A DNA stretch of 64,000 nucleotides, from NCBI RefSeq assembly GCF_000488275.1, contig NZ_KI530763.1, forward strand, positions 1 to 64,000, given 5' to 3'. Within the stretch, counting starts at the first letter, position 1. Every line of letters begins with the position of its first letter. The notes beneath the pieces were generated by a model. It saw only the letters and a program-made list of their open reading frames with translations, did no database searches and was not told where the DNA came from. Of the stretch, positions 1 to 64,000 are shown piece after piece. The translations under genes and the position numbers were made by a program. Source of the stretch: Acinetobacter brisouii CIP 110357 (GTDB lineage: Bacteria > Pseudomonadota > Gammaproteobacteria > Pseudomonadales > Moraxellaceae).

Positions 1-485
1 ATGCTAATTGCTTTACCTGTTGAGTCAAATTCAACAACACCAAAACGCTCAGGATCATTGACATAATAGCCAAACACTGTAGCACCAGAAGTCTGTGCCG
101 ATGCACGTTTAAGCTGCTGGCTAAAACTTTGACCATAGAAAATATTGTCGCCTAAAATCAGACAGACATTATCCTGACCAATAAACTCTTCACCCAAAAT
201 AAAAGCTTGTGCCAGACCATCTGGTGACGGTTGAACCTTATAAGACAACTTAATGCCGAGTTCTTCGCCTGTACCCAGTAATTTTTCAAAATTTGGCAAA
301 TCTTCTGGTGTTGAAATAATCAAAATTTCAGAGATACCTGCCAGCATCAGCACAGATAACGGATAATAAATCATCGGTTTATCGTAAATTGGCAACAGCT
401 GCTTTGATGTCCCCATCGTAATTGGGTATAAACGGGTCCCCGAACCACCCGCAAGAATAATGCCTTTACGTTTTATTTGGCTCAT
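1..485 (-). CDS. rmlA: Glucose-1-phosphate thymidylyltransferase RmlA (partial, C-terminus beyond the window)
   Basis: RmlA makes dTDP-glucose from glucose-1-phosphate and dTTP, the first step of dTDP-L-rhamnose synthesis in the cytoplasm. The visible 161 residues start [20 protein letters not shown] and carry the nucleotidyltransferase signature GGSGTRLYP near residues 11-19, then PKQ-like [14 protein letters not shown] and LGDNIFYG. All are typical of RmlA. The gene is cut by the left edge, so about 130 residues are missing. Its ATG overlaps the rmlD stop (ATGA), so the two are translationally coupled. rmlC is expected further left but is not in the window. Confidence 0.95.
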
Positions 486-1390
486 ACGATGATTTCTCCT
501 AAGACTTGTTCCACACCTTGCTGCCAATACGGCAAATGCAGATGAAATTGTTGTTGTAATTTTTGGGTATTTAAACGTGAGTTTAAAGGACGTTTTGCTG
601 GTGTTGGGTAAGCTGTGGTTACAATCGGATGTACCTGTTGCAACTTCAAAACCAAACCTTTGTATCGAGCAACATCAAATATATATTGTGCATATTCGTA
701 CCAAGACGTTTCACCCGAAGCCGCAAGATGATAATGCCCACACAGTTGTTGCTGTTGTTCGGCTGCGTGTAAACTGTAATAGCGAATTGCCTGTGCAGTC
801 ACATCAGCAATTAAAGCTGCACCTGTAGGTGCACCAATCTGATCAGCAATAATGCTGAGTTCTTCTTTAGCTTGCGCTAAACGCAGCATGGTTTTGATAA
901 AGTTCTGACCATGCGTGCCGTAGACCCAAGAAGTACGAAAATTGATAAACTTTACCGCACTTTGCTCAAGTGCCACTTCACCTGCACGCTTGCTTTGACC
1001 ATAGACATTTTGTGGTGCAGTTACGTCTTGCTCTTGCCATGTTTGTGTACCTTGACCAGAGAATACATAATCAGTGGAATAATGAACTAACAAAGCGTTC
1101 ACTGCTTGGCACTTTTCAGCCAAGTGTTTGACTGCTAAATGATTAATCAGGTCAGCTTGTTTAGGTTCTGATTCAGCTTTATCGACAGCCGTATATGCCG
1201 TTGCATTCACAACGACATCTGGTTGAACTTGCTGAATAAGTTGAGTGATGGCTTCAAGATTCGCAATATCACCACACAAGCCTTGTGCATTGGTATGGCG
1301 ATCTAAGGCAATCACCTCACCTAAAGGCTGCAAAGCACGTTGTAGCTCCCAGCCCACCTGACCATTTTTACCCAATAAAAGAATTTTCAT
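482..1390 (-). CDS. rmlD: dTDP-4-dehydrorhamnose reductase RmlD
   Basis: RmlD is the last enzyme of dTDP-L-rhamnose synthesis. It reduces dTDP-4-keto-L-rhamnose with NAD(P)H. The 302-residue protein has the N-terminal Rossmann motif [10 protein letters not shown] (residues 7-16), [14 protein letters not shown], the STDYVF segment and the catalytic YGQSKRAGE (Tyr-x3-Lys). Length matches the family. It starts 10 bases downstream of the rmlB stop and overlaps rmlA by four bases. The ATG start is preserved and gives the expected N-terminus [13 protein letters not shown]. The rhamnose is presumably used in the lipooligosaccharide outer core encoded beside it. Confidence 0.96.
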
Positions 1391-1400
1391 TCGTCATTCC

Positions 1401-2480
1401 TTACTGAGCTGATTCAGTATGATACTGCTGTGTTAACCAGTTTTTATATTCACCACTTTGTACGTGTGCCACCCATTCCTGATTGTTCAGATACCACTCA
1501 ACCGTTTTACGTAGCCCTGTTTCGAAACTTTCTTGTGGTACCCAACCTAAGTCTTTTTGAATCTTGCTAGCATCAATCGCATAACGTAAGTCATGCCCAG
1601 GACGATCAGTCACATAAGTAATTAGGTCTTGATACTGAGACACACCTTCAGGTTTATTCGGTGCAAGCTCTTCTAGAAGCTGACAAACGGCTTTCACCAC
1701 ATCAATATTCTTTTGTTCGTTATGCCCACCAATGTTATAGGTTTCACCGACTTGCGCCTGAGTCACAACTTGATAGAGCGCACGTGCATGATCTTCTACA
1801 TAGAGCCAGTCACGAATCTGCTGACCATTGCCATAAACAGGCAACGCACGACCATTCAAGGCATTTAAAATAATGAGAGGAATCAGTTTTTCAGGAAAAT
1901 GATATGGACCATAGTTATTGGAACAGTTAGTAATCAGTACAGGTAAACCATAAGTACGATGCCACGCACGCACTAAGTGATCTGAACTGGCTTTACTCGC
2001 TGAATAAGGTGAACTTGGAGCATATGGTGTCGTTTCATGAAATAAATCATCAGTACCTTCTAAGTCACCATATACTTCATCAGTAGAAATATGATGAAAG
2101 CGGAAAGCCTGCTTTTTCTCAGAAACCAAGCCGTTCCAATATTGGCGAGCGGCTTCAAGTAGCTGATATGTTCCTAAAATATTGGTTTCAATAAATGCGG
2201 CTGAGCCTGTAATTGAACGGTCTACGTGTGACTCGGCTGCCAAATGCATCACTGCATCAGGCTGAAAATCTGAAAATAGTTGATCTAGCGCAGCACGGTC
2301 ACAAATATCGGTTTGTGAAAATTGATAGCGAGGACTTTGTGCAATACTAGATAAGGATTCTAGATTTCCCGCATACGTCAATTTATCGACATTTAAAACT
2401 TCATCTTGTGTATTTTGAATAATATGGCGAATCACAGCCGAGCCAATAAAGCCCGCTCCACCTGTAACTAAAATTTTCAT
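1401..2480 (-). CDS. rmlB: dTDP-glucose 4,6-dehydratase RmlB
   Basis: RmlB converts dTDP-glucose to dTDP-4-keto-6-deoxyglucose and uses bound NAD. The 359-residue extended short-chain dehydrogenase has the Rossmann motif [10 protein letters not shown] (residues 7-16), [24 protein letters not shown] with the acidic DE pair, and the catalytic [14 protein letters not shown] (Tyr-x3-Lys). Length is normal. It is the first of the consecutive rml genes (B, D, A) and follows the ELM1-family gene after 83 bases, the largest internal gap in this part of the locus. An inverted repeat spans that gap (see 2534-2572). Confidence 0.97.
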
Positions 2481-2533
2481 CTTAAAATCGGAATACTAAA
2501 AATTCTGCTTAGTATAACCAATTCTCGATACAC

Positions 2534-2572
2534 AACAGTTAAGAAATCACGGAGGATTCTCACTTAACTGTT
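2534..2572 (-). other. Inverted repeat over the stop codon upstream of rmlB
   Basis: AACAGTTAAG at 2534-2543 is the exact reverse complement of CTTAACTGTT at 2563-2572, with a 19-base loop. The right arm contains the stop codon of the upstream gene. No T-run follows on the minus strand, so it is not a standard intrinsic terminator. It could be an RNA-stability or partial-attenuation hairpin between the glycosyltransferase genes and the rhamnose genes. The function is inferred. Confidence 0.45.
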
Positions 2573-3595
2573 AGCAAATAGTTGTTTATGTAATTGTTGT
2601 GCCAACAGTTCACTTGGCTCAACAGTCAAGGTCTGCTGTTGCTCGGCTTTAAATGTACTATTGAGCTGTGCGATGGAAATGACTTGCAAAATCTCTTGCT
2701 GACTCAAGCGCTCAAGTACATTGTGAAATTTTTCGTCGGGTTGCCAATGCTCAGGCAAATAAGCAACTACAGGACGCATGGCAGAAACACTTTCCATGAG
2801 CATAGACATAGAATCTGCACTACAAAATACGCGTGTCGAAACTGCCAAAAACTGATGCAAAACTGCACGTGGCTGTTCTGCCCACCACACTATATCTGCA
2901 ATACATTCAAAATTTAAGTACTGCTGCAGAATTTTTTCAGCCTGTTTCCCTGTACGGCGTGAAGTGCTGAGCAACCATTTAATCCTATGCTGACGTGCCA
3001 GCAGGTTCATCTGTTTTGCCAGTTGAATCCAATCCTGCTCCTGATACTGTGCTCCCGCGCCATCTCCACCGATCAGCATGGTCCACACTTGCTGCTCGAC
3101 ATGTGGATGCTCGGAGTACCATTGCTTGCCATGCTGTTGCAAGGTTGCCTGACTTAAAGGCATCGGCGACACAGGTAAGCTAATAAATGGTTTTGGCAAA
3201 TCTGGTTCGAGCACCAAAATTGCATCAAACAATTCAGCTTTGAGTTGACGCAGTGAACCACAAAAAATATTTTTTGCACCAAATGCCTTGGACAACCACA
3301 CAATCGCATAGGCACTATTTCCACCTGCACCGACCACAATATCTGGGCGTGCATTTGGCAGCGCATCTCCCTGATAAAACTGATCAATTTTTTCTGCTTT
3401 AGGAATTTTATAGTTAAGTAACCAGGTTAAAGGTCTGCGATAAAACTTATGCTTTAAAGTCAGTTCAATCCAATGCACCTCTAATTCAAAATCACGTTCC
3501 AGAGCAAACAACACCCCTTTAGACTGATTAAAATGCCCTGGCACACCATCGCTGACCACCCATACTGTTTTTTTACTTTTCGGTTGGTTATGCAT
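2564..3595 (-). CDS. ELM1-family (DUF1022-type) protein, probable GT-B-like glycosyltransferase
   Basis: This 343-residue protein belongs to the family annotated as mitochondrial fission ELM1-like. It opens with VWVVSDGVPGHFNQSKG and has VVGAGGNSAYA, MLIGGDGAGAQY, LLSTSRRTGKQAE and a late CSADSMSMLMESVSA segment. This is the usual order in the family: an N-terminal GxxGHxxQ-like motif, then T(S/T)RRT, then D-S-x-SM. The bacterial members sit in polysaccharide loci and are thought to be glycosyltransferases; the exact reaction is unknown. It overlaps the preceding glycosyltransferase by eight bases. A second, shorter member lies at 5415-6305 in the same locus. Confidence 0.8.
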   Translation of the reverse strand: MHNQPKSKKTVWVVSDGVPGHFNQSKGVLFALERDFELEVHWIELTLKHKFYRRPLTWLLNYKIPKAEKIDQFYQGDALPNARPDIVVGAGGNSAYAIVWLSKAFGAKNIFCGSLRQLKAELFDAILVLEPDLPKPFISLPVSPMPLSQATLQQHGKQWYSEHPHVEQQVWTMLIGGDGAGAQYQEQDWIQLAKQMNLLARQHRIKWLLSTSRRTGKQAEKILQQYLNFECIADIVWWAEQPRAVLHQFLAVSTRVFCSADSMSMLMESVSAMRPVVAYLPEHWQPDEKFHNVLERLSQQEILQVISIAQLNSTFKAEQQQTLTVEPSELLAQQLHKQLFANS

Positions 3596-4583
3596 GACTC
3601 AGTTCCTGATAAACCTGTAGGGTATTGTGTAGCACAGCTTCTAGCGTTAGCTGTTGCTGGGCAGATTGATAAATCGGTTCTGAACGCTCAGTCAGCTGCT
3701 CAAAATGCTGCACATGTTGTTGAATTAAATCATGTAAAGCAGTGACGTCATCCGCAGGGCACATCAGTTCAGGTGGCAAAATTTCTGCAACCATACCAAC
3801 ATCCGTTGAAATCACAGGGCAATGCACCAAAAGCGCTTCAGCCAGCGTATAAGGGCCACCTTCATTACGCGATGAGATCACCAAAAAATCCGCCTGCTGC
3901 ATCAGTGTAGTAATATCATTGCGATGCCCAAGCAATTCAATACGATCTGTTAGAGCATGCTGCTGAATTTTCTCTTGTAGTAAACCGCGATCTGGCCCAT
4001 CTCCCACAATCCAGAGCTTGGCATCAATGCCTTGCCATGCTTCAACCAGTAAATCAAAACCTTTGGCAGGCACGAGGCGCGCAACCGCAATCGCTTGTAA
4101 AAGTTGATGTGGCTGTTTTTGTGCTGCCTGAAGTACAGGTGGCTGAATCCCATTTAAGACTACACGCACACGGTCTTGCTGACTAAACTGATTGGCGACC
4201 CGTCGACTCACTGCAATAATTCGATCATATTTTTCAAATGCCTGAACATTACGTTTTAGGTTATGCAGTGTCGCCACACTTGGAATTTTCAGCCATTTCA
4301 GCATGGGTGCAATCATGGATACGGCTTTGTTGGCTTGCACATGCAGGACATCGGCATGCGTGGCTTTAATGGTCTGATACAACTGCCACAGCAAAATCGG
4401 GTTTTTACGGCTCTTGCTTAAATCCAAGGCTTTAAATTCAACACCACTGACTCGCTCAGCATACTTTTCATGCGCGATGAGTGTCACCTTTTGCCCCGCC
4501 TGTGCCAAACCATTTGCCAGTTCAACCACATGCTTTTCCAAACCGCCTTCTTCGTCCCCCGCCATGACCATACAAATATGCAT
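3588..4583 (-). CDS. Family 4 glycosyltransferase (GT-B fold) of the outer-core locus
   Basis: The 331-residue protein starts MHICMVMAGDEEGGLEKHVV, where the GG-LEKHV element is typical of the acceptor domain of GT4 enzymes. The C-terminal nucleotide-sugar domain shows VARLVPAKGFDLLVEA, WIVGDGPDRGLL and SRNEGGPYTLAEALLVHCPVI, an E-x7-E-like donor site. No signal peptide is visible, so it should act on the cytoplasmic face of the inner membrane. Donor and acceptor sugars cannot be told from sequence. It lies 12 bases downstream of the deacetylase and overlaps the next ELM1-family gene, consistent with one operon that builds the lipooligosaccharide outer core. Confidence 0.88.
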   Translation of the reverse strand: MHICMVMAGDEEGGLEKHVVELANGLAQAGQKVTLIAHEKYAERVSGVEFKALDLSKSRKNPILLWQLYQTIKATHADVLHVQANKAVSMIAPMLKWLKIPSVATLHNLKRNVQAFEKYDRIIAVSRRVANQFSQQDRVRVVLNGIQPPVLQAAQKQPHQLLQAIAVARLVPAKGFDLLVEAWQGIDAKLWIVGDGPDRGLLQEKIQQHALTDRIELLGHRNDITTLMQQADFLVISSRNEGGPYTLAEALLVHCPVISTDVGMVAEILPPELMCPADDVTALHDLIQQHVQHFEQLTERSEPIYQSAQQQLTLEAVLHNTLQVYQELSHA

Positions 4584-4595
4584 TGTTATTCTCTC

Positions 4596-5405
4596 TTATA
4601 ACCCGCGCTGACCCAGTTTCAAGCGACATTTCACTGCAAATAGCGAATCTTTACCACTCATCTTGATGCGCTGTAACTGCATAAAGTCAGGCTGTGCAGT
4701 ATCAATACCCTCTTTGGTGGTCACGGCATTGCAATAACCGACCTGTTTGGCCAGTTCAACGTCACGCTGACTATAAATTCCAAAAGGATAGGCAAAACTG
4801 GTCACAGGTTGCTCAATCATCTGCTCAAGCTGTTGCTTGGATTCCGCCAACTCCTGCAAACACTCTTCATCTGTCAACTTGTCCAAATTGGCATGGGTCA
4901 TGGTATGTGAACCTATTTCTACCAAACCACTCTTTGCCAAAAATCGGACTTGTTCATCACTCAGTTTGGGCTCACGTGCCAGTTCGCCACTATTGTGATG
5001 GGCTTTTTTATAAGTCGACCAGTCACGATCATGACGGTCAACCACCACATAAATCGTGGCTTTGGCCTGATATTTTTCTAAAACAGGATAGGCATTTTCC
5101 AAGTTATCCAGATAACCGTCATCAAAAGTAATCGCCACAGTTTTTTCAGGATGCTTGCCCCAGTTTTGCTGAAGTTCCTGCATGGTCACAAAGTGAAAAC
5201 CTTGCGCTTTCATCCACGCCACTTGCTTGTCAAATTCGGCAGGGGTCACACGCAGCTTATTGAATTTTGCGCCATCAATATGCTCACGCACCATGTGATA
5301 CATCAAGACACGAGGACGTTTCCAGTCTATTGCAGGTTTCCACCACGCATATTTATAACTAAATGCCATCACCGCAAGCAGCACAATCAGAGCCAAATAA
5401 ATCAC
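4596..5405 (-). CDS. Polysaccharide deacetylase family protein
   Basis: The 269-residue protein has an N-terminal hydrophobic anchor (about residues 2-20) and a NodB-homology deacetylase domain. The motif TFDDGYLDN (first catalytic Asp plus the metal Asp) is near residues 93-101, and IGSHTMTHANL supplies the metal His pair. FAYPFGIYS and the late VTTKEG segment follow. It probably N-deacetylates a sugar of the outer core. Outer-core loci of Acinetobacter commonly carry a deacetylase gene (pda) in this position relative to ilvE. The start is a GTG at 5405: the ATG two bases upstream is out of frame and runs straight into TGA. Confidence 0.88.
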   Translation of the reverse strand: MIYLALIVLLAVMAFSYKYAWWKPAIDWKRPRVLMYHMVREHIDGAKFNKLRVTPAEFDKQVAWMKAQGFHFVTMQELQQNWGKHPEKTVAITFDDGYLDNLENAYPVLEKYQAKATIYVVVDRHDRDWSTYKKAHHNSGELAREPKLSDEQVRFLAKSGLVEIGSHTMTHANLDKLTDEECLQELAESKQQLEQMIEQPVTSFAYPFGIYSQRDVELAKQVGYCNAVTTKEGIDTAQPDFMQLQRIKMSGKDSLFAVKCRLKLGQRGL

Positions 5406-5414
5406 ATGGTTAAC

Positions 5415-6305
5415 CTAACAAGATTGAAGTAAATATGTTGCCACACGCTCTGCTTCTTTAAAAGCGCTTGCCGCAGGCAGTTGTTCTAAATTGGTTGTCG
5501 AGGAGACAAATTGTTTTTGTAATAACCCATCAACGGCTTGCGTAATACGGTCTTGCTTGAGCCGATCAATCTCAATCAGCCCGACACGGCAACCTGCGGT
5601 CAGGGCTTCAAACAGCATCGATACACTATCTTCAGTCACCCAAACCGCTTCGGCTTTTTGCATTTCTTCAAAAATCCAGCCTTGTGGTGTCTGTTCCACA
5701 GGGAAAATCTGTAGTTGAGCCGCATAAGACTGCTGTTGTAATTGAGTTAGAAAGTCACTCGAAGTACGGCGTGATGTGGTTAAAATAATCGTTGCTTGTG
5801 GCTGCTGCTCGGTAATGCCCTGAATTGCTGTCAGCACTTTTTCAGCATTCCAGCCATGACGTTTGGATGAGCCACCCAATGCAATCAAGATTCGGTTGGC
5901 TTGATGACGTTGCTGATTCACGATCGGATTGAGCGCACCTTGGGTCACGATGACTTTGTCCGATGCAGGCACAGCATCATGCTCGGGAATCACAGCATAA
6001 TCAAAGCATCCCAATGGCAAACTTGGCTTCATCAAAATCACGGTTTTGGCATGTGGGTAAACTTCCCCCATGAGCCACACACGCAAATGGGTATGACTCC
6101 CGACACCAAAAATAAAGGTCGGTGTTTGCTCAACCTGCGCACACTGCCGAGAAAAAATAGCACCCATCAAACTCAAAATCGGTAAATCAGCAATCGAGAT
6201 TTCCTGAAAAGAGCTGTTCGCATGTTGGCGCTGCATCGCCTGATACAATCCCAAGGCTTGAGAACGATGCCCTGCCTTACCATCACTGATATACACCACA
6301 TGCAT
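5415..6305 (-). CDS. ELM1-family protein, first gene of the outer-core locus after ilvE
   Basis: The protein, 296 residues from the chosen ATG, opens MHVVYISDGKAGHRSQALGL, the GKxGHxxQ motif of ELM1-like proteins. It continues with FGVGSHTHL, ILIALGGSSKRHGWN, ILTTSRRTSSDF and WVTEDSVSMLFEALTAGC. It is a second member of the family found at 2564-3595, with recognisably the same motif order but a divergent sequence. A GTG at 6323 would add six residues; I prefer the ATG because the family motif begins there. It lies directly downstream of the ilvE terminator, the position where an outer-core glycosyltransferase gene is expected. Confidence 0.8.
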   Translation of the reverse strand: MHVVYISDGKAGHRSQALGLYQAMQRQHANSSFQEISIADLPILSLMGAIFSRQCAQVEQTPTFIFGVGSHTHLRVWLMGEVYPHAKTVILMKPSLPLGCFDYAVIPEHDAVPASDKVIVTQGALNPIVNQQRHQANRILIALGGSSKRHGWNAEKVLTAIQGITEQQPQATIILTTSRRTSSDFLTQLQQQSYAAQLQIFPVEQTPQGWIFEEMQKAEAVWVTEDSVSMLFEALTAGCRVGLIEIDRLKQDRITQAVDGLLQKQFVSSTTNLEQLPAASAFKEAERVATYLLQSC

Positions 6306-6325
6306 ACTGATTTTTCCACTCACAT

Positions 6326-6350
6326 AAAAAAAGCGAAACCGAAGTTTCGC
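6326..6350 (-). terminator. Intrinsic terminator of ilvE
   Basis: GCGAAAC (6333-6339) pairs with GTTTCGC (6344-6350) across the loop CGAA. On the minus strand a run of T residues follows. It lies 22 bases past the ilvE stop. It separates ilvE from the outer-core genes, which would then need their own promoter or read-through. Confidence 0.85.
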
Positions 6351-6371
6351 CCTTATCTTAACTGATTCGAC

Positions 6372-7298
6372 TTATTTTACGTAAGTTAACCAGTGTTCGT
6401 ATTTTGGATTTTTACCCTGAACGGCATCAAAGTAAGTCTGTTGAATCAACGTGGTGATTGGGCCACGGCAACCTTCACCAATTTGACGGTCATCGTATTC
6501 ACGAATCGGGGTGACTTCCGCAGCAGTACCTGTAAAGAATGCTTCATCAGCGATGTAGAATTCATCACGGGTAATACGACGTTCAATCACTTCAATACCC
6601 AAATCTTTGGCAATGGTAATAATCGTTTGACGGGTAATACCATCAAGCGCACCACCTGCAATGTCAGGAGTATGCAATTGACCATCTTTCACCAAGAACA
6701 CGTTTTCGCCAGAACCTTGGCAAACGTAACCTTGTGGATCCATCAACATTGCTTCGTCGTAGCCTGAATGAGCTACTTCCTGATGCGCAAGAATAGATAA
6801 AGTATAGTTACCAGATGCTTTTGCTTTACACATGGTCACGTTTGGATGGTGGTGCGTAAATGAAGACGTTTTTACGCGAATACCTTTCGCCATCGCTTCT
6901 TCACCAAGGTATGCACCCCAGCCCCATGCTGCAACTGCGGCATGAATGGTATTGTCAGTTGCGGCAATACCCAATTTTTCTGAACCAATCCAGATAAGCG
7001 GACGCAAATAGCAAGAAGCCAATTTATTTTCACGTACTACATCGATTTGCGCTTGCTCTAACGTTGCCTGATCAAATGGAACTTTCATTTGATAAATTTT
7101 TGCAGAGTTAAGCAAACGTTTGGTGTGTTCTTTTAAACGGAAAATTGCAGTTCCTTTTGGTGTTTCATAGGCACGGACACCCTCAAACACGCCCATACTG
7201 TAGTGTAATGTATGGGTTAAGACGTGAATTTTTGCATCACGCCAATCTACTAATTTTCCATCTTGCCAAATAAAACCATCACGATCAGCCAAATTCAC
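6372..7298 (-). CDS. ilvE: Branched-chain amino acid aminotransferase IlvE
   Basis: IlvE is a PLP enzyme that transfers the amino group from glutamate to the keto acids of valine, leucine and isoleucine. The 308-residue protein has NLADRDGFIWQDGKLVDW at the N-terminus, THTLHYSMGVFEGVRAY, the PLP lysine in CKAKASGNY (Lys160 with the start used here) and EVTPIREYDDRQIG near the end. I chose the GTG at 7298 because GGAG lies eight bases upstream; the earlier GTG at 7307 has no usable spacing. In Acinetobacter ilvE marks one border of the outer-core locus. ilvBNC lie elsewhere in this window (56363-59619). Confidence 0.96.
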   Translation of the reverse strand: MNLADRDGFIWQDGKLVDWRDAKIHVLTHTLHYSMGVFEGVRAYETPKGTAIFRLKEHTKRLLNSAKIYQMKVPFDQATLEQAQIDVVRENKLASCYLRPLIWIGSEKLGIAATDNTIHAAVAAWGWGAYLGEEAMAKGIRVKTSSFTHHHPNVTMCKAKASGNYTLSILAHQEVAHSGYDEAMLMDPQGYVCQGSGENVFLVKDGQLHTPDIAGGALDGITRQTIITIAKDLGIEVIERRITRDEFYIADEAFFTGTAAEVTPIREYDDRQIGEGCRGPITTLIQQTYFDAVQGKNPKYEHWLTYVK

Positions 7299-7324
7299 GG
7301 CACACACTCCAAATTTTCACATCA

Positions 7325-10069
7325 TTATTCACTGTCCAAGGCTTGTGCGCTTGGATCAATTAATCTCTGCCATAACTTGCAAACGATCTCGCGGGTGTCG
7401 CGCCATTGTGCAGCTTGAACTTGCATGTTTTTGTTTGCAAGTGCTAGACGGTGGCTCTCGGCTCGTTCACTGAGATAAGCTTGAATCAAAGCCTGCGCAT
7501 CTTGGCTGGGTAAGCAATCTAACCGCGCAGCATCTTCAAGGATTCGGACATTGTCAGAGAAATGGGCGAGATCGGGCTTCGTCCCACTCCATGCCAACAC
7601 CATATACTGTGCCATAAATTCAATGTCAACGATACCACCTGCATCCTGTTTTAAATGAAAAATCCCATCTTTTTTTTGCTCTTTGCTTGAGCCTAAATGG
7701 TCTTTCATTTTCTGGCGCATTTTTAAGACTTCGGTCTGAACTTCACCTTCATCGCGTTTTTGCGTCAGAATTTCACAGCGAAGCTGCTCAAATTGCTGTC
7801 TTAAACCCAAATCCCCCGCTATTGAACGGGCGCGAACCAGTGCCTGATGTTCCCAAAGCCATGCACTTTTCATTTGATATTGCTCATACGCTTTCAGGCT
7901 GGTCACCAATACCCCAGCTTCACCCGAAGGACGCAAGCGCGTATCGATTTCATAGGCACGACCATCAAGGGTTTGCGTGGTCATCAGCGACATAAATTTC
8001 TGCGCGACGCGCAAAGCAAACTCAAAACCGCTAATCGATTTACGCCCATCGGTATCAGCCTGTTCATCCAGATAATGAATAAATACCAAATCTAAATCTG
8101 AGCCATATCCAAGTTCAATGCCGCCAAGTTTGCCATACCCAATCACAATAAAGCCTTTTTGATCGATTGAGCAGCGCTGTCCATCTTGCGTGACAGGATA
8201 GCCATGCTTTTGTGCCACAATTTCATATGCCAGATGCAAAGTTGCTTCCACACAAACTTCGGCAATATCGGTCAGGGCATCGGAGACTTTCATGAGTGGA
8301 CTTTCGGCAAGTACATCACTGGCTGCAACGGCCAATACATGGCTTTTCTTAAACAAACGTAACACACGCATCAGGTCTTCCACCTGATCCAACTCGATAC
8401 GCAACAACTGATAACGCATGGATGCTTCCAAATCGGCACGGCGTGGCAGTTCAAAATCCATCGACAAAAACTCATCGAGGAGTACTGGATAATGCGTCAG
8501 TTCCTCACAAATCCACGGGCTGACTTCTGCCATTTTGACCAAACGCTGCAACGCCCCTTTGTTTTCAATCAGCATCACCAAATACACAGTACGGCGCATC
8601 ACCGATTCAATCAGCGGCATCAGGCGCAGCAACGCGACTTGTGGCTGCTCAGCTTGTAAAATTGCAGCAATCAGCGGTGGCCAAAACGCTTTTAAACGTT
8701 CAACCGCTTTGGCAGGCAATTTTTTAATGGCATGCCCGTGCCAGAACTCATGAATCAGGTTTTGTGCATCATCATCCAGAACAGCAAATAACCGTTGCTC
8801 CAGTTCCGTACTATCAGCATCATGCTGGTCAAATTCATTTTCGCGAATTAGGTTTTTAAACTGCAAACTGACCTTGTCACGTTTTGGGTTCAGTACATCT
8901 AGAAACTCATCCCATGTCGCATAGCCCAAAGTTTCGACCATACGCTGACGCAGTGCAGGCTCAACAGGCAGAGCTTGGGTTTGTTGATCATTGAGTGCCT
9001 GAATCGCATGTTCCACACGGCGCAAAAACAAATACGCATCTTCAAGGTCACTGACAACGTGCGGCTCAAGCAAACCCACTGCACCAATATGCTCAAGGCT
9101 AGTCAAACAGGTACGGTCTTGCAGTTCCAGTTTCGAGCCACCGTGAATCAACTGAAATACCTGTACGATAAATTCAATTTCACGAATCCCGCCCGCACCC
9201 AGCTTGATGTCATCATGAATATTGCGGCGTGCCACCTCACGTTCAATCATCTGTTTCATTTCACGCATGGCTTCAAAGGCGCTGTAGTCGACATAACGAC
9301 GGAACACAAAAGGACGGGTCATTTCCATCAGACTATCGCCTTTTTCTCCCGTAATCACTCGCGCCTTAATCCACGCATAGCGTTCCCACTCCCGCCCGTG
9401 CTGAATCAGGTATTTTTCTAAGGCGACATGGCTAATCGCGAGCGCCGAACCATCTCCCCACGGACGCAGGCGCATATCTACCCGAAACACAAAACCTTCT
9501 GCGGTCATATGATCCAGCAGATAAATCAGTTTTTGCCCCCATAGAATGCAGAACTGCTGTACTTCTATACATTTTCGCCCGTTGGTTTCACCTTGCTCAT
9601 CGAAGGCAAAAATCAGGTCAATATCACTGGATAAATTCAGTTCTTGCGCACCGAGTTTCCCCATGCCGATCACGATCAGATCTTGCACCTGACCGTCATA
9701 ACCCATCGGTTCGCCATATTTGGCCAACAAGGCAGGCAGAGCAAAGGCTTTGGCAGCACAAATACAGGCATCAGCAAAATCGGAAAGTTCACGAGTGAGT
9801 TGTGGTACGGTGGTCTGTTGGTTAGCGTCCTGCCAAATCCAGCGAAACATCAGGCGGGCACGTAAAATTCTTAACTGGCGCATCCACTGAATTTCATCCT
9901 CGATACCTGCAAGCGTTTGCTCAACATAAGCAAAAATTTCTGCACTAGATAATGTCTGATGAAAAGGATGATCTTGGTCATCTTGCTGTAATTGCTCAGC
10001 ATACTGTGCCAAGACTTGTTCTGCGTACTGACTGGCGTGAAGTGTTTTTTGTAATTGATCGTGGTTCAT
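7325..10069 (-). CDS. glnE: Glutamine synthetase adenylyltransferase/deadenylase GlnE
   Basis: GlnE attaches AMP to, or removes it from, glutamine synthetase in response to nitrogen status relayed by the PII protein. The 914-residue protein carries two nucleotidyltransferase domains: the N-terminal one with LNLSSDIDLIFAF near residues 140-152, and the C-terminal one with LGYGSDLDLVFIHY near residues 650-665. Each is followed by an R-L-R-P segment (DMRLRPWGDGS and DTRLRPSGEAG) and a helical GIREIEF/GIVDIEF region. Length is close to the usual 940. It lies 26 bases upstream of ilvE, so the two are probably co-transcribed. Confidence 0.97.
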   Translation of the reverse strand: MNHDQLQKTLHASQYAEQVLAQYAEQLQQDDQDHPFHQTLSSAEIFAYVEQTLAGIEDEIQWMRQLRILRARLMFRWIWQDANQQTTVPQLTRELSDFADACICAAKAFALPALLAKYGEPMGYDGQVQDLIVIGMGKLGAQELNLSSDIDLIFAFDEQGETNGRKCIEVQQFCILWGQKLIYLLDHMTAEGFVFRVDMRLRPWGDGSALAISHVALEKYLIQHGREWERYAWIKARVITGEKGDSLMEMTRPFVFRRYVDYSAFEAMREMKQMIEREVARRNIHDDIKLGAGGIREIEFIVQVFQLIHGGSKLELQDRTCLTSLEHIGAVGLLEPHVVSDLEDAYLFLRRVEHAIQALNDQQTQALPVEPALRQRMVETLGYATWDEFLDVLNPKRDKVSLQFKNLIRENEFDQHDADSTELEQRLFAVLDDDAQNLIHEFWHGHAIKKLPAKAVERLKAFWPPLIAAILQAEQPQVALLRLMPLIESVMRRTVYLVMLIENKGALQRLVKMAEVSPWICEELTHYPVLLDEFLSMDFELPRRADLEASMRYQLLRIELDQVEDLMRVLRLFKKSHVLAVAASDVLAESPLMKVSDALTDIAEVCVEATLHLAYEIVAQKHGYPVTQDGQRCSIDQKGFIVIGYGKLGGIELGYGSDLDLVFIHYLDEQADTDGRKSISGFEFALRVAQKFMSLMTTQTLDGRAYEIDTRLRPSGEAGVLVTSLKAYEQYQMKSAWLWEHQALVRARSIAGDLGLRQQFEQLRCEILTQKRDEGEVQTEVLKMRQKMKDHLGSSKEQKKDGIFHLKQDAGGIVDIEFMAQYMVLAWSGTKPDLAHFSDNVRILEDAARLDCLPSQDAQALIQAYLSERAESHRLALANKNMQVQAAQWRDTREIVCKLWQRLIDPSAQALDSE

Positions 10070-10144
10070 GATCAGCGTATTTCCCCTATAGCTAAGCGTA
10101 GTTATAGCAGGAGAAATAAAATTTTGGAAAATAAAAGTGAGCTT

Positions 10145-11416
10145 TTAGTGCGCAGCTAACTGATCCTGATGTAATGCCAATGCACTATGTTCATCTTGGG
10201 CTTTCGGCAAAATCACAGTAAAAGTTGTGCCCTGACCCTCTTTGGAAGTTACCCGAATTTCGCCATGGTTTAAGTCAACAAAGCGTTTACACAACACCAG
10301 ACCTAAGCCCGTCCCACGCTCACCTGCTGTACCTTTTAGCGAGGTTTTAATGCGCGGCTCAAATACATGCTGTACTTGCTGCTCAGTCATGCCCAAACCT
10401 GTATCGGTTACAGACAGCTGAACCTGATCGCCATAGGCACAAGCGTTAATCGTGACTTGGCCCGTGCCATCAACAGGTGTAAATTTCAAAGCATTTGAAG
10501 TTAAATTCTGTAGCACCGAGGTCAACATGTTAATGTCAGCAAACACCCGAATATCATCAGGAACCTGATCCACCAAGCGAATTGTCTTTTTCAAAGCAAG
10601 GCTGCTCAGCACATCCATGACAATATGACTGCACTGTTTGAGTTTAAAATTAATTGGATGATAAACAAAATGCCCACCCTCGGCCATCGCCCAGTCGAGG
10701 AGGTTTTCGAGCAGGTTGTAAGTGGATTTGGCCGTGTCATTCAAATAACTGGCAATATTTTGAATACTGGCATGATCCAGAGTATCAAGTTCTTCAGCTA
10801 AAACATCGGAAAAGCCCAGTAAGCCATGAAATGGCGCACGCAAATCATGGGCAATAATTTGAAAAAACTTAGTACGGCTATAATTCAGTGCTGAAAGCTG
10901 CTCATAGGCTTCTTTAAGTTCGGTGTGTTCAAATTTCAGCTCGATATAACCCAGCATAGCTTCCAATAACACTTCAATCTGCTCAATATCCTCAGAATGA
11001 AATTCATCTGCTGCCTGATCAAAAAACACCAGTTGACCAATACTGTTTTTATTCACCACCAGATTTAATGCAAGTAACCGCTGATGGTCAAGAAAATGAT
11101 GTTTCAAGTGTTCTGAAAATTTTGAATAGTTTGGATGCTTTGGGGAAATTACAACAGCATCTTTGGTATAGCAGGCTTGCAGTTGAGCTGCCAATTCAGG
11201 ATTTTCCGGGTAAGCTTGAAAGCCCTGTTTCGTGACAAACCAAGTATAAGGTTCATGATGAAATGACCAAGCGGCAAATTCTACATTGAGTAAACGGCGC
11301 GCCATTTTCAAAAAAATGTCGATCTGATTGCGCGGGCTAGTAACCCCCAACAATAAGGACAGCTTGCAATCACTCATTTGATCGGCTTGGTTGAGTTCTA
11401 ACAATTTTGGCTGCAT
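10145..11416 (-). CDS. Sensor histidine kinase with GAF-like N-terminal domain
   Basis: This is a cytosolic-type two-component kinase of 423 residues with no transmembrane segment. The N-terminal 190 residues look like a GAF-type sensory domain (ending QLVFFDQAADEFHSEDIEQIEVL). Next comes a dimerisation domain with the phospho-acceptor His in FFQIIAHDLRAPFHGLLG. The ATPase domain has LTSNALKFTP (N box), VTDTGLGM (G1) and GERGTGLGLVLCK (G2). The chosen ATG at 11416 follows a GAGG-rich ribosome-binding site; ATG 11440 and TTG 11494 are alternatives with poorer sites. No response regulator or receiver domain is adjacent, so its partner is unknown. Confidence 0.85.
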   Translation of the reverse strand: MQPKLLELNQADQMSDCKLSLLLGVTSPRNQIDIFLKMARRLLNVEFAAWSFHHEPYTWFVTKQGFQAYPENPELAAQLQACYTKDAVVISPKHPNYSKFSEHLKHHFLDHQRLLALNLVVNKNSIGQLVFFDQAADEFHSEDIEQIEVLLEAMLGYIELKFEHTELKEAYEQLSALNYSRTKFFQIIAHDLRAPFHGLLGFSDVLAEELDTLDHASIQNIASYLNDTAKSTYNLLENLLDWAMAEGGHFVYHPINFKLKQCSHIVMDVLSSLALKKTIRLVDQVPDDIRVFADINMLTSVLQNLTSNALKFTPVDGTGQVTINACAYGDQVQLSVTDTGLGMTEQQVQHVFEPRIKTSLKGTAGERGTGLGLVLCKRFVDLNHGEIRVTSKEGQGTTFTVILPKAQDEHSALALHQDQLAAH

Positions 11417-12130
11417 GCCTCGCCTCACATCTCCATCCATACTGGCATTGTTTTCAAATATTACCCTAATGAAAACCCCATTCCCAATTAACAAAATAAC
11501 ACACTAAAGTCATTTTTCTAAAACAAACATCAAATCATTCTATTTTTTTTGTAACCAATACCTTCCGATCATAGCTATATAAATCATAAGGTTTTTTACT
11601 TTTTTTCAAGATAATCTACACTTAATTTTTTTGCCAACCAGATCACACATTTTAGAGTTTGAAAAGAAAGTCAATTGCAAATTATTGTGATGAAAATTTT
11701 AAATACATTTCACTCAAAAATTCCATAAAATCCGTATGTATAAAAAAACGTAAACGTCGATTTTGGTCAACGATAAGCCTGTCAGATTAAGAAAACATGA
11801 CATAAAATTGAATCAACACTTTTCTGCTAATCCATGTAAATTCTCAATAAATATATCGGCTACCAAAGTCACTCCCCCTGATGATCAGACAGGTTCTCTT
11901 TAGCATAAAAAACTGAGCAAGGAACGCATTTAGCTGTTCTTTAACGATTAGTAGATCCAAGTTTAGAAACCGCAAAGCTTAACGTGCTTCACTCTAATAT
12001 TTTTAGGCATCAAAAATCCGCTCTAGGTATTTTTTTGATGAGCAAAACATGAATTTAGAAGCACAAAGCTAATTGACGATTAAAGATTTTTTTTATTGAG
12101 AATAATATAAATTCATATTTTTTATAAACA
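11417..12130. other. Long AT-rich non-coding region between the histidine kinase and tRNA-Leu
   Basis: I see no convincing protein-coding gene over about 700 bases. The part next to the kinase must hold its promoter (minus strand). Visible structures are a perfect 9-base inverted repeat, CATCAAAAA at 12008-12016 with TTTTTGATG at 12032-12040, and a sequence GTTCTTTAAC near 11935-11944 that resembles the rRNA antitermination boxA element. No direct repeat of the tRNA 3' end was found, so there is no evidence of an integrated element. Confidence 0.5.
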
Positions 12131-12161
12131 AAAAAACCGAAGCGTTTGGCTTCGGTTTTTT
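12131..12161 (-). terminator. Intrinsic terminator downstream of tRNA-Leu
   Basis: CCGAAGC (12137-12143) pairs with GCTTCGG (12149-12155) across a five-base loop. A-rich sequence on the left becomes a T-run on the minus strand, and a T-run also follows on the plus strand, so it can act in both directions. It is 26 bases past the 3' end of the minus-strand tRNA. Confidence 0.88.
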
Positions 12162-12181
12162 AAATCTTGGTACCAGATTTA

Positions 12182-12269
12182 TGGTCCCGAGGGTCGGACT
12201 CGAACCGACACGTTCTCTCGAACAGTGGATTTTGAGTCCACCGCGTCTACCAATTTCACCACCTCGGGA
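12182..12269 (-). tRNA. tRNA-Leu (anticodon CAA)
   Basis: The minus strand folds as a class II tRNA of 88 bases with the CCA end encoded. The acceptor stem is TCCCGAG with CTCGGGA. The D-loop region is GAAATTGGTAGACGC. The anticodon arm GTGGA-CTCAAAA-TCCAC gives anticodon CAA, and a long variable arm follows (TGTTCGAGAGAACG region). The T-arm has GGTTCGAGTCC. CAA reads UUG leucine codons. The first base is U paired with A72, while E. coli leucine tRNAs have G1-C72. A terminator follows. Confidence 0.96.
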
Positions 12270-12391
12270 TTAAGTATGGCTGGTTTGTGCTGTGTATATT
12301 ATCCTATTTTTAAAATGTGTCAACGCCATTTCTACACCATTGCTCACTTTTAAAACAAACAATTGATGCTTTGGTGTTTTTTTCATCAGAA

Positions 12392-12420
12392 TCGACCATA
12401 AAACGAAAAAAGCTTATACT
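12392..12420 (+). promoter_or_regulatory. Candidate sigma-70 promoter of queA
   Basis: TCGACC (12392-12397, four of six matches to TTGACA) and TATACT (12415-12420, five of six matches to TATAAT) are separated by 17 bases. They lie 30 bases before the queA ATG, between the divergent tRNA and queA. This is a pattern match only. Confidence 0.5.
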
Positions 12421-12449
12421 AGCTGCAATCTTTTTCCCAGATTTTGGCT

Positions 12450-13481
12450 ATGCAACTCTCTGACTTTAACTTTGAACTCCCAGATCATCTGATTGCACGT
12501 TACCCACTTCAGTCACGTACTTCATCACGTTTATTGCATTTACATGCCGATGGAAAATATCAAGATCACTGCTTTACCGATATTTTAGAACTGTTCAATC
12601 CTGGCGATTTAATGATTCTAAATGACACCAAAGTCATGAAAGCCCGCCTGAAAGGCAAACGCGCTACTGGCGGAGCGGTTGAGGTGTTGGTTGAGCGCAT
12701 GCAAGATCAATTTATTGCGCACTGCCACATTAAAGCCAGCAACTCACCCAAAGCTGGTGCGGAGCTGTTTATCGGTGCAGATGAAGTCAAAGTGACGGTT
12801 CAAGGACGTCATGAAAACTTATTTATTGTGGAATTTTCTCAGCCGATCCTCGCGGTACTAGATCGTTATGGTCAGTTACCAATTCCGCCGTACTTTAACC
12901 GTGAAGCCGAGGCAATTGATACTGAGCGTTATCAAACCGTGTTTCATGACCCCAATAAACTCGCCAGTGTTGCTGCACCCACTGCAAGCCTGCACTTTGA
13001 TCAACAACTTTTGGTTGAGCTAGAACAAAAAGGGATACAAAAAAGTTTCGTAACCCTACATGTTGGTGCAGGTACATTCCTGCCTGTACGTACTGACAAT
13101 ATCGAAAACCATATTATGCACAGTGAATGGTGTGATGTACCTCAGCACACCGTTGATCTGATTCGTGAAACACAAGCTCGTGGCAATAAAGTCATTGCGG
13201 TGGGAACCACTGCAACCCGCGCCCTTGAAAGTGCGGCTCAAGCCCATGGTGGAAAAATTGGCGCGTGGACAGGTGATACACAAATCTTTATTTATCCTGG
13301 GTATGAGTTCTGTGTAGTGGATCGTTTAATTACGAACTTCCACTTACCTGAGTCAACGTTACTGATGTTAGTTTCAGCACTCTCGAATCAAGAGAATATT
13401 TTAAATGCCTACCGACATGCGGTGAAACAGCAATACCGCTTCTTTAGTTATGGCGATGCCATGCTGATTGACCGTGCATAA
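12450..13481 (+). CDS. queA: S-adenosylmethionine:tRNA ribosyltransferase-isomerase QueA
   Basis: QueA transfers and isomerises the ribosyl group of SAM onto preQ1-modified tRNA to form epoxyqueuosine. The 343-residue protein begins [19 protein letters not shown], matching the family start, and contains [57 protein letters not shown] and the terminal [15 protein letters not shown] six bases upstream could add two residues but the ATG fits the family better. tgt, the other queuosine enzyme in this window, is at 16464, separated by three other genes. Confidence 0.97.
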
Positions 13482-13500
13482 CGCTGCTATTAAGCGAGAC

Positions 13501-13530
13501 TAAAAGGCTACTTCTAAGTAGTCTTTTTTA
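13501..13530 (+). terminator. Intrinsic terminator of queA
   Basis: GGCTAC (13506-13511) pairs with GTAGTC (13518-13523, one G-U pair) and is followed by a run of six T. It lies 24 bases past the queA stop. Confidence 0.75.
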
Positions 13531-13590
13531 TAGATTACAAAAACATAAAGAATGGTTAAAATAGCGCTGTTCAATTTGAGTTGTATCACC

Positions 13591-14616
13591 ATGCCAATGG
13601 ATGCCCTCCAGCAAATCCTGCATATTCAGCGCAAGAAAAATCAGCAAGTCATGCGTAATGTGGCGCGCCTGTGGGATATTGGACAGAAAGCTCAAACGCC
13701 TGATGAACTGCTGGATGCATTACATCCTTGGGGTGAAGATCGCGATTTACACTTTTATAATGTTCTGCCCAAGTTTTTAATCATCATCAGTGTTGTCACT
13801 TTAGTCCTTGGTGGCTTGCTACATCAGCATTTTCCATTTTTCTTTACGCTTATGATCAGCGCTGCAATCGGTTTTTGGGCTTATCTCATTCATGAAAGCC
13901 AAAAACCGATTGATGAAGTGATTCAGTTTTTACGTGAACGCATGCTCAGCCTGCGTTACGATTTACACTTTCAAAAACTCCCTGACAACTTTACTGATCC
14001 AAGCAGAACCTTTTCAGTACTGGCACAGCTCAAAGCCCTGTTTCCACTATTTTCCAAAGGAACAGAAGTTAATCGACTGGATTACTTTGCCTCAACTACA
14101 TGGCGACATGAAGGGCAAGACTACCCTGTGATTATTTTTCAATATGATTATATCGTTGAGGTTGCGACCACGAATCAACGCGGCGAACGTAATGTGATTC
14201 GAAAAATCAACAAACGCCAATGGGGTGCGTTTATATTTGATGCACCTGTGCTGGGGGTAGCGATTAGCAATACGGGCAATGATTTTTTCCCGCCTTATAT
14301 CCAAGAATGGGAAACCAGCGATATTCAGACCAACCGAAAACTGGATATTTATGGCTGCGATGCACATGAGACCGCCAAACATATCACTCCAAGTTTCACA
14401 TTAAAACTGTATGATTTTTTTGAAAAATTTACAGGCGATTTGCTGTTTCACCCACGTGAAAGTATTGTATGTTATTTAGGGGAACAAGACTTGTTTCGAC
14501 TACAGAGCAAACAGGTCGAGATTCAAGAGATTTCTCATCTACGCGGGCATCTAAGAACGCTGGGCATGCTGGAATACGATTTATTCAAAGAGCATATGCT
14601 CAAACTATTATCATAA
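13591..14616 (+). CDS. DUF3137 family membrane protein
   Basis: The 341-residue protein is of unknown function and resembles DUF3137 proteins. It has two adjacent membrane segments at about residues 62-102 (LIIISVVTLVLGGL and FFTLMISAAIGFWAYLI), then a cytoplasmic region with repeated aromatic and acidic patches. The ATG at 13591 (MPMDALQQILHIQ) is more plausible than the longer GTG/ATG-type extension from 13552, which would reach toward the queA terminator. It sits 19 bases upstream of a LemA family gene. DUF3137 and LemA genes are often neighbours, so they may work at the membrane together, but no role is proven. Confidence 0.7.
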   Translation: MPMDALQQILHIQRKKNQQVMRNVARLWDIGQKAQTPDELLDALHPWGEDRDLHFYNVLPKFLIIISVVTLVLGGLLHQHFPFFFTLMISAAIGFWAYLIHESQKPIDEVIQFLRERMLSLRYDLHFQKLPDNFTDPSRTFSVLAQLKALFPLFSKGTEVNRLDYFASTTWRHEGQDYPVIIFQYDYIVEVATTNQRGERNVIRKINKRQWGAFIFDAPVLGVAISNTGNDFFPPYIQEWETSDIQTNRKLDIYGCDAHETAKHITPSFTLKLYDFFEKFTGDLLFHPRESIVCYLGEQDLFRLQSKQVEIQEISHLRGHLRTLGMLEYDLFKEHMLKLLS

Positions 14617-14635
14617 TTTTTATAGGATTTTATTC

Positions 14636-15205
14636 ATGTTTGGCCTTATTGTCTTTTTTGGTTTTTTTATTCTACTGATCGTTTGGGGAGTCATGATCTG
14701 CAATAATATTGTGCGTTATCTGAATGCAACACAACGTTCATGGGCAGAAGTGGCGAACTTTGAACTACAGAAAGTCAAAACACTCGATCATCTTGAGAAA
14801 ACCCTTACCCAATATACTCATTTTGAAAAAAGCACGCTGGAAAAAGTGACTGAACTACGCCAACAGATCATGAATTTGAATCTGCATCACACTGACACCT
14901 CACATTTACAGCATATTGAACAACTCAACCAAGAGTTGATCCGCAATCTCAACCTTGTGGTTGAAAATTACCCCGAACTGAAAGCTGATAGCCTGTACAG
15001 TCAAATGATGCAGGAGATTCAGGAACAAAATGAAAATGTTAGCGCGGCAATCAGTATTTTTAACCGTAATGTGGAAGCCTTCAACAACCAGATTGAAGTC
15101 TTCCCGAATAATATGATTAATACAATGACTTTGTCTAAAAAACCAATTCGCCCGTTTCGTGATCCAATTATGAATCAGTCATATAGCTACCGTCCCAACT
15201 TTTAA
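14636..15205 (+). CDS. LemA family protein
   Basis: The 189-residue protein has one N-terminal membrane helix (about residues 2-22) followed by a long alpha-helical region. That region holds VRYLNATQRSWAEVANFELQ, then coiled-coil-like heptads to about residue 140, and FNRNVEAFNNQIEVFPNNMI, which resembles the LemA consensus YN-x3-YN-x3-FP. LemA proteins have an extracytoplasmic or cytoplasmic helical bundle and unknown function. A ribosome-binding AGGA lies eight bases before the ATG. It follows the DUF3137 gene and probably forms a two-gene unit with it. Confidence 0.75.
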   Translation: MFGLIVFFGFFILLIVWGVMICNNIVRYLNATQRSWAEVANFELQKVKTLDHLEKTLTQYTHFEKSTLEKVTELRQQIMNLNLHHTDTSHLQHIEQLNQELIRNLNLVVENYPELKADSLYSQMMQEIQEQNENVSAAISIFNRNVEAFNNQIEVFPNNMINTMTLSKKPIRPFRDPIMNQSYSYRPNF

Positions 15206-15232
15206 CATCGGCACGACGAGACGATCTGGTGA

Positions 15233-16162
15233 TCAGAGCGAATAATATCGAACCTGATTTCGACCTTGATCTTTGGCCAGATACAACAATTCATCGGCTG
15301 AACGGATAAAGCTTTCAACGGTGAGGTATTGCTGAGTTTTGCCATGGGTATTGACCCCGATACTGACCGTAATTTTAGGTTTTTGAGGTGCAGTTATCAG
15401 CGGCATTTCAATCCGACTGACCGCTTTTCTAAAATGTTCAGCCAACTGAATTGCTTCTTCCTGTGAGGTTTCTGGCAAAAGTACCACAAATTCCTCACCA
15501 CCAAAGCGTGCTACAAAATCACAGGGTCGGCTAAACATTTGTTTTAATAGCTGAGCGACAGCAACCAAGCAATAATCACCCTGCAAGTGACCATGTTCAT
15601 CATTGTATTTTTTAAAATGATCAATATCAATAAACAGAATCGAAAGTGGGCTCTGGTTGCACTGTGCCCGTTTAAATTCTTGCTCAAGTCGTTCTTTTAA
15701 GGCTTGCCGATTAGAAACTTGTGTTAAAGGATCTTGTAATAAAAGCTCCTGATTGCGCTTATTGAGTTGTTCGAGCTCTAGTTCAAGCCGTTTACGTTCT
15801 GAAATATCAAACATAAACCCAATCAAGGCTGTGGTTTTGTTATTTTCACGAAGTACATGCACGACATCACGAATCCAGACATAACCACCCTTTTGATTAA
15901 GCACCCGATAATCTGCTTCATGATCTGTTCCTTCATTACATAGGGTGATACACATGTTAAGTGTAGACTCCCGATCTTCAGGGTGCATGCGATCAATCCA
16001 GTCCTGTACTGTTTTCCAGGTGTTTGGCGACCAGCCTAAAATGCCTTCAATTTGTGGGCCAATATAGCTAAATTCTTTGGTTTCCCAGTCAATTTTCCAG
16101 GGAATCGCTTTGGTTGTCTCAACCAGTGCTTTATAAAATTGCCATTCTTTTTGTTCATTCAT
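15233..16162 (-). CDS. PAS-GGDEF diguanylate cyclase
   Basis: This 309-residue cytoplasmic protein makes cyclic di-GMP from two GTP. The N-terminal PAS domain (about residues 10-130) has GILGWSPNTWKTVQDW, HPEDRESTL and the PAC-like GFMFDISERKRLE. A short coiled linker leads to a GGDEF domain starting LLLQDPLTQVSNRQALKERL. The active site is RFGGEEFVVLLPE. The inhibitory I-site RxxD (RPCD) lies five residues before GGEEF, so product inhibition is likely. There is no membrane segment and no EAL domain. It is a single gene transcribed away from tgt. Confidence 0.92.
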   Translation of the reverse strand: MNEQKEWQFYKALVETTKAIPWKIDWETKEFSYIGPQIEGILGWSPNTWKTVQDWIDRMHPEDRESTLNMCITLCNEGTDHEADYRVLNQKGGYVWIRDVVHVLRENNKTTALIGFMFDISERKRLELELEQLNKRNQELLLQDPLTQVSNRQALKERLEQEFKRAQCNQSPLSILFIDIDHFKKYNDEHGHLQGDYCLVAVAQLLKQMFSRPCDFVARFGGEEFVVLLPETSQEEAIQLAEHFRKAVSRIEMPLITAPQKPKITVSIGVNTHGKTQQYLTVESFIRSADELLYLAKDQGRNQVRYYSL

Positions 16163-17594
<1,432 letters not shown>

Positions 17595-17676
17595 TTCGCA
17601 ATATTTGCGCTAGAGAGCAAGACAAGGTAAATTGCTCAAATAAGTCAGTAAATTTTATTTTTATTAGGAAACACAA

Positions 17677-18006
17677 ATGAGTCTGTTTATTTCTACAGCA
17701 TATGCCGCAGAAGGCGCTGCACAACAACCAAGCATGATTGCCAATGTCGGTATGATCATCGTATTTGTTGCGATTTTCTACTTCTTGATCTGGCGTCCAC
17801 AATCTAAACGTGCCAAAGAACACCGCACTCTGGTTGAAAGTCTAGGTGTAGGTAGCGAAGTGGTTTTTGCGGGTGGTTTGATGGGACGCATCCTCAAACT
17901 CGAAGGTGATTATGCTGTGGTTGAGCTAAGCCGTGGCAATGAAATCAAGATTCAACGTGCAAGTGTCGTTTCAGTATTACCAGAAGGCACTCTGAATAGT
18001 CTTTAA
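17677..18006 (+). CDS. yajC: Preprotein translocase accessory subunit YajC
   Basis: YajC is a small inner-membrane partner of SecDF in the Sec translocase. The 109-residue protein has one membrane helix at about residues 22-43 (MIIVFVAIFYFLIWRPQSKR, the diagnostic end of the helix), then a cytoplasmic domain with EVVFAGGLMGRILKLEGDYAVVEL. A clear AGGA lies seven bases before the ATG. It lies 82 bases after tgt and 54 before secD, in the standard order. Confidence 0.96.
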   Translation: MSLFISTAYAAEGAAQQPSMIANVGMIIVFVAIFYFLIWRPQSKRAKEHRTLVESLGVGSEVVFAGGLMGRILKLEGDYAVVELSRGNEIKIQRASVVSVLPEGTLNSL

Positions 18007-18016
18007 TTTTCTCCTT

Positions 18017-18041
18017 AAGTCGTGCAATCGCACGGCTTTCT
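18017..18041 (+). other. Hairpin between yajC and secD
   Basis: GTCGTGC (18019-18025) pairs with GCACGGC (18030-18036) around AATC, then TTTCTCATTTT follows. It could be a weak terminator or processing hairpin that sets the ratio of YajC to SecD. The T-tract is interrupted, so termination would be partial. Confidence 0.5.
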
Positions 18042-18060
18042 CATTTTAAGAAGATAGCAA

Positions 18061-19962
18061 ATGCGTTACCCTGCATGGAAATATTTGCTGATTATCGTGG
18101 TTTTGATTATCAGTACATTATACGCACTGCCAAGCTTATACCCAGATGAACCAGCGGTTCAGATTTCAGGGGCGAAGGCTGGTACCAACATTGACCAGTC
18201 GGTCTTGCAAAAAGCAGAGCAAATTTTAAAAAGCCAAAATATTGCCAGTCATGACAACAGCTTTACCAACAATGCTGCCTTACTGCGTGTTTCAAATTCA
18301 GATGCCCAGTTAAAAGCCAAAGATGTGTTGCGTCAGGCACTTGGCGATCAATACGTTGTTGCATTAAACCTTGCACCGACCACACCAGTATGGTTACAAA
18401 AAATTGGCGCCAAGCCAATGAAACTAGGTCTGGACTTGCGTGGTGGGGTTCACTTCCTGCTTGAAGTGGACATGGACAAAGCGTTATCTCAACGTATGGA
18501 AACTTCGGCAACTGATTTACGCCGTCAACTTCATGATAACAAACTGAAATTTAATAACCTTGCAGTCAATGGCAACGTGATTAATATACAGTTTGCCAAC
18601 AATGATGACCGCGATGCAGCCACTAGTTTCTTGCGCCGCAATAACCCAGATTACACCTTGCAAGCATTGGCAACAGATACAGGTTCAACGCTGAACTTGA
18701 CCTATAGCGATGCGAAAAAACAAGAAATCCAGTCTTATGCAATCAACCAGAACTTAACCACGTTACGTAATCGTATCAATGAGTTAGGCGTAGCAGAAGC
18801 CGTTGTTCAGAGCCAAGGCAACAACCGTATTGTGGTGGAGCTGCCTGGTGTCCAGGATACTGCTGAAGCAAAACGTGTTTTAGGTCGTACTGCGAACTTG
18901 GAATTCCGTCTGGTGTCTGACCAGAATGACCAATATATTGACCCATATACAAGTAAATATAATGGTCAGCCATTACCTCCAGGCACAGAACTGTTTGCTT
19001 ACCAGTCTTTAGACAGTGGTCGTCAGTTATTGCTTAACCGTAGCCGTATCCTCACTGGTGAACGTGTTCAAAATGCGACTTCTGGTTTGAGCCAAGACAC
19101 AGGCGGTGCAGAGGTGAACATTACCCTCGACAGCGCAGGTGGTAAACTGATGTCGGATGCAACCCGCAGTGCTGTGGGTAAACGTATGGCAGTATTGTTT
19201 ATTGAAAATAAACAAAAAATTGCTTACGTGAAAGATCCGAAAACAGGCGCACAAACTGAAGTTCGTACACCATATACCGAGTCTGTGGTCATTAACGCAG
19301 CGACAGTACAACAAGTTTTGGGTTCACAATTCCGTATTACGGGTTTAAGTTCACCACAGGAAGCTTCTGAGCTTGCCTTGATGCTACGTGCAGGTGCTTT
19401 GGCAGCGCCAATGTACTTTGTTGAAGAGCGTGTAGTCGGTCCAAGCCTTGGTCAAGAAAATATCGACAAAGGGATTCTATCGACTGAAGTCGGTTTTATT
19501 CTGGTTGCGATCTGGATGGTTGTGTTCTTCCGTGTCTTTGGTGTAATTGCCAACTTTGCACTGGTGATTAACATTGCCATGATTCTGACTGTCATGTCTT
19601 GGATTGGCGCATCGCTGTCACTTCCAGGTATTGCAGGTATTATCATCACCATTGGTATGGCGGTGGATGCCAACGTCTTGATCTGTGAGCGGATCCGAGA
19701 AGAAATCAAATGGGGAGCCTCGCCCAAACAAGCCATTGTGGCAGGTTATGAGCGTGCCTATAACACCATTTTCGACTCGAACTTGACCACATTTATTGTT
19801 GCGTTCATTTTGTTCGCCATCGGTTCTGGTCCAATCAAAAGTTTTGCGGTAACGCATATGATCGGTATTGTCTGCTCAATGTTTACCTCAATTACTGTGA
19901 CTCGTGCCATTGTGCAATTAATTTATGGCAAAAGCCGTAACTTGAAAAAGTTGAGCATTTAA
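18061..19962 (+). CDS. secD: Protein translocase subunit SecD
   Basis: SecD works with SecF to use the proton gradient in pulling exported proteins to the periplasmic side. The 633-residue protein has a first membrane helix (residues 7-25), the GLDLRGGVHFLLEVDMD motif near residue 124, large periplasmic domains P1-head and base, and a C-terminal five-helix RND-type membrane domain that includes GIIITIGMAVDANVLICERIREE. All key parts are present, and length is close to the 615 of E. coli. It is followed after eight bases by secF. Confidence 0.98.
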   Translation: MRYPAWKYLLIIVVLIISTLYALPSLYPDEPAVQISGAKAGTNIDQSVLQKAEQILKSQNIASHDNSFTNNAALLRVSNSDAQLKAKDVLRQALGDQYVVALNLAPTTPVWLQKIGAKPMKLGLDLRGGVHFLLEVDMDKALSQRMETSATDLRRQLHDNKLKFNNLAVNGNVINIQFANNDDRDAATSFLRRNNPDYTLQALATDTGSTLNLTYSDAKKQEIQSYAINQNLTTLRNRINELGVAEAVVQSQGNNRIVVELPGVQDTAEAKRVLGRTANLEFRLVSDQNDQYIDPYTSKYNGQPLPPGTELFAYQSLDSGRQLLLNRSRILTGERVQNATSGLSQDTGGAEVNITLDSAGGKLMSDATRSAVGKRMAVLFIENKQKIAYVKDPKTGAQTEVRTPYTESVVINAATVQQVLGSQFRITGLSSPQEASELALMLRAGALAAPMYFVEERVVGPSLGQENIDKGILSTEVGFILVAIWMVVFFRVFGVIANFALVINIAMILTVMSWIGASLSLPGIAGIIITIGMAVDANVLICERIREEIKWGASPKQAIVAGYERAYNTIFDSNLTTFIVAFILFAIGSGPIKSFAVTHMIGIVCSMFTSITVTRAIVQLIYGKSRNLKKLSI

Positions 19963-19970
19963 GGAGATCG

Positions 19971-20936
19971 ATGATGACCAATGTGACTCAACCTAAATCA
20001 AAACAATACGGTCGCCCTGACAATGAACGCATTATTGGCTTCATGAAGATCAGCAAACCTGCTGCCTTCGCGTCAATTCTAATTACCATTGCCAGTATCT
20101 TCTTCATTGCCTTTCGTGGTCTAAACTTAGGTTTAGACTTTACGGGCGGTATTGCTGCGGAAGTTACCTATCAACAAGCTGTTGATCAGGATCAGGTGAT
20201 TAAATCGCTTGAATCAGCAGGTTTTGAACATGCAGTAGTACAAACCCTCGGCAGTAATAAGGATCTGTTGATTCGTATGCCTGTGCAAAAAGTCAAAGTA
20301 GATGACCTGAGCAATACTTTGGCAAAAGCAGTACAAGTACCAAATAACACCGCAACCCTGCACAAAGTCGACTCTGTCGGTGGTCAGGTGGGTAATGAGC
20401 TGTATGTCCGCTCTGCAGGTGCGGTAGCACTTGCACTGGTACTGATGCTGATTTACGTGACTATTCGCTTTGAGTTCAAACTGGCTGTGGGTGCAATTCT
20501 TTCCCTGTTTCACGATATCTTGGTGATTTTAGGGGTGTTTGCACTGATGCAGTGGCCGTTTGACCTAACCACTTTGGCGGCGGTACTGGCGGTAATTGGC
20601 TTCTCACTCAACGATAACATCGTGGTATCTGACCGTATCCGTGAGAACTTCCGTAAGATTCGTGGCGCATCGCCGCGTGAAGTGGTCGATATTGCACTGA
20701 CAGAAACTTTGCGCCGTACTGTACACACCTCTGCAACCTTATTACTGGTTGTTGTTGCCATGCTGGTTATGGGCGGTGAAGGTTTACGCTGGTTCTCTGT
20801 AGCGATGTTTATCGGTGTATTTGCAGGGACATATTCTTCAATTTATATTGCGACTGCCTATGCCTTGTGGCGTGGTCTGAACCGTCAGGACTTTATTGTA
20901 CAAGTGAAACCTGAATTTGAAGATGAACATAAATAA
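19971..20936 (+). CDS. secF: Protein translocase subunit SecF
   Basis: SecF is the partner of SecD. The 321-residue protein has GLNLGLDFTGGIAAEV after the first membrane helix and the membrane signature VIGFSLNDNIVVSDRIREN. AAGGAG precedes two consecutive ATG codons (19971 and 19974); the second has the better spacing of seven bases, so the N-terminus may be one residue shorter. The Sec cluster ends here at a bidirectional terminator shared with the minus-strand phosphopantetheinyl transferase. Confidence 0.98.
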   Translation: MMTNVTQPKSKQYGRPDNERIIGFMKISKPAAFASILITIASIFFIAFRGLNLGLDFTGGIAAEVTYQQAVDQDQVIKSLESAGFEHAVVQTLGSNKDLLIRMPVQKVKVDDLSNTLAKAVQVPNNTATLHKVDSVGGQVGNELYVRSAGAVALALVLMLIYVTIRFEFKLAVGAILSLFHDILVILGVFALMQWPFDLTTLAAVLAVIGFSLNDNIVVSDRIRENFRKIRGASPREVVDIALTETLRRTVHTSATLLLVVVAMLVMGGEGLRWFSVAMFIGVFAGTYSSIYIATAYALWRGLNRQDFIVQVKPEFEDEHK

Positions 20937-20962
20937 TTACTCATTTTCGATTTTGGCTTAAA

Positions 20963-20994
20963 TAAAAAACAGCATCCTCGGATGCTGTTTTTTT
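20963..20994. terminator. Bidirectional terminator between secF and the APE-type cluster
   Basis: ACAGCATC (20969-20976) pairs with GATGCTGT (20981-20988) around CTCG, with an A-run before and a T-run after. It therefore serves secF on the plus strand and the converging phosphopantetheinyl transferase gene on the minus strand. Confidence 0.9.
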
Positions 20995-21625
20995 ATGGCT
21001 GAATATAGCCAATCTCAGGGTTTAAACCCTCACGATCCCGCCATGCCACAGTACACAGTGCATCCTTCCAGACAAAGTGTTGGTACCTAAATCGACCCAG
21101 TTCGGAATGCTGACAATACCCCTGTTGCTGCCCTGTCACTACTTGGGTATTTAAGGTATTTAAACTCAAACGGATACCCAAACCACAGGCTTTTAAAATC
21201 GCTTCTTTGGCTGTCCAGACCTGAAACCAGTATTCAGTGTTTTGTCCAGTGGCTTGCCAATGCTGATATTCTTCAGGATGAAAAGCATGTTCTGCCAGTG
21301 CCTGAAAACGCACTTTGCGCTGTAACGATTCAATATCAACGCCAACATCCTGCACCTGCTGACTCACGGCCAACGCATAATGCTCACGACCATGACTATG
21401 GTTAAATGCCAGTTCAGGATAATTTCCCAAGTAGGGTTTGCCATGCTCAGTTTTGTCAAACTGCAAATCCTGTTCAGTAACATTGAGCTGTCGTGCCAGA
21501 ATCTCGGCCCGATAGGCATAAATCAGTTGCTGCTGATACTGCTTAAAGGCGGCCCGATGTGCAAAAGCATCAGGTTGTTTCGGAGCAAGTCGGGACAGCA
21601 ACTGCAAATAAATTTCAATTTTCAT
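20993..21625 (-). CDS. 4'-phosphopantetheinyl transferase (Sfp/HetI type) at the end of the APE-type cluster
   Basis: The enzyme moves phosphopantetheine from coenzyme A to a serine of carrier proteins. The 210-residue protein has the family motifs in order: KPYL, then FNHSHGREHYALAV, DVGVDIESLQRKV (Mg-binding Asp and Glu) and WTAKEAILKACGLGI (the F/W-x-x-KE-x3-K motif). It most likely activates the two acyl carrier proteins at 36611-37138, which have the DSID acceptor site. A 335-base gap with a hairpin element separates it from the rest of the cluster, so it may have its own promoter. Confidence 0.92.
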   Translation of the reverse strand: MKIEIYLQLLSRLAPKQPDAFAHRAAFKQYQQQLIYAYRAEILARQLNVTEQDLQFDKTEHGKPYLGNYPELAFNHSHGREHYALAVSQQVQDVGVDIESLQRKVRFQALAEHAFHPEEYQHWQATGQNTEYWFQVWTAKEAILKACGLGIRLSLNTLNTQVVTGQQQGYCQHSELGRFRYQHFVWKDALCTVAWRDREGLNPEIGYIQP

Positions 21626-21960
21626 ATTGCTGCCCCTTTAACCGAAGTGATTCAATATCATAAAGTGAGAGAAATATTTCTAAAAAATCAGAGAGGTAAA
21701 AACGTCATCTGCAACTGTTCGAGCCAGAAAACTATTCGCAATATACTGGTTTTGCAATATTTTTGATAAAAACTAACATTAAGCGAGTTTTGCAGTGAGG
21801 AGCATTGCTCCGCAAGGTGGTTTTGCCTACTTTTCCCGAAAGAAAAGTAGGTCTTACTGAAAGTTAATCCTGAAATCCAAGTCAAAGTAATAAGATTCCG
21901 TCATGAGGATTCATTTTTTAATATCTGAATCAACAAGAGCTTTCACCAAACTCATATAAC
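21626..21960. other. Non-coding spacer containing a REP-like element
   Basis: About 335 bases without a credible gene. It should contain the promoter of the phosphopantetheinyl transferase (minus strand) and the 3' end of the cluster transcript. The only structure is the pair of hairpins listed separately at 21799-21851. Confidence 0.5.
21799..21851. repeat. Twin-hairpin, REP-like intergenic element
   Basis: Two inverted repeats lie side by side. GGAGCA-T-TGCTCC is at 21799-21811. A 10-base arm, CCTACTTTTC, at 21826-21835 pairs with GAAAAGTAGG at 21842-21851 around CCGAAA. Such paired palindromes between genes look like bacterial dispersed palindromic repeats. I found no second copy in this window, so copy number is unknown. 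Confidence 0.5.
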
Positions 21961-22395
21961 TTAAAATTTAACAAGATCGCCTTTCAACGCAACCCCTGCC
22001 ATAGCTGTGCCTTTATGGCATTCATAAGTCGTGGTGCTGCGTGTTTCATGTGACTTGTAGTAACTGACAATATTGATCACAACATTAGCACCCTGTTGTT
22101 TTGCTGCGGTTTGCAGTTGAATCAATGCTGAACGCAGCACCCAATCGCAGGATTCCTCTGCTGACTTCATAAAACCATTGGTCTTTTTATTGGTCACTAC
22201 GCCTTTTTGCAACACCCGACCGCCTGAGTTCGTTCCTGCCAAATAGAATTTGACTGAACCATCCAGCGTACCATCTGCCATTGCGCGTTGCACTGCCTGC
22301 TTGAAGTCTAGTTGATGAACATCATCGGCAGCATGAGCAGACATACTCAATCCCATAAACAATGCTGTAGTAAATGCCAGTTTTTTTATCATCAT
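21961..22395 (-). CDS. Small exported protein of unknown function in the APE-type cluster
   Basis: The 144-residue protein has a clear signal peptide (MMIKKLAFTTALFMGLSMSA, cleavage after AHA near residue 22). The mature part has two cysteines, in EESCDWVL and TYECHKGT, that could form a disulfide in the periplasm, and a GANVVINIVSYYK segment. Similar proteins are found in databases under the misleading name excinuclease; nothing here suggests DNA repair. AAGGA lies six bases before the ATG. It is ten bases after the last ketosynthase gene, so it is probably co-transcribed and may act in export or anchoring of the product. Confidence 0.7.
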   Translation of the reverse strand: MMIKKLAFTTALFMGLSMSAHAADDVHQLDFKQAVQRAMADGTLDGSVKFYLAGTNSGGRVLQKGVVTNKKTNGFMKSAEESCDWVLRSALIQLQTAAKQQGANVVINIVSYYKSHETRSTTTYECHKGTAMAGVALKGDLVKF

Positions 22396-22404
22396 GTTTT
22401 ATCC

Positions 22405-23628
22405 TTATAAATAACGCTTAAAAATCAGTGAGGTATTAATCCCGCCAAAAGCAAAATTATTGGTCATGATGGTCTGTGCCATCATTGGTTTTGGTTGTTG
22501 TCGAATATAGTCCAGTTCCCCACACAATGGGTCAACCTGATCAAGGTTTAGCGTCGGAATAAATTGCTGACGCAGCAGCATTTCAATACTCAGCCATGCT
22601 TCAATCGCACCACATGCCCCTAAAGTATGCCCAAAATAACTTTTTAACGAGCTAATCGGTTTATAACCCAACACCTGTGCCGTAGCTTGGGTTTCTGCCA
22701 CATCACCATGATCGGTGGCTGTGCCATGCGCATTCACATAATCAATCTGTTCAGGGGGAATCTGAGCATCTTTCAGTGCCAATTGCATGCAACGCACCAT
22801 GCTTGCCTGATCGGGACGGGTGACATGTGTGCCATCGGTATTGCTGGCATAGCCAATGATTTCGGCATAAATTTGCGCGCCACGCGCCTGAGCATGTTCC
22901 AATTCTTCTAAAATCAGACAGCCTGCCCCTTCACCAATCACCAGACCATCACGCTTGGCATCAAACGGTCGTGGTGACTGTTCGGGATGTTCATTCATGC
23001 CACTGGTGGCAAGCAGTACATCAAACACGCCTGCACCTGGTGCGCTGAGTTCTTCTGCACCACCCGCCAGCATCACGGTTTGTTTGCCATATTTAATCGC
23101 TTCATACGCCTGACCAATCGACATCGAACCTGAGGTACAGGCGCTTGAAGTCGGCAAGGATAAACCCTTGATTCCGAAATGCACGGTCATGTTGACCAGA
23201 CTGGTGTGTGCCATCATCCGGATGTAGGTTGTGGCATTCATCTGGCTCATGTCATTGTCCAGAATCATGCGCCCCATTTCACACACTGCATCGACACTGC
23301 CTGCAGATGAACCGTAAGCCACGCCTGTTTCGCCACTGCTTAAAACTGGATGATTTAGCAAGCCTGCATCTTCGAGCGCACGCTCGGCACTAATCACCGA
23401 CATCAGTGCCACGCGCCCCATGCCGCGCATCACTTTACGATTGAAATGCTTTGGAATATCAAAATGATCAACGGGTGCACCCAAACGCGTGCGCAAGTCA
23501 GTGTATTGATCCCATTCCTGCATATAGCGCACGCCACTTTGACCTTGGGCAAATTTGGCAAAAATTTCATCGGCGGTTTGCCCCAATGAAGTAATGCCTG
23601 ACATGCCTGTCACCACAACCCGTTTCAT
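22405..23628 (-). CDS. apeR: Beta-ketoacyl-ACP synthase (ApeR-like)
   Basis: This condensing enzyme extends the polyene chain from malonyl units on an acyl carrier protein. The 407-residue protein has the full thiolase-fold catalytic triad: Cys in LPTSSACTSGSMSIG, His in YVNAHGTATDHGD and His in SLKSYFGHTLGACGA, with the gatekeeper-like TNNFAFGG near the end. It is close in length to FabF. By position (last of KS-DH-KR-KS) it matches the ApeR gene of aryl-polyene clusters. Its ATG overlaps the stop of the ketoreductase gene. FabF itself is the main alternative name, but the context argues for a dedicated enzyme. Confidence 0.88.
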   Translation of the reverse strand: MKRVVVTGMSGITSLGQTADEIFAKFAQGQSGVRYMQEWDQYTDLRTRLGAPVDHFDIPKHFNRKVMRGMGRVALMSVISAERALEDAGLLNHPVLSSGETGVAYGSSAGSVDAVCEMGRMILDNDMSQMNATTYIRMMAHTSLVNMTVHFGIKGLSLPTSSACTSGSMSIGQAYEAIKYGKQTVMLAGGAEELSAPGAGVFDVLLATSGMNEHPEQSPRPFDAKRDGLVIGEGAGCLILEELEHAQARGAQIYAEIIGYASNTDGTHVTRPDQASMVRCMQLALKDAQIPPEQIDYVNAHGTATDHGDVAETQATAQVLGYKPISSLKSYFGHTLGACGAIEAWLSIEMLLRQQFIPTLNLDQVDPLCGELDYIRQQPKPMMAQTIMTNNFAFGGINTSLIFKRYL

Positions 23629-24353
23629 CAGATCAGCCCCCCATTGACCGAGATCACCTGACGGGTGATATAGGCAGCTTCATCTGAACACAGGAATTTC
23701 ACCACACTTGCCACTTCGTCGACCTGCCCCATGCGCTGCATTGGAATCATTTTTAAGGCATGCTCTTTGACTTCATCCGTGACCATTTCAGTTTCGATCA
23801 GCCCTGGTGCAACACAGTTCACCGTGATTTTGCGTTTTGCCAGTTCCATTGCCAGTGCTTTGGTTGCACCGATCAAGCCTGCTTTTGCTGCACTGTAGTT
23901 GACCTGTCCGCGGTTGCCCATAATGCCTGATACAGATGACATGGTGACGATACGCCCGCCTTTTCTGAGGTGAATCATCGGCATGATCAGCGGTTTGACC
24001 ACGTTATAAAAACCGTCCAGTGAAGTGGAGATCACTTCATCCCAGTCGTTGTCGGTTAATGCAGGAAATGCGCCATCGTGGGTTAGGCCAGCATTGAGCA
24101 CCACCCCATAAAATGCACCATGCTGCTCTATGTCCTGTTCCAGACATTCACGCACCGCTTCTCGGTCATTGACATCGAATTGCAATGCATGACTGCTCCG
24201 TCCTAAAACCTGAATCTGACTGACAACCGCTTCGGCATCCTGCATACGCGAACGGGCGTGTACCGTGATATCAAAGCCTGCAGCGGCTAACTGTAGTGCA
24301 ATCGCACGTCCAATGCCACGGCTAGAACCCGTGACCAAAATTCGTCTGTTCAT
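23628..24353 (-). CDS. apeQ: 3-ketoacyl-ACP reductase (ApeQ-like)
   Basis: This reductase uses NADPH to reduce the 3-keto group after each condensation. The 241-residue short-chain dehydrogenase has the cofactor motif TGSSRGIGRAIA (residues 8-19), LNAGLTHD, the catalytic Ser in MSSVSGIMGNRGQ, YSAAKAGLIGATK (Tyr-x3-Lys), and VAPGLIETEM, typical of FabG. It lies between dehydratase and ketosynthase genes with a four-base overlap (ATGA) on the downstream side and a five-base gap on the upstream side. The order matches ApeQ. Confidence 0.9.
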   Translation of the reverse strand: MNRRILVTGSSRGIGRAIALQLAAAGFDITVHARSRMQDAEAVVSQIQVLGRSSHALQFDVNDREAVRECLEQDIEQHGAFYGVVLNAGLTHDGAFPALTDNDWDEVISTSLDGFYNVVKPLIMPMIHLRKGGRIVTMSSVSGIMGNRGQVNYSAAKAGLIGATKALAMELAKRKITVNCVAPGLIETEMVTDEVKEHALKMIPMQRMGQVDEVASVVKFLCSDEAAYITRQVISVNGGLI

Positions 24354-24358
24354 GACGC

Positions 24359-24790
24359 TTATTTTCCTAATTGTGGTGGTTCATGGGGCTGGTAAACACT
24401 GAGTACAGCAGAAATACAATGCTGCCCATAGTGCAGTTCACACTGGAACTGTCCCAAGCCTTCATGCAGATAAGATTGCTGCGCCCGAATGGTCAAAGTC
24501 GACCCAAGGGCAAAATGTGATACAGGCAACTGCATTTTGCGTGTACCGAGTAAATAACCAATTTTTGGCGCTTCGCCACCCTTCTGTCCATGCCGACCTG
24601 CAAAAACACTCACGCTTTGTGCCATGATTTCAATCGCTGCCCAGCTTGGCAAACCTTCCGCTTCGCAAAACATCAGCTCAGGACGAATGGTCAGTTGTGT
24701 TACGGCATAGTCTTCGCCAAATTCGCTGACGGTATCGACAAACACCATGGGTGCCTGATGGGGAATAAATGCCGTTGCATCCTGAATCAT
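24359..24790 (-). CDS. apeP: Hotdog-fold 3-hydroxyacyl-ACP dehydratase (ApeP-like)
   Basis: It is expected to remove water from the 3-hydroxyacyl intermediate to give the conjugated double bond. The 143-residue protein has FIPHQAPMVFVDTV near the N-terminus and LPSWAAIEIMAQSVSVFAG, where the Glu of IEIMAQ corresponds to the catalytic acid of FabZ. The GHFP segment that carries the FabZ histidine is not present here. The fused hotdog domain at the end of the AMP-ligase protein (34414-36081) shows the opposite pattern. The ATG overlaps the stop of the upstream ketosynthase gene. Confidence 0.82.
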   Translation of the reverse strand: MIQDATAFIPHQAPMVFVDTVSEFGEDYAVTQLTIRPELMFCEAEGLPSWAAIEIMAQSVSVFAGRHGQKGGEAPKIGYLLGTRKMQLPVSHFALGSTLTIRAQQSYLHEGLGQFQCELHYGQHCISAVLSVYQPHEPPQLGK

Positions 24791-25986
24791 GTCTGCTGCC
24801 TTGCAAAAATTAGACTAATGTTACTGCCGCCAAAGGCAAAGGAATTACTCATGGCATAATCCACGCGCTGGTTATGCTCAGGTTGCTGCACATAGTTCTG
24901 ATCTGTCAGTTCAGGGTCAATCTGCCCTGCCTGATGCAGTGGTAACCAAGACTGATCGAGCAGAACTTGTTGGCAAATAAAGGCTTCAAGCGCACCTGCC
25001 GCCCCCAGACAATGCCCTGTTTGATGCTTGGTACTACTCAAATGTACCTGATGTGAACCAAATACCTGACGCACCGCTTTAATTTCCATCGCATCATTTT
25101 GCGGAGTGGCCGTACCATGCAAGTTTAAATAACCAATTTGTGTAGCCTGCAAACCTGCGGCAGTCAATGCCTGTTGCATGGCTTGCTGTGCTCCGCGCCC
25201 TTCAGGATGTGGCGCAGAAATATGCCATGCATCCATCGACTCGCCTGTCCCGACTAGCATCACAGGGGCAGCGTCTTTACTGAGCAAAAATAAACTGGCA
25301 GCTTCGCCGATATTAATACCATCTCGATCTACGCCACATGGGCGGCAAATGCTATTCGACAGGCTTTCCAGACTGTTAAAACCGTTCAGGGTCAACTGAC
25401 ACAAGGTATCTACCCCACCAACCAAAACTGCATCGGCAAGATCGGCACTGAGTAAACGCTGCCCTGCAGCAAAGGCTTTGGCACTGGATGAACAAGCAGT
25501 AGAAATGCTATAGGCAATGCCTTCCCAGTTTAAATACTGTTTCAAGCCTTGCGCGAGGCTGTTCATTTCCTGTTTCTGGTAGAAAATCGGCGGATGCGCC
25601 TGACCTGCATAATACTGTTGCAAGAGCTGTTCATTATCGGCAATGCCCGAGGTCGATGTCCCAACGATCACTGCCAAACGCTGACGGGGAAACTGTGCAG
25701 TATAGGCTTGCACTTGGGCTTCAATTTGCTGTAAAGCGGTAATTGCCAAACGTAAATTGCGTGAGTCCAAAACCTGTAAAGCATCGGAGAAATCCTGCTG
25801 AAATACCTCGCCTGTATAAGCACCGACCAGACAGCTTTGCCCCAAGAGCAAATCTTCACGAGTACTCAGGCAACTTTCACGCTGGGTCAGGGCTTGGCGC
25901 ACGTCCTGTGCACTGGCACCTAAAGCCGACAAACTGGCACTACACTGAATGCCGACTGCGGCTAAATCTTGAATCTGTGCTGACAT
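24787..25986 (-). CDS. apeO: Beta-ketoacyl-ACP synthase (ApeO-like)
   Basis: This is the second full condensing enzyme of the cluster. The 399-residue protein has Cys in YSISTACSSSAKAFAAG, His in YLNLHGTATPQND and Lys/His in SSTKHQTGHCLGAAGALEA, so it should be catalytic and is not a chain-length factor. SNSFAFGGSNISLI is at the C-terminus. By order (lipoprotein, KS, DH, KR, KS) it matches ApeO. In aryl-polyene systems ApeO is reported to pair with a small ketosynthase-like partner; a candidate partner is at 37923-38558. Its ATG overlaps the stop of the DUF3261 gene by one base. Confidence 0.88.
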   Translation of the reverse strand: MSAQIQDLAAVGIQCSASLSALGASAQDVRQALTQRESCLSTREDLLLGQSCLVGAYTGEVFQQDFSDALQVLDSRNLRLAITALQQIEAQVQAYTAQFPRQRLAVIVGTSTSGIADNEQLLQQYYAGQAHPPIFYQKQEMNSLAQGLKQYLNWEGIAYSISTACSSSAKAFAAGQRLLSADLADAVLVGGVDTLCQLTLNGFNSLESLSNSICRPCGVDRDGINIGEAASLFLLSKDAAPVMLVGTGESMDAWHISAPHPEGRGAQQAMQQALTAAGLQATQIGYLNLHGTATPQNDAMEIKAVRQVFGSHQVHLSSTKHQTGHCLGAAGALEAFICQQVLLDQSWLPLHQAGQIDPELTDQNYVQQPEHNQRVDYAMSNSFAFGGSNISLIFARQQT

Positions 25987-26522
25987 TAATTCCCTACCTG
26001 TAAAGCATCATCCATCGGGCTAAATACAATGGTGTACGGTACATGTAAATTATCCAGTTGAATACTGTGTGCCTGCTTTTGAATGGTCAGTACATGTTGT
26101 TTGGCAATCTCGATCTGCTGGGTATTGTCCTGCTGTTTCACTTCGACCTGTGGTTGCCCTGCTTCTGCAAACTTGGGATAGGTTGCAAACAAAATATCAC
26201 GTACCACAAAGTCAAACGGTAACAAACGCATTTGCTCAATCCGCTGTTCCACCCTGACCTTTTGCCCATCAAATTGCAGTTTAAACAGGACTTGTCCTGT
26301 CAGGCTCAGTCCCAACATGCTGAGGTTTTTACCTTGCTGCTGCTGATAGAGCAAGAAACTAAAACTTTGCTGTTTCCACTGTACTTCGACCTGATCTTGG
26401 CGCTGGTACTGCTGTGCCTGCCACTGCGGTGCAGCAAGTGCAGGTGCTTTCGGATAAAACGACTGACAGGCACTCAGGCTCAGCGCCAGCCCCAACAGTA
26501 CAATCCGTCCATATCTGTGCAT
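25986..26522 (-). CDS. DUF3261-type outer-membrane lipoprotein of the APE-type cluster
   Basis: The 178-residue protein has a lipoprotein signal peptide, GRIVLLGLALSLSACQ, with the lipobox LSAC (Cys19). The rest is a beta-rich, Gln-rich periplasmic domain (LGLSLTGQVLFKLQFDG) resembling DUF3261 proteins, which recur in aryl-polyene clusters. The residue after Cys is Gln, not Asp, so outer-membrane sorting by Lol is expected. The role is unknown; together with the LolA-like carrier and the exporter it may deliver or hold the lipid-like product. It is one base from the flavoprotein stop and overlaps the next gene by one base. Confidence 0.75.
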   Translation of the reverse strand: MHRYGRIVLLGLALSLSACQSFYPKAPALAAPQWQAQQYQRQDQVEVQWKQQSFSFLLYQQQQGKNLSMLGLSLTGQVLFKLQFDGQKVRVEQRIEQMRLLPFDFVVRDILFATYPKFAEAGQPQVEVKQQDNTQQIEIAKQHVLTIQKQAHSIQLDNLHVPYTIVFSPMDDALQVGN

Positions 26523-26523
26523 A

Positions 26524-27828
26524 TTAGCCTCCTAAAAGTTGTTCCTGAGGCAAACCTTCACGGCAATATTCGGCAATCATACTGAGACGACGTTTAGCAT
26601 TTTTATGGATCGGGTTACTCATATCCCACGCATAACCTGCCAAAAGTGATGACACCATTTCACGCAGTTTAACATGCTGATCCGAGCTAAAAACCACCTC
26701 CTGAAATTCGCCGCTATACCATGACTCTACATAGGCACGGAACACCTGAATGCCTCGACGCAAGGGTTGTTCATACTCTGCTAACCAGTCCACCGCTTGC
26801 CCTTGTAACGCCCGTTCCACCAATGGCACAGCTAAACTGGATGACTTCAACGCGATGGTTACGCCCGATGAAAACACAGGATCTAAAAACTCACCCGCAT
26901 TGCCGAGCAAGGCGTAATTTTTCTGCGCCAAATGTTTGACATTGGCTGAATACCCCACCAGTGTCCGCACAGGGGTATCAAACTGGGCACGGCGCAGCAG
27001 ATGCGATAGCGCAGGATCATCCTGTAAAATCATTTTAAACAAAGATTCTAAAGCTTCAGGCGTATCTGTACCTGTATAACCATAATGATCAAAGAAACTT
27101 TGCTCTGCCACTACCCCAAATGAAGAGCGACCATCGGCAAATGGAATCAGCCAGTACCATGCACGGTGATCTTTCTCATGCACGGTAATCAGGATTTTTT
27201 CCCGATCAAATTCAGGGTCATCCAAAATACCATCTTCAATATGGGTAAACACGGCACGGCGCACTGGGAAATCAGATGGGCTTTCCAAGTCTAGAAATTT
27301 TGGCAAGATGCGCCCAAAACCACTGGCATCTAGCAAAAACTTGCCCTGAATCTGATAGACATTTTCAGCTTCATCGCGCACGGTGAGTACAGGCTGCTCA
27401 GCCTCAACATCGACCGCGATTACTTCATGCCCATAGCGAATGTCTGTGCCATAGGTCTGTGCCTGATTCGCCAGAAGCTGGTCAAATGGCGCACGGCGTA
27501 CCTGCCACGTCGTGCCTGGCCCTGCGCTAAACTTCTCACGAAAATCATAAAAACTGCGCTGTTTGCCGCGCAAAAAACTCGCGCCATTTTTATACTGGAA
27601 GGCAAATTCATCGACATGCTCACGTACCGTGTCGAGCAAGCCCGCTTCTTCTAAAAACACCATACATTGTGGCAATAACGATTCACCAATCGAGAAACGT
27701 GGAAAATGCTGACGTTCCAAAATCACGACATCATAGCCTTTCTTGCGTAGCAAAGCTGCTGCTGAACTGCCCGATGGGCCTGCCCCAATAATCAAAACAT
27801 CGGTGTGCTGTAATTGTAATTCGGTCAT
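26524..27828 (-). CDS. FAD-dependent oxidoreductase (tryptophan-halogenase-like / geranylgeranyl-reductase-like)
   Basis: The 434-residue flavoprotein begins with a dinucleotide-binding fold, VLIIGAGPSGSSAAALLRKK (residues 12-31), then the FAD region VVILERQHFPRFSIGESLLP, and later LLGNAGEFLDPVFSSGVTIA, the second FAD motif of this superfamily. The sequence FPRFSIGESLLP is shared by halogenases and related monooxygenases. I do not see the tryptophan-halogenase WxWxIP motif in canonical form (the segment here is AWYWLIPFADG). It may hydroxylate or desaturate the aryl or polyene group. It overlaps the exporter gene by four bases. Confidence 0.8.
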   Translation of the reverse strand: MTELQLQHTDVLIIGAGPSGSSAAALLRKKGYDVVILERQHFPRFSIGESLLPQCMVFLEEAGLLDTVREHVDEFAFQYKNGASFLRGKQRSFYDFREKFSAGPGTTWQVRRAPFDQLLANQAQTYGTDIRYGHEVIAVDVEAEQPVLTVRDEAENVYQIQGKFLLDASGFGRILPKFLDLESPSDFPVRRAVFTHIEDGILDDPEFDREKILITVHEKDHRAWYWLIPFADGRSSFGVVAEQSFFDHYGYTGTDTPEALESLFKMILQDDPALSHLLRRAQFDTPVRTLVGYSANVKHLAQKNYALLGNAGEFLDPVFSSGVTIALKSSSLAVPLVERALQGQAVDWLAEYEQPLRRGIQVFRAYVESWYSGEFQEVVFSSDQHVKLREMVSSLLAGYAWDMSNPIHKNAKRRLSMIAEYCREGLPQEQLLGG

Positions 27829-30161
27829 TTTATATCTGACTCCGTTTGTGTTTTTAATGTGCGAATCATCTGGTACTTGGGATCAGCCATGGTAAATAAT
27901 GTCGCGTAAAGAAAAGAGAAAATCACCCCGAGCAGGACGGTCAGACCAAAGCAGTGAATGGCGTAAGTATGACTAAACGACAGCAGACCGAAACCGAGCA
28001 AGGTCGACAACATACACAGAAATAATGCCATGCTGACCACTTTCGGGTGATCATGTCCATGCCGATAGAAAATCGCGTAGTCCACCCCAATACCGATAAT
28101 CAGGAACGTGCCCATAATGCTAAACACATTAATTTCTACACCCAGCCATGCCTGAACCGCAAAGGTACTTAGCAATGCCATGATCACAGGCAACATGAGT
28201 GGCAACATCGAATGCCGCCCGTAAATCATACCCAAACCAACCGTCAGGCCAATCATGGCAAATAGCAACAACCACTGTGCCTGTACACGATAATCACGGA
28301 ACATATTGGATAAAGTCGTAATCGGTTGCTGTAACTGCACATCAGTCGTTTGCAGTTGCTTTAACGCGTTTACATCATGAATGCCTTGCAACAACACCAA
28401 ACGTTGTTTGGCATTCGGCTGCAAGAAATACAGTGGATGCTGACGAAAATCCTGAATGGTCAGCAGTGGCTGCTGCGGCAATTGTTTTTGCCATGCCAGA
28501 ATTTCTGCCACAGGTAAATCCAGCGCTTTTGCATAAGTGGTCAGTGCTGACGCAGGAATCTGCATCAATAATTGTTTATTTTTCTGCTGCTCAGTTTGCG
28601 ATGGTAACCATTGACCCAGTGCCTGAAAACCTTGCAGTTTGCCCTGAGCCTGTAACTGTTGTAATTGCTGAATCAGCTGTTGTTCTCGTTGTTCCAGCTG
28701 CGTTGTCGATTGTGCATGAATCACAAAGTAATCACTTGCCTGCTGCTGTGAAAAACGCTGGCGAATGTACTGGTCTTCCTGCTTGAGCTGCGCATTCATA
28801 CTTTGCAGATTGCGAATATCATCATTACTTTGCAAACGTAGCAAACTCAAACCAGCCACAAGCAAAATGGCAACCACACTGACATAACGTAAAGTCGTCT
28901 TCGCCTGAAAATATTCACGTGCCTGACCAATCCAGTGCAAGCGCCGAATCGCAGGTTCAGCATTCAGTGGTGGCAAGCGCGGTAACAGCAAAATACTAGT
29001 GATCCATGCCGAGACCAATCCCACCACAGAGAATACCGCAATCTGACGAAACCCTGGAAATGGGGTAAAGCTCAGTACCAGATAGGCTGCCACGGTGGTC
29101 ATCAGCCCCATAAACAGGCTCGGCAACAATGGCATCAAAATCTGAAAGCCCTTGAACTGACGATGTTGTGACTGCAATGCCATAAAGTAAAACGAGAAAT
29201 CGACACAAACCCCGATCAGACTCGCACCAAACACCAACGTGATCAGGTGAATTTCACCAAACCATGTGTGAGTCACCGCCAATGCCACCAAACTGCCACT
29301 ACTCACAGTAATAAATTCAGTCAACATCGGGCGTAGTGAGCGGAAACCAAACCACACCAAGAAAATCAGACCCAGACTTGAGCCTAGCCCGATGGTTGAA
29401 ATTTCCTGCTGTGCGGACTGCGTTCCGAAACTGGCAAAAATCAGGGTGCCTGTCCAGTGACTGGAGACCTGCTGTGCCTGTAGCTGTGGTTTAACCTGCT
29501 CAATCCACTTTGCAACTTTTTCCTGATAATCAATCTTATAAGGGCTGTCTTTCAGTTCCAGAACCAACAGGCGTGATACCTTGTTGCTATCGTGCAAGGT
29601 AGCAAAGCCCTGTTCAAGCTGAATGTTTTGAGTATTGTGCTGTGCCAGTCCCATCGCATAACGCGGAAACAATAACAATGGATCATGCTGCAACAACTGT
29701 GCAGTCACAGGCATTCCTGGGCTCATCAGTTGCAATAAACTTTGCTCGGACAATGCCGCATAGTCTTTTTGCTGAAGCAACTGCCGATCTTGCGAGGTCA
29801 ACAGCCCTGCCCGATGCTGAAACAGCACCTTACCAAACTGCTCACTGTCAAATTGCGGACGTAGTGGCTGAATCAGGTCACTCTGTGCCACTTGCTGCTG
29901 CAAGTGCTGCGTCGCCTGATTCAGTACCTGACTATTTTTAGCATCCAGCACCACAAACAGCTTGTTGTTGAGCTGTTGATTCATATATTGCTGGGTGTCT
30001 GCCAAACCTTCCTGCTGACTAAACTTGGGCAACAACGCAAAAATATTGGTCTGAATATGAATGTCTTTTTTCAGCCATAGCCAACCCATGCTGACGGCAC
30101 AGCACAGTAAAATGGTCAGCCAAATGGCAGTAGCTTTATTTTGCCAATTGGAATAACGCAT
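27825..30161 (-). CDS. MMPL/RND-type exporter of the APE-type cluster
   Basis: The 778-residue inner-membrane protein has the two-fold MMPL/SSD layout. One membrane helix (about residues 13-30) precedes a first periplasmic domain. A five- to six-helix bundle follows (residues 250-410: LGLIFLVWFGFRSLRP, LVFGASLIGVCVDFSFYF, WITSILLLPRL). A second periplasmic domain and a second bundle (residues 635-760) end the protein, with IIGIGVDYAIFYRHG. The Asp residues in the GVCVDFSFYF and GIGVDYAIFY helices fit proton relay. It should move the finished polyene lipid across or out of the inner membrane. It overlaps the LolA-like gene by 26 bases. Confidence 0.88.
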   Translation of the reverse strand: MRYSNWQNKATAIWLTILLCCAVSMGWLWLKKDIHIQTNIFALLPKFSQQEGLADTQQYMNQQLNNKLFVVLDAKNSQVLNQATQHLQQQVAQSDLIQPLRPQFDSEQFGKVLFQHRAGLLTSQDRQLLQQKDYAALSEQSLLQLMSPGMPVTAQLLQHDPLLLFPRYAMGLAQHNTQNIQLEQGFATLHDSNKVSRLLVLELKDSPYKIDYQEKVAKWIEQVKPQLQAQQVSSHWTGTLIFASFGTQSAQQEISTIGLGSSLGLIFLVWFGFRSLRPMLTEFITVSSGSLVALAVTHTWFGEIHLITLVFGASLIGVCVDFSFYFMALQSQHRQFKGFQILMPLLPSLFMGLMTTVAAYLVLSFTPFPGFRQIAVFSVVGLVSAWITSILLLPRLPPLNAEPAIRRLHWIGQAREYFQAKTTLRYVSVVAILLVAGLSLLRLQSNDDIRNLQSMNAQLKQEDQYIRQRFSQQQASDYFVIHAQSTTQLEQREQQLIQQLQQLQAQGKLQGFQALGQWLPSQTEQQKNKQLLMQIPASALTTYAKALDLPVAEILAWQKQLPQQPLLTIQDFRQHPLYFLQPNAKQRLVLLQGIHDVNALKQLQTTDVQLQQPITTLSNMFRDYRVQAQWLLLFAMIGLTVGLGMIYGRHSMLPLMLPVIMALLSTFAVQAWLGVEINVFSIMGTFLIIGIGVDYAIFYRHGHDHPKVVSMALFLCMLSTLLGFGLLSFSHTYAIHCFGLTVLLGVIFSFLYATLFTMADPKYQMIRTLKTQTESDIK

Positions 30162-30768
30162 GTTCTTGGGCTGTTAGATTTTGAGGTTGGCTGGTTTGCT
30201 GACTAAAGCGAATTTGAGTGATGTTGCGGTCTTTTTCCTGAATCACGATCTGATTCACATAACGTCCACCTTGTACATTGACCTGATTAAACAATTTTTT
30301 AAACAGGCTGCTTTTCGGGGTTAAGGTTACTGCCCAAGCCTGATTGTTATGTGTGGCACTGACAATATTAAAATTGCTGGCTAGGCCTTTTTCATCGCCT
30401 GCCATCAATTGTAAAAACAGGGTCGCCACCGAACCATACGGTGACTGCTGCACATTGATCTGACTCATGGTACGCTGGGTTTTCTGTACCAGCTTTTGCG
30501 GCGTTACCACCAGATCAGCCTGTACAGGAGTTTGCATTTGCCAGAGGACACCCTGCTGTTTGCTAAACACTACGTTGCCTTTCGAGACATAGGTTTTGTT
30601 CAATGAGGTCAGTTTCTTTTGCTGCTCAAAATGCGCATGTACCACAGGCGTTGCAGACACTTGCTGAAAAATGTCACGCACTTCATTGATCGGTGCGGCA
30701 ATAACAGTTTGACTGCTGGCAGCCGCGAATACGCCAGCACAGAACATTGCACGGGTGTTGAATTTCAT
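30136..30768 (-). CDS. LolA-like outer-membrane lipoprotein carrier domain protein
   Basis: The 210-residue periplasmic protein, read from the ATG at 30768, begins MKFNTRAMFCAGVFAAASSQTVIAAP, a signal peptide. This start is chosen because AGGAG lies seven bases upstream and the ATG overlaps the thioesterase stop (ATGA). The mature part is LolA-like: HFEQQKKLTSL, VVFSKQQGVLWQM, VTPQKLVQ and VTLTPKSSLFKKLF resemble the half-barrel lipoprotein carrier. It is not the general LolA gene because of its location and modest similarity. It probably carries a hydrophobic product between the exporter and the outer membrane. Confidence 0.82.
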   Translation of the reverse strand: MKFNTRAMFCAGVFAAASSQTVIAAPINEVRDIFQQVSATPVVHAHFEQQKKLTSLNKTYVSKGNVVFSKQQGVLWQMQTPVQADLVVTPQKLVQKTQRTMSQINVQQSPYGSVATLFLQLMAGDEKGLASNFNIVSATHNNQAWAVTLTPKSSLFKKLFNQVNVQGGRYVNQIVIQEKDRNITQIRFSQQTSQPQNLTAQEHALFQLAK

Positions 30769-31196
30769 TTTGTTGCTCCTGTCGGCTGAAAGCCTGACCA
30801 TGCTTCTAAGCGATCAAACAACACTTGTGGAGATTGTAAGCACAGTTCACGGGTTTTGGCATTGACGGCTACCTGCGTGGTGTAGCCTTTGGTCAGACGC
30901 TTGCCTGTTTCGGCATCAAACACCAGATAATCAATTTTCAGGCGATTTTCCCATTCTTTTAAAATGGCACGTACCCGAATTTTCTGCTGAAACTGAATGC
31001 CATAGACATAGCGCACGTGACTTTCAATCACGGGCCACAAATAACCCGATTCCTGCATTTGCAGATAGTTGTAGCCGAACTGATCCAGCAAGTGACAACG
31101 GGCAATTTCAAAATATTTTAAATAATGTCCATGCCACACCACATTCATACTGTCCACATCATGAAACGGGACATCAAGGGTCACCTCAGCGTACAT
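30765..31196 (-). CDS. Hotdog acyl-CoA/acyl-ACP thioesterase (4HBT/YbgC type)
   Basis: The 143-residue protein starts MYAEVTLDVPFHDVDSMNVV. The HDVD-x-x-N-x2-W-H-G-HYLKYFE pattern is the 4-hydroxybenzoyl-CoA thioesterase signature with the catalytic Asp. GGAG lies seven bases before this ATG; a GTG at 31226 and an ATG at 31202 are alternatives with worse spacing. It overlaps the ammonia-lyase gene by 11 bases. It could release the polyene chain from the carrier or hydrolyse stalled intermediates. An equivalent thioesterase is common in aryl-polyene clusters. Confidence 0.85.
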   Translation of the reverse strand: MYAEVTLDVPFHDVDSMNVVWHGHYLKYFEIARCHLLDQFGYNYLQMQESGYLWPVIESHVRYVYGIQFQQKIRVRAILKEWENRLKIDYLVFDAETGKRLTKGYTTQVAVNAKTRELCLQSPQVLFDRLEAWSGFQPTGATK

Positions 31197-32742
31197 CTGC
31201 ATTCTCCACTTGGTTGAACCATGCACTATTCAACAACTGTAACTGCTCAAAACGATCAACAATCTGTTGCAAATCGTACTGTAATGGTCGGTCTTCTTTT
31301 ACAAGAGTAAAGCTCTGCAACGTCCACGCAACAAATTGCTGCAATACAGGACTGAGTTGCTCGGTCAGTCCACGCAAATGAATCGCCTGCACACTGGCAC
31401 AGCACAGTGCCGCCACCACTTGTTCAGTCAGCACCAGCACACGGGTTGCATCACGCGCGGCAATGGTGCCCATGCTAACTTTGTCTTGGTTATGGCATTC
31501 GGTTGAGCGTGAGAAAATAGAGGCTGCTAAAGTTTGCTTCAAGGCTTCGGCTGTCCAAGCCGACACCCCGATTTGTACCGCCTTAAAACCATGATTCAGC
31601 GGTAAACGCTCGGCTTCTGCACCTGTCAAATTGCGTGGCAAGCCATGATTCATTTTATGATCCACCAACTGCGCCATCTGGCGATCCAACAAATCGGCAA
31701 AATTCGCGACCATTAGTTTCAGGCTATCCATGGCTTGGGCAATGTGCCCGCCATAAAAATGTCCGCCATGTAGCACGCGTAAATTCACAGGATCAATCAG
31801 CGGATTGTCATTACTCGAATTCAGCTCATTTTCAATAAACTGACGCAGCCAGACTTTGGAATCTTCAAATACCCCGATCACATGCGGCGCACAGCGCAGC
31901 GAATAGCGGTCTTGCAAACGTGGGCTTTGACGCTCGGTTTGTACTTCTGAATTCAGTACCTGACGTAAAATGCAGGCAATTTTTTGTTGCCCGACATGCG
32001 GTTTCTGGGCAAAAAGCACTTCATCAAAATGACTCGGATTACCTTCGAGTGCCAAGACATTCAGCGCAGTAATCAAAGTTGCCGCATAAGCCGTTTGCTC
32101 AGCTTTTTTATAATTCAAACAGGCAATTGCTGTCATCACTGCTGTGCCATTCATCAATGCCAAACCTTCTTTCGGGCGTAGGCAAAGTGGCTCCATCTGA
32201 TAATGCTGATAAACCTGCTGCATCGGAACAATCTGCCCTTGCCAGTACACATCACGCTCACCAACCAGTGCCCCTGCGATATACGACAACGGGGTTAAAT
32301 CGCCACTTGCACCGACAGAACCTTCCGATGGAATCACAGGCACAATATTTTCATTCAGCATCCATACCAAGCGCTCAAGCAGTGCCAGTGACACGCCCGA
32401 ATACCCCCGTGCCAAGGAACATAAACGAACCAGCAACACCGCACGTGACGTCACCAAGTCGAGATTCTCACCCATGCCACAGCCATGAAAACGCGAAAGC
32501 TGGAGTGGTAACTCATTCACCTGATGTTTTGGAATTTCGACCAGACAGGAATCGCCATAACCTGTGGTCACACCATAAATCACACCATCTTCATCGAGCA
32601 GTTGATCGAGAAAATCTGCGCCACGTTGAATCAATTCACGCCATTCTTTTGAGCTTGGCAGTGCCACAGGCATCTGCTGTTGTGCAACCTGCACCACCTG
32701 TTTGATGCTTAATGGTTGTTCACCAACAATAAGCGTTGTCAT
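31186..32742 (-). CDS. Aromatic amino acid / histidine ammonia-lyase family enzyme
   Basis: The enzyme removes ammonia from an amino acid by means of the MIO cofactor, which forms by cyclisation of Ala-Ser-Gly. That triad is at residues 145-147 in SEGSVGASGDLTPLSY. The catalytic Tyr is in VIYGVTTGYGD (Tyr56), and NGTAVMTA, NDNPLID and the later SMGTIAARD are also conserved. It is 518 residues, close to HutH. The substrate-selectivity pair reads Phe85-His86 in my hand alignment, while bacterial tyrosine lyases have His-Leu or similar and histidase Ser-His. Within this cluster a role in making a cinnamate or coumarate starter is more likely than histidine breakdown, as no hut genes are near. 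Confidence 0.85.
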   Translation of the reverse strand: MTTLIVGEQPLSIKQVVQVAQQQMPVALPSSKEWRELIQRGADFLDQLLDEDGVIYGVTTGYGDSCLVEIPKHQVNELPLQLSRFHGCGMGENLDLVTSRAVLLVRLCSLARGYSGVSLALLERLVWMLNENIVPVIPSEGSVGASGDLTPLSYIAGALVGERDVYWQGQIVPMQQVYQHYQMEPLCLRPKEGLALMNGTAVMTAIACLNYKKAEQTAYAATLITALNVLALEGNPSHFDEVLFAQKPHVGQQKIACILRQVLNSEVQTERQSPRLQDRYSLRCAPHVIGVFEDSKVWLRQFIENELNSSNDNPLIDPVNLRVLHGGHFYGGHIAQAMDSLKLMVANFADLLDRQMAQLVDHKMNHGLPRNLTGAEAERLPLNHGFKAVQIGVSAWTAEALKQTLAASIFSRSTECHNQDKVSMGTIAARDATRVLVLTEQVVAALCCASVQAIHLRGLTEQLSPVLQQFVAWTLQSFTLVKEDRPLQYDLQQIVDRFEQLQLLNSAWFNQVENADVR

Positions 32743-33671
32743 TTTTTAATATTCCAAAACTGATAAAAATTAAACCATTGATACGGCGCACGTATGCAAT
32801 GCCACTCCAGCAAATCCACATACTTGCGTGTCACGATCGCCATCTCAGGCAAACGTGCTTTACGCGGCAAGTCGATGCATTCGGCAATCGGATGGAAATG
32901 CACTTCAAAATTATGCTGTACGCGGTAACAAAAACTGGCAATCACAGGCACTTTGAGCAAGTTGGCTAAAATCCATGCGCCTTGTGACCACGGTGCCTCT
33001 TGCCCTAAAAAACTCAACATCTGTATACGCTGCGAATGAATCGGCACACGGTCAGCAGCAATCATCACCCACTCACCTGCATCGAGTTTGTCCTGCAAAA
33101 TCATGGTAGTTTCCATGCCCAGTTCATCCACCGAAATCAGCGAGACATTGGACTTAGAACTGATTTTTCGAAGGAAGGCGTTAAACTTGTCAGCATGCTT
33201 CTGATAGACCAAGACATTGATTTTCTGTTGATGTTCAGACTTGATCGCACGTAACAATTCGATATTGCCAAAGTGTGATACTAGAATAATCAATCCCTGC
33301 CCATAGTGACGACGCAAATGTTCATGACCATGAATTTGTAGACGCTGCTCGGAAATTTCTCCGAGCCAGCCCTGCATTTTGTCGACAATGGCTTCTGCAA
33401 AGACAATAAAATGTCGATAGCTATGCTGCCATGTCGGCATCTGCTGAAATGGTGATTGCTGCCCCGCAAAACGATGCAACCTTTGCAAATAATCCAGTGA
33501 AGCCTGACGCGCACTTGGCGACAGTAGCCAGTACCACATCACCACCACATACAGCAGCGCCTGAATTAGGCAGCGCCCAAACAGGCGATATAGCCAAAGC
33601 ACCAGCAGCAAAGGCAGTACACCACCTTTTTCCTTGATTTCATTCCATGCAGGTGGGCGCGGATCAGACAT
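32739..33671 (-). CDS. LpxL/HtrB-family acyltransferase
   Basis: The 310-residue inner-membrane protein resembles lipid A late acyltransferases. It has a membrane anchor at about residues 18-40 and 58-70, the HX4-like catalytic pattern in ILVSHFGNIELLRA, VMIAADRVPIHSQRI and FLGQEAPWSQGAWILA, then IASFCYRVQHNFEVHFHP. The start at 33671 gives MSDPRPPAWNEIKEKGG and an ATGA overlap with the glycosyltransferase. It likely transfers an acyl group, perhaps the polyene chain itself, to a lipid acceptor. In E. coli-type clusters an acyltransferase of this kind is associated with the glycosyltransferase. Confidence 0.82.
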   Translation of the reverse strand: MSDPRPPAWNEIKEKGGVLPLLLVLWLYRLFGRCLIQALLYVVVMWYWLLSPSARQASLDYLQRLHRFAGQQSPFQQMPTWQHSYRHFIVFAEAIVDKMQGWLGEISEQRLQIHGHEHLRRHYGQGLIILVSHFGNIELLRAIKSEHQQKINVLVYQKHADKFNAFLRKISSKSNVSLISVDELGMETTMILQDKLDAGEWVMIAADRVPIHSQRIQMLSFLGQEAPWSQGAWILANLLKVPVIASFCYRVQHNFEVHFHPIAECIDLPRKARLPEMAIVTRKYVDLLEWHCIRAPYQWFNFYQFWNIKK

Positions 33672-34417
33672 CAATCCCGACCTTTCAGGCGCTGTGGCAA
33701 TAAGCGTGGTAAGCGGCACAACATGCCTGCAAACAGACGTGAATGCATTTTGGTCAGTTCCCAGTTATCTTCCCATAACCGAAAATGTGAAATACCCTGT
33801 TCAGGATAAATTACAGGTGTTGCCACATTTTCAAAATGCACGCCCACCCAGCTCAGACGTACCAGAATTTCACTGTCAAAGCCCATGCGCGCAGGCAACT
33901 CGACCTGATCCATAATCGCCAGTGTAGCTGCCAGTGGGTACACGCGAAAACCGCACATACTGTCATGGATTTCTAAGGATAGACTGTTAATCCACACCCA
34001 GATATGCGAGGCATAACGTCCATACAAGCGCTTTTTCGGGACACTTTCATCAAAAATCGGCTGACCAATCACCATCGCTTCAGGATGCTGCTCCGATACT
34101 GCCAGAAACTTGGCAACATCCTGCCAGTGGTGCTGACCATCGGCATCAAGCTGCAAGGCATGGCTACAGCCCAGTTCGGCTGCACGACGTAATCCTGTCA
34201 TCACTGCCTGCCCTTTCCCCATATTTTGCGCATGCTCAACCAGCACGACATCACGATATTGTGCAGCCAAGTCGCGTAAAATCTGCGAGGTTTCAGCATT
34301 ACTGCCATCATTCACCAGCACGATCGGCAAGGCAAACTGGCTCAGATACTCAACCAAAGCAGCAAGATAATGCGGATGGTTATACACAGGAATCATCAGG
34401 GCAGCACGATAACTCAT
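33671..34417 (-). CDS. Family 2 glycosyltransferase
   Basis: The 248-residue GT-A enzyme starts MSYRAALMIPVYNHPHYLAA, then has LPIVLVNDGSNAET (DG of the nucleotide site), NMGKGQAVMTGLRRA, HALQLDADGQHHWQDV (DxD-type DADGQH) and HDSMCGFRVYPLAA. These are the hallmarks of polyprenyl-phosphate or lipid glycosyltransferases of family 2. It overlaps both neighbours by four bases. It probably adds a sugar to a lipid precursor that anchors the polyene. Confidence 0.87.
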   Translation of the reverse strand: MSYRAALMIPVYNHPHYLAALVEYLSQFALPIVLVNDGSNAETSQILRDLAAQYRDVVLVEHAQNMGKGQAVMTGLRRAAELGCSHALQLDADGQHHWQDVAKFLAVSEQHPEAMVIGQPIFDESVPKKRLYGRYASHIWVWINSLSLEIHDSMCGFRVYPLAATLAIMDQVELPARMGFDSEILVRLSWVGVHFENVATPVIYPEQGISHFRLWEDNWELTKMHSRLFAGMLCRLPRLLPQRLKGRD

Positions 34418-36081
34418 GACGTTGCATTCTCCTCAACTGCAAACAGCAACCGCCCTGAAGCAATATTTTTGTCTGCAAACTTTAACTCAAAACTGACTTT
34501 ATGCTGCTTACGGCTCAGACTGAGCTGCAACACATGATAAGGGCGAATCAGGTCTTGAAACTTCAGTTGCTCAAAGCCCTGACACCAACGTAAGTCTGCC
34601 CAAAGTTCGCGTGAAAAATGTTGTAAAAATGCAATCTGACCAACCCCAGGATAAATCGGAAAATTGGGGAAATGTCCTTTGAAACAGGCCAGTTCAGGTG
34701 GGAACTCTAACTGGAAAATGTGCTGCTCATCCTGTTGCTGTCGTGACAAAATCACAGGCTGGCTGCCCTCTTGAAACAGCTTGATCAGGTCGGATTTATT
34801 CAGCTTGGACTGACTATTGACAGGTAACTGACTCAAAAAACGCCACTGGCGAGGAATGGCAATCCGCTCTAGCAACGGCTGTAACTGTTGCTTGAGCTGG
34901 GTGACAAACTGATGTTTGTTCTGCTGTTGCAGTGTTTGTCGGGCAGTATCATTTAGCACAGCCACACAGACCAAAAGTTGACGCTGCTCACGCTCGATCA
35001 GCAAGACGTGACACTGATTGATTGCCTCTAACTGAAGAATTTTACTTTCGATTTCATCGAGACTCAGGCGTTTTTCTTCAAGTTTTACAATACGATCCAT
35101 ACGCCCTAACAAATGAAAGGCACTCTGTAGATTGTTTGGTTCAAGCAGTTCAATACGATCACCTGTTGCCACCCAGTCTATGTCACAGGCATGTGGACTA
35201 CGCATCCACAACTGCTGTTGCTCGTCACTACGGACTTCGACATCGGCGAAAGGCTGCCACACAGCATGATCGGCTGCACGGTGGGCAATGCCTCCTGTCT
35301 CAGAGCTGCCAAAAATTTCAATGATCGGTACATTGATACTTGCACGCACGCCATCTTCAAGTTTCCCACCCGAAGAATAGAGTGCTGCACAATGTTCAAG
35401 CAGCACATCACTCGGCCAGCGTTTCAGTAATGCAGGGCTTGAAATGACGTAGTTCGGCAGATTGATTTCAGCAAAACGCTGTTGCAATTGAACAACATAT
35501 TCGGGGTAAATCAACTGCTCGCGGTAGAAACTGCGTCCAGTAGCAAGCGGCAACAAGACCTTGAACAGCAAACCGTAAATATGTTGATGGCTTACTGTGG
35601 CAATCGCGACAGTAGCTTCAGGTAAGCTAAAACTTTGTGCCAGCCCCTGAACTTCACACAGTAACTGCTGTAAGGAACGTAAAATCTGCTTGGGCGTGCC
35701 TGTAGAGCCTGAGGTAAAAAATACAATTTCACTGTCAGTCAGCAATGAATCAGACAAAGACTGAATCGGCTCAAGCGTTAAAACCCGCTGGCGTTGAATA
35801 AAACCAATGCCCTGCTCTGCCAACTGCTGTTGTAACTGCTGCACCTGATTGGGCGGTAAAATTAACCGTTTATGCGCCAACAACACTGCAAAAAACAGCA
35901 CCAGAAACTCGTAACTGTCGTGTTGCCACAAGGCAAAACTCGATTCAGGCAATTGCTGAATCGCCTGTGACTGACTGGCAACGTCCTGCCAAAATTCAGC
36001 AAAATTCAACGTGCGTAATTGTGCATCGAAACACAGCGTAGCATCTGCGGTTAGATAATTATTAAAATGACAAAGATTCAT
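34414..36081 (-). CDS. AMP-ligase fused to a C-terminal FabA/FabZ-like hotdog domain
   Basis: This 555-residue protein combines two activities. Residues 1 to about 440 form an adenylate-forming domain: VFFTSGSTGTPKQILRS (P-loop), SSPALLKRWP, EIFGSSETGGIAHR and TGDRIELLEP, then FHLLGRMDRIVKLEEKRLSL. It should activate an aryl acid as the adenylate and load it on a carrier protein. Residues about 455-555 resemble a dehydratase domain with FPPELACFKGHFPNFPIYPGVGQIAFLQH. The GHFP His is present, but the acid that follows PGV-x3 in FabZ is Ala here. In E. coli-type clusters these functions are, as I recall, encoded by two genes (ApeH and ApeI). Confidence 0.85.
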   Translation of the reverse strand: MNLCHFNNYLTADATLCFDAQLRTLNFAEFWQDVASQSQAIQQLPESSFALWQHDSYEFLVLFFAVLLAHKRLILPPNQVQQLQQQLAEQGIGFIQRQRVLTLEPIQSLSDSLLTDSEIVFFTSGSTGTPKQILRSLQQLLCEVQGLAQSFSLPEATVAIATVSHQHIYGLLFKVLLPLATGRSFYREQLIYPEYVVQLQQRFAEINLPNYVISSPALLKRWPSDVLLEHCAALYSSGGKLEDGVRASINVPIIEIFGSSETGGIAHRAADHAVWQPFADVEVRSDEQQQLWMRSPHACDIDWVATGDRIELLEPNNLQSAFHLLGRMDRIVKLEEKRLSLDEIESKILQLEAINQCHVLLIEREQRQLLVCVAVLNDTARQTLQQQNKHQFVTQLKQQLQPLLERIAIPRQWRFLSQLPVNSQSKLNKSDLIKLFQEGSQPVILSRQQQDEQHIFQLEFPPELACFKGHFPNFPIYPGVGQIAFLQHFSRELWADLRWCQGFEQLKFQDLIRPYHVLQLSLSRKQHKVSFELKFADKNIASGRLLFAVEENATS

Positions 36082-36083
36082 GG

Positions 36084-36626
36084 TTAATGTAGTCGTTGTT
36101 GGCGCTTACGCAAAATAAACTCAGCAGTGAGCAAAATACCCATGAGCAAATAAGAAATTAAACCGTTATACAGCACCCAAACCTGCATCGGGGCAAAATA
36201 TACCGTCCATAGCGCAATCAGTGCATTGATCAGGAAAAAACCACACCAGACTTTAGTAACCTGACGTGTCCAACGTACACCCGACTCAGGTAAATCAGGT
36301 TCAAAAACGCGGGCAAAGCGTTCAATCATGGAAGGAGGTCGCCAAAGCGTCAATGCAAAAATACACAGTGTCGCCAGACTCATGGCAACAGGATACAGCT
36401 TGAGCCATGCCTGATTGCGCAGTAGCAAACTCAAGCCACCACACAGCATCGCCAGATAAGTCAGAGGTAACAGTGGGCTTTGTCGGGCACTAAAATAACG
36501 AATAACCCCGACCACAAGCAGCAACAGGCTAATTTCCCAAAGCTTGCCATGTGACAAACTCCAGCCCACCAAAAACGGATATGCCACCAACACGATGGCA
36601 GTCGCGACCTTTAACAGCTTGGGCAT
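36084..36626 (-). CDS. Polytopic membrane protein of the APE-type cluster (COG4648-like)
   Basis: The 180-residue protein is almost wholly hydrophobic, with about five to six membrane helices (VATAIVLVAYPFLVGWSL, ISLLLLVVGVIRYF, LTYLAMLCGGLSLLL, AMSLATLCIFALTL, VWCGFFLINALIALWTVYFA, LISYLLMGILLTAEF). Similar proteins recur in aryl-polyene clusters but have no known function. It overlaps the stop of the acyl carrier protein gene by 16 bases and precedes the AMP-ligase gene by two bases. It may anchor the biosynthetic complex at the inner membrane. Confidence 0.75.
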   Translation of the reverse strand: MPKLLKVATAIVLVAYPFLVGWSLSHGKLWEISLLLLVVGVIRYFSARQSPLLPLTYLAMLCGGLSLLLRNQAWLKLYPVAMSLATLCIFALTLWRPPSMIERFARVFEPDLPESGVRWTRQVTKVWCGFFLINALIALWTVYFAPMQVWVLYNGLISYLLMGILLTAEFILRKRQQRLH

Positions 36627-36871
36627 TCTTTTGACATGTTTTGAATGACTAACACCACATCTTCGATGGTACGTACATTTTTAAAGTCTTCAGGTTTAAC
36701 CTGCTTGCCTGTCAATTGCTTGATTTTGACAATCAAATCAACAGCATCAATGCTATCAACATCGAGATCCGAATATAGATTCGAGTTCATTTGAATTTTT
36801 TCAGGCTCAATCTCAAACAGATCTTCCATCCACTCACGTAACTGAGCCAAAATATGCTCTTGAGTTAACAT
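36611..36871 (-). CDS. Acyl carrier protein
   Basis: The 86-residue protein carries the phosphopantetheine site in SDLDVDSIDAVDLIVKI (Ser about residue 37). Its acidic helix structure is typical of ACP. It is one of two carriers in the cluster, separated by nine bases from the next. One may hold the aryl starter and the other the growing chain, but this cannot be told from sequence. It should be activated by the phosphopantetheinyl transferase at 20993-21625. Confidence 0.9.
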   Translation of the reverse strand: MLTQEHILAQLREWMEDLFEIEPEKIQMNSNLYSDLDVDSIDAVDLIVKIKQLTGKQVKPEDFKNVRTIEDVVLVIQNMSKECPSC

Positions 36872-36880
36872 TTTTCCCCC

Positions 36881-37138
36881 TTAAGCTGCCTGACTTTCAA
36901 CCAACTTCACTAAACTTTGAATTGAACGGAAATGCTGCTTGGTGTCCTCTGACTCAGCATTTAAATGAATGTTATAGCGTTTTTTCAGCGCCAAACCTAA
37001 CTCTAAGGCATCAATTGAATCCAGCCCTAAACCTTCGTTAAACAAAGGGGCTTCATCATCAATATCGTCAATTGAAATATCCTCGAGTGCCAAAACATCG
37101 ATAATCATCTGTTTTAGCTCGTCAGCAAGATTGCTCAT
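36881..37138 (-). CDS. Acyl carrier protein
   Basis: The 85-residue protein starts MSNLADELKQMIIDVLALED and has the attachment site in NEGLGLDSIDALELGLAL (Ser about residue 40). An ATG at 37144 would add MY; I chose 37138 because it overlaps the stop of the upstream acyltransferase gene (ATGA), the pattern seen across this cluster. It differs from the neighbouring carrier by a longer loop before helix 2 and a KKRYNIHLNAESEDTKQHF region, so the two are not recent duplicates. Confidence 0.88.
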   Translation of the reverse strand: MSNLADELKQMIIDVLALEDISIDDIDDEAPLFNEGLGLDSIDALELGLALKKRYNIHLNAESEDTKQHFRSIQSLVKLVESQAA

Positions 37139-37929
37139 GTACATAACTCTTGATTGAATAACTGGTGTAAATACTGGTTTAAAGCACGCACATTTTTAGG
37201 CGTGACTGTCGTATCTGTTAAAATGTCGTCGACCCGAATTGGATCAAGCACATTGATTTGAATATGAAAAGGCTCACTCGGAATGTGATACCACTTCTCA
37301 TTTTTGGTCAAGGTCGATGGGCTACAGCGAATCACCACAGGACGAATCGGCACTTGTGCCCGTAAGGCAATATTGGCGGCGCCACGCTGAAAATCATTGA
37401 GTGATTGATTCTTTTCAGTGCGTGTTCCTTCAGGAAAAATAATTAGCGATGCCGCATCTGCTTGTTGCAAGCGCTGCACACAGTCCTGAATAAACTGCTC
37501 AGAACCTGCATTTAAAATATATGCTGCGTTTTGCACAGGGCCTCGGGTAAATGGATTTTGCCACAACGCCTGTTTCACCACACAATTCGCTTTAGGCATT
37601 AACCCGATCAATAACATCACGTCAATTAATGTCGGATGATTGGCAATTACCAGTTCTCTCTGACTATTTTGCAGCTTATCCAAACCTTCAACACTGTAAG
37701 TCATGACACCAAGTTTGGTCATGCTTTCGATAAAACCATGAAAACCATGCCGAATCACCTGCTGGGTTAACTCAACACGGCGTTTTGGATCAGACGTGTA
37801 AAGTCTTACCGCAGGTGCAATCACGGTTCCAATGGCAACACCGCCCACCCCAAAACTGGCAAAACCCAAGCCTGTCGCCGCCATCCGCCATAGATAGTTA
37901 AGTTGCTGTTTGGACTTGCCTTTTAACAT
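37135..37929 (-). CDS. PlsC-like 1-acylglycerol-3-phosphate O-acyltransferase family protein
   Basis: The 264-residue protein has an N-terminal membrane segment (LGFASFGVGGVAIGTVIAP, about residues 20-40). The PlsC motifs follow in order: VIANHPTLIDVMLLIG (the NHxxxxD site with Asn-His-Pro), then LIIFPEGTRTEKN (FPEGTR) and VPIRPVVIRC. Start 37929 is an ATG in a region with GGGAAG; the longer TTG start at 37974 lies inside the previous gene. It overlaps that gene by seven bases. It could acylate the lipid anchor for the polyene. Confidence 0.85.
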   Translation of the reverse strand: MLKGKSKQQLNYLWRMAATGLGFASFGVGGVAIGTVIAPAVRLYTSDPKRRVELTQQVIRHGFHGFIESMTKLGVMTYSVEGLDKLQNSQRELVIANHPTLIDVMLLIGLMPKANCVVKQALWQNPFTRGPVQNAAYILNAGSEQFIQDCVQRLQQADAASLIIFPEGTRTEKNQSLNDFQRGAANIALRAQVPIRPVVIRCSPSTLTKNEKWYHIPSEPFHIQINVLDPIRVDDILTDTTVTPKNVRALNQYLHQLFNQELCT

Positions 37930-38558
37930 CGTTGCCACTTCCCTGATGCTGACTGTGGAGTACCCATTTGCCAAAACTGTAAAAACTCCTGTGCATCCTG
38001 CTCAGGAGGTTGATGACTGGTTTCTATTTTCAACACTGGATCAAACTGCACATTCGGCTCAGACAGACTGAGTACCGCTGCCACTGAAAAAGCATCAAAG
38101 CGATTCACCCCTTCATACACATCGGGTAAAGGCGCATCGTAATACACCACCAATGCACGCTGTGCTGTCGGATGCGTTTTCAAAAATGCATAGGCTTCAA
38201 CCACTGCTTCCGACCATGAACAGCTTAAGCTGGTCGATGGCGTAGCATCCTGATATAAAATAGAATATAAACCTGCTATAGCATTATGCACAGACGTGGA
38301 AAATTGTGTCGGTGATGGTGTATGACCTTGTAATACATCTTGTAAAATATTTAAGGTTTTTTGTTCATCACCAAAATGTGATGCCCAAACAATATAATCA
38401 ATGTCATAGGTTTGCAAAGCTTGTATGGCACCATTGAACGCCAGCTTAGCCAAAGTAGACAAACGGCGGCGCTGCATGGCAGGAATCGCCTGCAATACCT
38501 GCAAATCGGCATGATGATCTGTGCTATAGAGTTGTTGTACTTGTAGTTGTAAGTTCAC
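37923..38558 (-). CDS. Short ketosynthase-like protein (PF13723-type, candidate chain-length factor)
   Basis: The 211-residue protein looks like the N-terminal half of a ketosynthase: RRRLSTLAKLAFNGAIQAL, IVWASHFGDEQKTLNILQDV, TPSPTQFSTSVHNAIAGLYSI and TSLSCSWSEAVVEAYAFL. It lacks the downstream HGTAT and GHxxGAAG regions, so it cannot complete a normal triad. The position of the KS cysteine still reads Ser-Cys-Ser. Such short proteins are usual in aryl-polyene clusters and are described as chain-length factor partners of ApeO. It starts with GTG at 38558, six bases after GGGGTG, and is the first gene of the operon. Confidence 0.8.
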   Translation of the reverse strand: MNLQLQVQQLYSTDHHADLQVLQAIPAMQRRRLSTLAKLAFNGAIQALQTYDIDYIVWASHFGDEQKTLNILQDVLQGHTPSPTQFSTSVHNAIAGLYSILYQDATPSTSLSCSWSEAVVEAYAFLKTHPTAQRALVVYYDAPLPDVYEGVNRFDAFSVAAVLSLSEPNVQFDPVLKIETSHQPPEQDAQEFLQFWQMGTPQSASGKWQRC

Positions 38559-38722
38559 ACTCTACACCCCGAGCTGACCAAAAAATGGAATCTATTATAA
38601 ATAAACAAGGGCGCTAAAATAGCAAAAAAACATTTAAAAAAAAATGAAAACAATAAATTTCTAGAAAAGATATACTAAAAGTATAATAACTCGATTTTCT
38701 CTCAATATTTTAAATAAAAAAA
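38559..38722 (-). promoter_or_regulatory. Promoter region of the APE-type cluster
   Basis: This AT-rich region separates the der terminator from the first gene of the cluster. On the minus strand a perfect TATAAT (38594-38599) lies about 35 bases before the GTG start. No good -35 occurs at 17 bases; TTGCTA at 20 bases is the nearest match. Transcription may need an activator. Nothing else is visible. Confidence 0.35.
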
Positions 38723-38745
38723 GCTATCCGAAGATAGCTTTTTAT
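38717..38745 (-). terminator. Intrinsic terminator of der (bidirectional in shape)
   Basis: GCTATC (38723-38728) pairs with GATAGC (38733-38738) around CGAA, with an A-run on the left that becomes a seven-base T-run on the minus strand. It ends the der operon 16 bases past the stop. Confidence 0.9.
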
Positions 38746-38753
38746 ACGCAGGC

Positions 38754-40163
38754 TTAACGCTTAAATTTCTTTTCCGCTTTCTTGAATTTCTGAATGTAAC
38801 GGCGGCGACGCGCAGCAACACGCTCATCAACCTGAGTTTTACGACCTTCAAACGGATTTTCAGAGGTTTTAAAGTCAATACGAACAGGTGTACCTTCAAG
38901 CTTGTACACTTTACGGAACACGTTTTCCAAGTAACGACGATAATCTGCTGGTGTCTTATCAACCTTGTTACCGTGAATCACGATCGTTGGTGGATTTTGC
39001 CCACCCATATGCGCATAACGCATTTTAATACGACGACCACTGATCATTGGCGGTTGATGCGCTTCTGTTGCGTCATTCAAAATCTGGGTCAATTTCGCAG
39101 GAGAAACCTTAAGATTGGCAGATTCATAAGCACGGTGAATCGATGGGTATAACTCACCAACACCAGTACCATGCAAAGCCGAAATAAGATGAATACGCGC
39201 CCAAGGAATGAAGTCAAAACGACGATCAACATCCAACTTACATTGTTTACGATCGTATTCGGACATGTTATCCCATTTGTTAATGGCGATTACCATGGCA
39301 CGACCCGCTTCAAGCGCATAACCGATCAAGTGCAAATCTTGCTCAACCACGCCTTCGCGTGCATCCAGAACAACCACAACAACATGTGCGTCTTTCATGG
39401 CTTGTAAAGTTTTCACGACCGAGAATTTCTCAATCATTTCATCTACTTTACCTTTACGACGTACACCCGCGGTATCGATCAAAGTATATTGGCGACCATC
39501 ACGTTCAAATGGAATATACACCGAATCTCGGGTTGTTCCTGGTTGGTCAAATGCCACCACACGGTCTTCACCCAACAAGCGGTTGACCAGTGTCGATTTA
39601 CCCACATTTGGACGACCAATAATCGCTAAACGTAAACCAGTCGCTTTGTCGTGTTCTTCTGGGTTTTCATCTTCAGGTACATCAGCCAGCACATCTTCGA
39701 GCATCTGTGAGACGCCGCGACCATGACTCGCTGCAACATGCAGTGGTTCACCAAAGCCCAGTTTGAAAAATTCAGCCACGGCAGCTTCAGCATGCACGCC
39801 ATCGACCTTGTTGGCAACCAAGAAAACTTTCTTGCCTAAAGTACGCAATTCACGTGCAATTTGTTCATCAGACGCCAATAATCCCGCACGCGCATCCACC
39901 ACGAAGATAATCATATCTGCTTCGTGAATCGCTGTTTTGGACTGTTCTGCCATATAGGCATCAATGCCCTGTTCACTTTCGCCAATACCCCCTGTATCGA
40001 CTACAATGAACGACTTGTTTTGATAAACTGCATCACCATATTTGCGGTCACGAGTCAGACCAGCAAAGTCAGCAACCAGTGCGTCACGACTTTTGGTTAT
40101 CTGGTTAAATAACGTTGATTTTCCGACATTCGGACGCCCAATCAGCGCAATAACGGGTTTCAT
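38754..40163 (-). CDS. der: Ribosome assembly GTPase Der (EngA)
   Basis: Der is an essential GTPase with two G domains that helps mature the 50S ribosomal subunit. The 469-residue protein has G1 motifs [14 protein letters not shown] (residues 8-21) and [14 protein letters not shown] (about 185-198), DTGG/DTAG G3 motifs, NKVD and NKWD G4 motifs, and a C-terminal KH-like domain. The tail is basic ([17 protein letters not shown]). Length is normal. It is last in the hisS-yfgM-bamB-der cluster, four bases after bamB. Confidence 0.98.
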
Positions 40164-40166
40164 AAA

Positions 40167-41318
40167 TTAACGATTCTGCCAAACGCTTAACGCGCCTTTT
40201 TGAGTTGAAACATAAAGTTGGTTGTCAATCACACGTAAAGATGTGACTTGTCCCTTGGTATTGGAACGACCAATCAAATTACCTGTATTTGGATCTAATA
40301 AGCTCAAAGCACCTTCATAATCCCCAACCACAAGGTCAGAACCCAACATCACTGGGTTACTAAGATTACGGTGTAAAAGCTGTGTATTTTCCCAAAGTTT
40401 TTGACCGCTCATGAGATCATAAGCAATCACTTTGCCATCGGTCGTGCTGACAAAGACTTTATTTTGTATCACTTCTGGACGCTGGTTGCTGCTAGCATCC
40501 TGAGTCCACAGCACTTGTTGCTGTGCAAGATCTGTCACGGCAACCTGCCCTTGGTAACTGGTCGTGACCATGTACTGCCCCATCATTACAGGGTCGCCAC
40601 TAATGTCATTTAAACGCTGTACGTCTGAGCGACCTTCGGCAACTGCAACACGACGTTGCAAGCGCGGTACACCACTGATGACATCGATGACATAAACATA
40701 GGCATTTGAGGTTGCGATCAGTACATTGTTTGGGTCGAGCATGACAGGTGCTGCACGACCACGCAAGCTAAATGAGACATTCGGCAAACGGTATGTCCAA
40801 AGCTGCTGACCTGTGCTGACATCGTGTGCGTAGACATTACCATCATTACTCACAGTAATCACACGTCCTGCCTGAATATGCGATGGCGCAATCACCGCAC
40901 CTGAAAGCTGAGCGGCCCATTTTATTTGCCCGGAAGTTTCATCAAGTGCAAACAACTCGCCTTTTTCATTGCCTGCAACCACAATGCCTTCACCAACTTC
41001 CACACCCGCACTTAAGCCATGTTTTTTGGTGAGTTTGGTTGACCAAAGGCGCTGTTTGCCTTTGTAGGCTTCGACATAACCTTTTGGATCAACAAAAAAG
41101 ATCACGCCATTGTCTGCCCCCATTTGTAAACGCAATGGATCATTTTTATTGGTTTGGGTTACATGCTCGAAAAATACAGGGACTAAAGTTTTCGCTTGCA
41201 CTATTTTTGGAAGTTTGTTGGGTTTAATTTCTTCCACTTTAGTTTTATTGCTAGAGCAGCCCACCAAAGCAACAGCTGCAAGTGTTAGCGCAAACGGTAC
41301 GGTAAATTTTTTATTCAT
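40167..41318 (-). CDS. bamB: Outer membrane protein assembly factor BamB
   Basis: BamB is a lipoprotein of the BAM complex that inserts beta-barrel proteins. The 383-residue protein has a lipoprotein signal MNKKFTVPFALTLAAVALVG with Cys21 in VGCSS. The remainder is an eight-bladed propeller with repeated tryptophan-containing blades such as GELFALDETSGQIKW, GNVYAHDVSTGQQLW and GKVIAYDLMSGQKLW. It starts directly after the YfgM-like gene stop and is four bases before der. Confidence 0.97.
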   Translation of the reverse strand: MNKKFTVPFALTLAAVALVGCSSNKTKVEEIKPNKLPKIVQAKTLVPVFFEHVTQTNKNDPLRLQMGADNGVIFFVDPKGYVEAYKGKQRLWSTKLTKKHGLSAGVEVGEGIVVAGNEKGELFALDETSGQIKWAAQLSGAVIAPSHIQAGRVITVSNDGNVYAHDVSTGQQLWTYRLPNVSFSLRGRAAPVMLDPNNVLIATSNAYVYVIDVISGVPRLQRRVAVAEGRSDVQRLNDISGDPVMMGQYMVTTSYQGQVAVTDLAQQQVLWTQDASSNQRPEVIQNKVFVSTTDGKVIAYDLMSGQKLWENTQLLHRNLSNPVMLGSDLVVGDYEGALSLLDPNTGNLIGRSNTKGQVTSLRVIDNQLYVSTQKGALSVWQNR

Positions 41319-42020
41319 TTAAGACTCATCCACTTGTGTTTTCAAAATTGGGCGTTCGATATCAGGATCATTCACTAAAACGCCAACACTTTCGAGTTTA
41401 ATTTGTAAAATTTGTCGTTCTTGTTTACGCGCAACAATGGCATCCCATGCACTTTGATACGCTTTGCGTGCTTGAGCAACATCATTTTTTGCAACGTAAA
41501 TATCACCACGTGCTTCATCTGCTGATGCTTTAAACGCTGGAACCTTGATGAGATCCAAGGTTTTTAAAGCATCATCATATTTTTTCTGCGCTGCTTGTGT
41601 ATAGGCCAAATGCAGGTTAACCAACTGAAGTAAACCTTCGTCATCAACCTTCGCATTTTGTACTTTTTTCAGTTCACGTTCTGCCGCAGTATAGTTGCCT
41701 TGGTCAAATGCCACTTTAGACATAACCAATTCAGCTTGGATCGCCTGCACAGAGTCCAGATTCTTTTTCAGAACTGTATCAGCAGATGGCGCAAGTTTGT
41801 TATACGCACTTGGATCACCTGTTAAACTCTGTGCTTCATCCATAAGCTGCTGAACACGTGCGGTTTCATTTTGCGCACTATGTAGCTGTTTTTTCTGCCA
41901 GTAATTCCAGCCAAAAAATGCAATCAATGCAACCAGAATACCACTGACTGCGGCAGAACCATATTTCTTGCTCAGTGATTTTAGATTATCGAGTTGCTCT
42001 TCTTGTGTTAGTGCACTCAT
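41319..42020 (-). CDS. YfgM-like tetratricopeptide membrane protein
   Basis: The 233-residue protein has a single membrane helix (residues about 20-42: AAVSGILVALIAFFGWNYW), a short cytoplasmic N-terminus and a periplasmic TPR-type helical domain (YTAAERELKKVQNA, YDDALKTLDLIKVPAF, ARKAYQSAWDAI). This is the topology of YfgM, which binds the SecYEG-PpiD complex. It is between hisS and bamB, as in other gammaproteobacteria. Confidence 0.9.
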   Translation of the reverse strand: MSALTQEEQLDNLKSLSKKYGSAAVSGILVALIAFFGWNYWQKKQLHSAQNETARVQQLMDEAQSLTGDPSAYNKLAPSADTVLKKNLDSVQAIQAELVMSKVAFDQGNYTAAERELKKVQNAKVDDEGLLQLVNLHLAYTQAAQKKYDDALKTLDLIKVPAFKASADEARGDIYVAKNDVAQARKAYQSAWDAIVARKQERQILQIKLESVGVLVNDPDIERPILKTQVDES

Positions 42021-42050
42021 GTGACTGTCCTTCTGACTTTCCTATGCAGC

Positions 42051-43343
42051 TTATTCAGCAAATTTTTCAATTAAAAATGGCACGATGTCCGCAATTTTTA
42101 GCTCGACTTGCTCTGCCGTTGCCAATGTTTTGAGGCTGACTTGCTGATTTTCCCACTCACGCTCACCCAAAATCATGGCAAAAACTGCTCCAGATTGATC
42201 TGCCTTTTTCATTTGGCTTTTCATACTGCCTTGAGAGCCTGTTTTCACTCGAATTGAGCTATTTGCAGTTTCAAGCTGATTGCGTAATTGTTCTGCCAAC
42301 ACCAAAGCTTTACCCTGACAAGCAGGATCGGCAAGCAAGAACACTTCGCAATCACGTGTGATTTGTGTTTGCTCAACCTGTTCAAGCAACAACAACAAAC
42401 GCTCCATGCCCATCGCAAAGCCAACCGCAGGCACAGACTGGTCTGCCTTACCTTTGAGCTGTCCCACCAAGCCATCATAACGTCCACCTGCACAGACTGT
42501 GCCTTGTGAACCCAAATGTGTGGTTGTCCATTCAAATACGGTTTTGTTGTAATAATCTAAACCACGAACCAGTTTCTGGTTAATCACAAACTTCACACCT
42601 GCATCAGTTAAATACTGCTGCAATTGTGCGAAATGCTGCATGGTGTCTTCTTTTAGGAAGTCATGCAGTTTCGGTGCATTTTCCAAAATTTGCTGGGTAC
42701 GCTCGTTTTTCGAATCCAAAATACGCAGTGGGTTAGTGCTTAAACGGCGCTGAGAGTCTTCATCCAACTCGTCTTTATGTGCAGTCAAAAACTCAACCAA
42801 TGCATTACGATATTCGTTACGCTCATCCATTTCGCCCAAAGTATTCAGCTCAAGCTGAACTTTGTCGGAAACGCCCATGCGCTGCCACAAACGTGCCGTC
42901 ATTAGAATCAGTTCAGCATCAATATCTGGCGTTGCGACCCCAAAGGTTTCCACACCAAACTGATGAAACTGACGGTAACGACCCTTTTGTGGTTTCTCAT
43001 AACGGAACATTGGGCCGATATACCACACACGCGGCGTAGCACCACGCAACAAATTATGTTCGAGCATGGCACGCACACAACCTGCTGTCCCTTCAGGACG
43101 CAAGGTGAGTGACTCTGGTGGATTACCTTTGTCAAAAAAGGTATACATTTCTTTTTCAACGATATCGGTTGCATCACCAATAGCACGTTTAAATAAACCC
43201 GTATGTTCAACCATCGGCAAACGGATTTGTTGATAGCCATAGGCATCCATTAATGATGCAAGATGCTGCTCCAGACGTCTCCACGCAGGCGTTTGCGAAG
43301 GAAGAACGTCATTAAAACCTTTAATTGCGACAATTGAACTCAT
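42051..43343 (-). CDS. hisS: Histidyl-tRNA synthetase
   Basis: HisS charges tRNA-His. The 430-residue class II synthetase has [19 protein letters not shown] at the start, the motif 2 region [17 protein letters not shown] and [19 protein letters not shown], the histidine-binding [13 protein letters not shown] and motif 3 [16 protein letters not shown]. The C-terminal anticodon domain ([17 protein letters not shown] to the end) is present. It overlaps ispG by four bases (ATGA). Confidence 0.98.
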
Positions 43344-44455
43344 GATGAACTACGAATAATCTCTTTAGCTTTAGCTTCTTCAAGCTCTTGAACACGTTGA
43401 CGAACCATTGTTTCAATTTCGTCAACCAACTGATCGGTATCTATAAGATGGCTTTTTTCACCATTTCGATAGACCAATGATCGAGGGCTTGCCCCAACCA
43501 CACCAATATCGGCTTCCTTGGCTTCACCAGGTCCATTGACCTTACAGCCAATCACCGAAACATCCATTGGTGTGCGAATACCTTCTAGACGTTGCTCCAG
43601 TGCCTGCATCACTTTAATGACATTAAATTCCTGACGCGAACAGCTTGGACACGCAATAAAATTGATTCCGTTTGAACGAAGTCCGAGTGATTTTAAAATA
43701 TCAAAACCAATTTTGACTTCATCTTCAGGCTCAGCTGCCAAGGAAATACGCATGGTATCACCAATACCTTCGAGCAGCAGACCACCCAAAGCAATTGCAG
43801 ACTTGACTGTACCCGTGCGGTAAATCCCCGCTTCGGTCACACCCAAATGTAACGGATTATCAATTTGTTGAGATAATAAACGATAAGCATCCAAAGTTAA
43901 AAACACATTTGATGCTTTTACACTGACTTTAAACTCTTGAAAGTCCAAACGATCTAAAATATCAATGTGGCGAAGTGCAGATTCAAGCAATGCCTGTCCT
44001 GTCGGTTCGCCATATTTTTTCTGCAAATCTTTCTCTAAAGAGCCAGCATTGACCCCAATCCGAATCGAAATGCCATGATGTTTGGCCGCAGCCACCACTT
44101 CACGCACTTTTTGGTCAGAACCGATATTACCTGGGTTAATGCGTAGGCAGTCTGCACCATAATCAGCAACAGCAAGTGCAATTTTATGGTCAAAATGAAT
44201 ATCAGCAACCAAAGGCACATGTACCCGTTTACGGATAGCACCAAAGGCTTCAGCAGCCTCCATTGAAGGTACTGAAACACGCATGATGTCTGCACCCGCT
44301 TGTACACAGCGCTCAATTTGCGCCACAGTTGCATCGACATCGCAGGTTTCGGTATTGGTCATACTTTGCACCGTAATTGGTGCATCACCACCCACATACA
44401 CAGAACCAACACGGATTTTGCGTGTTGGACGGCGTTTAATTGGATTTTCGATCAT
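43340..44455 (-). CDS. ispG: 4-hydroxy-3-methylbut-2-enyl diphosphate synthase IspG
   Basis: IspG is the iron-sulfur enzyme of the MEP isoprenoid pathway. The 371-residue protein has the TIM-barrel part ([47 protein letters not shown]) and the cluster-binding part with Cys-x2-Cys in [12 protein letters not shown] and Cys in [15 protein letters not shown] conserved Glu follows in the last. It lies between rodZ and hisS, the usual gammaproteobacterial order. Confidence 0.98.
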
Positions 44456-44476
44456 GACTTGGTCAACTCTGTTGCA

Positions 44477-45265
44477 TTAACGTGATAAACGGAAGTCTGC
44501 CTGACCATTTACCGTATAAGGTGCCAAAGGAATAGATTCATTATTTAGGGTTAAAGTCACAGCACTGGCATTGTCAAGACGTACCTGAAATGGTGAAACA
44601 CCTTTTAGGCTTAAATCTGCAGCCTGACGACCTGTTGCCAATACTTTACCTGTGGAGTCCACAATATTGACTGAAGTCGGCTGTGAGAATTTCAAATTGA
44701 GCTGATCGCCGCCCGTTGTTGCTGTATTTTGATCTACAGAAATCACCTGTGTATTCGATTGTGGGTTTGCCGCAGCTGCTGGCTGTTTTTTTGCCGCCCA
44801 TTTTTGCAAGCCTAACACCACGAGCCACAATACAAAAATCACCACAATGGCAATCACAATGCGTTTTAACCATTTTTTATTGCGATCACTGTTTGAACCA
44901 GGCAGTTTGCCCATGATTTTAATCGGTGAATCTTTTAAGGCGTGATTTGGCAATAAACCTGTGTCATTGGCATAGATTTCATCAAAACGCTGAATAATTG
45001 CTGAAGCATCGACATTTAGGTATTTGGCATATATACGATAATAACCCTTAATAAAGGTTGCTTCAGGCAATGATTTATAATCATCACTTTCTAGCGCTTC
45101 CAAAGTTTTTATCGGCATATTCAAAGCTTTTGAAACATCAGCCAATTCACGTTTTTGAGCAAGGCGGATATGACGTAAGTATTCACCTGGACGTTGAACG
45201 TTGCCTAAAGTATTAGGGGTTGCTGATGTACCCGTCGATTGCTGTGAATTTGGATTTACTTCCAT
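44477..45265 (-). CDS. rodZ: RodZ-like cytoskeletal protein with helix-turn-helix domain
   Basis: RodZ links the MreB cytoskeleton to the inner membrane and helps keep rod shape. The 262-residue protein has an N-terminal HTH domain (GEYLRHIRLAQKRELADVSKALNMPIKTLEALE), a basic stretch, a single membrane helix (residues about 133-154: IVIAIVVIFVLWLVVLGL) and a C-terminal periplasmic DUF4115-type beta domain (LNLKFSQPTSVNIVDSTGKV). It overlaps pilF by ten bases and precedes ispG. Confidence 0.92.
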   Translation of the reverse strand: MEVNPNSQQSTGTSATPNTLGNVQRPGEYLRHIRLAQKRELADVSKALNMPIKTLEALESDDYKSLPEATFIKGYYRIYAKYLNVDASAIIQRFDEIYANDTGLLPNHALKDSPIKIMGKLPGSNSDRNKKWLKRIVIAIVVIFVLWLVVLGLQKWAAKKQPAAAANPQSNTQVISVDQNTATTGGDQLNLKFSQPTSVNIVDSTGKVLATGRQAADLSLKGVSPFQVRLDNASAVTLTLNNESIPLAPYTVNGQADFRLSR

Positions 45266-46116
45266 ACCGCCTCAGTACTGTACTGTAATTGCAAATAACG
45301 TTGATATTCTTGGCTATCGGGGAACAAAGCCCGCAATTGATTCACCAAAACCTGCTTGCTCATATTATCACCATTGGCGCGAGCAAGGCGAATACCAACC
45401 CATAGACCGTGTGCGCTTTGGTTTTTATCTCCAACCAATCGCACATAATCACCATACGCTTCTGTTGCCAGTGCAAACTGTTGACGCAGGTAAAAAATTT
45501 CCGCCAACTCTAACATCGAAACTGTAGAATTTCGATTTACTTGCAAGGCTTGTCTGAATGTTTTTTCAGCATTTGGTGCATCACCCAGCTTTAAATAAGT
45601 CAAACCCAGATTTTCCAGCGCCATTCCACGCTGCTCATAACCTAAAGTTGAGCCTGCAAGCTTGAGTTGTTCCAGCGCGTCATTATAGCGCCCTAACTGA
45701 AACAGATAACGCCCATAATTGTTACGTGTTTGTGCATCTTGAGGGTCAATCGAAATCGCACGTTTAAAATATTCTTCAGCTTTCGCTACATTCTCAGGGC
45801 TACCCTCTTGCTGCAACAAGACCGCCATAAGCATATTCGCACGCACGTTTCGGGTGGTCTCTTGAAACACATCATCGAGCGCACGTTTTGCTGCATCCAA
45901 ATCGCCTGTGCGTAAATATTCAGCAGCAATCTCCACACGAATTTCAGCAGCTTTTTTCTTGTCACGCTTAAACTTGCTGGTTGGCGTACTAATATCTGCA
46001 TAACTCGGTGAACTATCTTTTTTCACGAGTCCGAGTGTGCTTTGACAGCCTTGTAAACTGAACAACAAAGCACCTACACCCAGTAATATCACACTATGTT
46101 TTACAGTTTTTTTCAC
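45256..46116 (-). CDS. pilF: Type IV pilus biogenesis/stability lipoprotein PilF (PilW)
   Basis: PilF is an outer-membrane lipoprotein that helps the PilQ secretin assemble. From the GTG at 46116 it has 286 residues: a signal peptide VKKTVKHSVILLGVGALLFS, lipobox LQGC and a run of TPR repeats (AAEYLRTGDLDAAKRALDDV, AEEYFKRAISIDPQDAQTRN, YNDALEQLKLAGS, NAEKTFRQALQVN). I choose this GTG because GAGGTGG lies six bases upstream; the longer reading frame would extend into rlmN and lacks a leader. Confidence 0.9.
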   Translation of the reverse strand: MKKTVKHSVILLGVGALLFSLQGCQSTLGLVKKDSSPSYADISTPTSKFKRDKKKAAEIRVEIAAEYLRTGDLDAAKRALDDVFQETTRNVRANMLMAVLLQQEGSPENVAKAEEYFKRAISIDPQDAQTRNNYGRYLFQLGRYNDALEQLKLAGSTLGYEQRGMALENLGLTYLKLGDAPNAEKTFRQALQVNRNSTVSMLELAEIFYLRQQFALATEAYGDYVRLVGDKNQSAHGLWVGIRLARANGDNMSKQVLVNQLRALFPDSQEYQRYLQLQYSTEAVWK

Positions 46117-46138
46117 GCCAAACCACCTCAGTGAATTA

Positions 46139-47374
46139 TTATCCTTTTGAGCGTATGATCTCATTTTTTTCTGCAATTTTCTTTTGCCATTGTGCCGCGC
46201 GACGGGTACGGTCAGCAACTTGTCCGACCAACTGACCACATGCAGCATCAATATCGTCACCACGTGTCTGACGAATAGTACAGACAAAGCCCGCATCTGA
46301 CAAAGTTTTTTGGAAGGCAATAATACGGTTACGACTTGAGCGACCGTACGGTGCGTGCGGGAACGGGTTAAAAGGAATCAGGTTAATCTTACTTGGTAGA
46401 TTTTTTAATAATTTAAGTAATTGCTGTGCATGCTCAGGCTGATCATTTACCCCGTCAAGCATGACATATTCAATGGTCACATGTTTACGTGCACTTTCAT
46501 TACCGTCTTTGGCAATATAACGCTGACATGCAGTAATCAGTTGTTCTAATGGATATTTTTTATTGATCGGTACAAGTTCGTTACGCAACTCATCGTTCGG
46601 TGCATGTAAAGAAATTGCTAAAGCCACATCAATATCTTGTGCGAGCTGGTCAATTTTCGGCACAACACCTGAAGTTGACAATGTCACGCGACGCTTCGAC
46701 ATACCATATGCAAAGTCATCCAACATAATCCGCATTGAACTTAAAACAGCGTCATAATTGAGTAAAGGCTCACCCATCCCCATCATCACGACATTGGTTA
46801 CCGAGCGTTCACGCTCTGCGACAGGCACGTCTTCCATATAAGAGAAGTTTGCCATCCAAAGCTGACCAATAATTTCTGCAGGTGTTAGATCGCGCTGAAA
46901 GCCTTGTTTTCCTGTCGAACAAAATGAACAGTCCAGTGCACAACCCACTTGTGAAGAAATACACAATGTCTTGCGTGAACCTGTTTTATCTTCCGCAGGA
47001 ATCAGAACGGTCTCAACCAAAGAGCCCTTGCCTTCACCCACGCGAAATACCCACTTACGTGTGCCATCTTTAGAATAATTACGATGAACCACTTCAGGCG
47101 CTTTAATTTCACAAATCTGTACCAGTTTGTCGCGAAGTTTGCCTGAAATATTGGTCATTTCAGCAAAATCAGTCACAAAGTACTGGTGAATCCATTTCAT
47201 GACCTGACCTGCGCGAAACTTCTTTTCGCCCAAATCTTCAAAGAATTTTTCAAGTTCTGCCCGTGACATGCCAAGTAAATTAACTTTTTGCACTGGATTC
47301 GCAGGCTGATGCAATGTGGCGGTGTTTTGCTGTCCATCTGAAACCAAAGATGAACCAACTGCTTCAAGAGCCAT
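46139..47374 (-). CDS. rlmN: 23S rRNA/tRNA adenine-C2 methyltransferase RlmN
   Basis: RlmN is a radical-SAM enzyme that methylates A2503 of 23S rRNA and A37 of some tRNAs. The 411-residue protein has the Cys-x3-Cys-x2-Cys cluster motif in [27 protein letters not shown], the [12 protein letters not shown] equivalent ([15 protein letters not shown]), [11 protein letters not shown] and a late [19 protein letters not shown], which includes the second catalytic Cys. It is the gene before pilF in the usual order. Confidence 0.97.
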
Positions 47375-47440
47375 GTGTATTACCTAAACAATGTCAAAGA
47401 AAAAACAAGAGTGGCCCTATAGAGCCAAGAGATTTTCAAG

Positions 47441-47480
47441 AATAAAAAAACCAGATAAGCAGTATAACACTTATCTGGTT
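47441..47480 (-). terminator. Intrinsic terminator of ndk
   Basis: AACCAGATAAG (47449-47459) pairs with CTTATCTGGTT (47470-47480). The arms are 11 bases and the loop ten. On the minus strand a T-rich run follows. It is 13 bases past the ndk stop and separates ndk from rlmN. Confidence 0.9.
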
Positions 47481-47493
47481 TGAAGTATCTCGA

Positions 47494-47925
47494 TTAACGA
47501 GTGCGTGGGCAAACTTCAGTTTGAGCGAAGAAATAAGAAACTTCGCGAGCAGCAGATGCTACTGAGTCAGAACCGTGAGCAGCGTTTTCATCGATGCTTA
47601 CAGCGAAGTCTGCACGGATTGTACCAGGTGCAGCTTCTTTAGGGTTTGTAGCGCCCAAGATTTCGCGGTGAGCAAGAACTGCGTTTTCGCCTTCAAGAAC
47701 TGAAACAACCACTGGACCAGAAGTCATGAACGCAACGAGGTCAGCAAAGAAACCGCGTTCTTTGTGTTCTGCGTAAAAACCTTCAGCTTCAGCTTGAGAA
47801 AGGTGTTTCATTTTTGTTGCAACGATTTTTAAGCCAGCTTTTTCAAAACGAGCGAAAATGTCACCAATGTGGTTTTTAGCAACAGCGTCTGGTTTTACGA
47901 TAGATAAAGTACGTTCAATTGCCAT
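47494..47925 (-). CDS. ndk: Nucleoside diphosphate kinase
   Basis: Ndk moves phosphate between nucleoside triphosphates and diphosphates through a phospho-histidine. The 143-residue protein begins [20 protein letters not shown] and contains the active-site His in [20 protein letters not shown], with conserved Arg and Lys residues for nucleotide binding ([15 protein letters not shown]). AAGGAG stands before the ATG. The terminator downstream suggests it is mostly expressed alone. Confidence 0.98.
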
Positions 47926-48033
47926 GTCTGGCTCCTTAATTCAAAAAATCAAGATAAATTTTTGCCGCATTATACCGAGGTTAGTCAGAATAATCAGCTA
48001 AGAAAATGTAAAAGTTTGGATTTTTAGCCGTTT

Positions 48034-48237
48034 TTAATTGCTTTCATCAATCCATGCCATCTGAATGGCTTCAAGCAGACCTTCTGTTGACTTGTTTGGG
48101 TCATCGCTAAAATCGGGCAAAGCACACACCCATGTATGCAAATCGGTAAAACGAACCCACTGCGGGTCAACATCAGGATGTGCTTCCAATAATTCAATTG
48201 CAATATCGATTGTATCAGTCCAGCGTAAACCCATCAT
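48034..48237 (-). CDS. iscX: Fe-S cluster assembly protein IscX
   Basis: IscX (YfhJ) is a small acidic protein that binds IscS and modulates iron-sulfur assembly. The 67-residue protein has LRWTDTIDIAIELLEAHPDV and FTDLHTWVCALPDFSDDP, which are characteristic of the family, although its usual place is after fdx in the isc operon. Here it lies alone, 108 bases upstream of ndk. The start may be either of two adjacent ATG codons (48237 or 48234). Confidence 0.93.
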   Translation of the reverse strand: MMGLRWTDTIDIAIELLEAHPDVDPQWVRFTDLHTWVCALPDFSDDPNKSTEGLLEAIQMAWIDESN

Positions 48238-48289
48238 CTATCCTAGTATCTCTATATCATGCGGCTACTTTAAAATTTCACTGTCGGTT

Positions 48290-48844
48290 TTACAACACCA
48301 GATTCAGCATTGGTGCGAAGGAAATCACAGCCCATCCTACCAAACCGCCCAAAACCGCTCCAATAATCACATCAGTCGGATAGTGCAAACCCAAAACCAT
48401 TCGTGAGAACGCAACCAAGAGCGTAAATGGCAACATGCAAATCAGTAGAATCGGCTGAATGTATCCAAGAACTGTGGTTGCCAGCACAGCATGCAAGGTG
48501 TGCCCAGAGGGAAAACTAAAATGATCCAGCGGGCGTTCACCCAAAACAATCACTTGATGAACCTGATAAGGTCGTGGGCGAATCGTTTTGTGCTTAAGTA
48601 ATTTATAGAGCAATGTCCCTGTCGAACCTGCCAGTAATAAATAGCCAATTTTCACAATATATACCAAGCCATGGTTCATCCAGACAATACTGAGCATTAC
48701 ATACCAGAACCAGCCATCGCCCAAACGGCTAATCACTTTAAAAAATTGACTGATTCCCTGTGAATGGGAAAAATGATTCAGATACAAACAGCCTTTAAGA
48801 TCAAGTGCTAAGATGTATAGTTTAGCGCGTTGAAAACTAGTCAT
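48290..48844 (-). CDS. PAP2-family membrane phosphatase
   Basis: The 184-residue inner-membrane enzyme has the three motifs of the PAP2 (type 2 phosphatidic acid phosphatase) family: KHKTIRPRP, FPSGHTLHAV and SRMVLGLHYPTDVIIG, with the catalytic His residues and Asp. Several hydrophobic helices flank them. It probably dephosphorylates a lipid such as phosphatidic acid or undecaprenyl pyrophosphate. I chose the ATG at 48844 (MTSFQRAKLYIL), with GAGGAG six bases upstream. It follows a glycosyltransferase gene by 39 bases, so the two may act on one lipid. Confidence 0.88.
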   Translation of the reverse strand: MTSFQRAKLYILALDLKGCLYLNHFSHSQGISQFFKVISRLGDGWFWYVMLSIVWMNHGLVYIVKIGYLLLAGSTGTLLYKLLKHKTIRPRPYQVHQVIVLGERPLDHFSFPSGHTLHAVLATTVLGYIQPILLICMLPFTLLVAFSRMVLGLHYPTDVIIGAVLGGLVGWAVISFAPMLNLVL

Positions 48845-48883
48845 CGTATTCTCCTCATCTAGCAAAGATGAATCGGCTTAATT

Positions 48884-50140
48884 CTAGGTCATCATCAAAC
48901 CATACAAAGCCTGCTCAAACTGTTGGACAGGACGTTGCCATCCTGCATCTTTGACTTGCATGCGCGCCTGTTGCCCCATGAGATGCAACTGCGACAAAGC
49001 AGGTAAATTCTGCATGCGCCGTACCAAGCCCTGCTCGTCGTTTAAGTCAATCAACCAGCCTGACTGTTCATTTTGAATATATGCATGTGCACAAGCATAA
49101 TCATAAGCCAAAACAGGTAGACCACTAGCCATTGCTTCCAAAACTACGTTACCAAAAGTTTCTACCCGACTAGCAAAGACAAATACGTCACTACTGGCAT
49201 ACGCCTCAGCCAGACGTTGCCCTGTCAGGTTCCCCATAAAAATAACCTGTTGTTCTGAATCTAGCTGTTGCAAGCGTTCTTTGTCTGGCCCATCCCCCAC
49301 GATCACCAACCGAACAGCCTGCTGTTGACGACGAGCCTGTAAATACCCATCAATCAAGACATGAATTTCTTTTTCAGGAGAAAGCCGCCCAACATACAGC
49401 AACACCTTAGTCTGACGATCAACACCCCAATGTTGGCGCATGTCTTCACAGCGATGCTCTGGAGAAAATAAACGATGATCCACCCCACGGCTAATCACCT
49501 GAATCGGACAGGTGATGCCATGTGCTTGCAAAGCACGTGCAGTATCCTGACTAGGCACACAGGTCAGATTGGTATTGTTATGAAACCAGCGTAAATAATG
49601 CTGAATGGGTTTGACTAGAAATGCCAAATCAAAAAATCGACTAAACTCTTGAAATGGTGAATGGAAACCACTGGAAATCGCTATTTTTTTCATTTTTGCG
49701 ACTTGCAATGCCAAAAGCCCCAAAGGCCCTTCAGTCACGATATGCACCACATCGGGTTGAAACTGTTCAATTGCTTTCGTCACCTTCAACCACTGCGGGC
49801 GACCAAATTGCAAACTTGGGTACTTCGGAATTTTATGTGCCGTAACCAGACATTCCTGCTGCGCTACAAATGTAGTGCAACTACGACTCTGCTCTGGACG
49901 AATGAGCATAATTTTATGCCCTTGTTGCTGTAAACCTTGACACAGATGCTGCAATGAAAGTGCCACACCATTAATTTCAGGAGGCCAGGTTTCCGTGACG
50001 ATTGCGATTTTGAGCTTAGGGCGAATAAGTTGTTCTACTGCACGTTCCTGTGCGGGCTGCTGCTGATAGCCGCGTTTAAATCGAAATTTAAATGGCATAT
50101 CTAACTGGCGTTTCAATGCCGCAGTCGATGGCATGAGCAT
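48884..50140 (-). CDS. Family 4 glycosyltransferase (GT-B), MgtA-like
   Basis: The 418-residue protein has an N-terminal extension of about 45 residues, then a GT4 acceptor domain (IVTETWPPEINGVALSLQHL) and donor domain with YVGRLSPEKEIHVLIDGY, VIVGDGPDKERLQ, FASRVETFGNVVLEAMASGLPVLAYD. The E-x7-E is in the last segment. Relatives transfer mannose or glucose to lipid acceptors such as diacylglycerol. The first ATG (50140) or one six bases in could be used; GGTGGA fits the second. It pairs with the PAP2 phosphatase, but no role is assigned. Confidence 0.85.
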   Translation of the reverse strand: MLMPSTAALKRQLDMPFKFRFKRGYQQQPAQERAVEQLIRPKLKIAIVTETWPPEINGVALSLQHLCQGLQQQGHKIMLIRPEQSRSCTTFVAQQECLVTAHKIPKYPSLQFGRPQWLKVTKAIEQFQPDVVHIVTEGPLGLLALQVAKMKKIAISSGFHSPFQEFSRFFDLAFLVKPIQHYLRWFHNNTNLTCVPSQDTARALQAHGITCPIQVISRGVDHRLFSPEHRCEDMRQHWGVDRQTKVLLYVGRLSPEKEIHVLIDGYLQARRQQQAVRLVIVGDGPDKERLQQLDSEQQVIFMGNLTGQRLAEAYASSDVFVFASRVETFGNVVLEAMASGLPVLAYDYACAHAYIQNEQSGWLIDLNDEQGLVRRMQNLPALSQLHLMGQQARMQVKDAGWQRPVQQFEQALYGLMMT

Positions 50141-50575
50141 GGTTCCACCATATCATTTTGTTGTTTTATGAAAACCAATCTAATCTTATTTTCTTGCAGT
50201 TTAATGATGAGTCGATGACGTTTTTTTGACAGTTGCAACACTGAAGTTGTGAAGCTGATTGTTGATTAAATTTTCAATAAATTGCCCGATTAGTAAGCAT
50301 AACTAAATAGTAAATGCACCAATATATTGCAATCATTTTTCGAACAAAAATAACCGTTTATTTATTCACCATAAATTCACATTCTGTTTGTTTTCAAACA
50401 CATAAATTAAAGTAAAAATAACGTTAAAAATCAACAATATAAAATATTACATTTATATTAAATTCAAAAAAATCATGACATTACAGCTCAAAAATATGGC
50501 ATTTGTTTTGCTTATAAATTACACTGGCTCACGCCTATTTTAAAAACAATACACAACACCATATCAAGGAAAATC
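50141..50575. other. AT-rich intergenic region upstream of the amino-acid-binding protein
   Basis: About 435 bases with very high AT content and no plausible gene. It separates two divergent transcription units: the glycosyltransferase (minus) and the binding protein (plus). Promoters for both must be here, but I could not settle on hexamer pairs. Confidence 0.4.
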
Positions 50576-51469
50576 ATGAAATTATTTTCAAGAACATTCA
50601 TTGCATCATCTTTGTTTGCTTGTCTTTCTTTAGGAACAAGTCAAACCTATGCAGTGGATACACTTGCGAAGATCAAAAACTCAGGCAAATTAGTCATTGG
50701 TTTCAATGATGCCGCTATGCCAATCTCCTATACGTACAATGGTGGCGCAACAGGCTATGTGATCGACATTTGCCGTACCGTTGCCAATGACATTAAAAAA
50801 GAACTCAACGCTCCCCATTTAAAAGTTGAGTTTGTTGCTCTTAATCCAAGTCAACGCATACCTAGCATTCAATCAGGTCATGTTGATATGGAATGCGGAG
50901 CAACGACAAACTCCTACAAACGCCAGCACGAGGTGGCTTTCTCGACCAACTTCTATTACACCGAAGTTCGTATGGCAGTCAGAAAAAGCGCGCATATCCA
51001 AAACCTTGTTGACCTTGACCACAAAGCCGTTGTCACAACGGCTGGCACAACATCAGATACATATATCAAACGTAATGAACGCGGTAAAAATATTAATGTG
51101 ACGAATGTTTATGGTCGTGACTTTGATGACTCATTTGCAATTCTTGCCAGTGGAAAAGCTGAAGCATTTGTCATGGATGATAATATTCTTGCAGGACTCA
51201 TTGCCAAAAGCTCAAACCCACATGCCTATGAAATTGTAGGCCCTGTTTTATCTTCTGAGCCTTATGCGATCATGTTGCCAAAAGGAGATCCCAAGTTTAA
51301 AGATATTGTTGATACAAGCGTAAATGATCTATGGAAATCTGGTCAAATGGGCAAGCTTTACCATAAGTGGTTCCAGTCCCCAATTATGCCTCACAATATT
51401 AACTTGAATATGGCGCCAAACCGTTCATTCCTGAATCTACAACGCCGCCCAACCGATGCGGGGATTTAA
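50576..51469 (+). CDS. Periplasmic amino acid ABC-transporter substrate-binding protein (GltI-like)
   Basis: The 297-residue protein has a signal peptide (MKLFSRTFIASSLFACLSLG, cleavage after TYA near residue 27). The SBP_bac_3 fold starts at LAKIKNSGKLVIGFNDAAMPISY, with VDMECGATTNSYKRQHEVAFS and MLPKGDPKFKDIVD. The closest recognisable kin are glutamate/aspartate-binding proteins. No permease or ATPase gene is adjacent, so it either feeds a distant transporter or has a signalling role. AAGGA lies five bases before the ATG. Confidence 0.88.
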   Translation: MKLFSRTFIASSLFACLSLGTSQTYAVDTLAKIKNSGKLVIGFNDAAMPISYTYNGGATGYVIDICRTVANDIKKELNAPHLKVEFVALNPSQRIPSIQSGHVDMECGATTNSYKRQHEVAFSTNFYYTEVRMAVRKSAHIQNLVDLDHKAVVTTAGTTSDTYIKRNERGKNINVTNVYGRDFDDSFAILASGKAEAFVMDDNILAGLIAKSSNPHAYEIVGPVLSSEPYAIMLPKGDPKFKDIVDTSVNDLWKSGQMGKLYHKWFQSPIMPHNINLNMAPNRSFLNLQRRPTDAGI

Positions 51470-51542
51470 ACCACGCCAAGATATTGCACGATTATTTTTA
51501 AGCTAAAGATTAAAAATATGCAGTTTTGGGTACTTTAGGCTT

Positions 51543-51608
51543 CTTTCATCATTGTTTAGAGTCGCTTGGTTTTACTCCATGAGAGAAAATCAGGCCGACT
51601 GATGAAAG
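51543..51608. other. Long imperfect RNA/DNA hairpin between the binding protein and the fimbrial operon
   Basis: CTTTCATC (51543-51550) pairs with GATGAAAG (51601-51608). Inside, AGTCG (51560-51564) pairs with CGACT (51596-51600). Then CTTGGTTTT (51565-51573) pairs with AAAATCAGG (51586-51594) with two G-U pairs and one bulged base. The loop is 12 bases. It has no T-run, so it is not a simple terminator. It could be a structured 3' end, a small RNA or a remnant of a mobile element. Confidence 0.5.
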
Positions 51609-51658
51609 GAGTCTATTTAAAAGAAAATTATGTTGATGAATAACTTAATACAGTCACA

Positions 51659-51705
51659 AAAATAATAAAATGATACTTATCTGGCACAAGCAAATAAGTA
51701 TCATT
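51659..51705 (-). terminator. Terminator of the fimbrial operon
   Basis: AATGATACTTAT (51669-51680) pairs perfectly with ATAAGTATCATT (51694-51705), 12 bases per arm with a 13-base loop. On the minus strand T-rich sequence follows. It starts six bases past the last fimbrial gene. Confidence 0.85.
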
Positions 51706-51710
51706 AGAAA

Positions 51711-52121
51711 TCAGAAAGATAAATTAACATAAATCATATCTCTGTAAACGCCTGCTGGAGTACGAATAGAGGGCTGTTCTTCCAGATGAACAGCAATAAT
51801 ATATCGATTTGTACCTGTAGTATTGGCAGTTAATGGCACATTCCACAGATTTTCGACAGGACCTGAGATTGTTAATTTGGTTCTTAGTTTATACGCTCCA
51901 TTGGACACATAACTTGTGCCATCAGCACTACGTAAATTCATACTACTAAAAAGAATCGAGTAACCACGATCGCAACTTACACTAAATGAAGTTGCAGATT
52001 GACTATGATAATAACTCGCCAGCATCATTTTAGGTTCGGTTACATTACCCACAGAACACGAAGCAGCATAGGTAGTACTCATTACACTACAGGCTAAACA
52101 TAAAATAAATACACTCTTCAT
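51711..52121 (-). CDS. Spore coat U (SCPU) domain fimbrial subunit
   Basis: The 136-residue secreted protein has a signal peptide (MKSVFILCLACSVMSTTYA) and a beta-sandwich SCPU-type domain with Cys in ASCSVGNV and in SVSCDRGYSI, plus a terminal strand PAGVYRDMIYVNLSF typical of archaic (sigma-type) chaperone-usher subunits. It is the last gene of the operon, where Csu-type systems encode the tip adhesin. At 136 residues it has only one domain, while CsuE-like tip adhesins have two. A good ribosome-binding AGGAG precedes it. Confidence 0.8.
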   Translation of the reverse strand: MKSVFILCLACSVMSTTYAASCSVGNVTEPKMMLASYYHSQSATSFSVSCDRGYSILFSSMNLRSADGTSYVSNGAYKLRTKLTISGPVENLWNVPLTANTTGTNRYIIAVHLEEQPSIRTPAGVYRDMIYVNLSF

Positions 52122-52131
52122 TTGACTTCTC

Positions 52132-54441
52132 CTACTTACAGGTAAGTTCGATTACTTTTACTGAATTATGATCTGCAACTTGTGCAGGAACATTTAATTC
52201 ACTGGTACAGAATGCATCCTCCGCTTGTTGTGCTTTTAACTGATATTTATGACCTGGTAACAGTCCGTATAGATACAATTGACCTTCGGCATCTGTTGGG
52301 TAAACTTCATCTTTATTATTATCTACATAAACTTCTGTTGCTCTCGGGAAAATCTCGCCTTTCGTATTTAACAATTTAACAACGACCTGTTGAGTTTGAT
52401 AAATTGGAAAATCAAAGAAATAACCTCGCTGATTAAGTGCGATTAACTTTTTACTTGATGTTTCTATTTTGCTTTCAATCGGAATCTGGTCTTGATTAAA
52501 TGACAAATCATATGTGATATACGGCAAGATATTATGAATAAAGAAATAACCATTTTTTTTGGTTGTTCCAACAGGAACTAATGATCTATAAACCTCAATG
52601 TCCTTATAATCAGAAACTTTAACAAGGGCAAAGGCATCATCGATTGACTTGGTAAAACTAAATTGATTATCCAACCAAACCAATGCCCCTTTATAATCTA
52701 CTTGGGTGTCATAATAATCTGGGTTTTGAGAATGTAAAATCCGCAAATCGCCATATGAAGTTTTTAACAATCCAGAAGCATTGTAGCCTAACTGTCCATT
52801 GGAGCGATTCATCCCTACAGAATAACCAAAGCCATTCTGCCCTGTAATAGATTGAGCAAAGGTCGCACGCGTATTACCATCCACAGATTGATCAATATAA
52901 ACAGATTTATTATTATCAAAATTATAACTTAATGAAATATAAGCACCATCATCTTTACTCGCACTAAAATCTTTAAAATAAGACAAGCTTAAATAAAGCT
53001 GTGATGTAATTCTTTTCGAGACTCCAATGTTTAAAAGTTTAGTATTTGGTAAAGTTTGATTTTGGTTTTGGCTTTGATTTTTATAATAGCGGCGATCAAT
53101 ATAGTTAAAATTTATATTATCAAAAAATGGAATATTATAAAAACTCAAATAAGCAAGATTATCAAATTGTGGAATAATAGTGTCAACTGTATAACCTAGT
53201 GATTTAAATTTATCTGAGGAATATTTACTCGCTACACCAAAAGAGAAATTTTTAAAGTTACGACTCACTGATGCACCTAATGCGTAACCATTTTCACCAT
53301 AACCATGACTCCCCATCACAGAAAAATCAAATAAAGCATACTTGGGTGCAGCCTGTGTCCACATTAAGCCCAAAGTCTGTATATCCGAGCTATAATCTGC
53401 AGTAAAGCCCAAAGTTGTTTTATCTGTTATACCACGCCGAAAATATGCACTCGTAAAAAATTCACGATAATCTGAGCTATTATAATCATAGTTATAGCGT
53501 ATTTTCCCTAAAGAAAAATTATATTCATTTAGCCCAGCTTGTAATAATCGGTTATTAATTAAAATTGGAAAATTTTGTACACTTCGGTTTCCAAGTACAT
53601 CTTGTACCACTATTTGTGCATTACCCGATTGCTGAATATTTGCACCTGTTTGTAATACATAATCTCCAGCCGTAACATTTTGCCGATATATATTAATACC
53701 GTTAATATACAGGTCGATGGTTGAAGGAACTACCGCACTCCCCCTCAACACGGGAGCATTCCAGTAAATAAGGTCTGAACGCTCAGTATAGTTTGTACCA
53801 AAACTTAAACCACCAAATCGAAAGGAACTCGCTAAAGGGTTATAGACTGTCGTAGTATCACCCAATACAAGTTTGGTGTAATTCCCAGGGAAATCAATAC
53901 TAAGCTCTGTATTCAAACGAACTACAGAACTTTCACCACTATTTACCTGATCCCGATAGATCACGGCATTTTTAAACATCCAAAAATCTTTAAAAAACCC
54001 TAATTCATAAAGATTATTAAATTCATGAGCACCTTTAGATTTGTCAAAGTAAAAATCATAGTTTAAAAAAGCCCCTAAATTTGCCTTATTTGGTAAAGGC
54101 AATTTAGTCTTATCAAGATATTCCAAAAAATACTCTGGCGGTAAATTGATTTTTACAGCCTGCATTGCAGTATCCAACTCAGAGCCAATAGCAGATGTCG
54201 TCACCAAACAATACTGCTTTTGGCTCGTATTTTTTTGAAATAAATCTACTTTCAGTTTAAGCTGAGCAAGTACGCTACATTCAACATAAAATTGATTATT
54301 CTCTTGAATAAAAAGAGTTTCCGTATTTTTATCAATACCATTCAACCAAATATCTGCCAAAATGGGTTCATTACCACCTACTGCCTCTGCATGGGCAAAT
54401 GAACAAATAATCAATCCATTGATGATGATCATTTTTTTCAT
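52132..54441 (-). CDS. Outer-membrane fimbrial usher
   Basis: The 769-residue protein has a signal peptide (MKKMIIINGLIICSFAHAEA), an N-terminal chaperone-binding domain and a long beta-barrel with typical usher segments GSAVVPSTIDLYINGINIYRQNV, AGDYVLQTGANIQQSGNAQIVVQD and GRNR-like repeats. The C-terminal part has NKDEVYPTDAEGQLYLYGLLPGHKYQLKA and a final Cys pair (FCTSELNV and ELTCK). It is somewhat shorter than FimD-type ushers (about 830-880). The operon order pilin, chaperone, usher, tip matches sigma-fimbriae. The gene is notably AT-rich. Confidence 0.9.
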   Translation of the reverse strand: MKKMIIINGLIICSFAHAEAVGGNEPILADIWLNGIDKNTETLFIQENNQFYVECSVLAQLKLKVDLFQKNTSQKQYCLVTTSAIGSELDTAMQAVKINLPPEYFLEYLDKTKLPLPNKANLGAFLNYDFYFDKSKGAHEFNNLYELGFFKDFWMFKNAVIYRDQVNSGESSVVRLNTELSIDFPGNYTKLVLGDTTTVYNPLASSFRFGGLSFGTNYTERSDLIYWNAPVLRGSAVVPSTIDLYINGINIYRQNVTAGDYVLQTGANIQQSGNAQIVVQDVLGNRSVQNFPILINNRLLQAGLNEYNFSLGKIRYNYDYNSSDYREFFTSAYFRRGITDKTTLGFTADYSSDIQTLGLMWTQAAPKYALFDFSVMGSHGYGENGYALGASVSRNFKNFSFGVASKYSSDKFKSLGYTVDTIIPQFDNLAYLSFYNIPFFDNINFNYIDRRYYKNQSQNQNQTLPNTKLLNIGVSKRITSQLYLSLSYFKDFSASKDDGAYISLSYNFDNNKSVYIDQSVDGNTRATFAQSITGQNGFGYSVGMNRSNGQLGYNASGLLKTSYGDLRILHSQNPDYYDTQVDYKGALVWLDNQFSFTKSIDDAFALVKVSDYKDIEVYRSLVPVGTTKKNGYFFIHNILPYITYDLSFNQDQIPIESKIETSSKKLIALNQRGYFFDFPIYQTQQVVVKLLNTKGEIFPRATEVYVDNNKDEVYPTDAEGQLYLYGLLPGHKYQLKAQQAEDAFCTSELNVPAQVADHNSVKVIELTCK

Positions 54442-54444
54442 ATT

Positions 54445-55146
54445 TTATTCCTTGAGCTTAAGCTCTAGCGGTTTTTCACTTTTATCTGTTTTTATTAAGA
54501 TTTTATAGCTATCGATATTTCTCGATTTTATCTGACTAAATTTAAAATTATTTTCCTGCTTTGTTAGCAAATATTTCCTATCATAATTTAGAGCAATTTC
54601 TTTTTTATTTTCATCTATTAACGTTATTCCTGTAATTTGCACATGAGATTCTGCATTATTTTTTATATTCACTAACAAATTATTATTTTCAAATCTTGGT
54701 ATGGCTTTTAAATCTATTGCTTTTTGTTGTCCTACAAAAAGTGGAATCGAAAGATTCATCATAAATTGAACTGTATTTGCTTTTAAAGCAGGTGGCACTT
54801 CCTTAAAAAAAATACGCCAAGTCCCTTCTTTTTCTAGGCTTGGTAATTGTCTAAAGCCAACCCGTATAACTTGCTCTGAATTTGGTTTTATTACAAAATT
54901 TTTCGGGTTAATAATGATATTTGGATCTGGCTCCAGCACATCCTCTCCTTTTTCGTTTTGTGACCATTTCATTGCAGATGCTTCAAATACTTTTTTTTCA
55001 CTTCCTTCACTCAAAGAAAGAGTAACTGTTGTGCTTCTTTGCTGTTTATTTGAAATATAAAGTTGTGTAGGAGTTACGCCAAATTCTGCCCATAATTTAT
55101 TTATATTTAAAAAAAATATAAATAAAAGTAATGCTATTTTTTTCAT
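54445..55146 (-). CDS. Periplasmic fimbrial chaperone
   Basis: The 233-residue protein has a signal peptide (MKKIALLLFIFFLNINKLWA) and the immunoglobulin-like chaperone fold: FGVTPTQLYISNKQQRSTTVTLSL at the first strands, NFVIKPNSEQVIRVGFRQLP and WRIFFKEVPPALK, where Arg and Lys contact the C-terminus of subunits. The second domain follows from residue 140. It is three bases before the usher and after the pilin, as expected for one polycistronic message. Confidence 0.9.
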   Translation of the reverse strand: MKKIALLLFIFFLNINKLWAEFGVTPTQLYISNKQQRSTTVTLSLSEGSEKKVFEASAMKWSQNEKGEDVLEPDPNIIINPKNFVIKPNSEQVIRVGFRQLPSLEKEGTWRIFFKEVPPALKANTVQFMMNLSIPLFVGQQKAIDLKAIPRFENNNLLVNIKNNAESHVQITGITLIDENKKEIALNYDRKYLLTKQENNFKFSQIKSRNIDSYKILIKTDKSEKPLELKLKE

Positions 55147-55257
55147 ATCTAGTCCATCCCTATAATATAAAAAACTTCCCTTTTATAAATAACTGATATT
55201 TTGTTATTAAAAAGCTCTACCAAACGTATATTTAGTAGAGCTCTTTCAGGTATATGA

Positions 55258-55776
55258 TTAGAAATAGACATCAATACTATAGAGATCGCTATATTTATCT
55301 GCTAAAACAGATCCGATCGCGTTTTTAGTTTTCACTGTAACACTATATTGATTCATTGTGGTTAGAGCCATCGGCTCACCTAGAGCTGCTACACCAAGGT
55401 TGATGCTTTTTGTACCGCGTTTAGTTGTGACTGTTGTTGGGATAGTCGTAGTATTACTACCACTGCCTTTTAAGTAGCTTTCATCTGTACCAGTAGCACC
55501 TGTCTGACCATGATAAGTAGTGTTGACAAGTAAGTTATAATTAGCATTCGCACCGACCCAAAATGAACCAGTACCCACACCAGTTTTACTATCCACGGTG
55601 ATTTTATCATCAGCTCTTAGCACACATTTTTTTGCTACAACCAACTCAATTGGAATTGTGTCGTGACATTTAGAAGTCCCTGTGCCTGTATCACATTCTT
55701 GATTACCAGCATGAGCAACTCCTGTAAAAGCAGTCAATGCAGCGGCGGATAATAATGTTTTCATCATTATATTCAT
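55258..55776 (-). CDS. Major fimbrial subunit (pilin)
   Basis: The 172-residue protein has a signal peptide ending AHA near residue 23 (MKTLLSAAALTAFTGVAHA), one Cys pair (ECDTG/SKCHD) and a further Cys in VAKKCVL, then Gly/Thr-rich strands and a C-terminal strand DLYSIDVYF that fits donor-strand exchange. It is the first gene of the operon and probably the main shaft protein. The ATG at 55776 follows GGGAG by seven bases; later in-frame ATGs (55767 and 55764) would also give a signal peptide. Confidence 0.82.
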   Translation of the reverse strand: MNIMMKTLLSAAALTAFTGVAHAGNQECDTGTGTSKCHDTIPIELVVAKKCVLRADDKITVDSKTGVGTGSFWVGANANYNLLVNTTYHGQTGATGTDESYLKGSGSNTTTIPTTVTTKRGTKSINLGVAALGEPMALTTMNQYSVTVKTKNAIGSVLADKYSDLYSIDVYF

Positions 55777-56210
55777 AACCCATCTCCCTTATTTTATTTA
55801 TTCGCAATTATAAAATTTCAAACCTCTTATAAAAGTTAGAGTTAGAGTTTTATAAGTGCTGAGTAAAAGCTTATATTCTTTTTTTAAAATCATAAAAAAA
55901 ATGGTAAAGTTCATGTTCCCACATCGGATATATACTTATTTATTATAATTCCTTGTTTATTTTACTTATTTCAATATAAATTAAATAAATATAAGAATGG
56001 TTTTTATATTATTTTTTTAAATATAAGAAATATAGATTCTTATCCTTATTTTTTTAAATAGAAAAATCACATATATACAGTATTGTTAAATTTTCTATAA
56101 GAAATACATTTAAACACACAAAATTAAATTAAAATCACATAAAGTTCACACTTACCCATAAAAAATCATATTTTTTCAAAAAAACGTGACTTATTTCACA
56201 TTTTTCAAAC
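55777..56210. other. AT-rich upstream region of the fimbrial operon
   Basis: More than 400 bases of very AT-rich sequence precede the pilin gene. No gene is visible. The base composition is unlike the housekeeping genes on both sides, which hints at an acquired block. The fimbrial promoter must be here. Confidence 0.4.
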
Positions 56211-56216
56211 TATGCT

Positions 56217-56345
56217 TAAATACCTACTTCCCGTAAACATGAAGTAACCTGCTGTGCTATCAAGCCTGAACAGCAAAATACAAAGTTAGGTAAAGCCCTC
56301 CTACAGGCAATAAAAAACCCCAACTTAAAGTCAGGGTTTTTTATG
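56217..56345 (+). ncRNA. Candidate small RNA between ilvC and the fimbrial operon
   Basis: On the plus strand a TATGCT (56211-56216) that could be a -10 element is followed by several hairpins: TACTTC/GAAGTA at 56225-56246 and TGCTGT/ACAGCA around 56250-56276. A terminator hairpin ends the series at 56313-56344, with GGGTTTTTT. That is a 120- to 130-base transcript. The only -35 match, GTGACT, is 19 bases upstream, longer than ideal. The terminator also serves ilvC from the other strand, so the RNA is a hypothesis. Confidence 0.35.
56313..56344 (-). terminator. Intrinsic terminator of ilvC
   Basis: AAAAACCC (56313-56320) pairs with GGGTTTTT (56334-56341); the inner ACT/AGT adds a short helix. 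On the minus strand a T-run follows. It is 19 bases past the ilvC stop and can work in both directions. Confidence 0.85.
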
Positions 56346-56362
56346 TTTGATCGAGTTAAAAC

Positions 56363-57403
<1,041 letters not shown>

Positions 57404-57895
57404 TTAAACCGTTAATACTTTTTCGCCGCGTGCAATACCTGACACGCCTGAACGTACCACTTCCAAAATGGTATTTTCAGCTAAAGCATCAATAAATCCA
57501 TCGAGTTTTTCAGTAGTACCAACAATCTGAATGGTATACGTTGTTGGCGTAACATCGACAATTGAAGCACGGAAAATATCTGTTGTGCGTTTAATTTCAT
57601 CGCGCGCCGCACCCAATGCTTTTACTTTAATTAGCATCAGTTCACGTTCAATATGCGCACCCTCGCTCAAATCAACCACTTTTACAACTTCAATTAATTT
57701 ATTCAGTTGTTTGGTAATTTGCTCAATTTTATGATCATCACCATACGTGGTTAATGTTAAACGAGACAAAGTTGGATCTTCAGTCGGTGCTACATTTAAG
57801 GTTTCAATATTATAGCCACGCTGACTAAACAAACCGACTAAACGAGAAAGCGCACCTGATTCATTTTCAATGAGTACAGAAATAATGTGTCTCAT
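57404..57895 (-). CDS. ilvN: Acetolactate synthase small subunit
   Basis: The regulatory subunit binds valine and activates the catalytic subunit. The 163-residue protein opens with the ACT domain [20 protein letters not shown] (GALSRV-type ligand loop), [19 protein letters not shown] and [13 protein letters not shown]. The second half is the IlvN C-terminal domain. Its size and sequence resemble IlvH/IlvN of 160 residues. The ATG overlaps the ilvB stop (ATGA). Confidence 0.97.
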
Positions 57896-59619
57896 TTTGT
57901 ACGCTCCCCTTTATGTAACCACATGTCCTTCATAGACTGACCAGCGATCTGCATTGGGTAAACATGCTCAGAACGGTCAACCATCACGTTAATAAACACG
58001 CACTTATCGTTAATCGCCATTGCTTCTTCAAGTTTGGCTTCTAACTCATCGGCATGATTAATTTGAATACCTACGTGTCCGTAAGCTTCCATTAACTTGG
58101 TAAAGTCTGGCAGTGATTCAACATATGAACTTGAGTGACGACCTTCATAGTTCATGTCTTGCCATTGTTTTACCATACCAAGCGCACGGTTATTCAAGCA
58201 TAGAATCTTAACGTTTAAACCATATTGCTTACAGGTTGAAAGCTCTTGGATACACATCTGAATTGAAGCTTCGCCTGTGATACACACCACTTGCTGTTCA
58301 GGTTTTGCCAATTTGGCAGCCATGGCATATGGTAGACCCACACCCATCGTTCCTAAACCGCCAGAGTTGATCCATTGACGTGGCTGATCATACTTATAAT
58401 AAAGTGCAGCAAACATCTGATGCTGACCAACGTCAGAGGTAATAATCGCCTCACCGTTCGTGATTTTATATAAAGTTTCAACCACTTGTTGCGGCTTCAT
58501 ACCACCGTCAACCGCAGGAGCATATTTCAGACCATGAACTTGACGCCATTCATTGATTTGATTCCACCACTGAGCTAAAGACTCTGGATTTGGCTTAGAG
58601 ATATTGAGCTGTTTCAACTGACTCAACATTTCCTGCAATACAGGTTCAACTGCACCCACAATTGGAATATGCGCTGAAATAGTTTTAGAAATGGTCGCAG
58701 GATCAATATCAATATGCACAACTTTGGCATTTGGACAGAATTTTGCAGGGTTATTGGTAACACGGTCATCAAAACGTGCGCCTACTGCAAAAATCACATC
58801 GGCATTGTGCATCGCCATGTTGGCTTCATAGCAACCATGCATACCCAACATCCCGATAAACTGAGGATCAGTTCCAGGGAAACCACCCAAGCCCATAAGG
58901 GTATTGGTGACTGGGTAATTCAGCAAATGTGCAAGTTCAGTCAATAACTCGGCAGCATTGCCTTGTACAACCCCACCACCACTATAAATGACTGGGCGTT
59001 TTGCCAAGAGCAACTCTTCAACTGCTTTACGAATTTGCCCAGTATGTCCACGGTAAGGTGGCTGATAAGAGCGCATCTTCACCTTTTCAGGATATTCGTA
59101 AGCAAATTTTTCTGCTGGATTGGTTGCATCTTTTGGAATATCAACTACAACAGGTCCTGGACGGCCACTTGCAGCAATATAAAATGCTTTTTTGATAATG
59201 CCAGGAATTTCACTTGCATGACGAACTTGGAAGCTATGTTTTACGATTGGACGTGACACACCCACCATATCTGTTTCCTGGAAAGCATCTTCCCCGATAA
59301 GATGAGAAGCAACTTGTCCAGACAGAATCACCATAGGAATCGAGTCCATATAGGCTGTCGCGATTGGTGTAACAGTATTGGTTGCACCAGGGCCTGAAGT
59401 AACAAGTACGACCCCTGTTTTGCCTGTGACTCGCGAATATGCATCTGCCATATGCCCAGCAGCCTGTTCGTGGCGTACTAGGTAATGCTGAATTTTATCT
59501 TGTTTAAATAGCGCATCATAGATGTGCAAAACTGCGCCACCAGGATATCCAAAAACGTGTTCAACACCTTCGTCCGCAAGTGCACGAACGAGCATTTCAC
59601 CACCAGATAGAAGTTCCAA
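57892..59619 (-). CDS. ilvB: Acetolactate synthase large subunit (IlvB/IlvI type)
   Basis: This thiamine-diphosphate enzyme condenses two pyruvates, or pyruvate with ketobutyrate, in the first common step of branched-chain synthesis. The 575-residue protein has [33 protein letters not shown] (catalytic Glu), [19 protein letters not shown], the FAD site region and the ThDP motif ending [13 protein letters not shown]. The start is a TTG at 59619, seven bases after AGGGTG; it yields [14 protein letters not shown], aligned with the start of E. coli IlvI. A hairpin lies 28 bases upstream. Confidence 0.96.
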
Positions 59620-60103
59620 CGTGATTCACCCTAAATATCTTTTTTCTATGTAATGGGAGACATTACATATGTGTTTAATTCATACAAACTGTACTCTTAT
59701 AGCACAAATTTCACGCCTAGGCGCTGCAATAGGATAAAAATCGGATGCAACAGCGATATAAGCTGTAAATACTGCATCTTTAAGGTAAAAACATGCTGGG
59801 ATAAACATATTTTTAATTCAACATATAGCTCGGCTAGAGGATATATGCCTATTGCACAATTCGTTTACTTATCCGAAGGGTGATCAGATAAATAAGTGTA
59901 GCATTTTTCTTGTTTCATCCCCGATTGTCAAGACTTCTATGTGTTTTTTCACAAATTGCTTAGTGCCACAGACATGCTCACCGTTGATCTGAAGATAAAA
60001 AATCTGAAGTTAATCCCAATTTGACCATAGAAATTCATATTTTCAGTCAAAAAACACGCTAAAATTTAGGATGTGTGACTATTTAAAATCAACAAGGGTT
60101 TCT
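59620..60103. other. Divergent intergenic region and ilvB leader
   Basis: About 485 bases lie between ilvB (minus) and the DUF4124 gene (plus). On the minus strand, the perfect inverted repeat ATGTAATG/CATTACAT (59648-59668, loop GGAGA) lies just before the ilvB start region. A 42-codon frame (59808 to 59680, minus) contains several Ile, Val and Ala codons but has no ribosome-binding site. No transcription terminator of the attenuator type is visible. Confidence 0.45.
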
Positions 60104-60469
60104 ATGAAAACGCTAAAACAAATAATGATCTCAAGTATGATTGGATTGGGCTTAATGGGGTTAAGTCAGATCAGTTCGGCTCAGCCAGATTACTATAAAT
60201 GGGTTGATGCTCACGGTTCGACTCATTACACCACCACACCACCGCCAAAAGCCAAAGGTGTAAAAACTCGCGGTAAAATTCAAACGCATGGTTGGGCAAC
60301 TACTCCAGCACCAGCAACAACAAATACGAATAACAATAATACGTCTCAGAAAAATACGTCACAACCTGCGACAAATCATGCATCATCGACTCAAAATCAA
60401 CCAGCAAATCAACAAGCACCTCTCAATAATCAAGAAAATTCACCCGTAAGCGCTCCTAAAGCACAGTAA
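60104..60469 (+). CDS. Small exported DUF4124-type protein with low-complexity C-terminus
   Basis: The 121-residue protein starts MKTLKQIMISSMIGLGLMGL, a signal peptide with cleavage near residue 28 (SSAQP). Next comes a DUF4124-like segment PDYYKWVDAHGSTHYTTTPPP, where Tyr-Lys-Trp-Val-Asp is the family mark. The last 60 residues are Asn/Gln/Thr/Ala-rich low complexity. AAGGG lies five bases before the chosen ATG; a longer frame from 60071 would have no leader. Function is unknown. Confidence 0.75.
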   Translation: MKTLKQIMISSMIGLGLMGLSQISSAQPDYYKWVDAHGSTHYTTTPPPKAKGVKTRGKIQTHGWATTPAPATTNTNNNNTSQKNTSQPATNHASSTQNQPANQQAPLNNQENSPVSAPKAQ

Positions 60470-60545
60470 TCCATAAATTTGACTGCTGTTTTCTCGTATT
60501 TATGGATAGACAGACGAGTTTTTCTTGCGCAAAATTCACTTTTAG

Positions 60546-63227
<2,682 letters not shown>

Positions 63228-63244
63228 TTATTTGAGGAATACGC

Positions 63245-63826
63245 ATGCACTTAGTCCCACGTTTAGCATCTGTCGTTTTAACTCTTGGCCTAAGTGCAAG
63301 CTTAGTCGGCTGTGGCTTTCATTTAAAAGGTCTCAGCCCGACCTCAATTCCTGTCGCTTACCCTCACATGAAGCTGAACTTGCCAAGTGAAGCCATGCAT
63401 GTAACCGACAGCAACAACAATATGATCCCTCAAAAGAACACATTACAAATCAAGCTTAAAAGCTATTTATCGGGATATGGCATTCAGTTTGATGATGCCA
63501 AAGAAGCTTATACACTACACGTTTTGGACTATCATTATCGTCGTCAAAAACTCAGCGGCCGTGTAGCTGAGGTTATTTTATATTTAAATGTAACCTTCCA
63601 GATTGAAGATGCACAGGGCCGCCCTGTGACAACTCCACGAAGCATTAATGGTGTAAAAAGCTATCAATACAATGTCGCTAGTGTAAACGTGGATGATAAC
63701 GAACAAGATGCTGTGATTAGTCTCTTGATTGATGATGTTGCTCAGCAAATGGCTCGTCAGATTGCAACCAATCGCCTTCCACACCTTCAACCTGCACCTG
63801 CTTCTACACCCACTGTAACACCTTAA
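63245..63826 (+). CDS. lptE: LPS assembly lipoprotein LptE
   Basis: LptE plugs the LptD barrel and helps place lipopolysaccharide or lipooligosaccharide in the outer leaflet. The 193-residue protein has a lipoprotein signal MHLVPRLASVVLTLGLSASL with lipobox LVGC (Cys23) followed by GFHLKG, as in many LptE proteins. The remainder is a small alpha/beta domain and a proline-rich tail. GAGG lies seven bases before the ATG. It lies 17 bases after leuS and 12 before holA. Confidence 0.93.
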   Translation: MHLVPRLASVVLTLGLSASLVGCGFHLKGLSPTSIPVAYPHMKLNLPSEAMHVTDSNNNMIPQKNTLQIKLKSYLSGYGIQFDDAKEAYTLHVLDYHYRRQKLSGRVAEVILYLNVTFQIEDAQGRPVTTPRSINGVKSYQYNVASVNVDDNEQDAVISLLIDDVAQQMARQIATNRLPHLQPAPASTPTVTP

Positions 63827-63838
63827 TTCAGTGTTGTT

Positions 63839-64000
63839 ATGAAACTCGATTATCTCCAAGCCCTCAAACGCGTGACTGAAGCACAAGGGGCTTGGGTCAT
63901 GCATGGTCAGGAACCTCTGCTTGAACAAAACCTGTTAGATGCGCTGCGCCGCCATTGGCAAAGTCAGGAAATTGAACGACAACGCTATGAAATTCAAAGT
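63839..64000 (+). CDS. holA: DNA polymerase III delta subunit HolA (partial, cut by the right edge)
   Basis: HolA is part of the clamp loader that opens the beta clamp. The 54 visible residues read MKLDYLQALKRVTEAQGAWV, then MHGQEPLLEQNLLDALRRHW, typical of the N-terminus of delta (GxEPLL followed by basic helices). The rest is beyond the window. It follows lptE, its normal neighbour. Confidence 0.9.
   Translation, partial: MKLDYLQALKRVTEAQGAWVMHGQEPLLEQNLLDALRRHWQSQEIERQRYEIQS

Follow-up and report, generated by a model that had tools for sequence, protein, structure and literature searches.

Organization of the Cluster

Within the 64,000-nucleotide stretch of Acinetobacter brisouii DNA analysed here (the window), positions 20993–38558 of the minus strand carry 20 genes that constitute a complete aryl-polyene (APE) set, and all functions named by the first-pass annotation were recovered there. 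Its count of eighteen genes has to be corrected. Eighteen genes form a head-to-tail row that begins with the ApeC-type chain-length factor and ends with ApeR; neighbours overlap or are separated by no more than 52 bases when the first possible start codons are used. Downstream of ApeR follow the genes for a secreted protein of 144 amino acids and, after a further 335 bases, a phosphopantetheinyl transferase. The features are as follows.

37923–38558, minus: ApeC-type chain-length factor (short ketosynthase partner); 218.4 bits against A. baumannii ApeC (7f28_A), 57.2 bits against 6qsp_B
37135–37974, minus: ApeD lysophospholipid acyltransferase; Pfam Acyltransferase
36881–37144, minus: ApeE/ACP1 acyl carrier protein, expected starter carrier; PP-binding, similarity and gene order
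36611–36871, minus: ApeF/ACP2 acyl carrier protein; PP-binding
36084–36626, minus: ApeG membrane protein; similarity and gene order, weak IspA match
34414–36081, minus: ApeH-ApeI fusion, starter-loading AMP ligase with dehydratase domain; AMP-binding, ApeI-like, covariation with the lyase
33671–34417, minus: N-terminal part of ApeJ, family 2 glycosyltransferase; Glycos_transf_2
32739–33719, minus: C-terminal part of ApeJ, LpxL-like acyltransferase; Lip_A_acyltrans
31186–32742, minus: MIO ammonia-lyase, proposed tyrosine ammonia-lyase; Lyase_aromatic, ASG triad, residue pattern F/Y-H...NQDK
30765–31226, minus: ApeK thioesterase; 4HBT_2, directly follows the lyase gene in nearly all relatives
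30136–30801, minus: ApeL, LolA-like periplasmic carrier; LolA
27825–30161, minus: ApeM, MMPL-type exporter; 29% identity over the whole length to the MMPL protein of the E. coli CFT073 cluster, HpnN-like match far below the cut-off
26524–27828, minus: FAD-dependent halogenase-like enzyme, proposed head tailoring; Trp_halogenase 76.8 bits, solved halogenases and 3nix, conserved motifs
25986–26522, minus: ApeN, DUF3261 lipoprotein, proposed LolB-like role; DUF3261
24787–25986, minus: ApeO ketosynthase; 572.8 bits against A. baumannii ApeO (7f28_B)
24359–24790, minus: ApeP dehydratase; Pfam ApeP-like 82.5 bits
23628–24353, minus: ApeQ ketoreductase; 465.3 bits over the full length against 7caw_A
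22405–23628, minus: ApeR ketosynthase; 711.6 bits against 7f27_A, with Y135, C164 and F202 kept
21961–22395, minus: 144-residue secreted protein conserved beside the cluster; match in most Acinetobacter loci, no match in a Pfam search
20993–21625, minus: phosphopantetheinyl transferase, presumably serving the carriers; ACPS 64.7 bits

ApeK and the lyase overlap by 41 bases if the first possible ApeK start, a GTG, is used. The entry 7f27 was taken as A. baumannii ApeR, being beside 7f28, and 7caw as ApeQ because 6NRP, next in the same list, is called identical to the authors' own ApeQ in PMC8041823.

The core comprises the ApeO–ApeC ketosynthase–chain-length factor pair, ApeR, ApeQ, two carrier proteins, the ApeP and ApeI dehydratases and ApeH, and lipid attachment and export are represented by ApeD, ApeJ, ApeK, ApeL, ApeM and ApeN. 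The locus is thus an aryl-polyene biosynthetic cluster, with a yellow membrane-lipid pigment as its predicted product.

Relation to Known Clusters

The closest studied counterpart is the APE cluster of A. baumannii GC2 (PMC8041823, PMC8358021; PDB 7f27, 7f28, 7caw), which belongs to the same genus, shares the der/EngA neighbour and the ApeH-ApeI fusion, and encodes a ketosynthase, chain-length factor and ketoreductase orthologous to those of the window. The term "lyase" does not occur in the main text of PMC8041823. According to PMC5851621 and PMC8719888, lyase-bearing APE clusters have been described for Vibrio fischeri and Pseudomonas; the likeness to the cluster of V. fischeri ES114 (MIBiG BGC0000837), which contains an ammonia-lyase, rests on these published descriptions. 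The suggestion that the variant might be new is therefore not supported. The E. coli CFT073 cluster (apeA–apeR) shares the core genes and their order with the window but has neither a lyase nor the FAD enzyme, the latter being replaced by a methyltransferase, and carries Ile at residue 264 of ApeH, where the window's ApeH has Gly.

The cluster is not an oddity of a single strain but is common across the genus: among 149 sampled Acinetobacter genomes, 78 contained an APE cluster, 75 of these with the lyase. In the search for loci, lyase-bearing clusters were seen in A. nosocomialis, A. pittii and A. calcoaceticus, and the type strain of A. baylyi also has the cluster (locus L005). A chance association is excluded, because this gene set reappears around the lyase at 65 loci of the genus (part of 80 loci kept from 152 found) and in other genera. 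Among the 65 loci, L057 gave no match to ApeD, ACP2 or the 144-residue protein and a weak one to ApeR, and the phosphopantetheinyl transferase lacked a match in 22, where its gene sits near the locus end. The gene-order comparison covered 96 loci, including the window's own copy and the gutted copy of genome G113; class and family counts are hand tallies. Two Acinetobacter clusters cleanly lack the lyase and one holds only a remnant. As the other genes persist in all three, the lyase is dispensable for keeping the pathway.

The Ammonia-Lyase

A single Lyase_aromatic protein was detected in the genome, the lyase of the cluster (518 amino acids). It matches the Pfam model with 520.7 bits over positions 1–462 of 466 and retains the Ala-Ser-Gly triad together with the Tyr, Asn, Gln, Arg and Phe that are catalytic in MIO lyases. 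The lyases of APE clusters have invariant active-site residues and stand apart from other Lyase_aromatic proteins, and their genes precede ApeK on the same strand in nearly all relatives.

That a histidine ammonia-lyase (HutH) lies in the cluster by happenstance is very improbable. HutH models do match the protein with 381 and 395 bits, but these scores fall below the cut-offs of 539 and 524, and Gln replaces the Glu of the HutH QEDH motif in 98 of 98 distinct lyase rows, a count that omits the window's own copy (L001). Moreover, the APE lyases group apart from the HutH-type controls, which have Glu at this site, and the conserved position before ApeK likewise speaks against HutH. Three control rows (L134, L136 and L138) proved to be wrong reading frames and were left out, and L129, entered as a control, turned out to be an APE-type lyase.

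Regarding the substrate, we consider tyrosine, converted to p-coumarate, most likely. The switch position 85 is Phe (or Tyr), which is the residue of phenylalanine lyases. The adjacent His86 matches the solved Tyr aminomutase and the HutH-type controls; the F/Y-H pattern is ambiguous as to a tyrosine preference. If the enzyme acted on phenylalanine, cinnamate would be the starter, and the phenyl head would stay unsubstituted or would receive a hydroxyl group or halogen from the FAD enzyme at a later stage. The residue at position 85 favours this route, whereas His86 does not; in addition, 15 lyase-bearing loci (six in the first set and nine in the second) also encode an ApeB-type methyltransferase, for which a phenol would be expected. 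This co-occurrence favours a phenolic head and, by extension, tyrosine as the substrate, and we regard the phenylalanine route as quite improbable.

An ammonia-lyase and a ligase likewise start the type II polyene of the flexirubin pathway (FlxA/FlxY), and FlxA of Chitinophaga pinensis has been shown to be tyrosine-specific (PMC3992019). The window's lyase scores 332.6 bits against the FlxA model NCBIfam NF053541 (cut-off 700) and is not of the FlxA type.

Residue 264 of ApeH Covaries with the Lyase

Gly264, chosen as the best of 440 ApeH columns in the discovery rows, was present in every lyase-bearing row, both from Acinetobacter (69 of 69) and from elsewhere (26 of 26), and in one of six non-Acinetobacter rows lacking the lyase. 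In a held-out set of 58 ligases, for which the prediction had been written down beforehand, Gly264 occurred in 37 of 37 lyase-bearing clusters as opposed to 3 of 21 without the lyase. For this set, 71 genomes exceeded the ApeP cut-off; 7, including the window's, had been used before, 60 were taken and four weaker ones (G604, G613, G789 and G805) were left out, and two loci (L192 and L199) yielded no ApeH.

On the ApeH tree, the lyase and residue 264 switch together on six branches, with a concordance of 99/105 that was reached by none of 2000 simulations, though FastTree, parsimony and a midpoint root make this a rough test. Gly264 is kept in 6 of 30 rows lacking the lyase. A lyase encoded elsewhere in the genome was considered for the three held-out clusters of this kind (L159, L182 and L190) and rejected, as only proteins of at most 35% identity were found in a search of these and 23 other lyase-negative genomes.

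When 12 cluster proteins were scanned, columns with p < 1e-9 occurred only in ApeH; the scan reuses the discovery rows and leaves out ApeC, ApeG, ApeN, LolA and the FAD enzyme. The four top columns (264, 172, 237 and 168) presumably lie in acid-pocket motifs, judged by motif correspondence. By a stricter measure, an initial scan for columns separating the two groups perfectly, there was no signal: two columns were found, a number reached by 51 of 300 shuffles. In contrast, the signal appeared with the graded column count and the held-out test.

This covariation lends new support to the lyase as starter source: a starter of the cinnamate or p-coumarate type probably comes from it, as the first-pass annotation had proposed, and the data suggest that ApeH of lyase-bearing clusters is tuned to the lyase product. 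Searching literature titles and abstract openings, we found no earlier description of the covariation, which is no proof of absence.

Two observations count against a lyase-derived head. In the in vitro work of PMC8358021 and PMC8041823, the A. baumannii ApeH loads 4-hydroxybenzoate, and the window's genome contains ubiC. The starter might accordingly be 4-hydroxybenzoate from UbiC, as in E. coli and Xenorhabdus, with the lyase topping up the supply or making another acyl group; 4-hydroxybenzoate is the starter in the E. coli, Xenorhabdus and A. baumannii studies consulted. In line with this, APE clusters persist after loss of the lyase, and ubiC is present in the lyase-less relatives G097 and G076 (it was not found in G113, a genome 80% complete). 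On the other side, the ApeH columns track the lyase far more than those of the 11 other scanned proteins, so that the loaded acid is not expected to be identical in the two groups. We judge the UbiC-derived starter unlikely and favour the lyase-derived one.

A lyase does not by itself imply a distinct pigment, as had been suggested, because 4-hydroxybenzoate with n malonyl units and p-coumarate with n−1 give the same 4-hydroxyphenyl polyene backbone. The choice of starter changes only where the first atoms come from.

A Halogenase-Like Enzyme in Place of the Methyltransferase

The noted absence of a methyltransferase was confirmed, as E. coli ApeB has no match in the 65 Acinetobacter loci. In its place stands the FAD-dependent halogenase-like gene, which the first-pass annotation had omitted. 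The product contains K80 within FQYKNGASF and the motif WYWLIP; the Lys and WxWxIP, which we take to be diagnostic of flavin halogenases, are conserved throughout the alignment (71 rows from Acinetobacter and 20 from elsewhere). Among solved structures its closest relative is 3nix, which bears no more specific name than flavoprotein/dehydrogenase.

No locus has both genes above limits of 150 bits for the methyltransferase and 250 bits for the FAD enzyme (0 of 35 in the first set, 0 of 60 in the second). Under these limits, FAD matches of 79 bits accompany a methyltransferase in L156 and L158, while L145 and L200 show methyltransferase matches of 132 and 123 bits. The idea that the methyltransferase is missing because of the lyase was rejected, since the 15 loci mentioned above have both; the exclusion is between methyltransferase and FAD enzyme. 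A real difference in the head would come from the predicted halogenase-like enzyme. A halogenase gene is also common to the xanthomonadin and arcuflavin clusters (PMC3691225, PMC3949708), whose head derives from chorismate via an XanB2-type enzyme, not from a lyase (PMC3949708).

Proposed Pathway

Taken together, it seems fairly probable that the operon makes an outer-membrane aryl-polyene lipid whose lyase-derived p-coumarate is loaded by ApeH and whose head is tailored by the FAD enzyme. The MIO lyase would most likely deaminate L-tyrosine to p-coumarate, which the ApeH part of ApeH-ApeI, given the covariation, may adenylate and load onto ApeE/ACP1. ApeO–ApeC and ApeR would extend the starter with malonyl units on ApeF/ACP2, ApeQ would reduce and the ApeP–ApeI dehydratase would dehydrate. 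For the A. baumannii orthologs, these steps were shown in vitro with a 4-hydroxybenzoate starter (PMC8041823, PMC8358021). In place of the methylation seen in other clusters, the halogenase-like enzyme might modify the aryl head. By family knowledge, ApeK would free the acid for attachment to lipid by ApeD and the ApeJ pair, and ApeM, ApeL and ApeN would carry the product to the outer membrane.

In a broader model, which we regard as evenly poised between right and wrong, APE clusters would have two interchangeable starting routes. Where a tyrosine ammonia-lyase is present, the acid pocket of ApeH would be re-tuned (Ile168, Leu172, Ser237, Gly264) to load p-coumarate over 4-hydroxybenzoate, both features changing together repeatedly in evolution. 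In an independent second switch, the head would be either methylated or modified by the flavin halogenase-like enzyme, never both.

Implications

APE clusters with a lyase are already known; what is new is the support, through covariation with ApeH, for the lyase feeding the starter. The lyase and Gly264 provide a sequence rule that sorts APE clusters by likely starter. Lyase-bearing APE systems may thus be studied with the wrong starter and, if the A. baumannii cluster also has the lyase, the published reconstitution used a non-native one.

Aryl-Polyene Cluster in the Window

The aryl-polyene (APE) unit and the individual genes referred to by position are listed below.

20993-38558, minus strand, APE unit of 20 genes
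31186-32742, minus strand, MIO ammonia-lyase
26524-27828, minus strand, FAD enzyme related to flavin halogenases
21961-22395, secreted protein of 144 amino acids

Matches to Pfam, NCBIfam and solved structures identified ApeC, ApeD, two carriers, ApeG, an ApeH-ApeI fusion, ApeJ split into two genes, the ammonia-lyase, ApeK, ApeL, ApeM, the FAD enzyme, ApeN, ApeO, ApeP, ApeQ, ApeR and a phosphopantetheinyl transferase, as well as the small secreted protein. The first-pass annotation of a complete APE-type cluster is thus borne out in identity and position, although we count 20 genes where it had counted eighteen. Of the flanking genes, named by eye, those at one end are secDF/tgt-like, and the other end adjoins der, bamB and hisS-like genes. 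No Pfam family matches the secreted protein, which most Acinetobacter loci carry next to the cluster; in other genera, relatives adjoin part of the clusters. Elsewhere in the genome, at G000:C1:1436627-1437028, a second ApeP-like match scores weakly (24.1 bits, under the cut-off).

The best solved matches were 7f27 for ApeR (711.6 bits), 7f28 for ApeO (572.8 bits) and ApeC (218.4 bits), and 7caw for ApeQ (465.3 bits); we assume that these are the A. baumannii structures reported in PMC8041823 and PMC8358021. Judged by its sequences, this is the Acinetobacter APE cluster. According to the available text of PMC8041823, the A. baumannii GC2 cluster occupies the site at which strain AYE has EngA (der) and AcpS, and it includes an ApeH-ApeI fusion; the window has the same fusion, and der borders its cluster too. 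The word "lyase" is absent from the main text of that paper. The APE lyase is carried by A. nosocomialis, A. pittii and A. calcoaceticus.

The Ammonia-Lyase Is a Regular Component of the Cluster

PMC8719888, which takes the V. fischeri cluster for its reference, counts the ammonia-lyase as one of the genes characteristic of APE clusters, and PMC5851621 lists ammonia-lyase genes as part of what is shared with that cluster. APE clusters that include a lyase are thus already described, and the earlier suggestion that this variant may be new is not supported.

The window lyase shares 98% identity with proteins of Acinetobacter sp. MB5 and ANC 4633. Models for HutH, FlxA, BagA/FevW, PAL and aminomutase were also applied, and it scored below the cut-off of each. 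The lyase tree sets all 37 APE-linked rows, together with L129, apart from the remaining controls with support 99/78; L129 had been entered as a control and proved to be an APE-type lyase. Across 98 distinct rows (window copy excluded), none of the active-site residues checked varies, and position 86 is His in all 98; at position 85, the 69 Acinetobacter rows all have Phe, and the 29 others have Phe (25) or Tyr (4). Among 38 held-out lyases, His86, Gln419 and Lys421 are invariant, with 32 Phe and 6 Tyr at position 85. In contrast, five HutH-type controls (L122, L125, L127, L128, L130) have Ser-His and Glu. Three HAL-like Acinetobacter proteins (L123, L124, L126), in which the Ala-Ser-Gly triad is absent from the alignment, are perhaps ergothionase relatives.

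ApeK directly follows the lyase in 98 of 100 counted rows, which take in the window's copy and the remnant in genome G113; 96 of these lyases follow the acyltransferase and 2 follow ApeH. The two exceptions are L075, with no ApeK detected, and L113, a HutH-type protein. Lyase and ApeK are also co-stranded in each of the 38 held-out loci that have a lyase, never more than 136 bases apart.

Among the 80 loci kept of 152 found, an APE cluster surrounds the lyase in 65/65 Acinetobacter loci, less completely in L057; the phosphopantetheinyl transferase gave no match in 22 of the 65, its position lying near the locus end. Two cluster copies on one contig of Acinetobacter rathckeae (L058, L059) show equal identities for every protein compared, and the duplication may be an assembly artefact. 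ApeO occurs in 78 of 149 sampled Acinetobacter genomes, and a lyase ortholog (identity at least 73%) in 75 of these 78. In G097 and G076, ApeK directly follows the acyltransferase at the expected lyase site. In G113, an 80% complete draft, the acyltransferase and thioesterase genes flank only a lyase remnant (L089 2992-3336, G113:C5), which matches residues 4-32 weakly and also residues 109-141; its neighbours on the contig are retained. Since G097 and G076 group together in a four-protein tree, and with G014, which has the lyase, on a branch next to the remaining Acinetobacter rows, their lack of the lyase looks like one loss. The lyase-less cluster of G076 has an extra AMP-ligase-like ORF between ApeN and the FAD gene (L085 6625-8280, named by eye). 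In two related Acinetobacter genomes (L084 2416-2922 and L086), the stretch upstream of ApeC holds another ApeP-like dehydratase and an additional ligase-like match.

In a class draw of 369 genomes, 36 exceeded the ApeP cut-off, and 15 of them have the lyase at a distance of 5-7 kb from ApeP (hand tally, window's genome counted). One more of the 36, G397 (L129, L105), has its APE-type lyase some 56 kb away from the ApeO-ApeP-ApeQ-ApeR part, and this cluster seems split. A phylum draw of 398 genomes gave 60 further APE loci, 38 with the lyase.

ApeH Residue 264 Follows the Lyase

ApeH, the putative starter-loading AMP ligase, was compared column by column between clusters with and without the lyase. 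Perfectly separating columns did not exceed shuffling; by graded counts, however, position 264, directly after Glu-Thr-Gly, was the best of 440 ApeH columns. In the discovery rows Gly264 is present in 69/69 Acinetobacter and 26/26 other lyase-bearing clusters and in 1/6 other lyase-less ones. Of the lyase-losing Acinetobacter, G076 has Val, while G097 and G113 keep Gly.

The Gly264 rule was fixed beforehand and then tested on the 60 new loci, 58 of which contain ApeH. Gly264 was found in 37/37 lyase-bearing versus 3/21 lyase-less clusters, the latter otherwise having Val (6), Ile (6), Ala (5) or Met (1). In this sample of genomes that are related to one another, Fisher's p is 3e-12, or 2e-6 without 11 rows of a single family (L143-L153). 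Counting each family once per state (hand tally), Gly264 occurs in 14/14 lyase-bearing and 3/9 lyase-less families. Parsimony on an ApeH tree of 105 rows gives 12 changes for the lyase and seven for Gly264, with six branches carrying both; Gly264 is missing in none of the 75 lyase-bearing rows, and the concordance of 99/105 was reached by 0/2000 simulated histories.

As a control, the same scan was run on 12 cluster proteins in 119 loci (77 with the lyase), discovery and held-out loci pooled. Columns below 1e-9 occurred only in ApeH: 264 (7.5e-20), 172 (1.2e-16), 237 (1.0e-15) and 168 (7.3e-12); outside ApeH, the lowest value was 1.2e-9, for a column of the exporter. By motif, we take these four to correspond to specificity-code positions 330, 239, 301 and 235 in gramicidin synthetase; if this correspondence is right, all would line the acid pocket. 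No pointer to the covariation was found in the literature searched, as far as its coverage, which leaves out most subscription journals, extends.

Head Group and Starter

Product, enzyme functions and structure are predicted here from sequence. In line with the methyltransferase reported absent by the first-pass annotation, none was found in 70 Acinetobacter loci, and the FAD enzyme is present in 70/70. Its Lys80 and WxWxIP motif are kept in all aligned rows (71 Acinetobacter, 20 others). At limits of 250 bits for the FAD enzyme and 150 bits for the methyltransferase, 35 loci outside Acinetobacter comprise 17 with the FAD enzyme, 7 with the methyltransferase, 11 with neither and none with both; the 60 further loci comprise 32, 12, 16 and none, respectively. 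L156 and L158 have 79-bit FAD matches, below the limit, beside a methyltransferase. This exclusion may reflect shared ancestry as well as function. By analogy with xanthomonadins, which the available text of PMC3691225 describes as brominated, a brominated or chlorinated head is possible.

Starts from p-coumarate and from 4-hydroxybenzoate lie one malonyl extension apart and lead to the same final polyene. The lyase alone therefore implies no new pigment, and the distinct product proposed earlier does not follow from it. According to the available text of PMC8041823 and PMC8358021, the A. baumannii APE system produced a polyene in vitro from 4-hydroxybenzoate.

The acid loaded by ApeH is probably the lyase product, resembling the passage from lyase (FlxA) to ligase (FlxY) in flexirubin formation, where FlxA preferred tyrosine about 1000-fold (PMC3992019, available text). 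For the APE lyase, tyrosine is the favoured candidate substrate, since 15 loci combine the lyase with an ApeB-type methyltransferase, whose expected target is a phenolic head.
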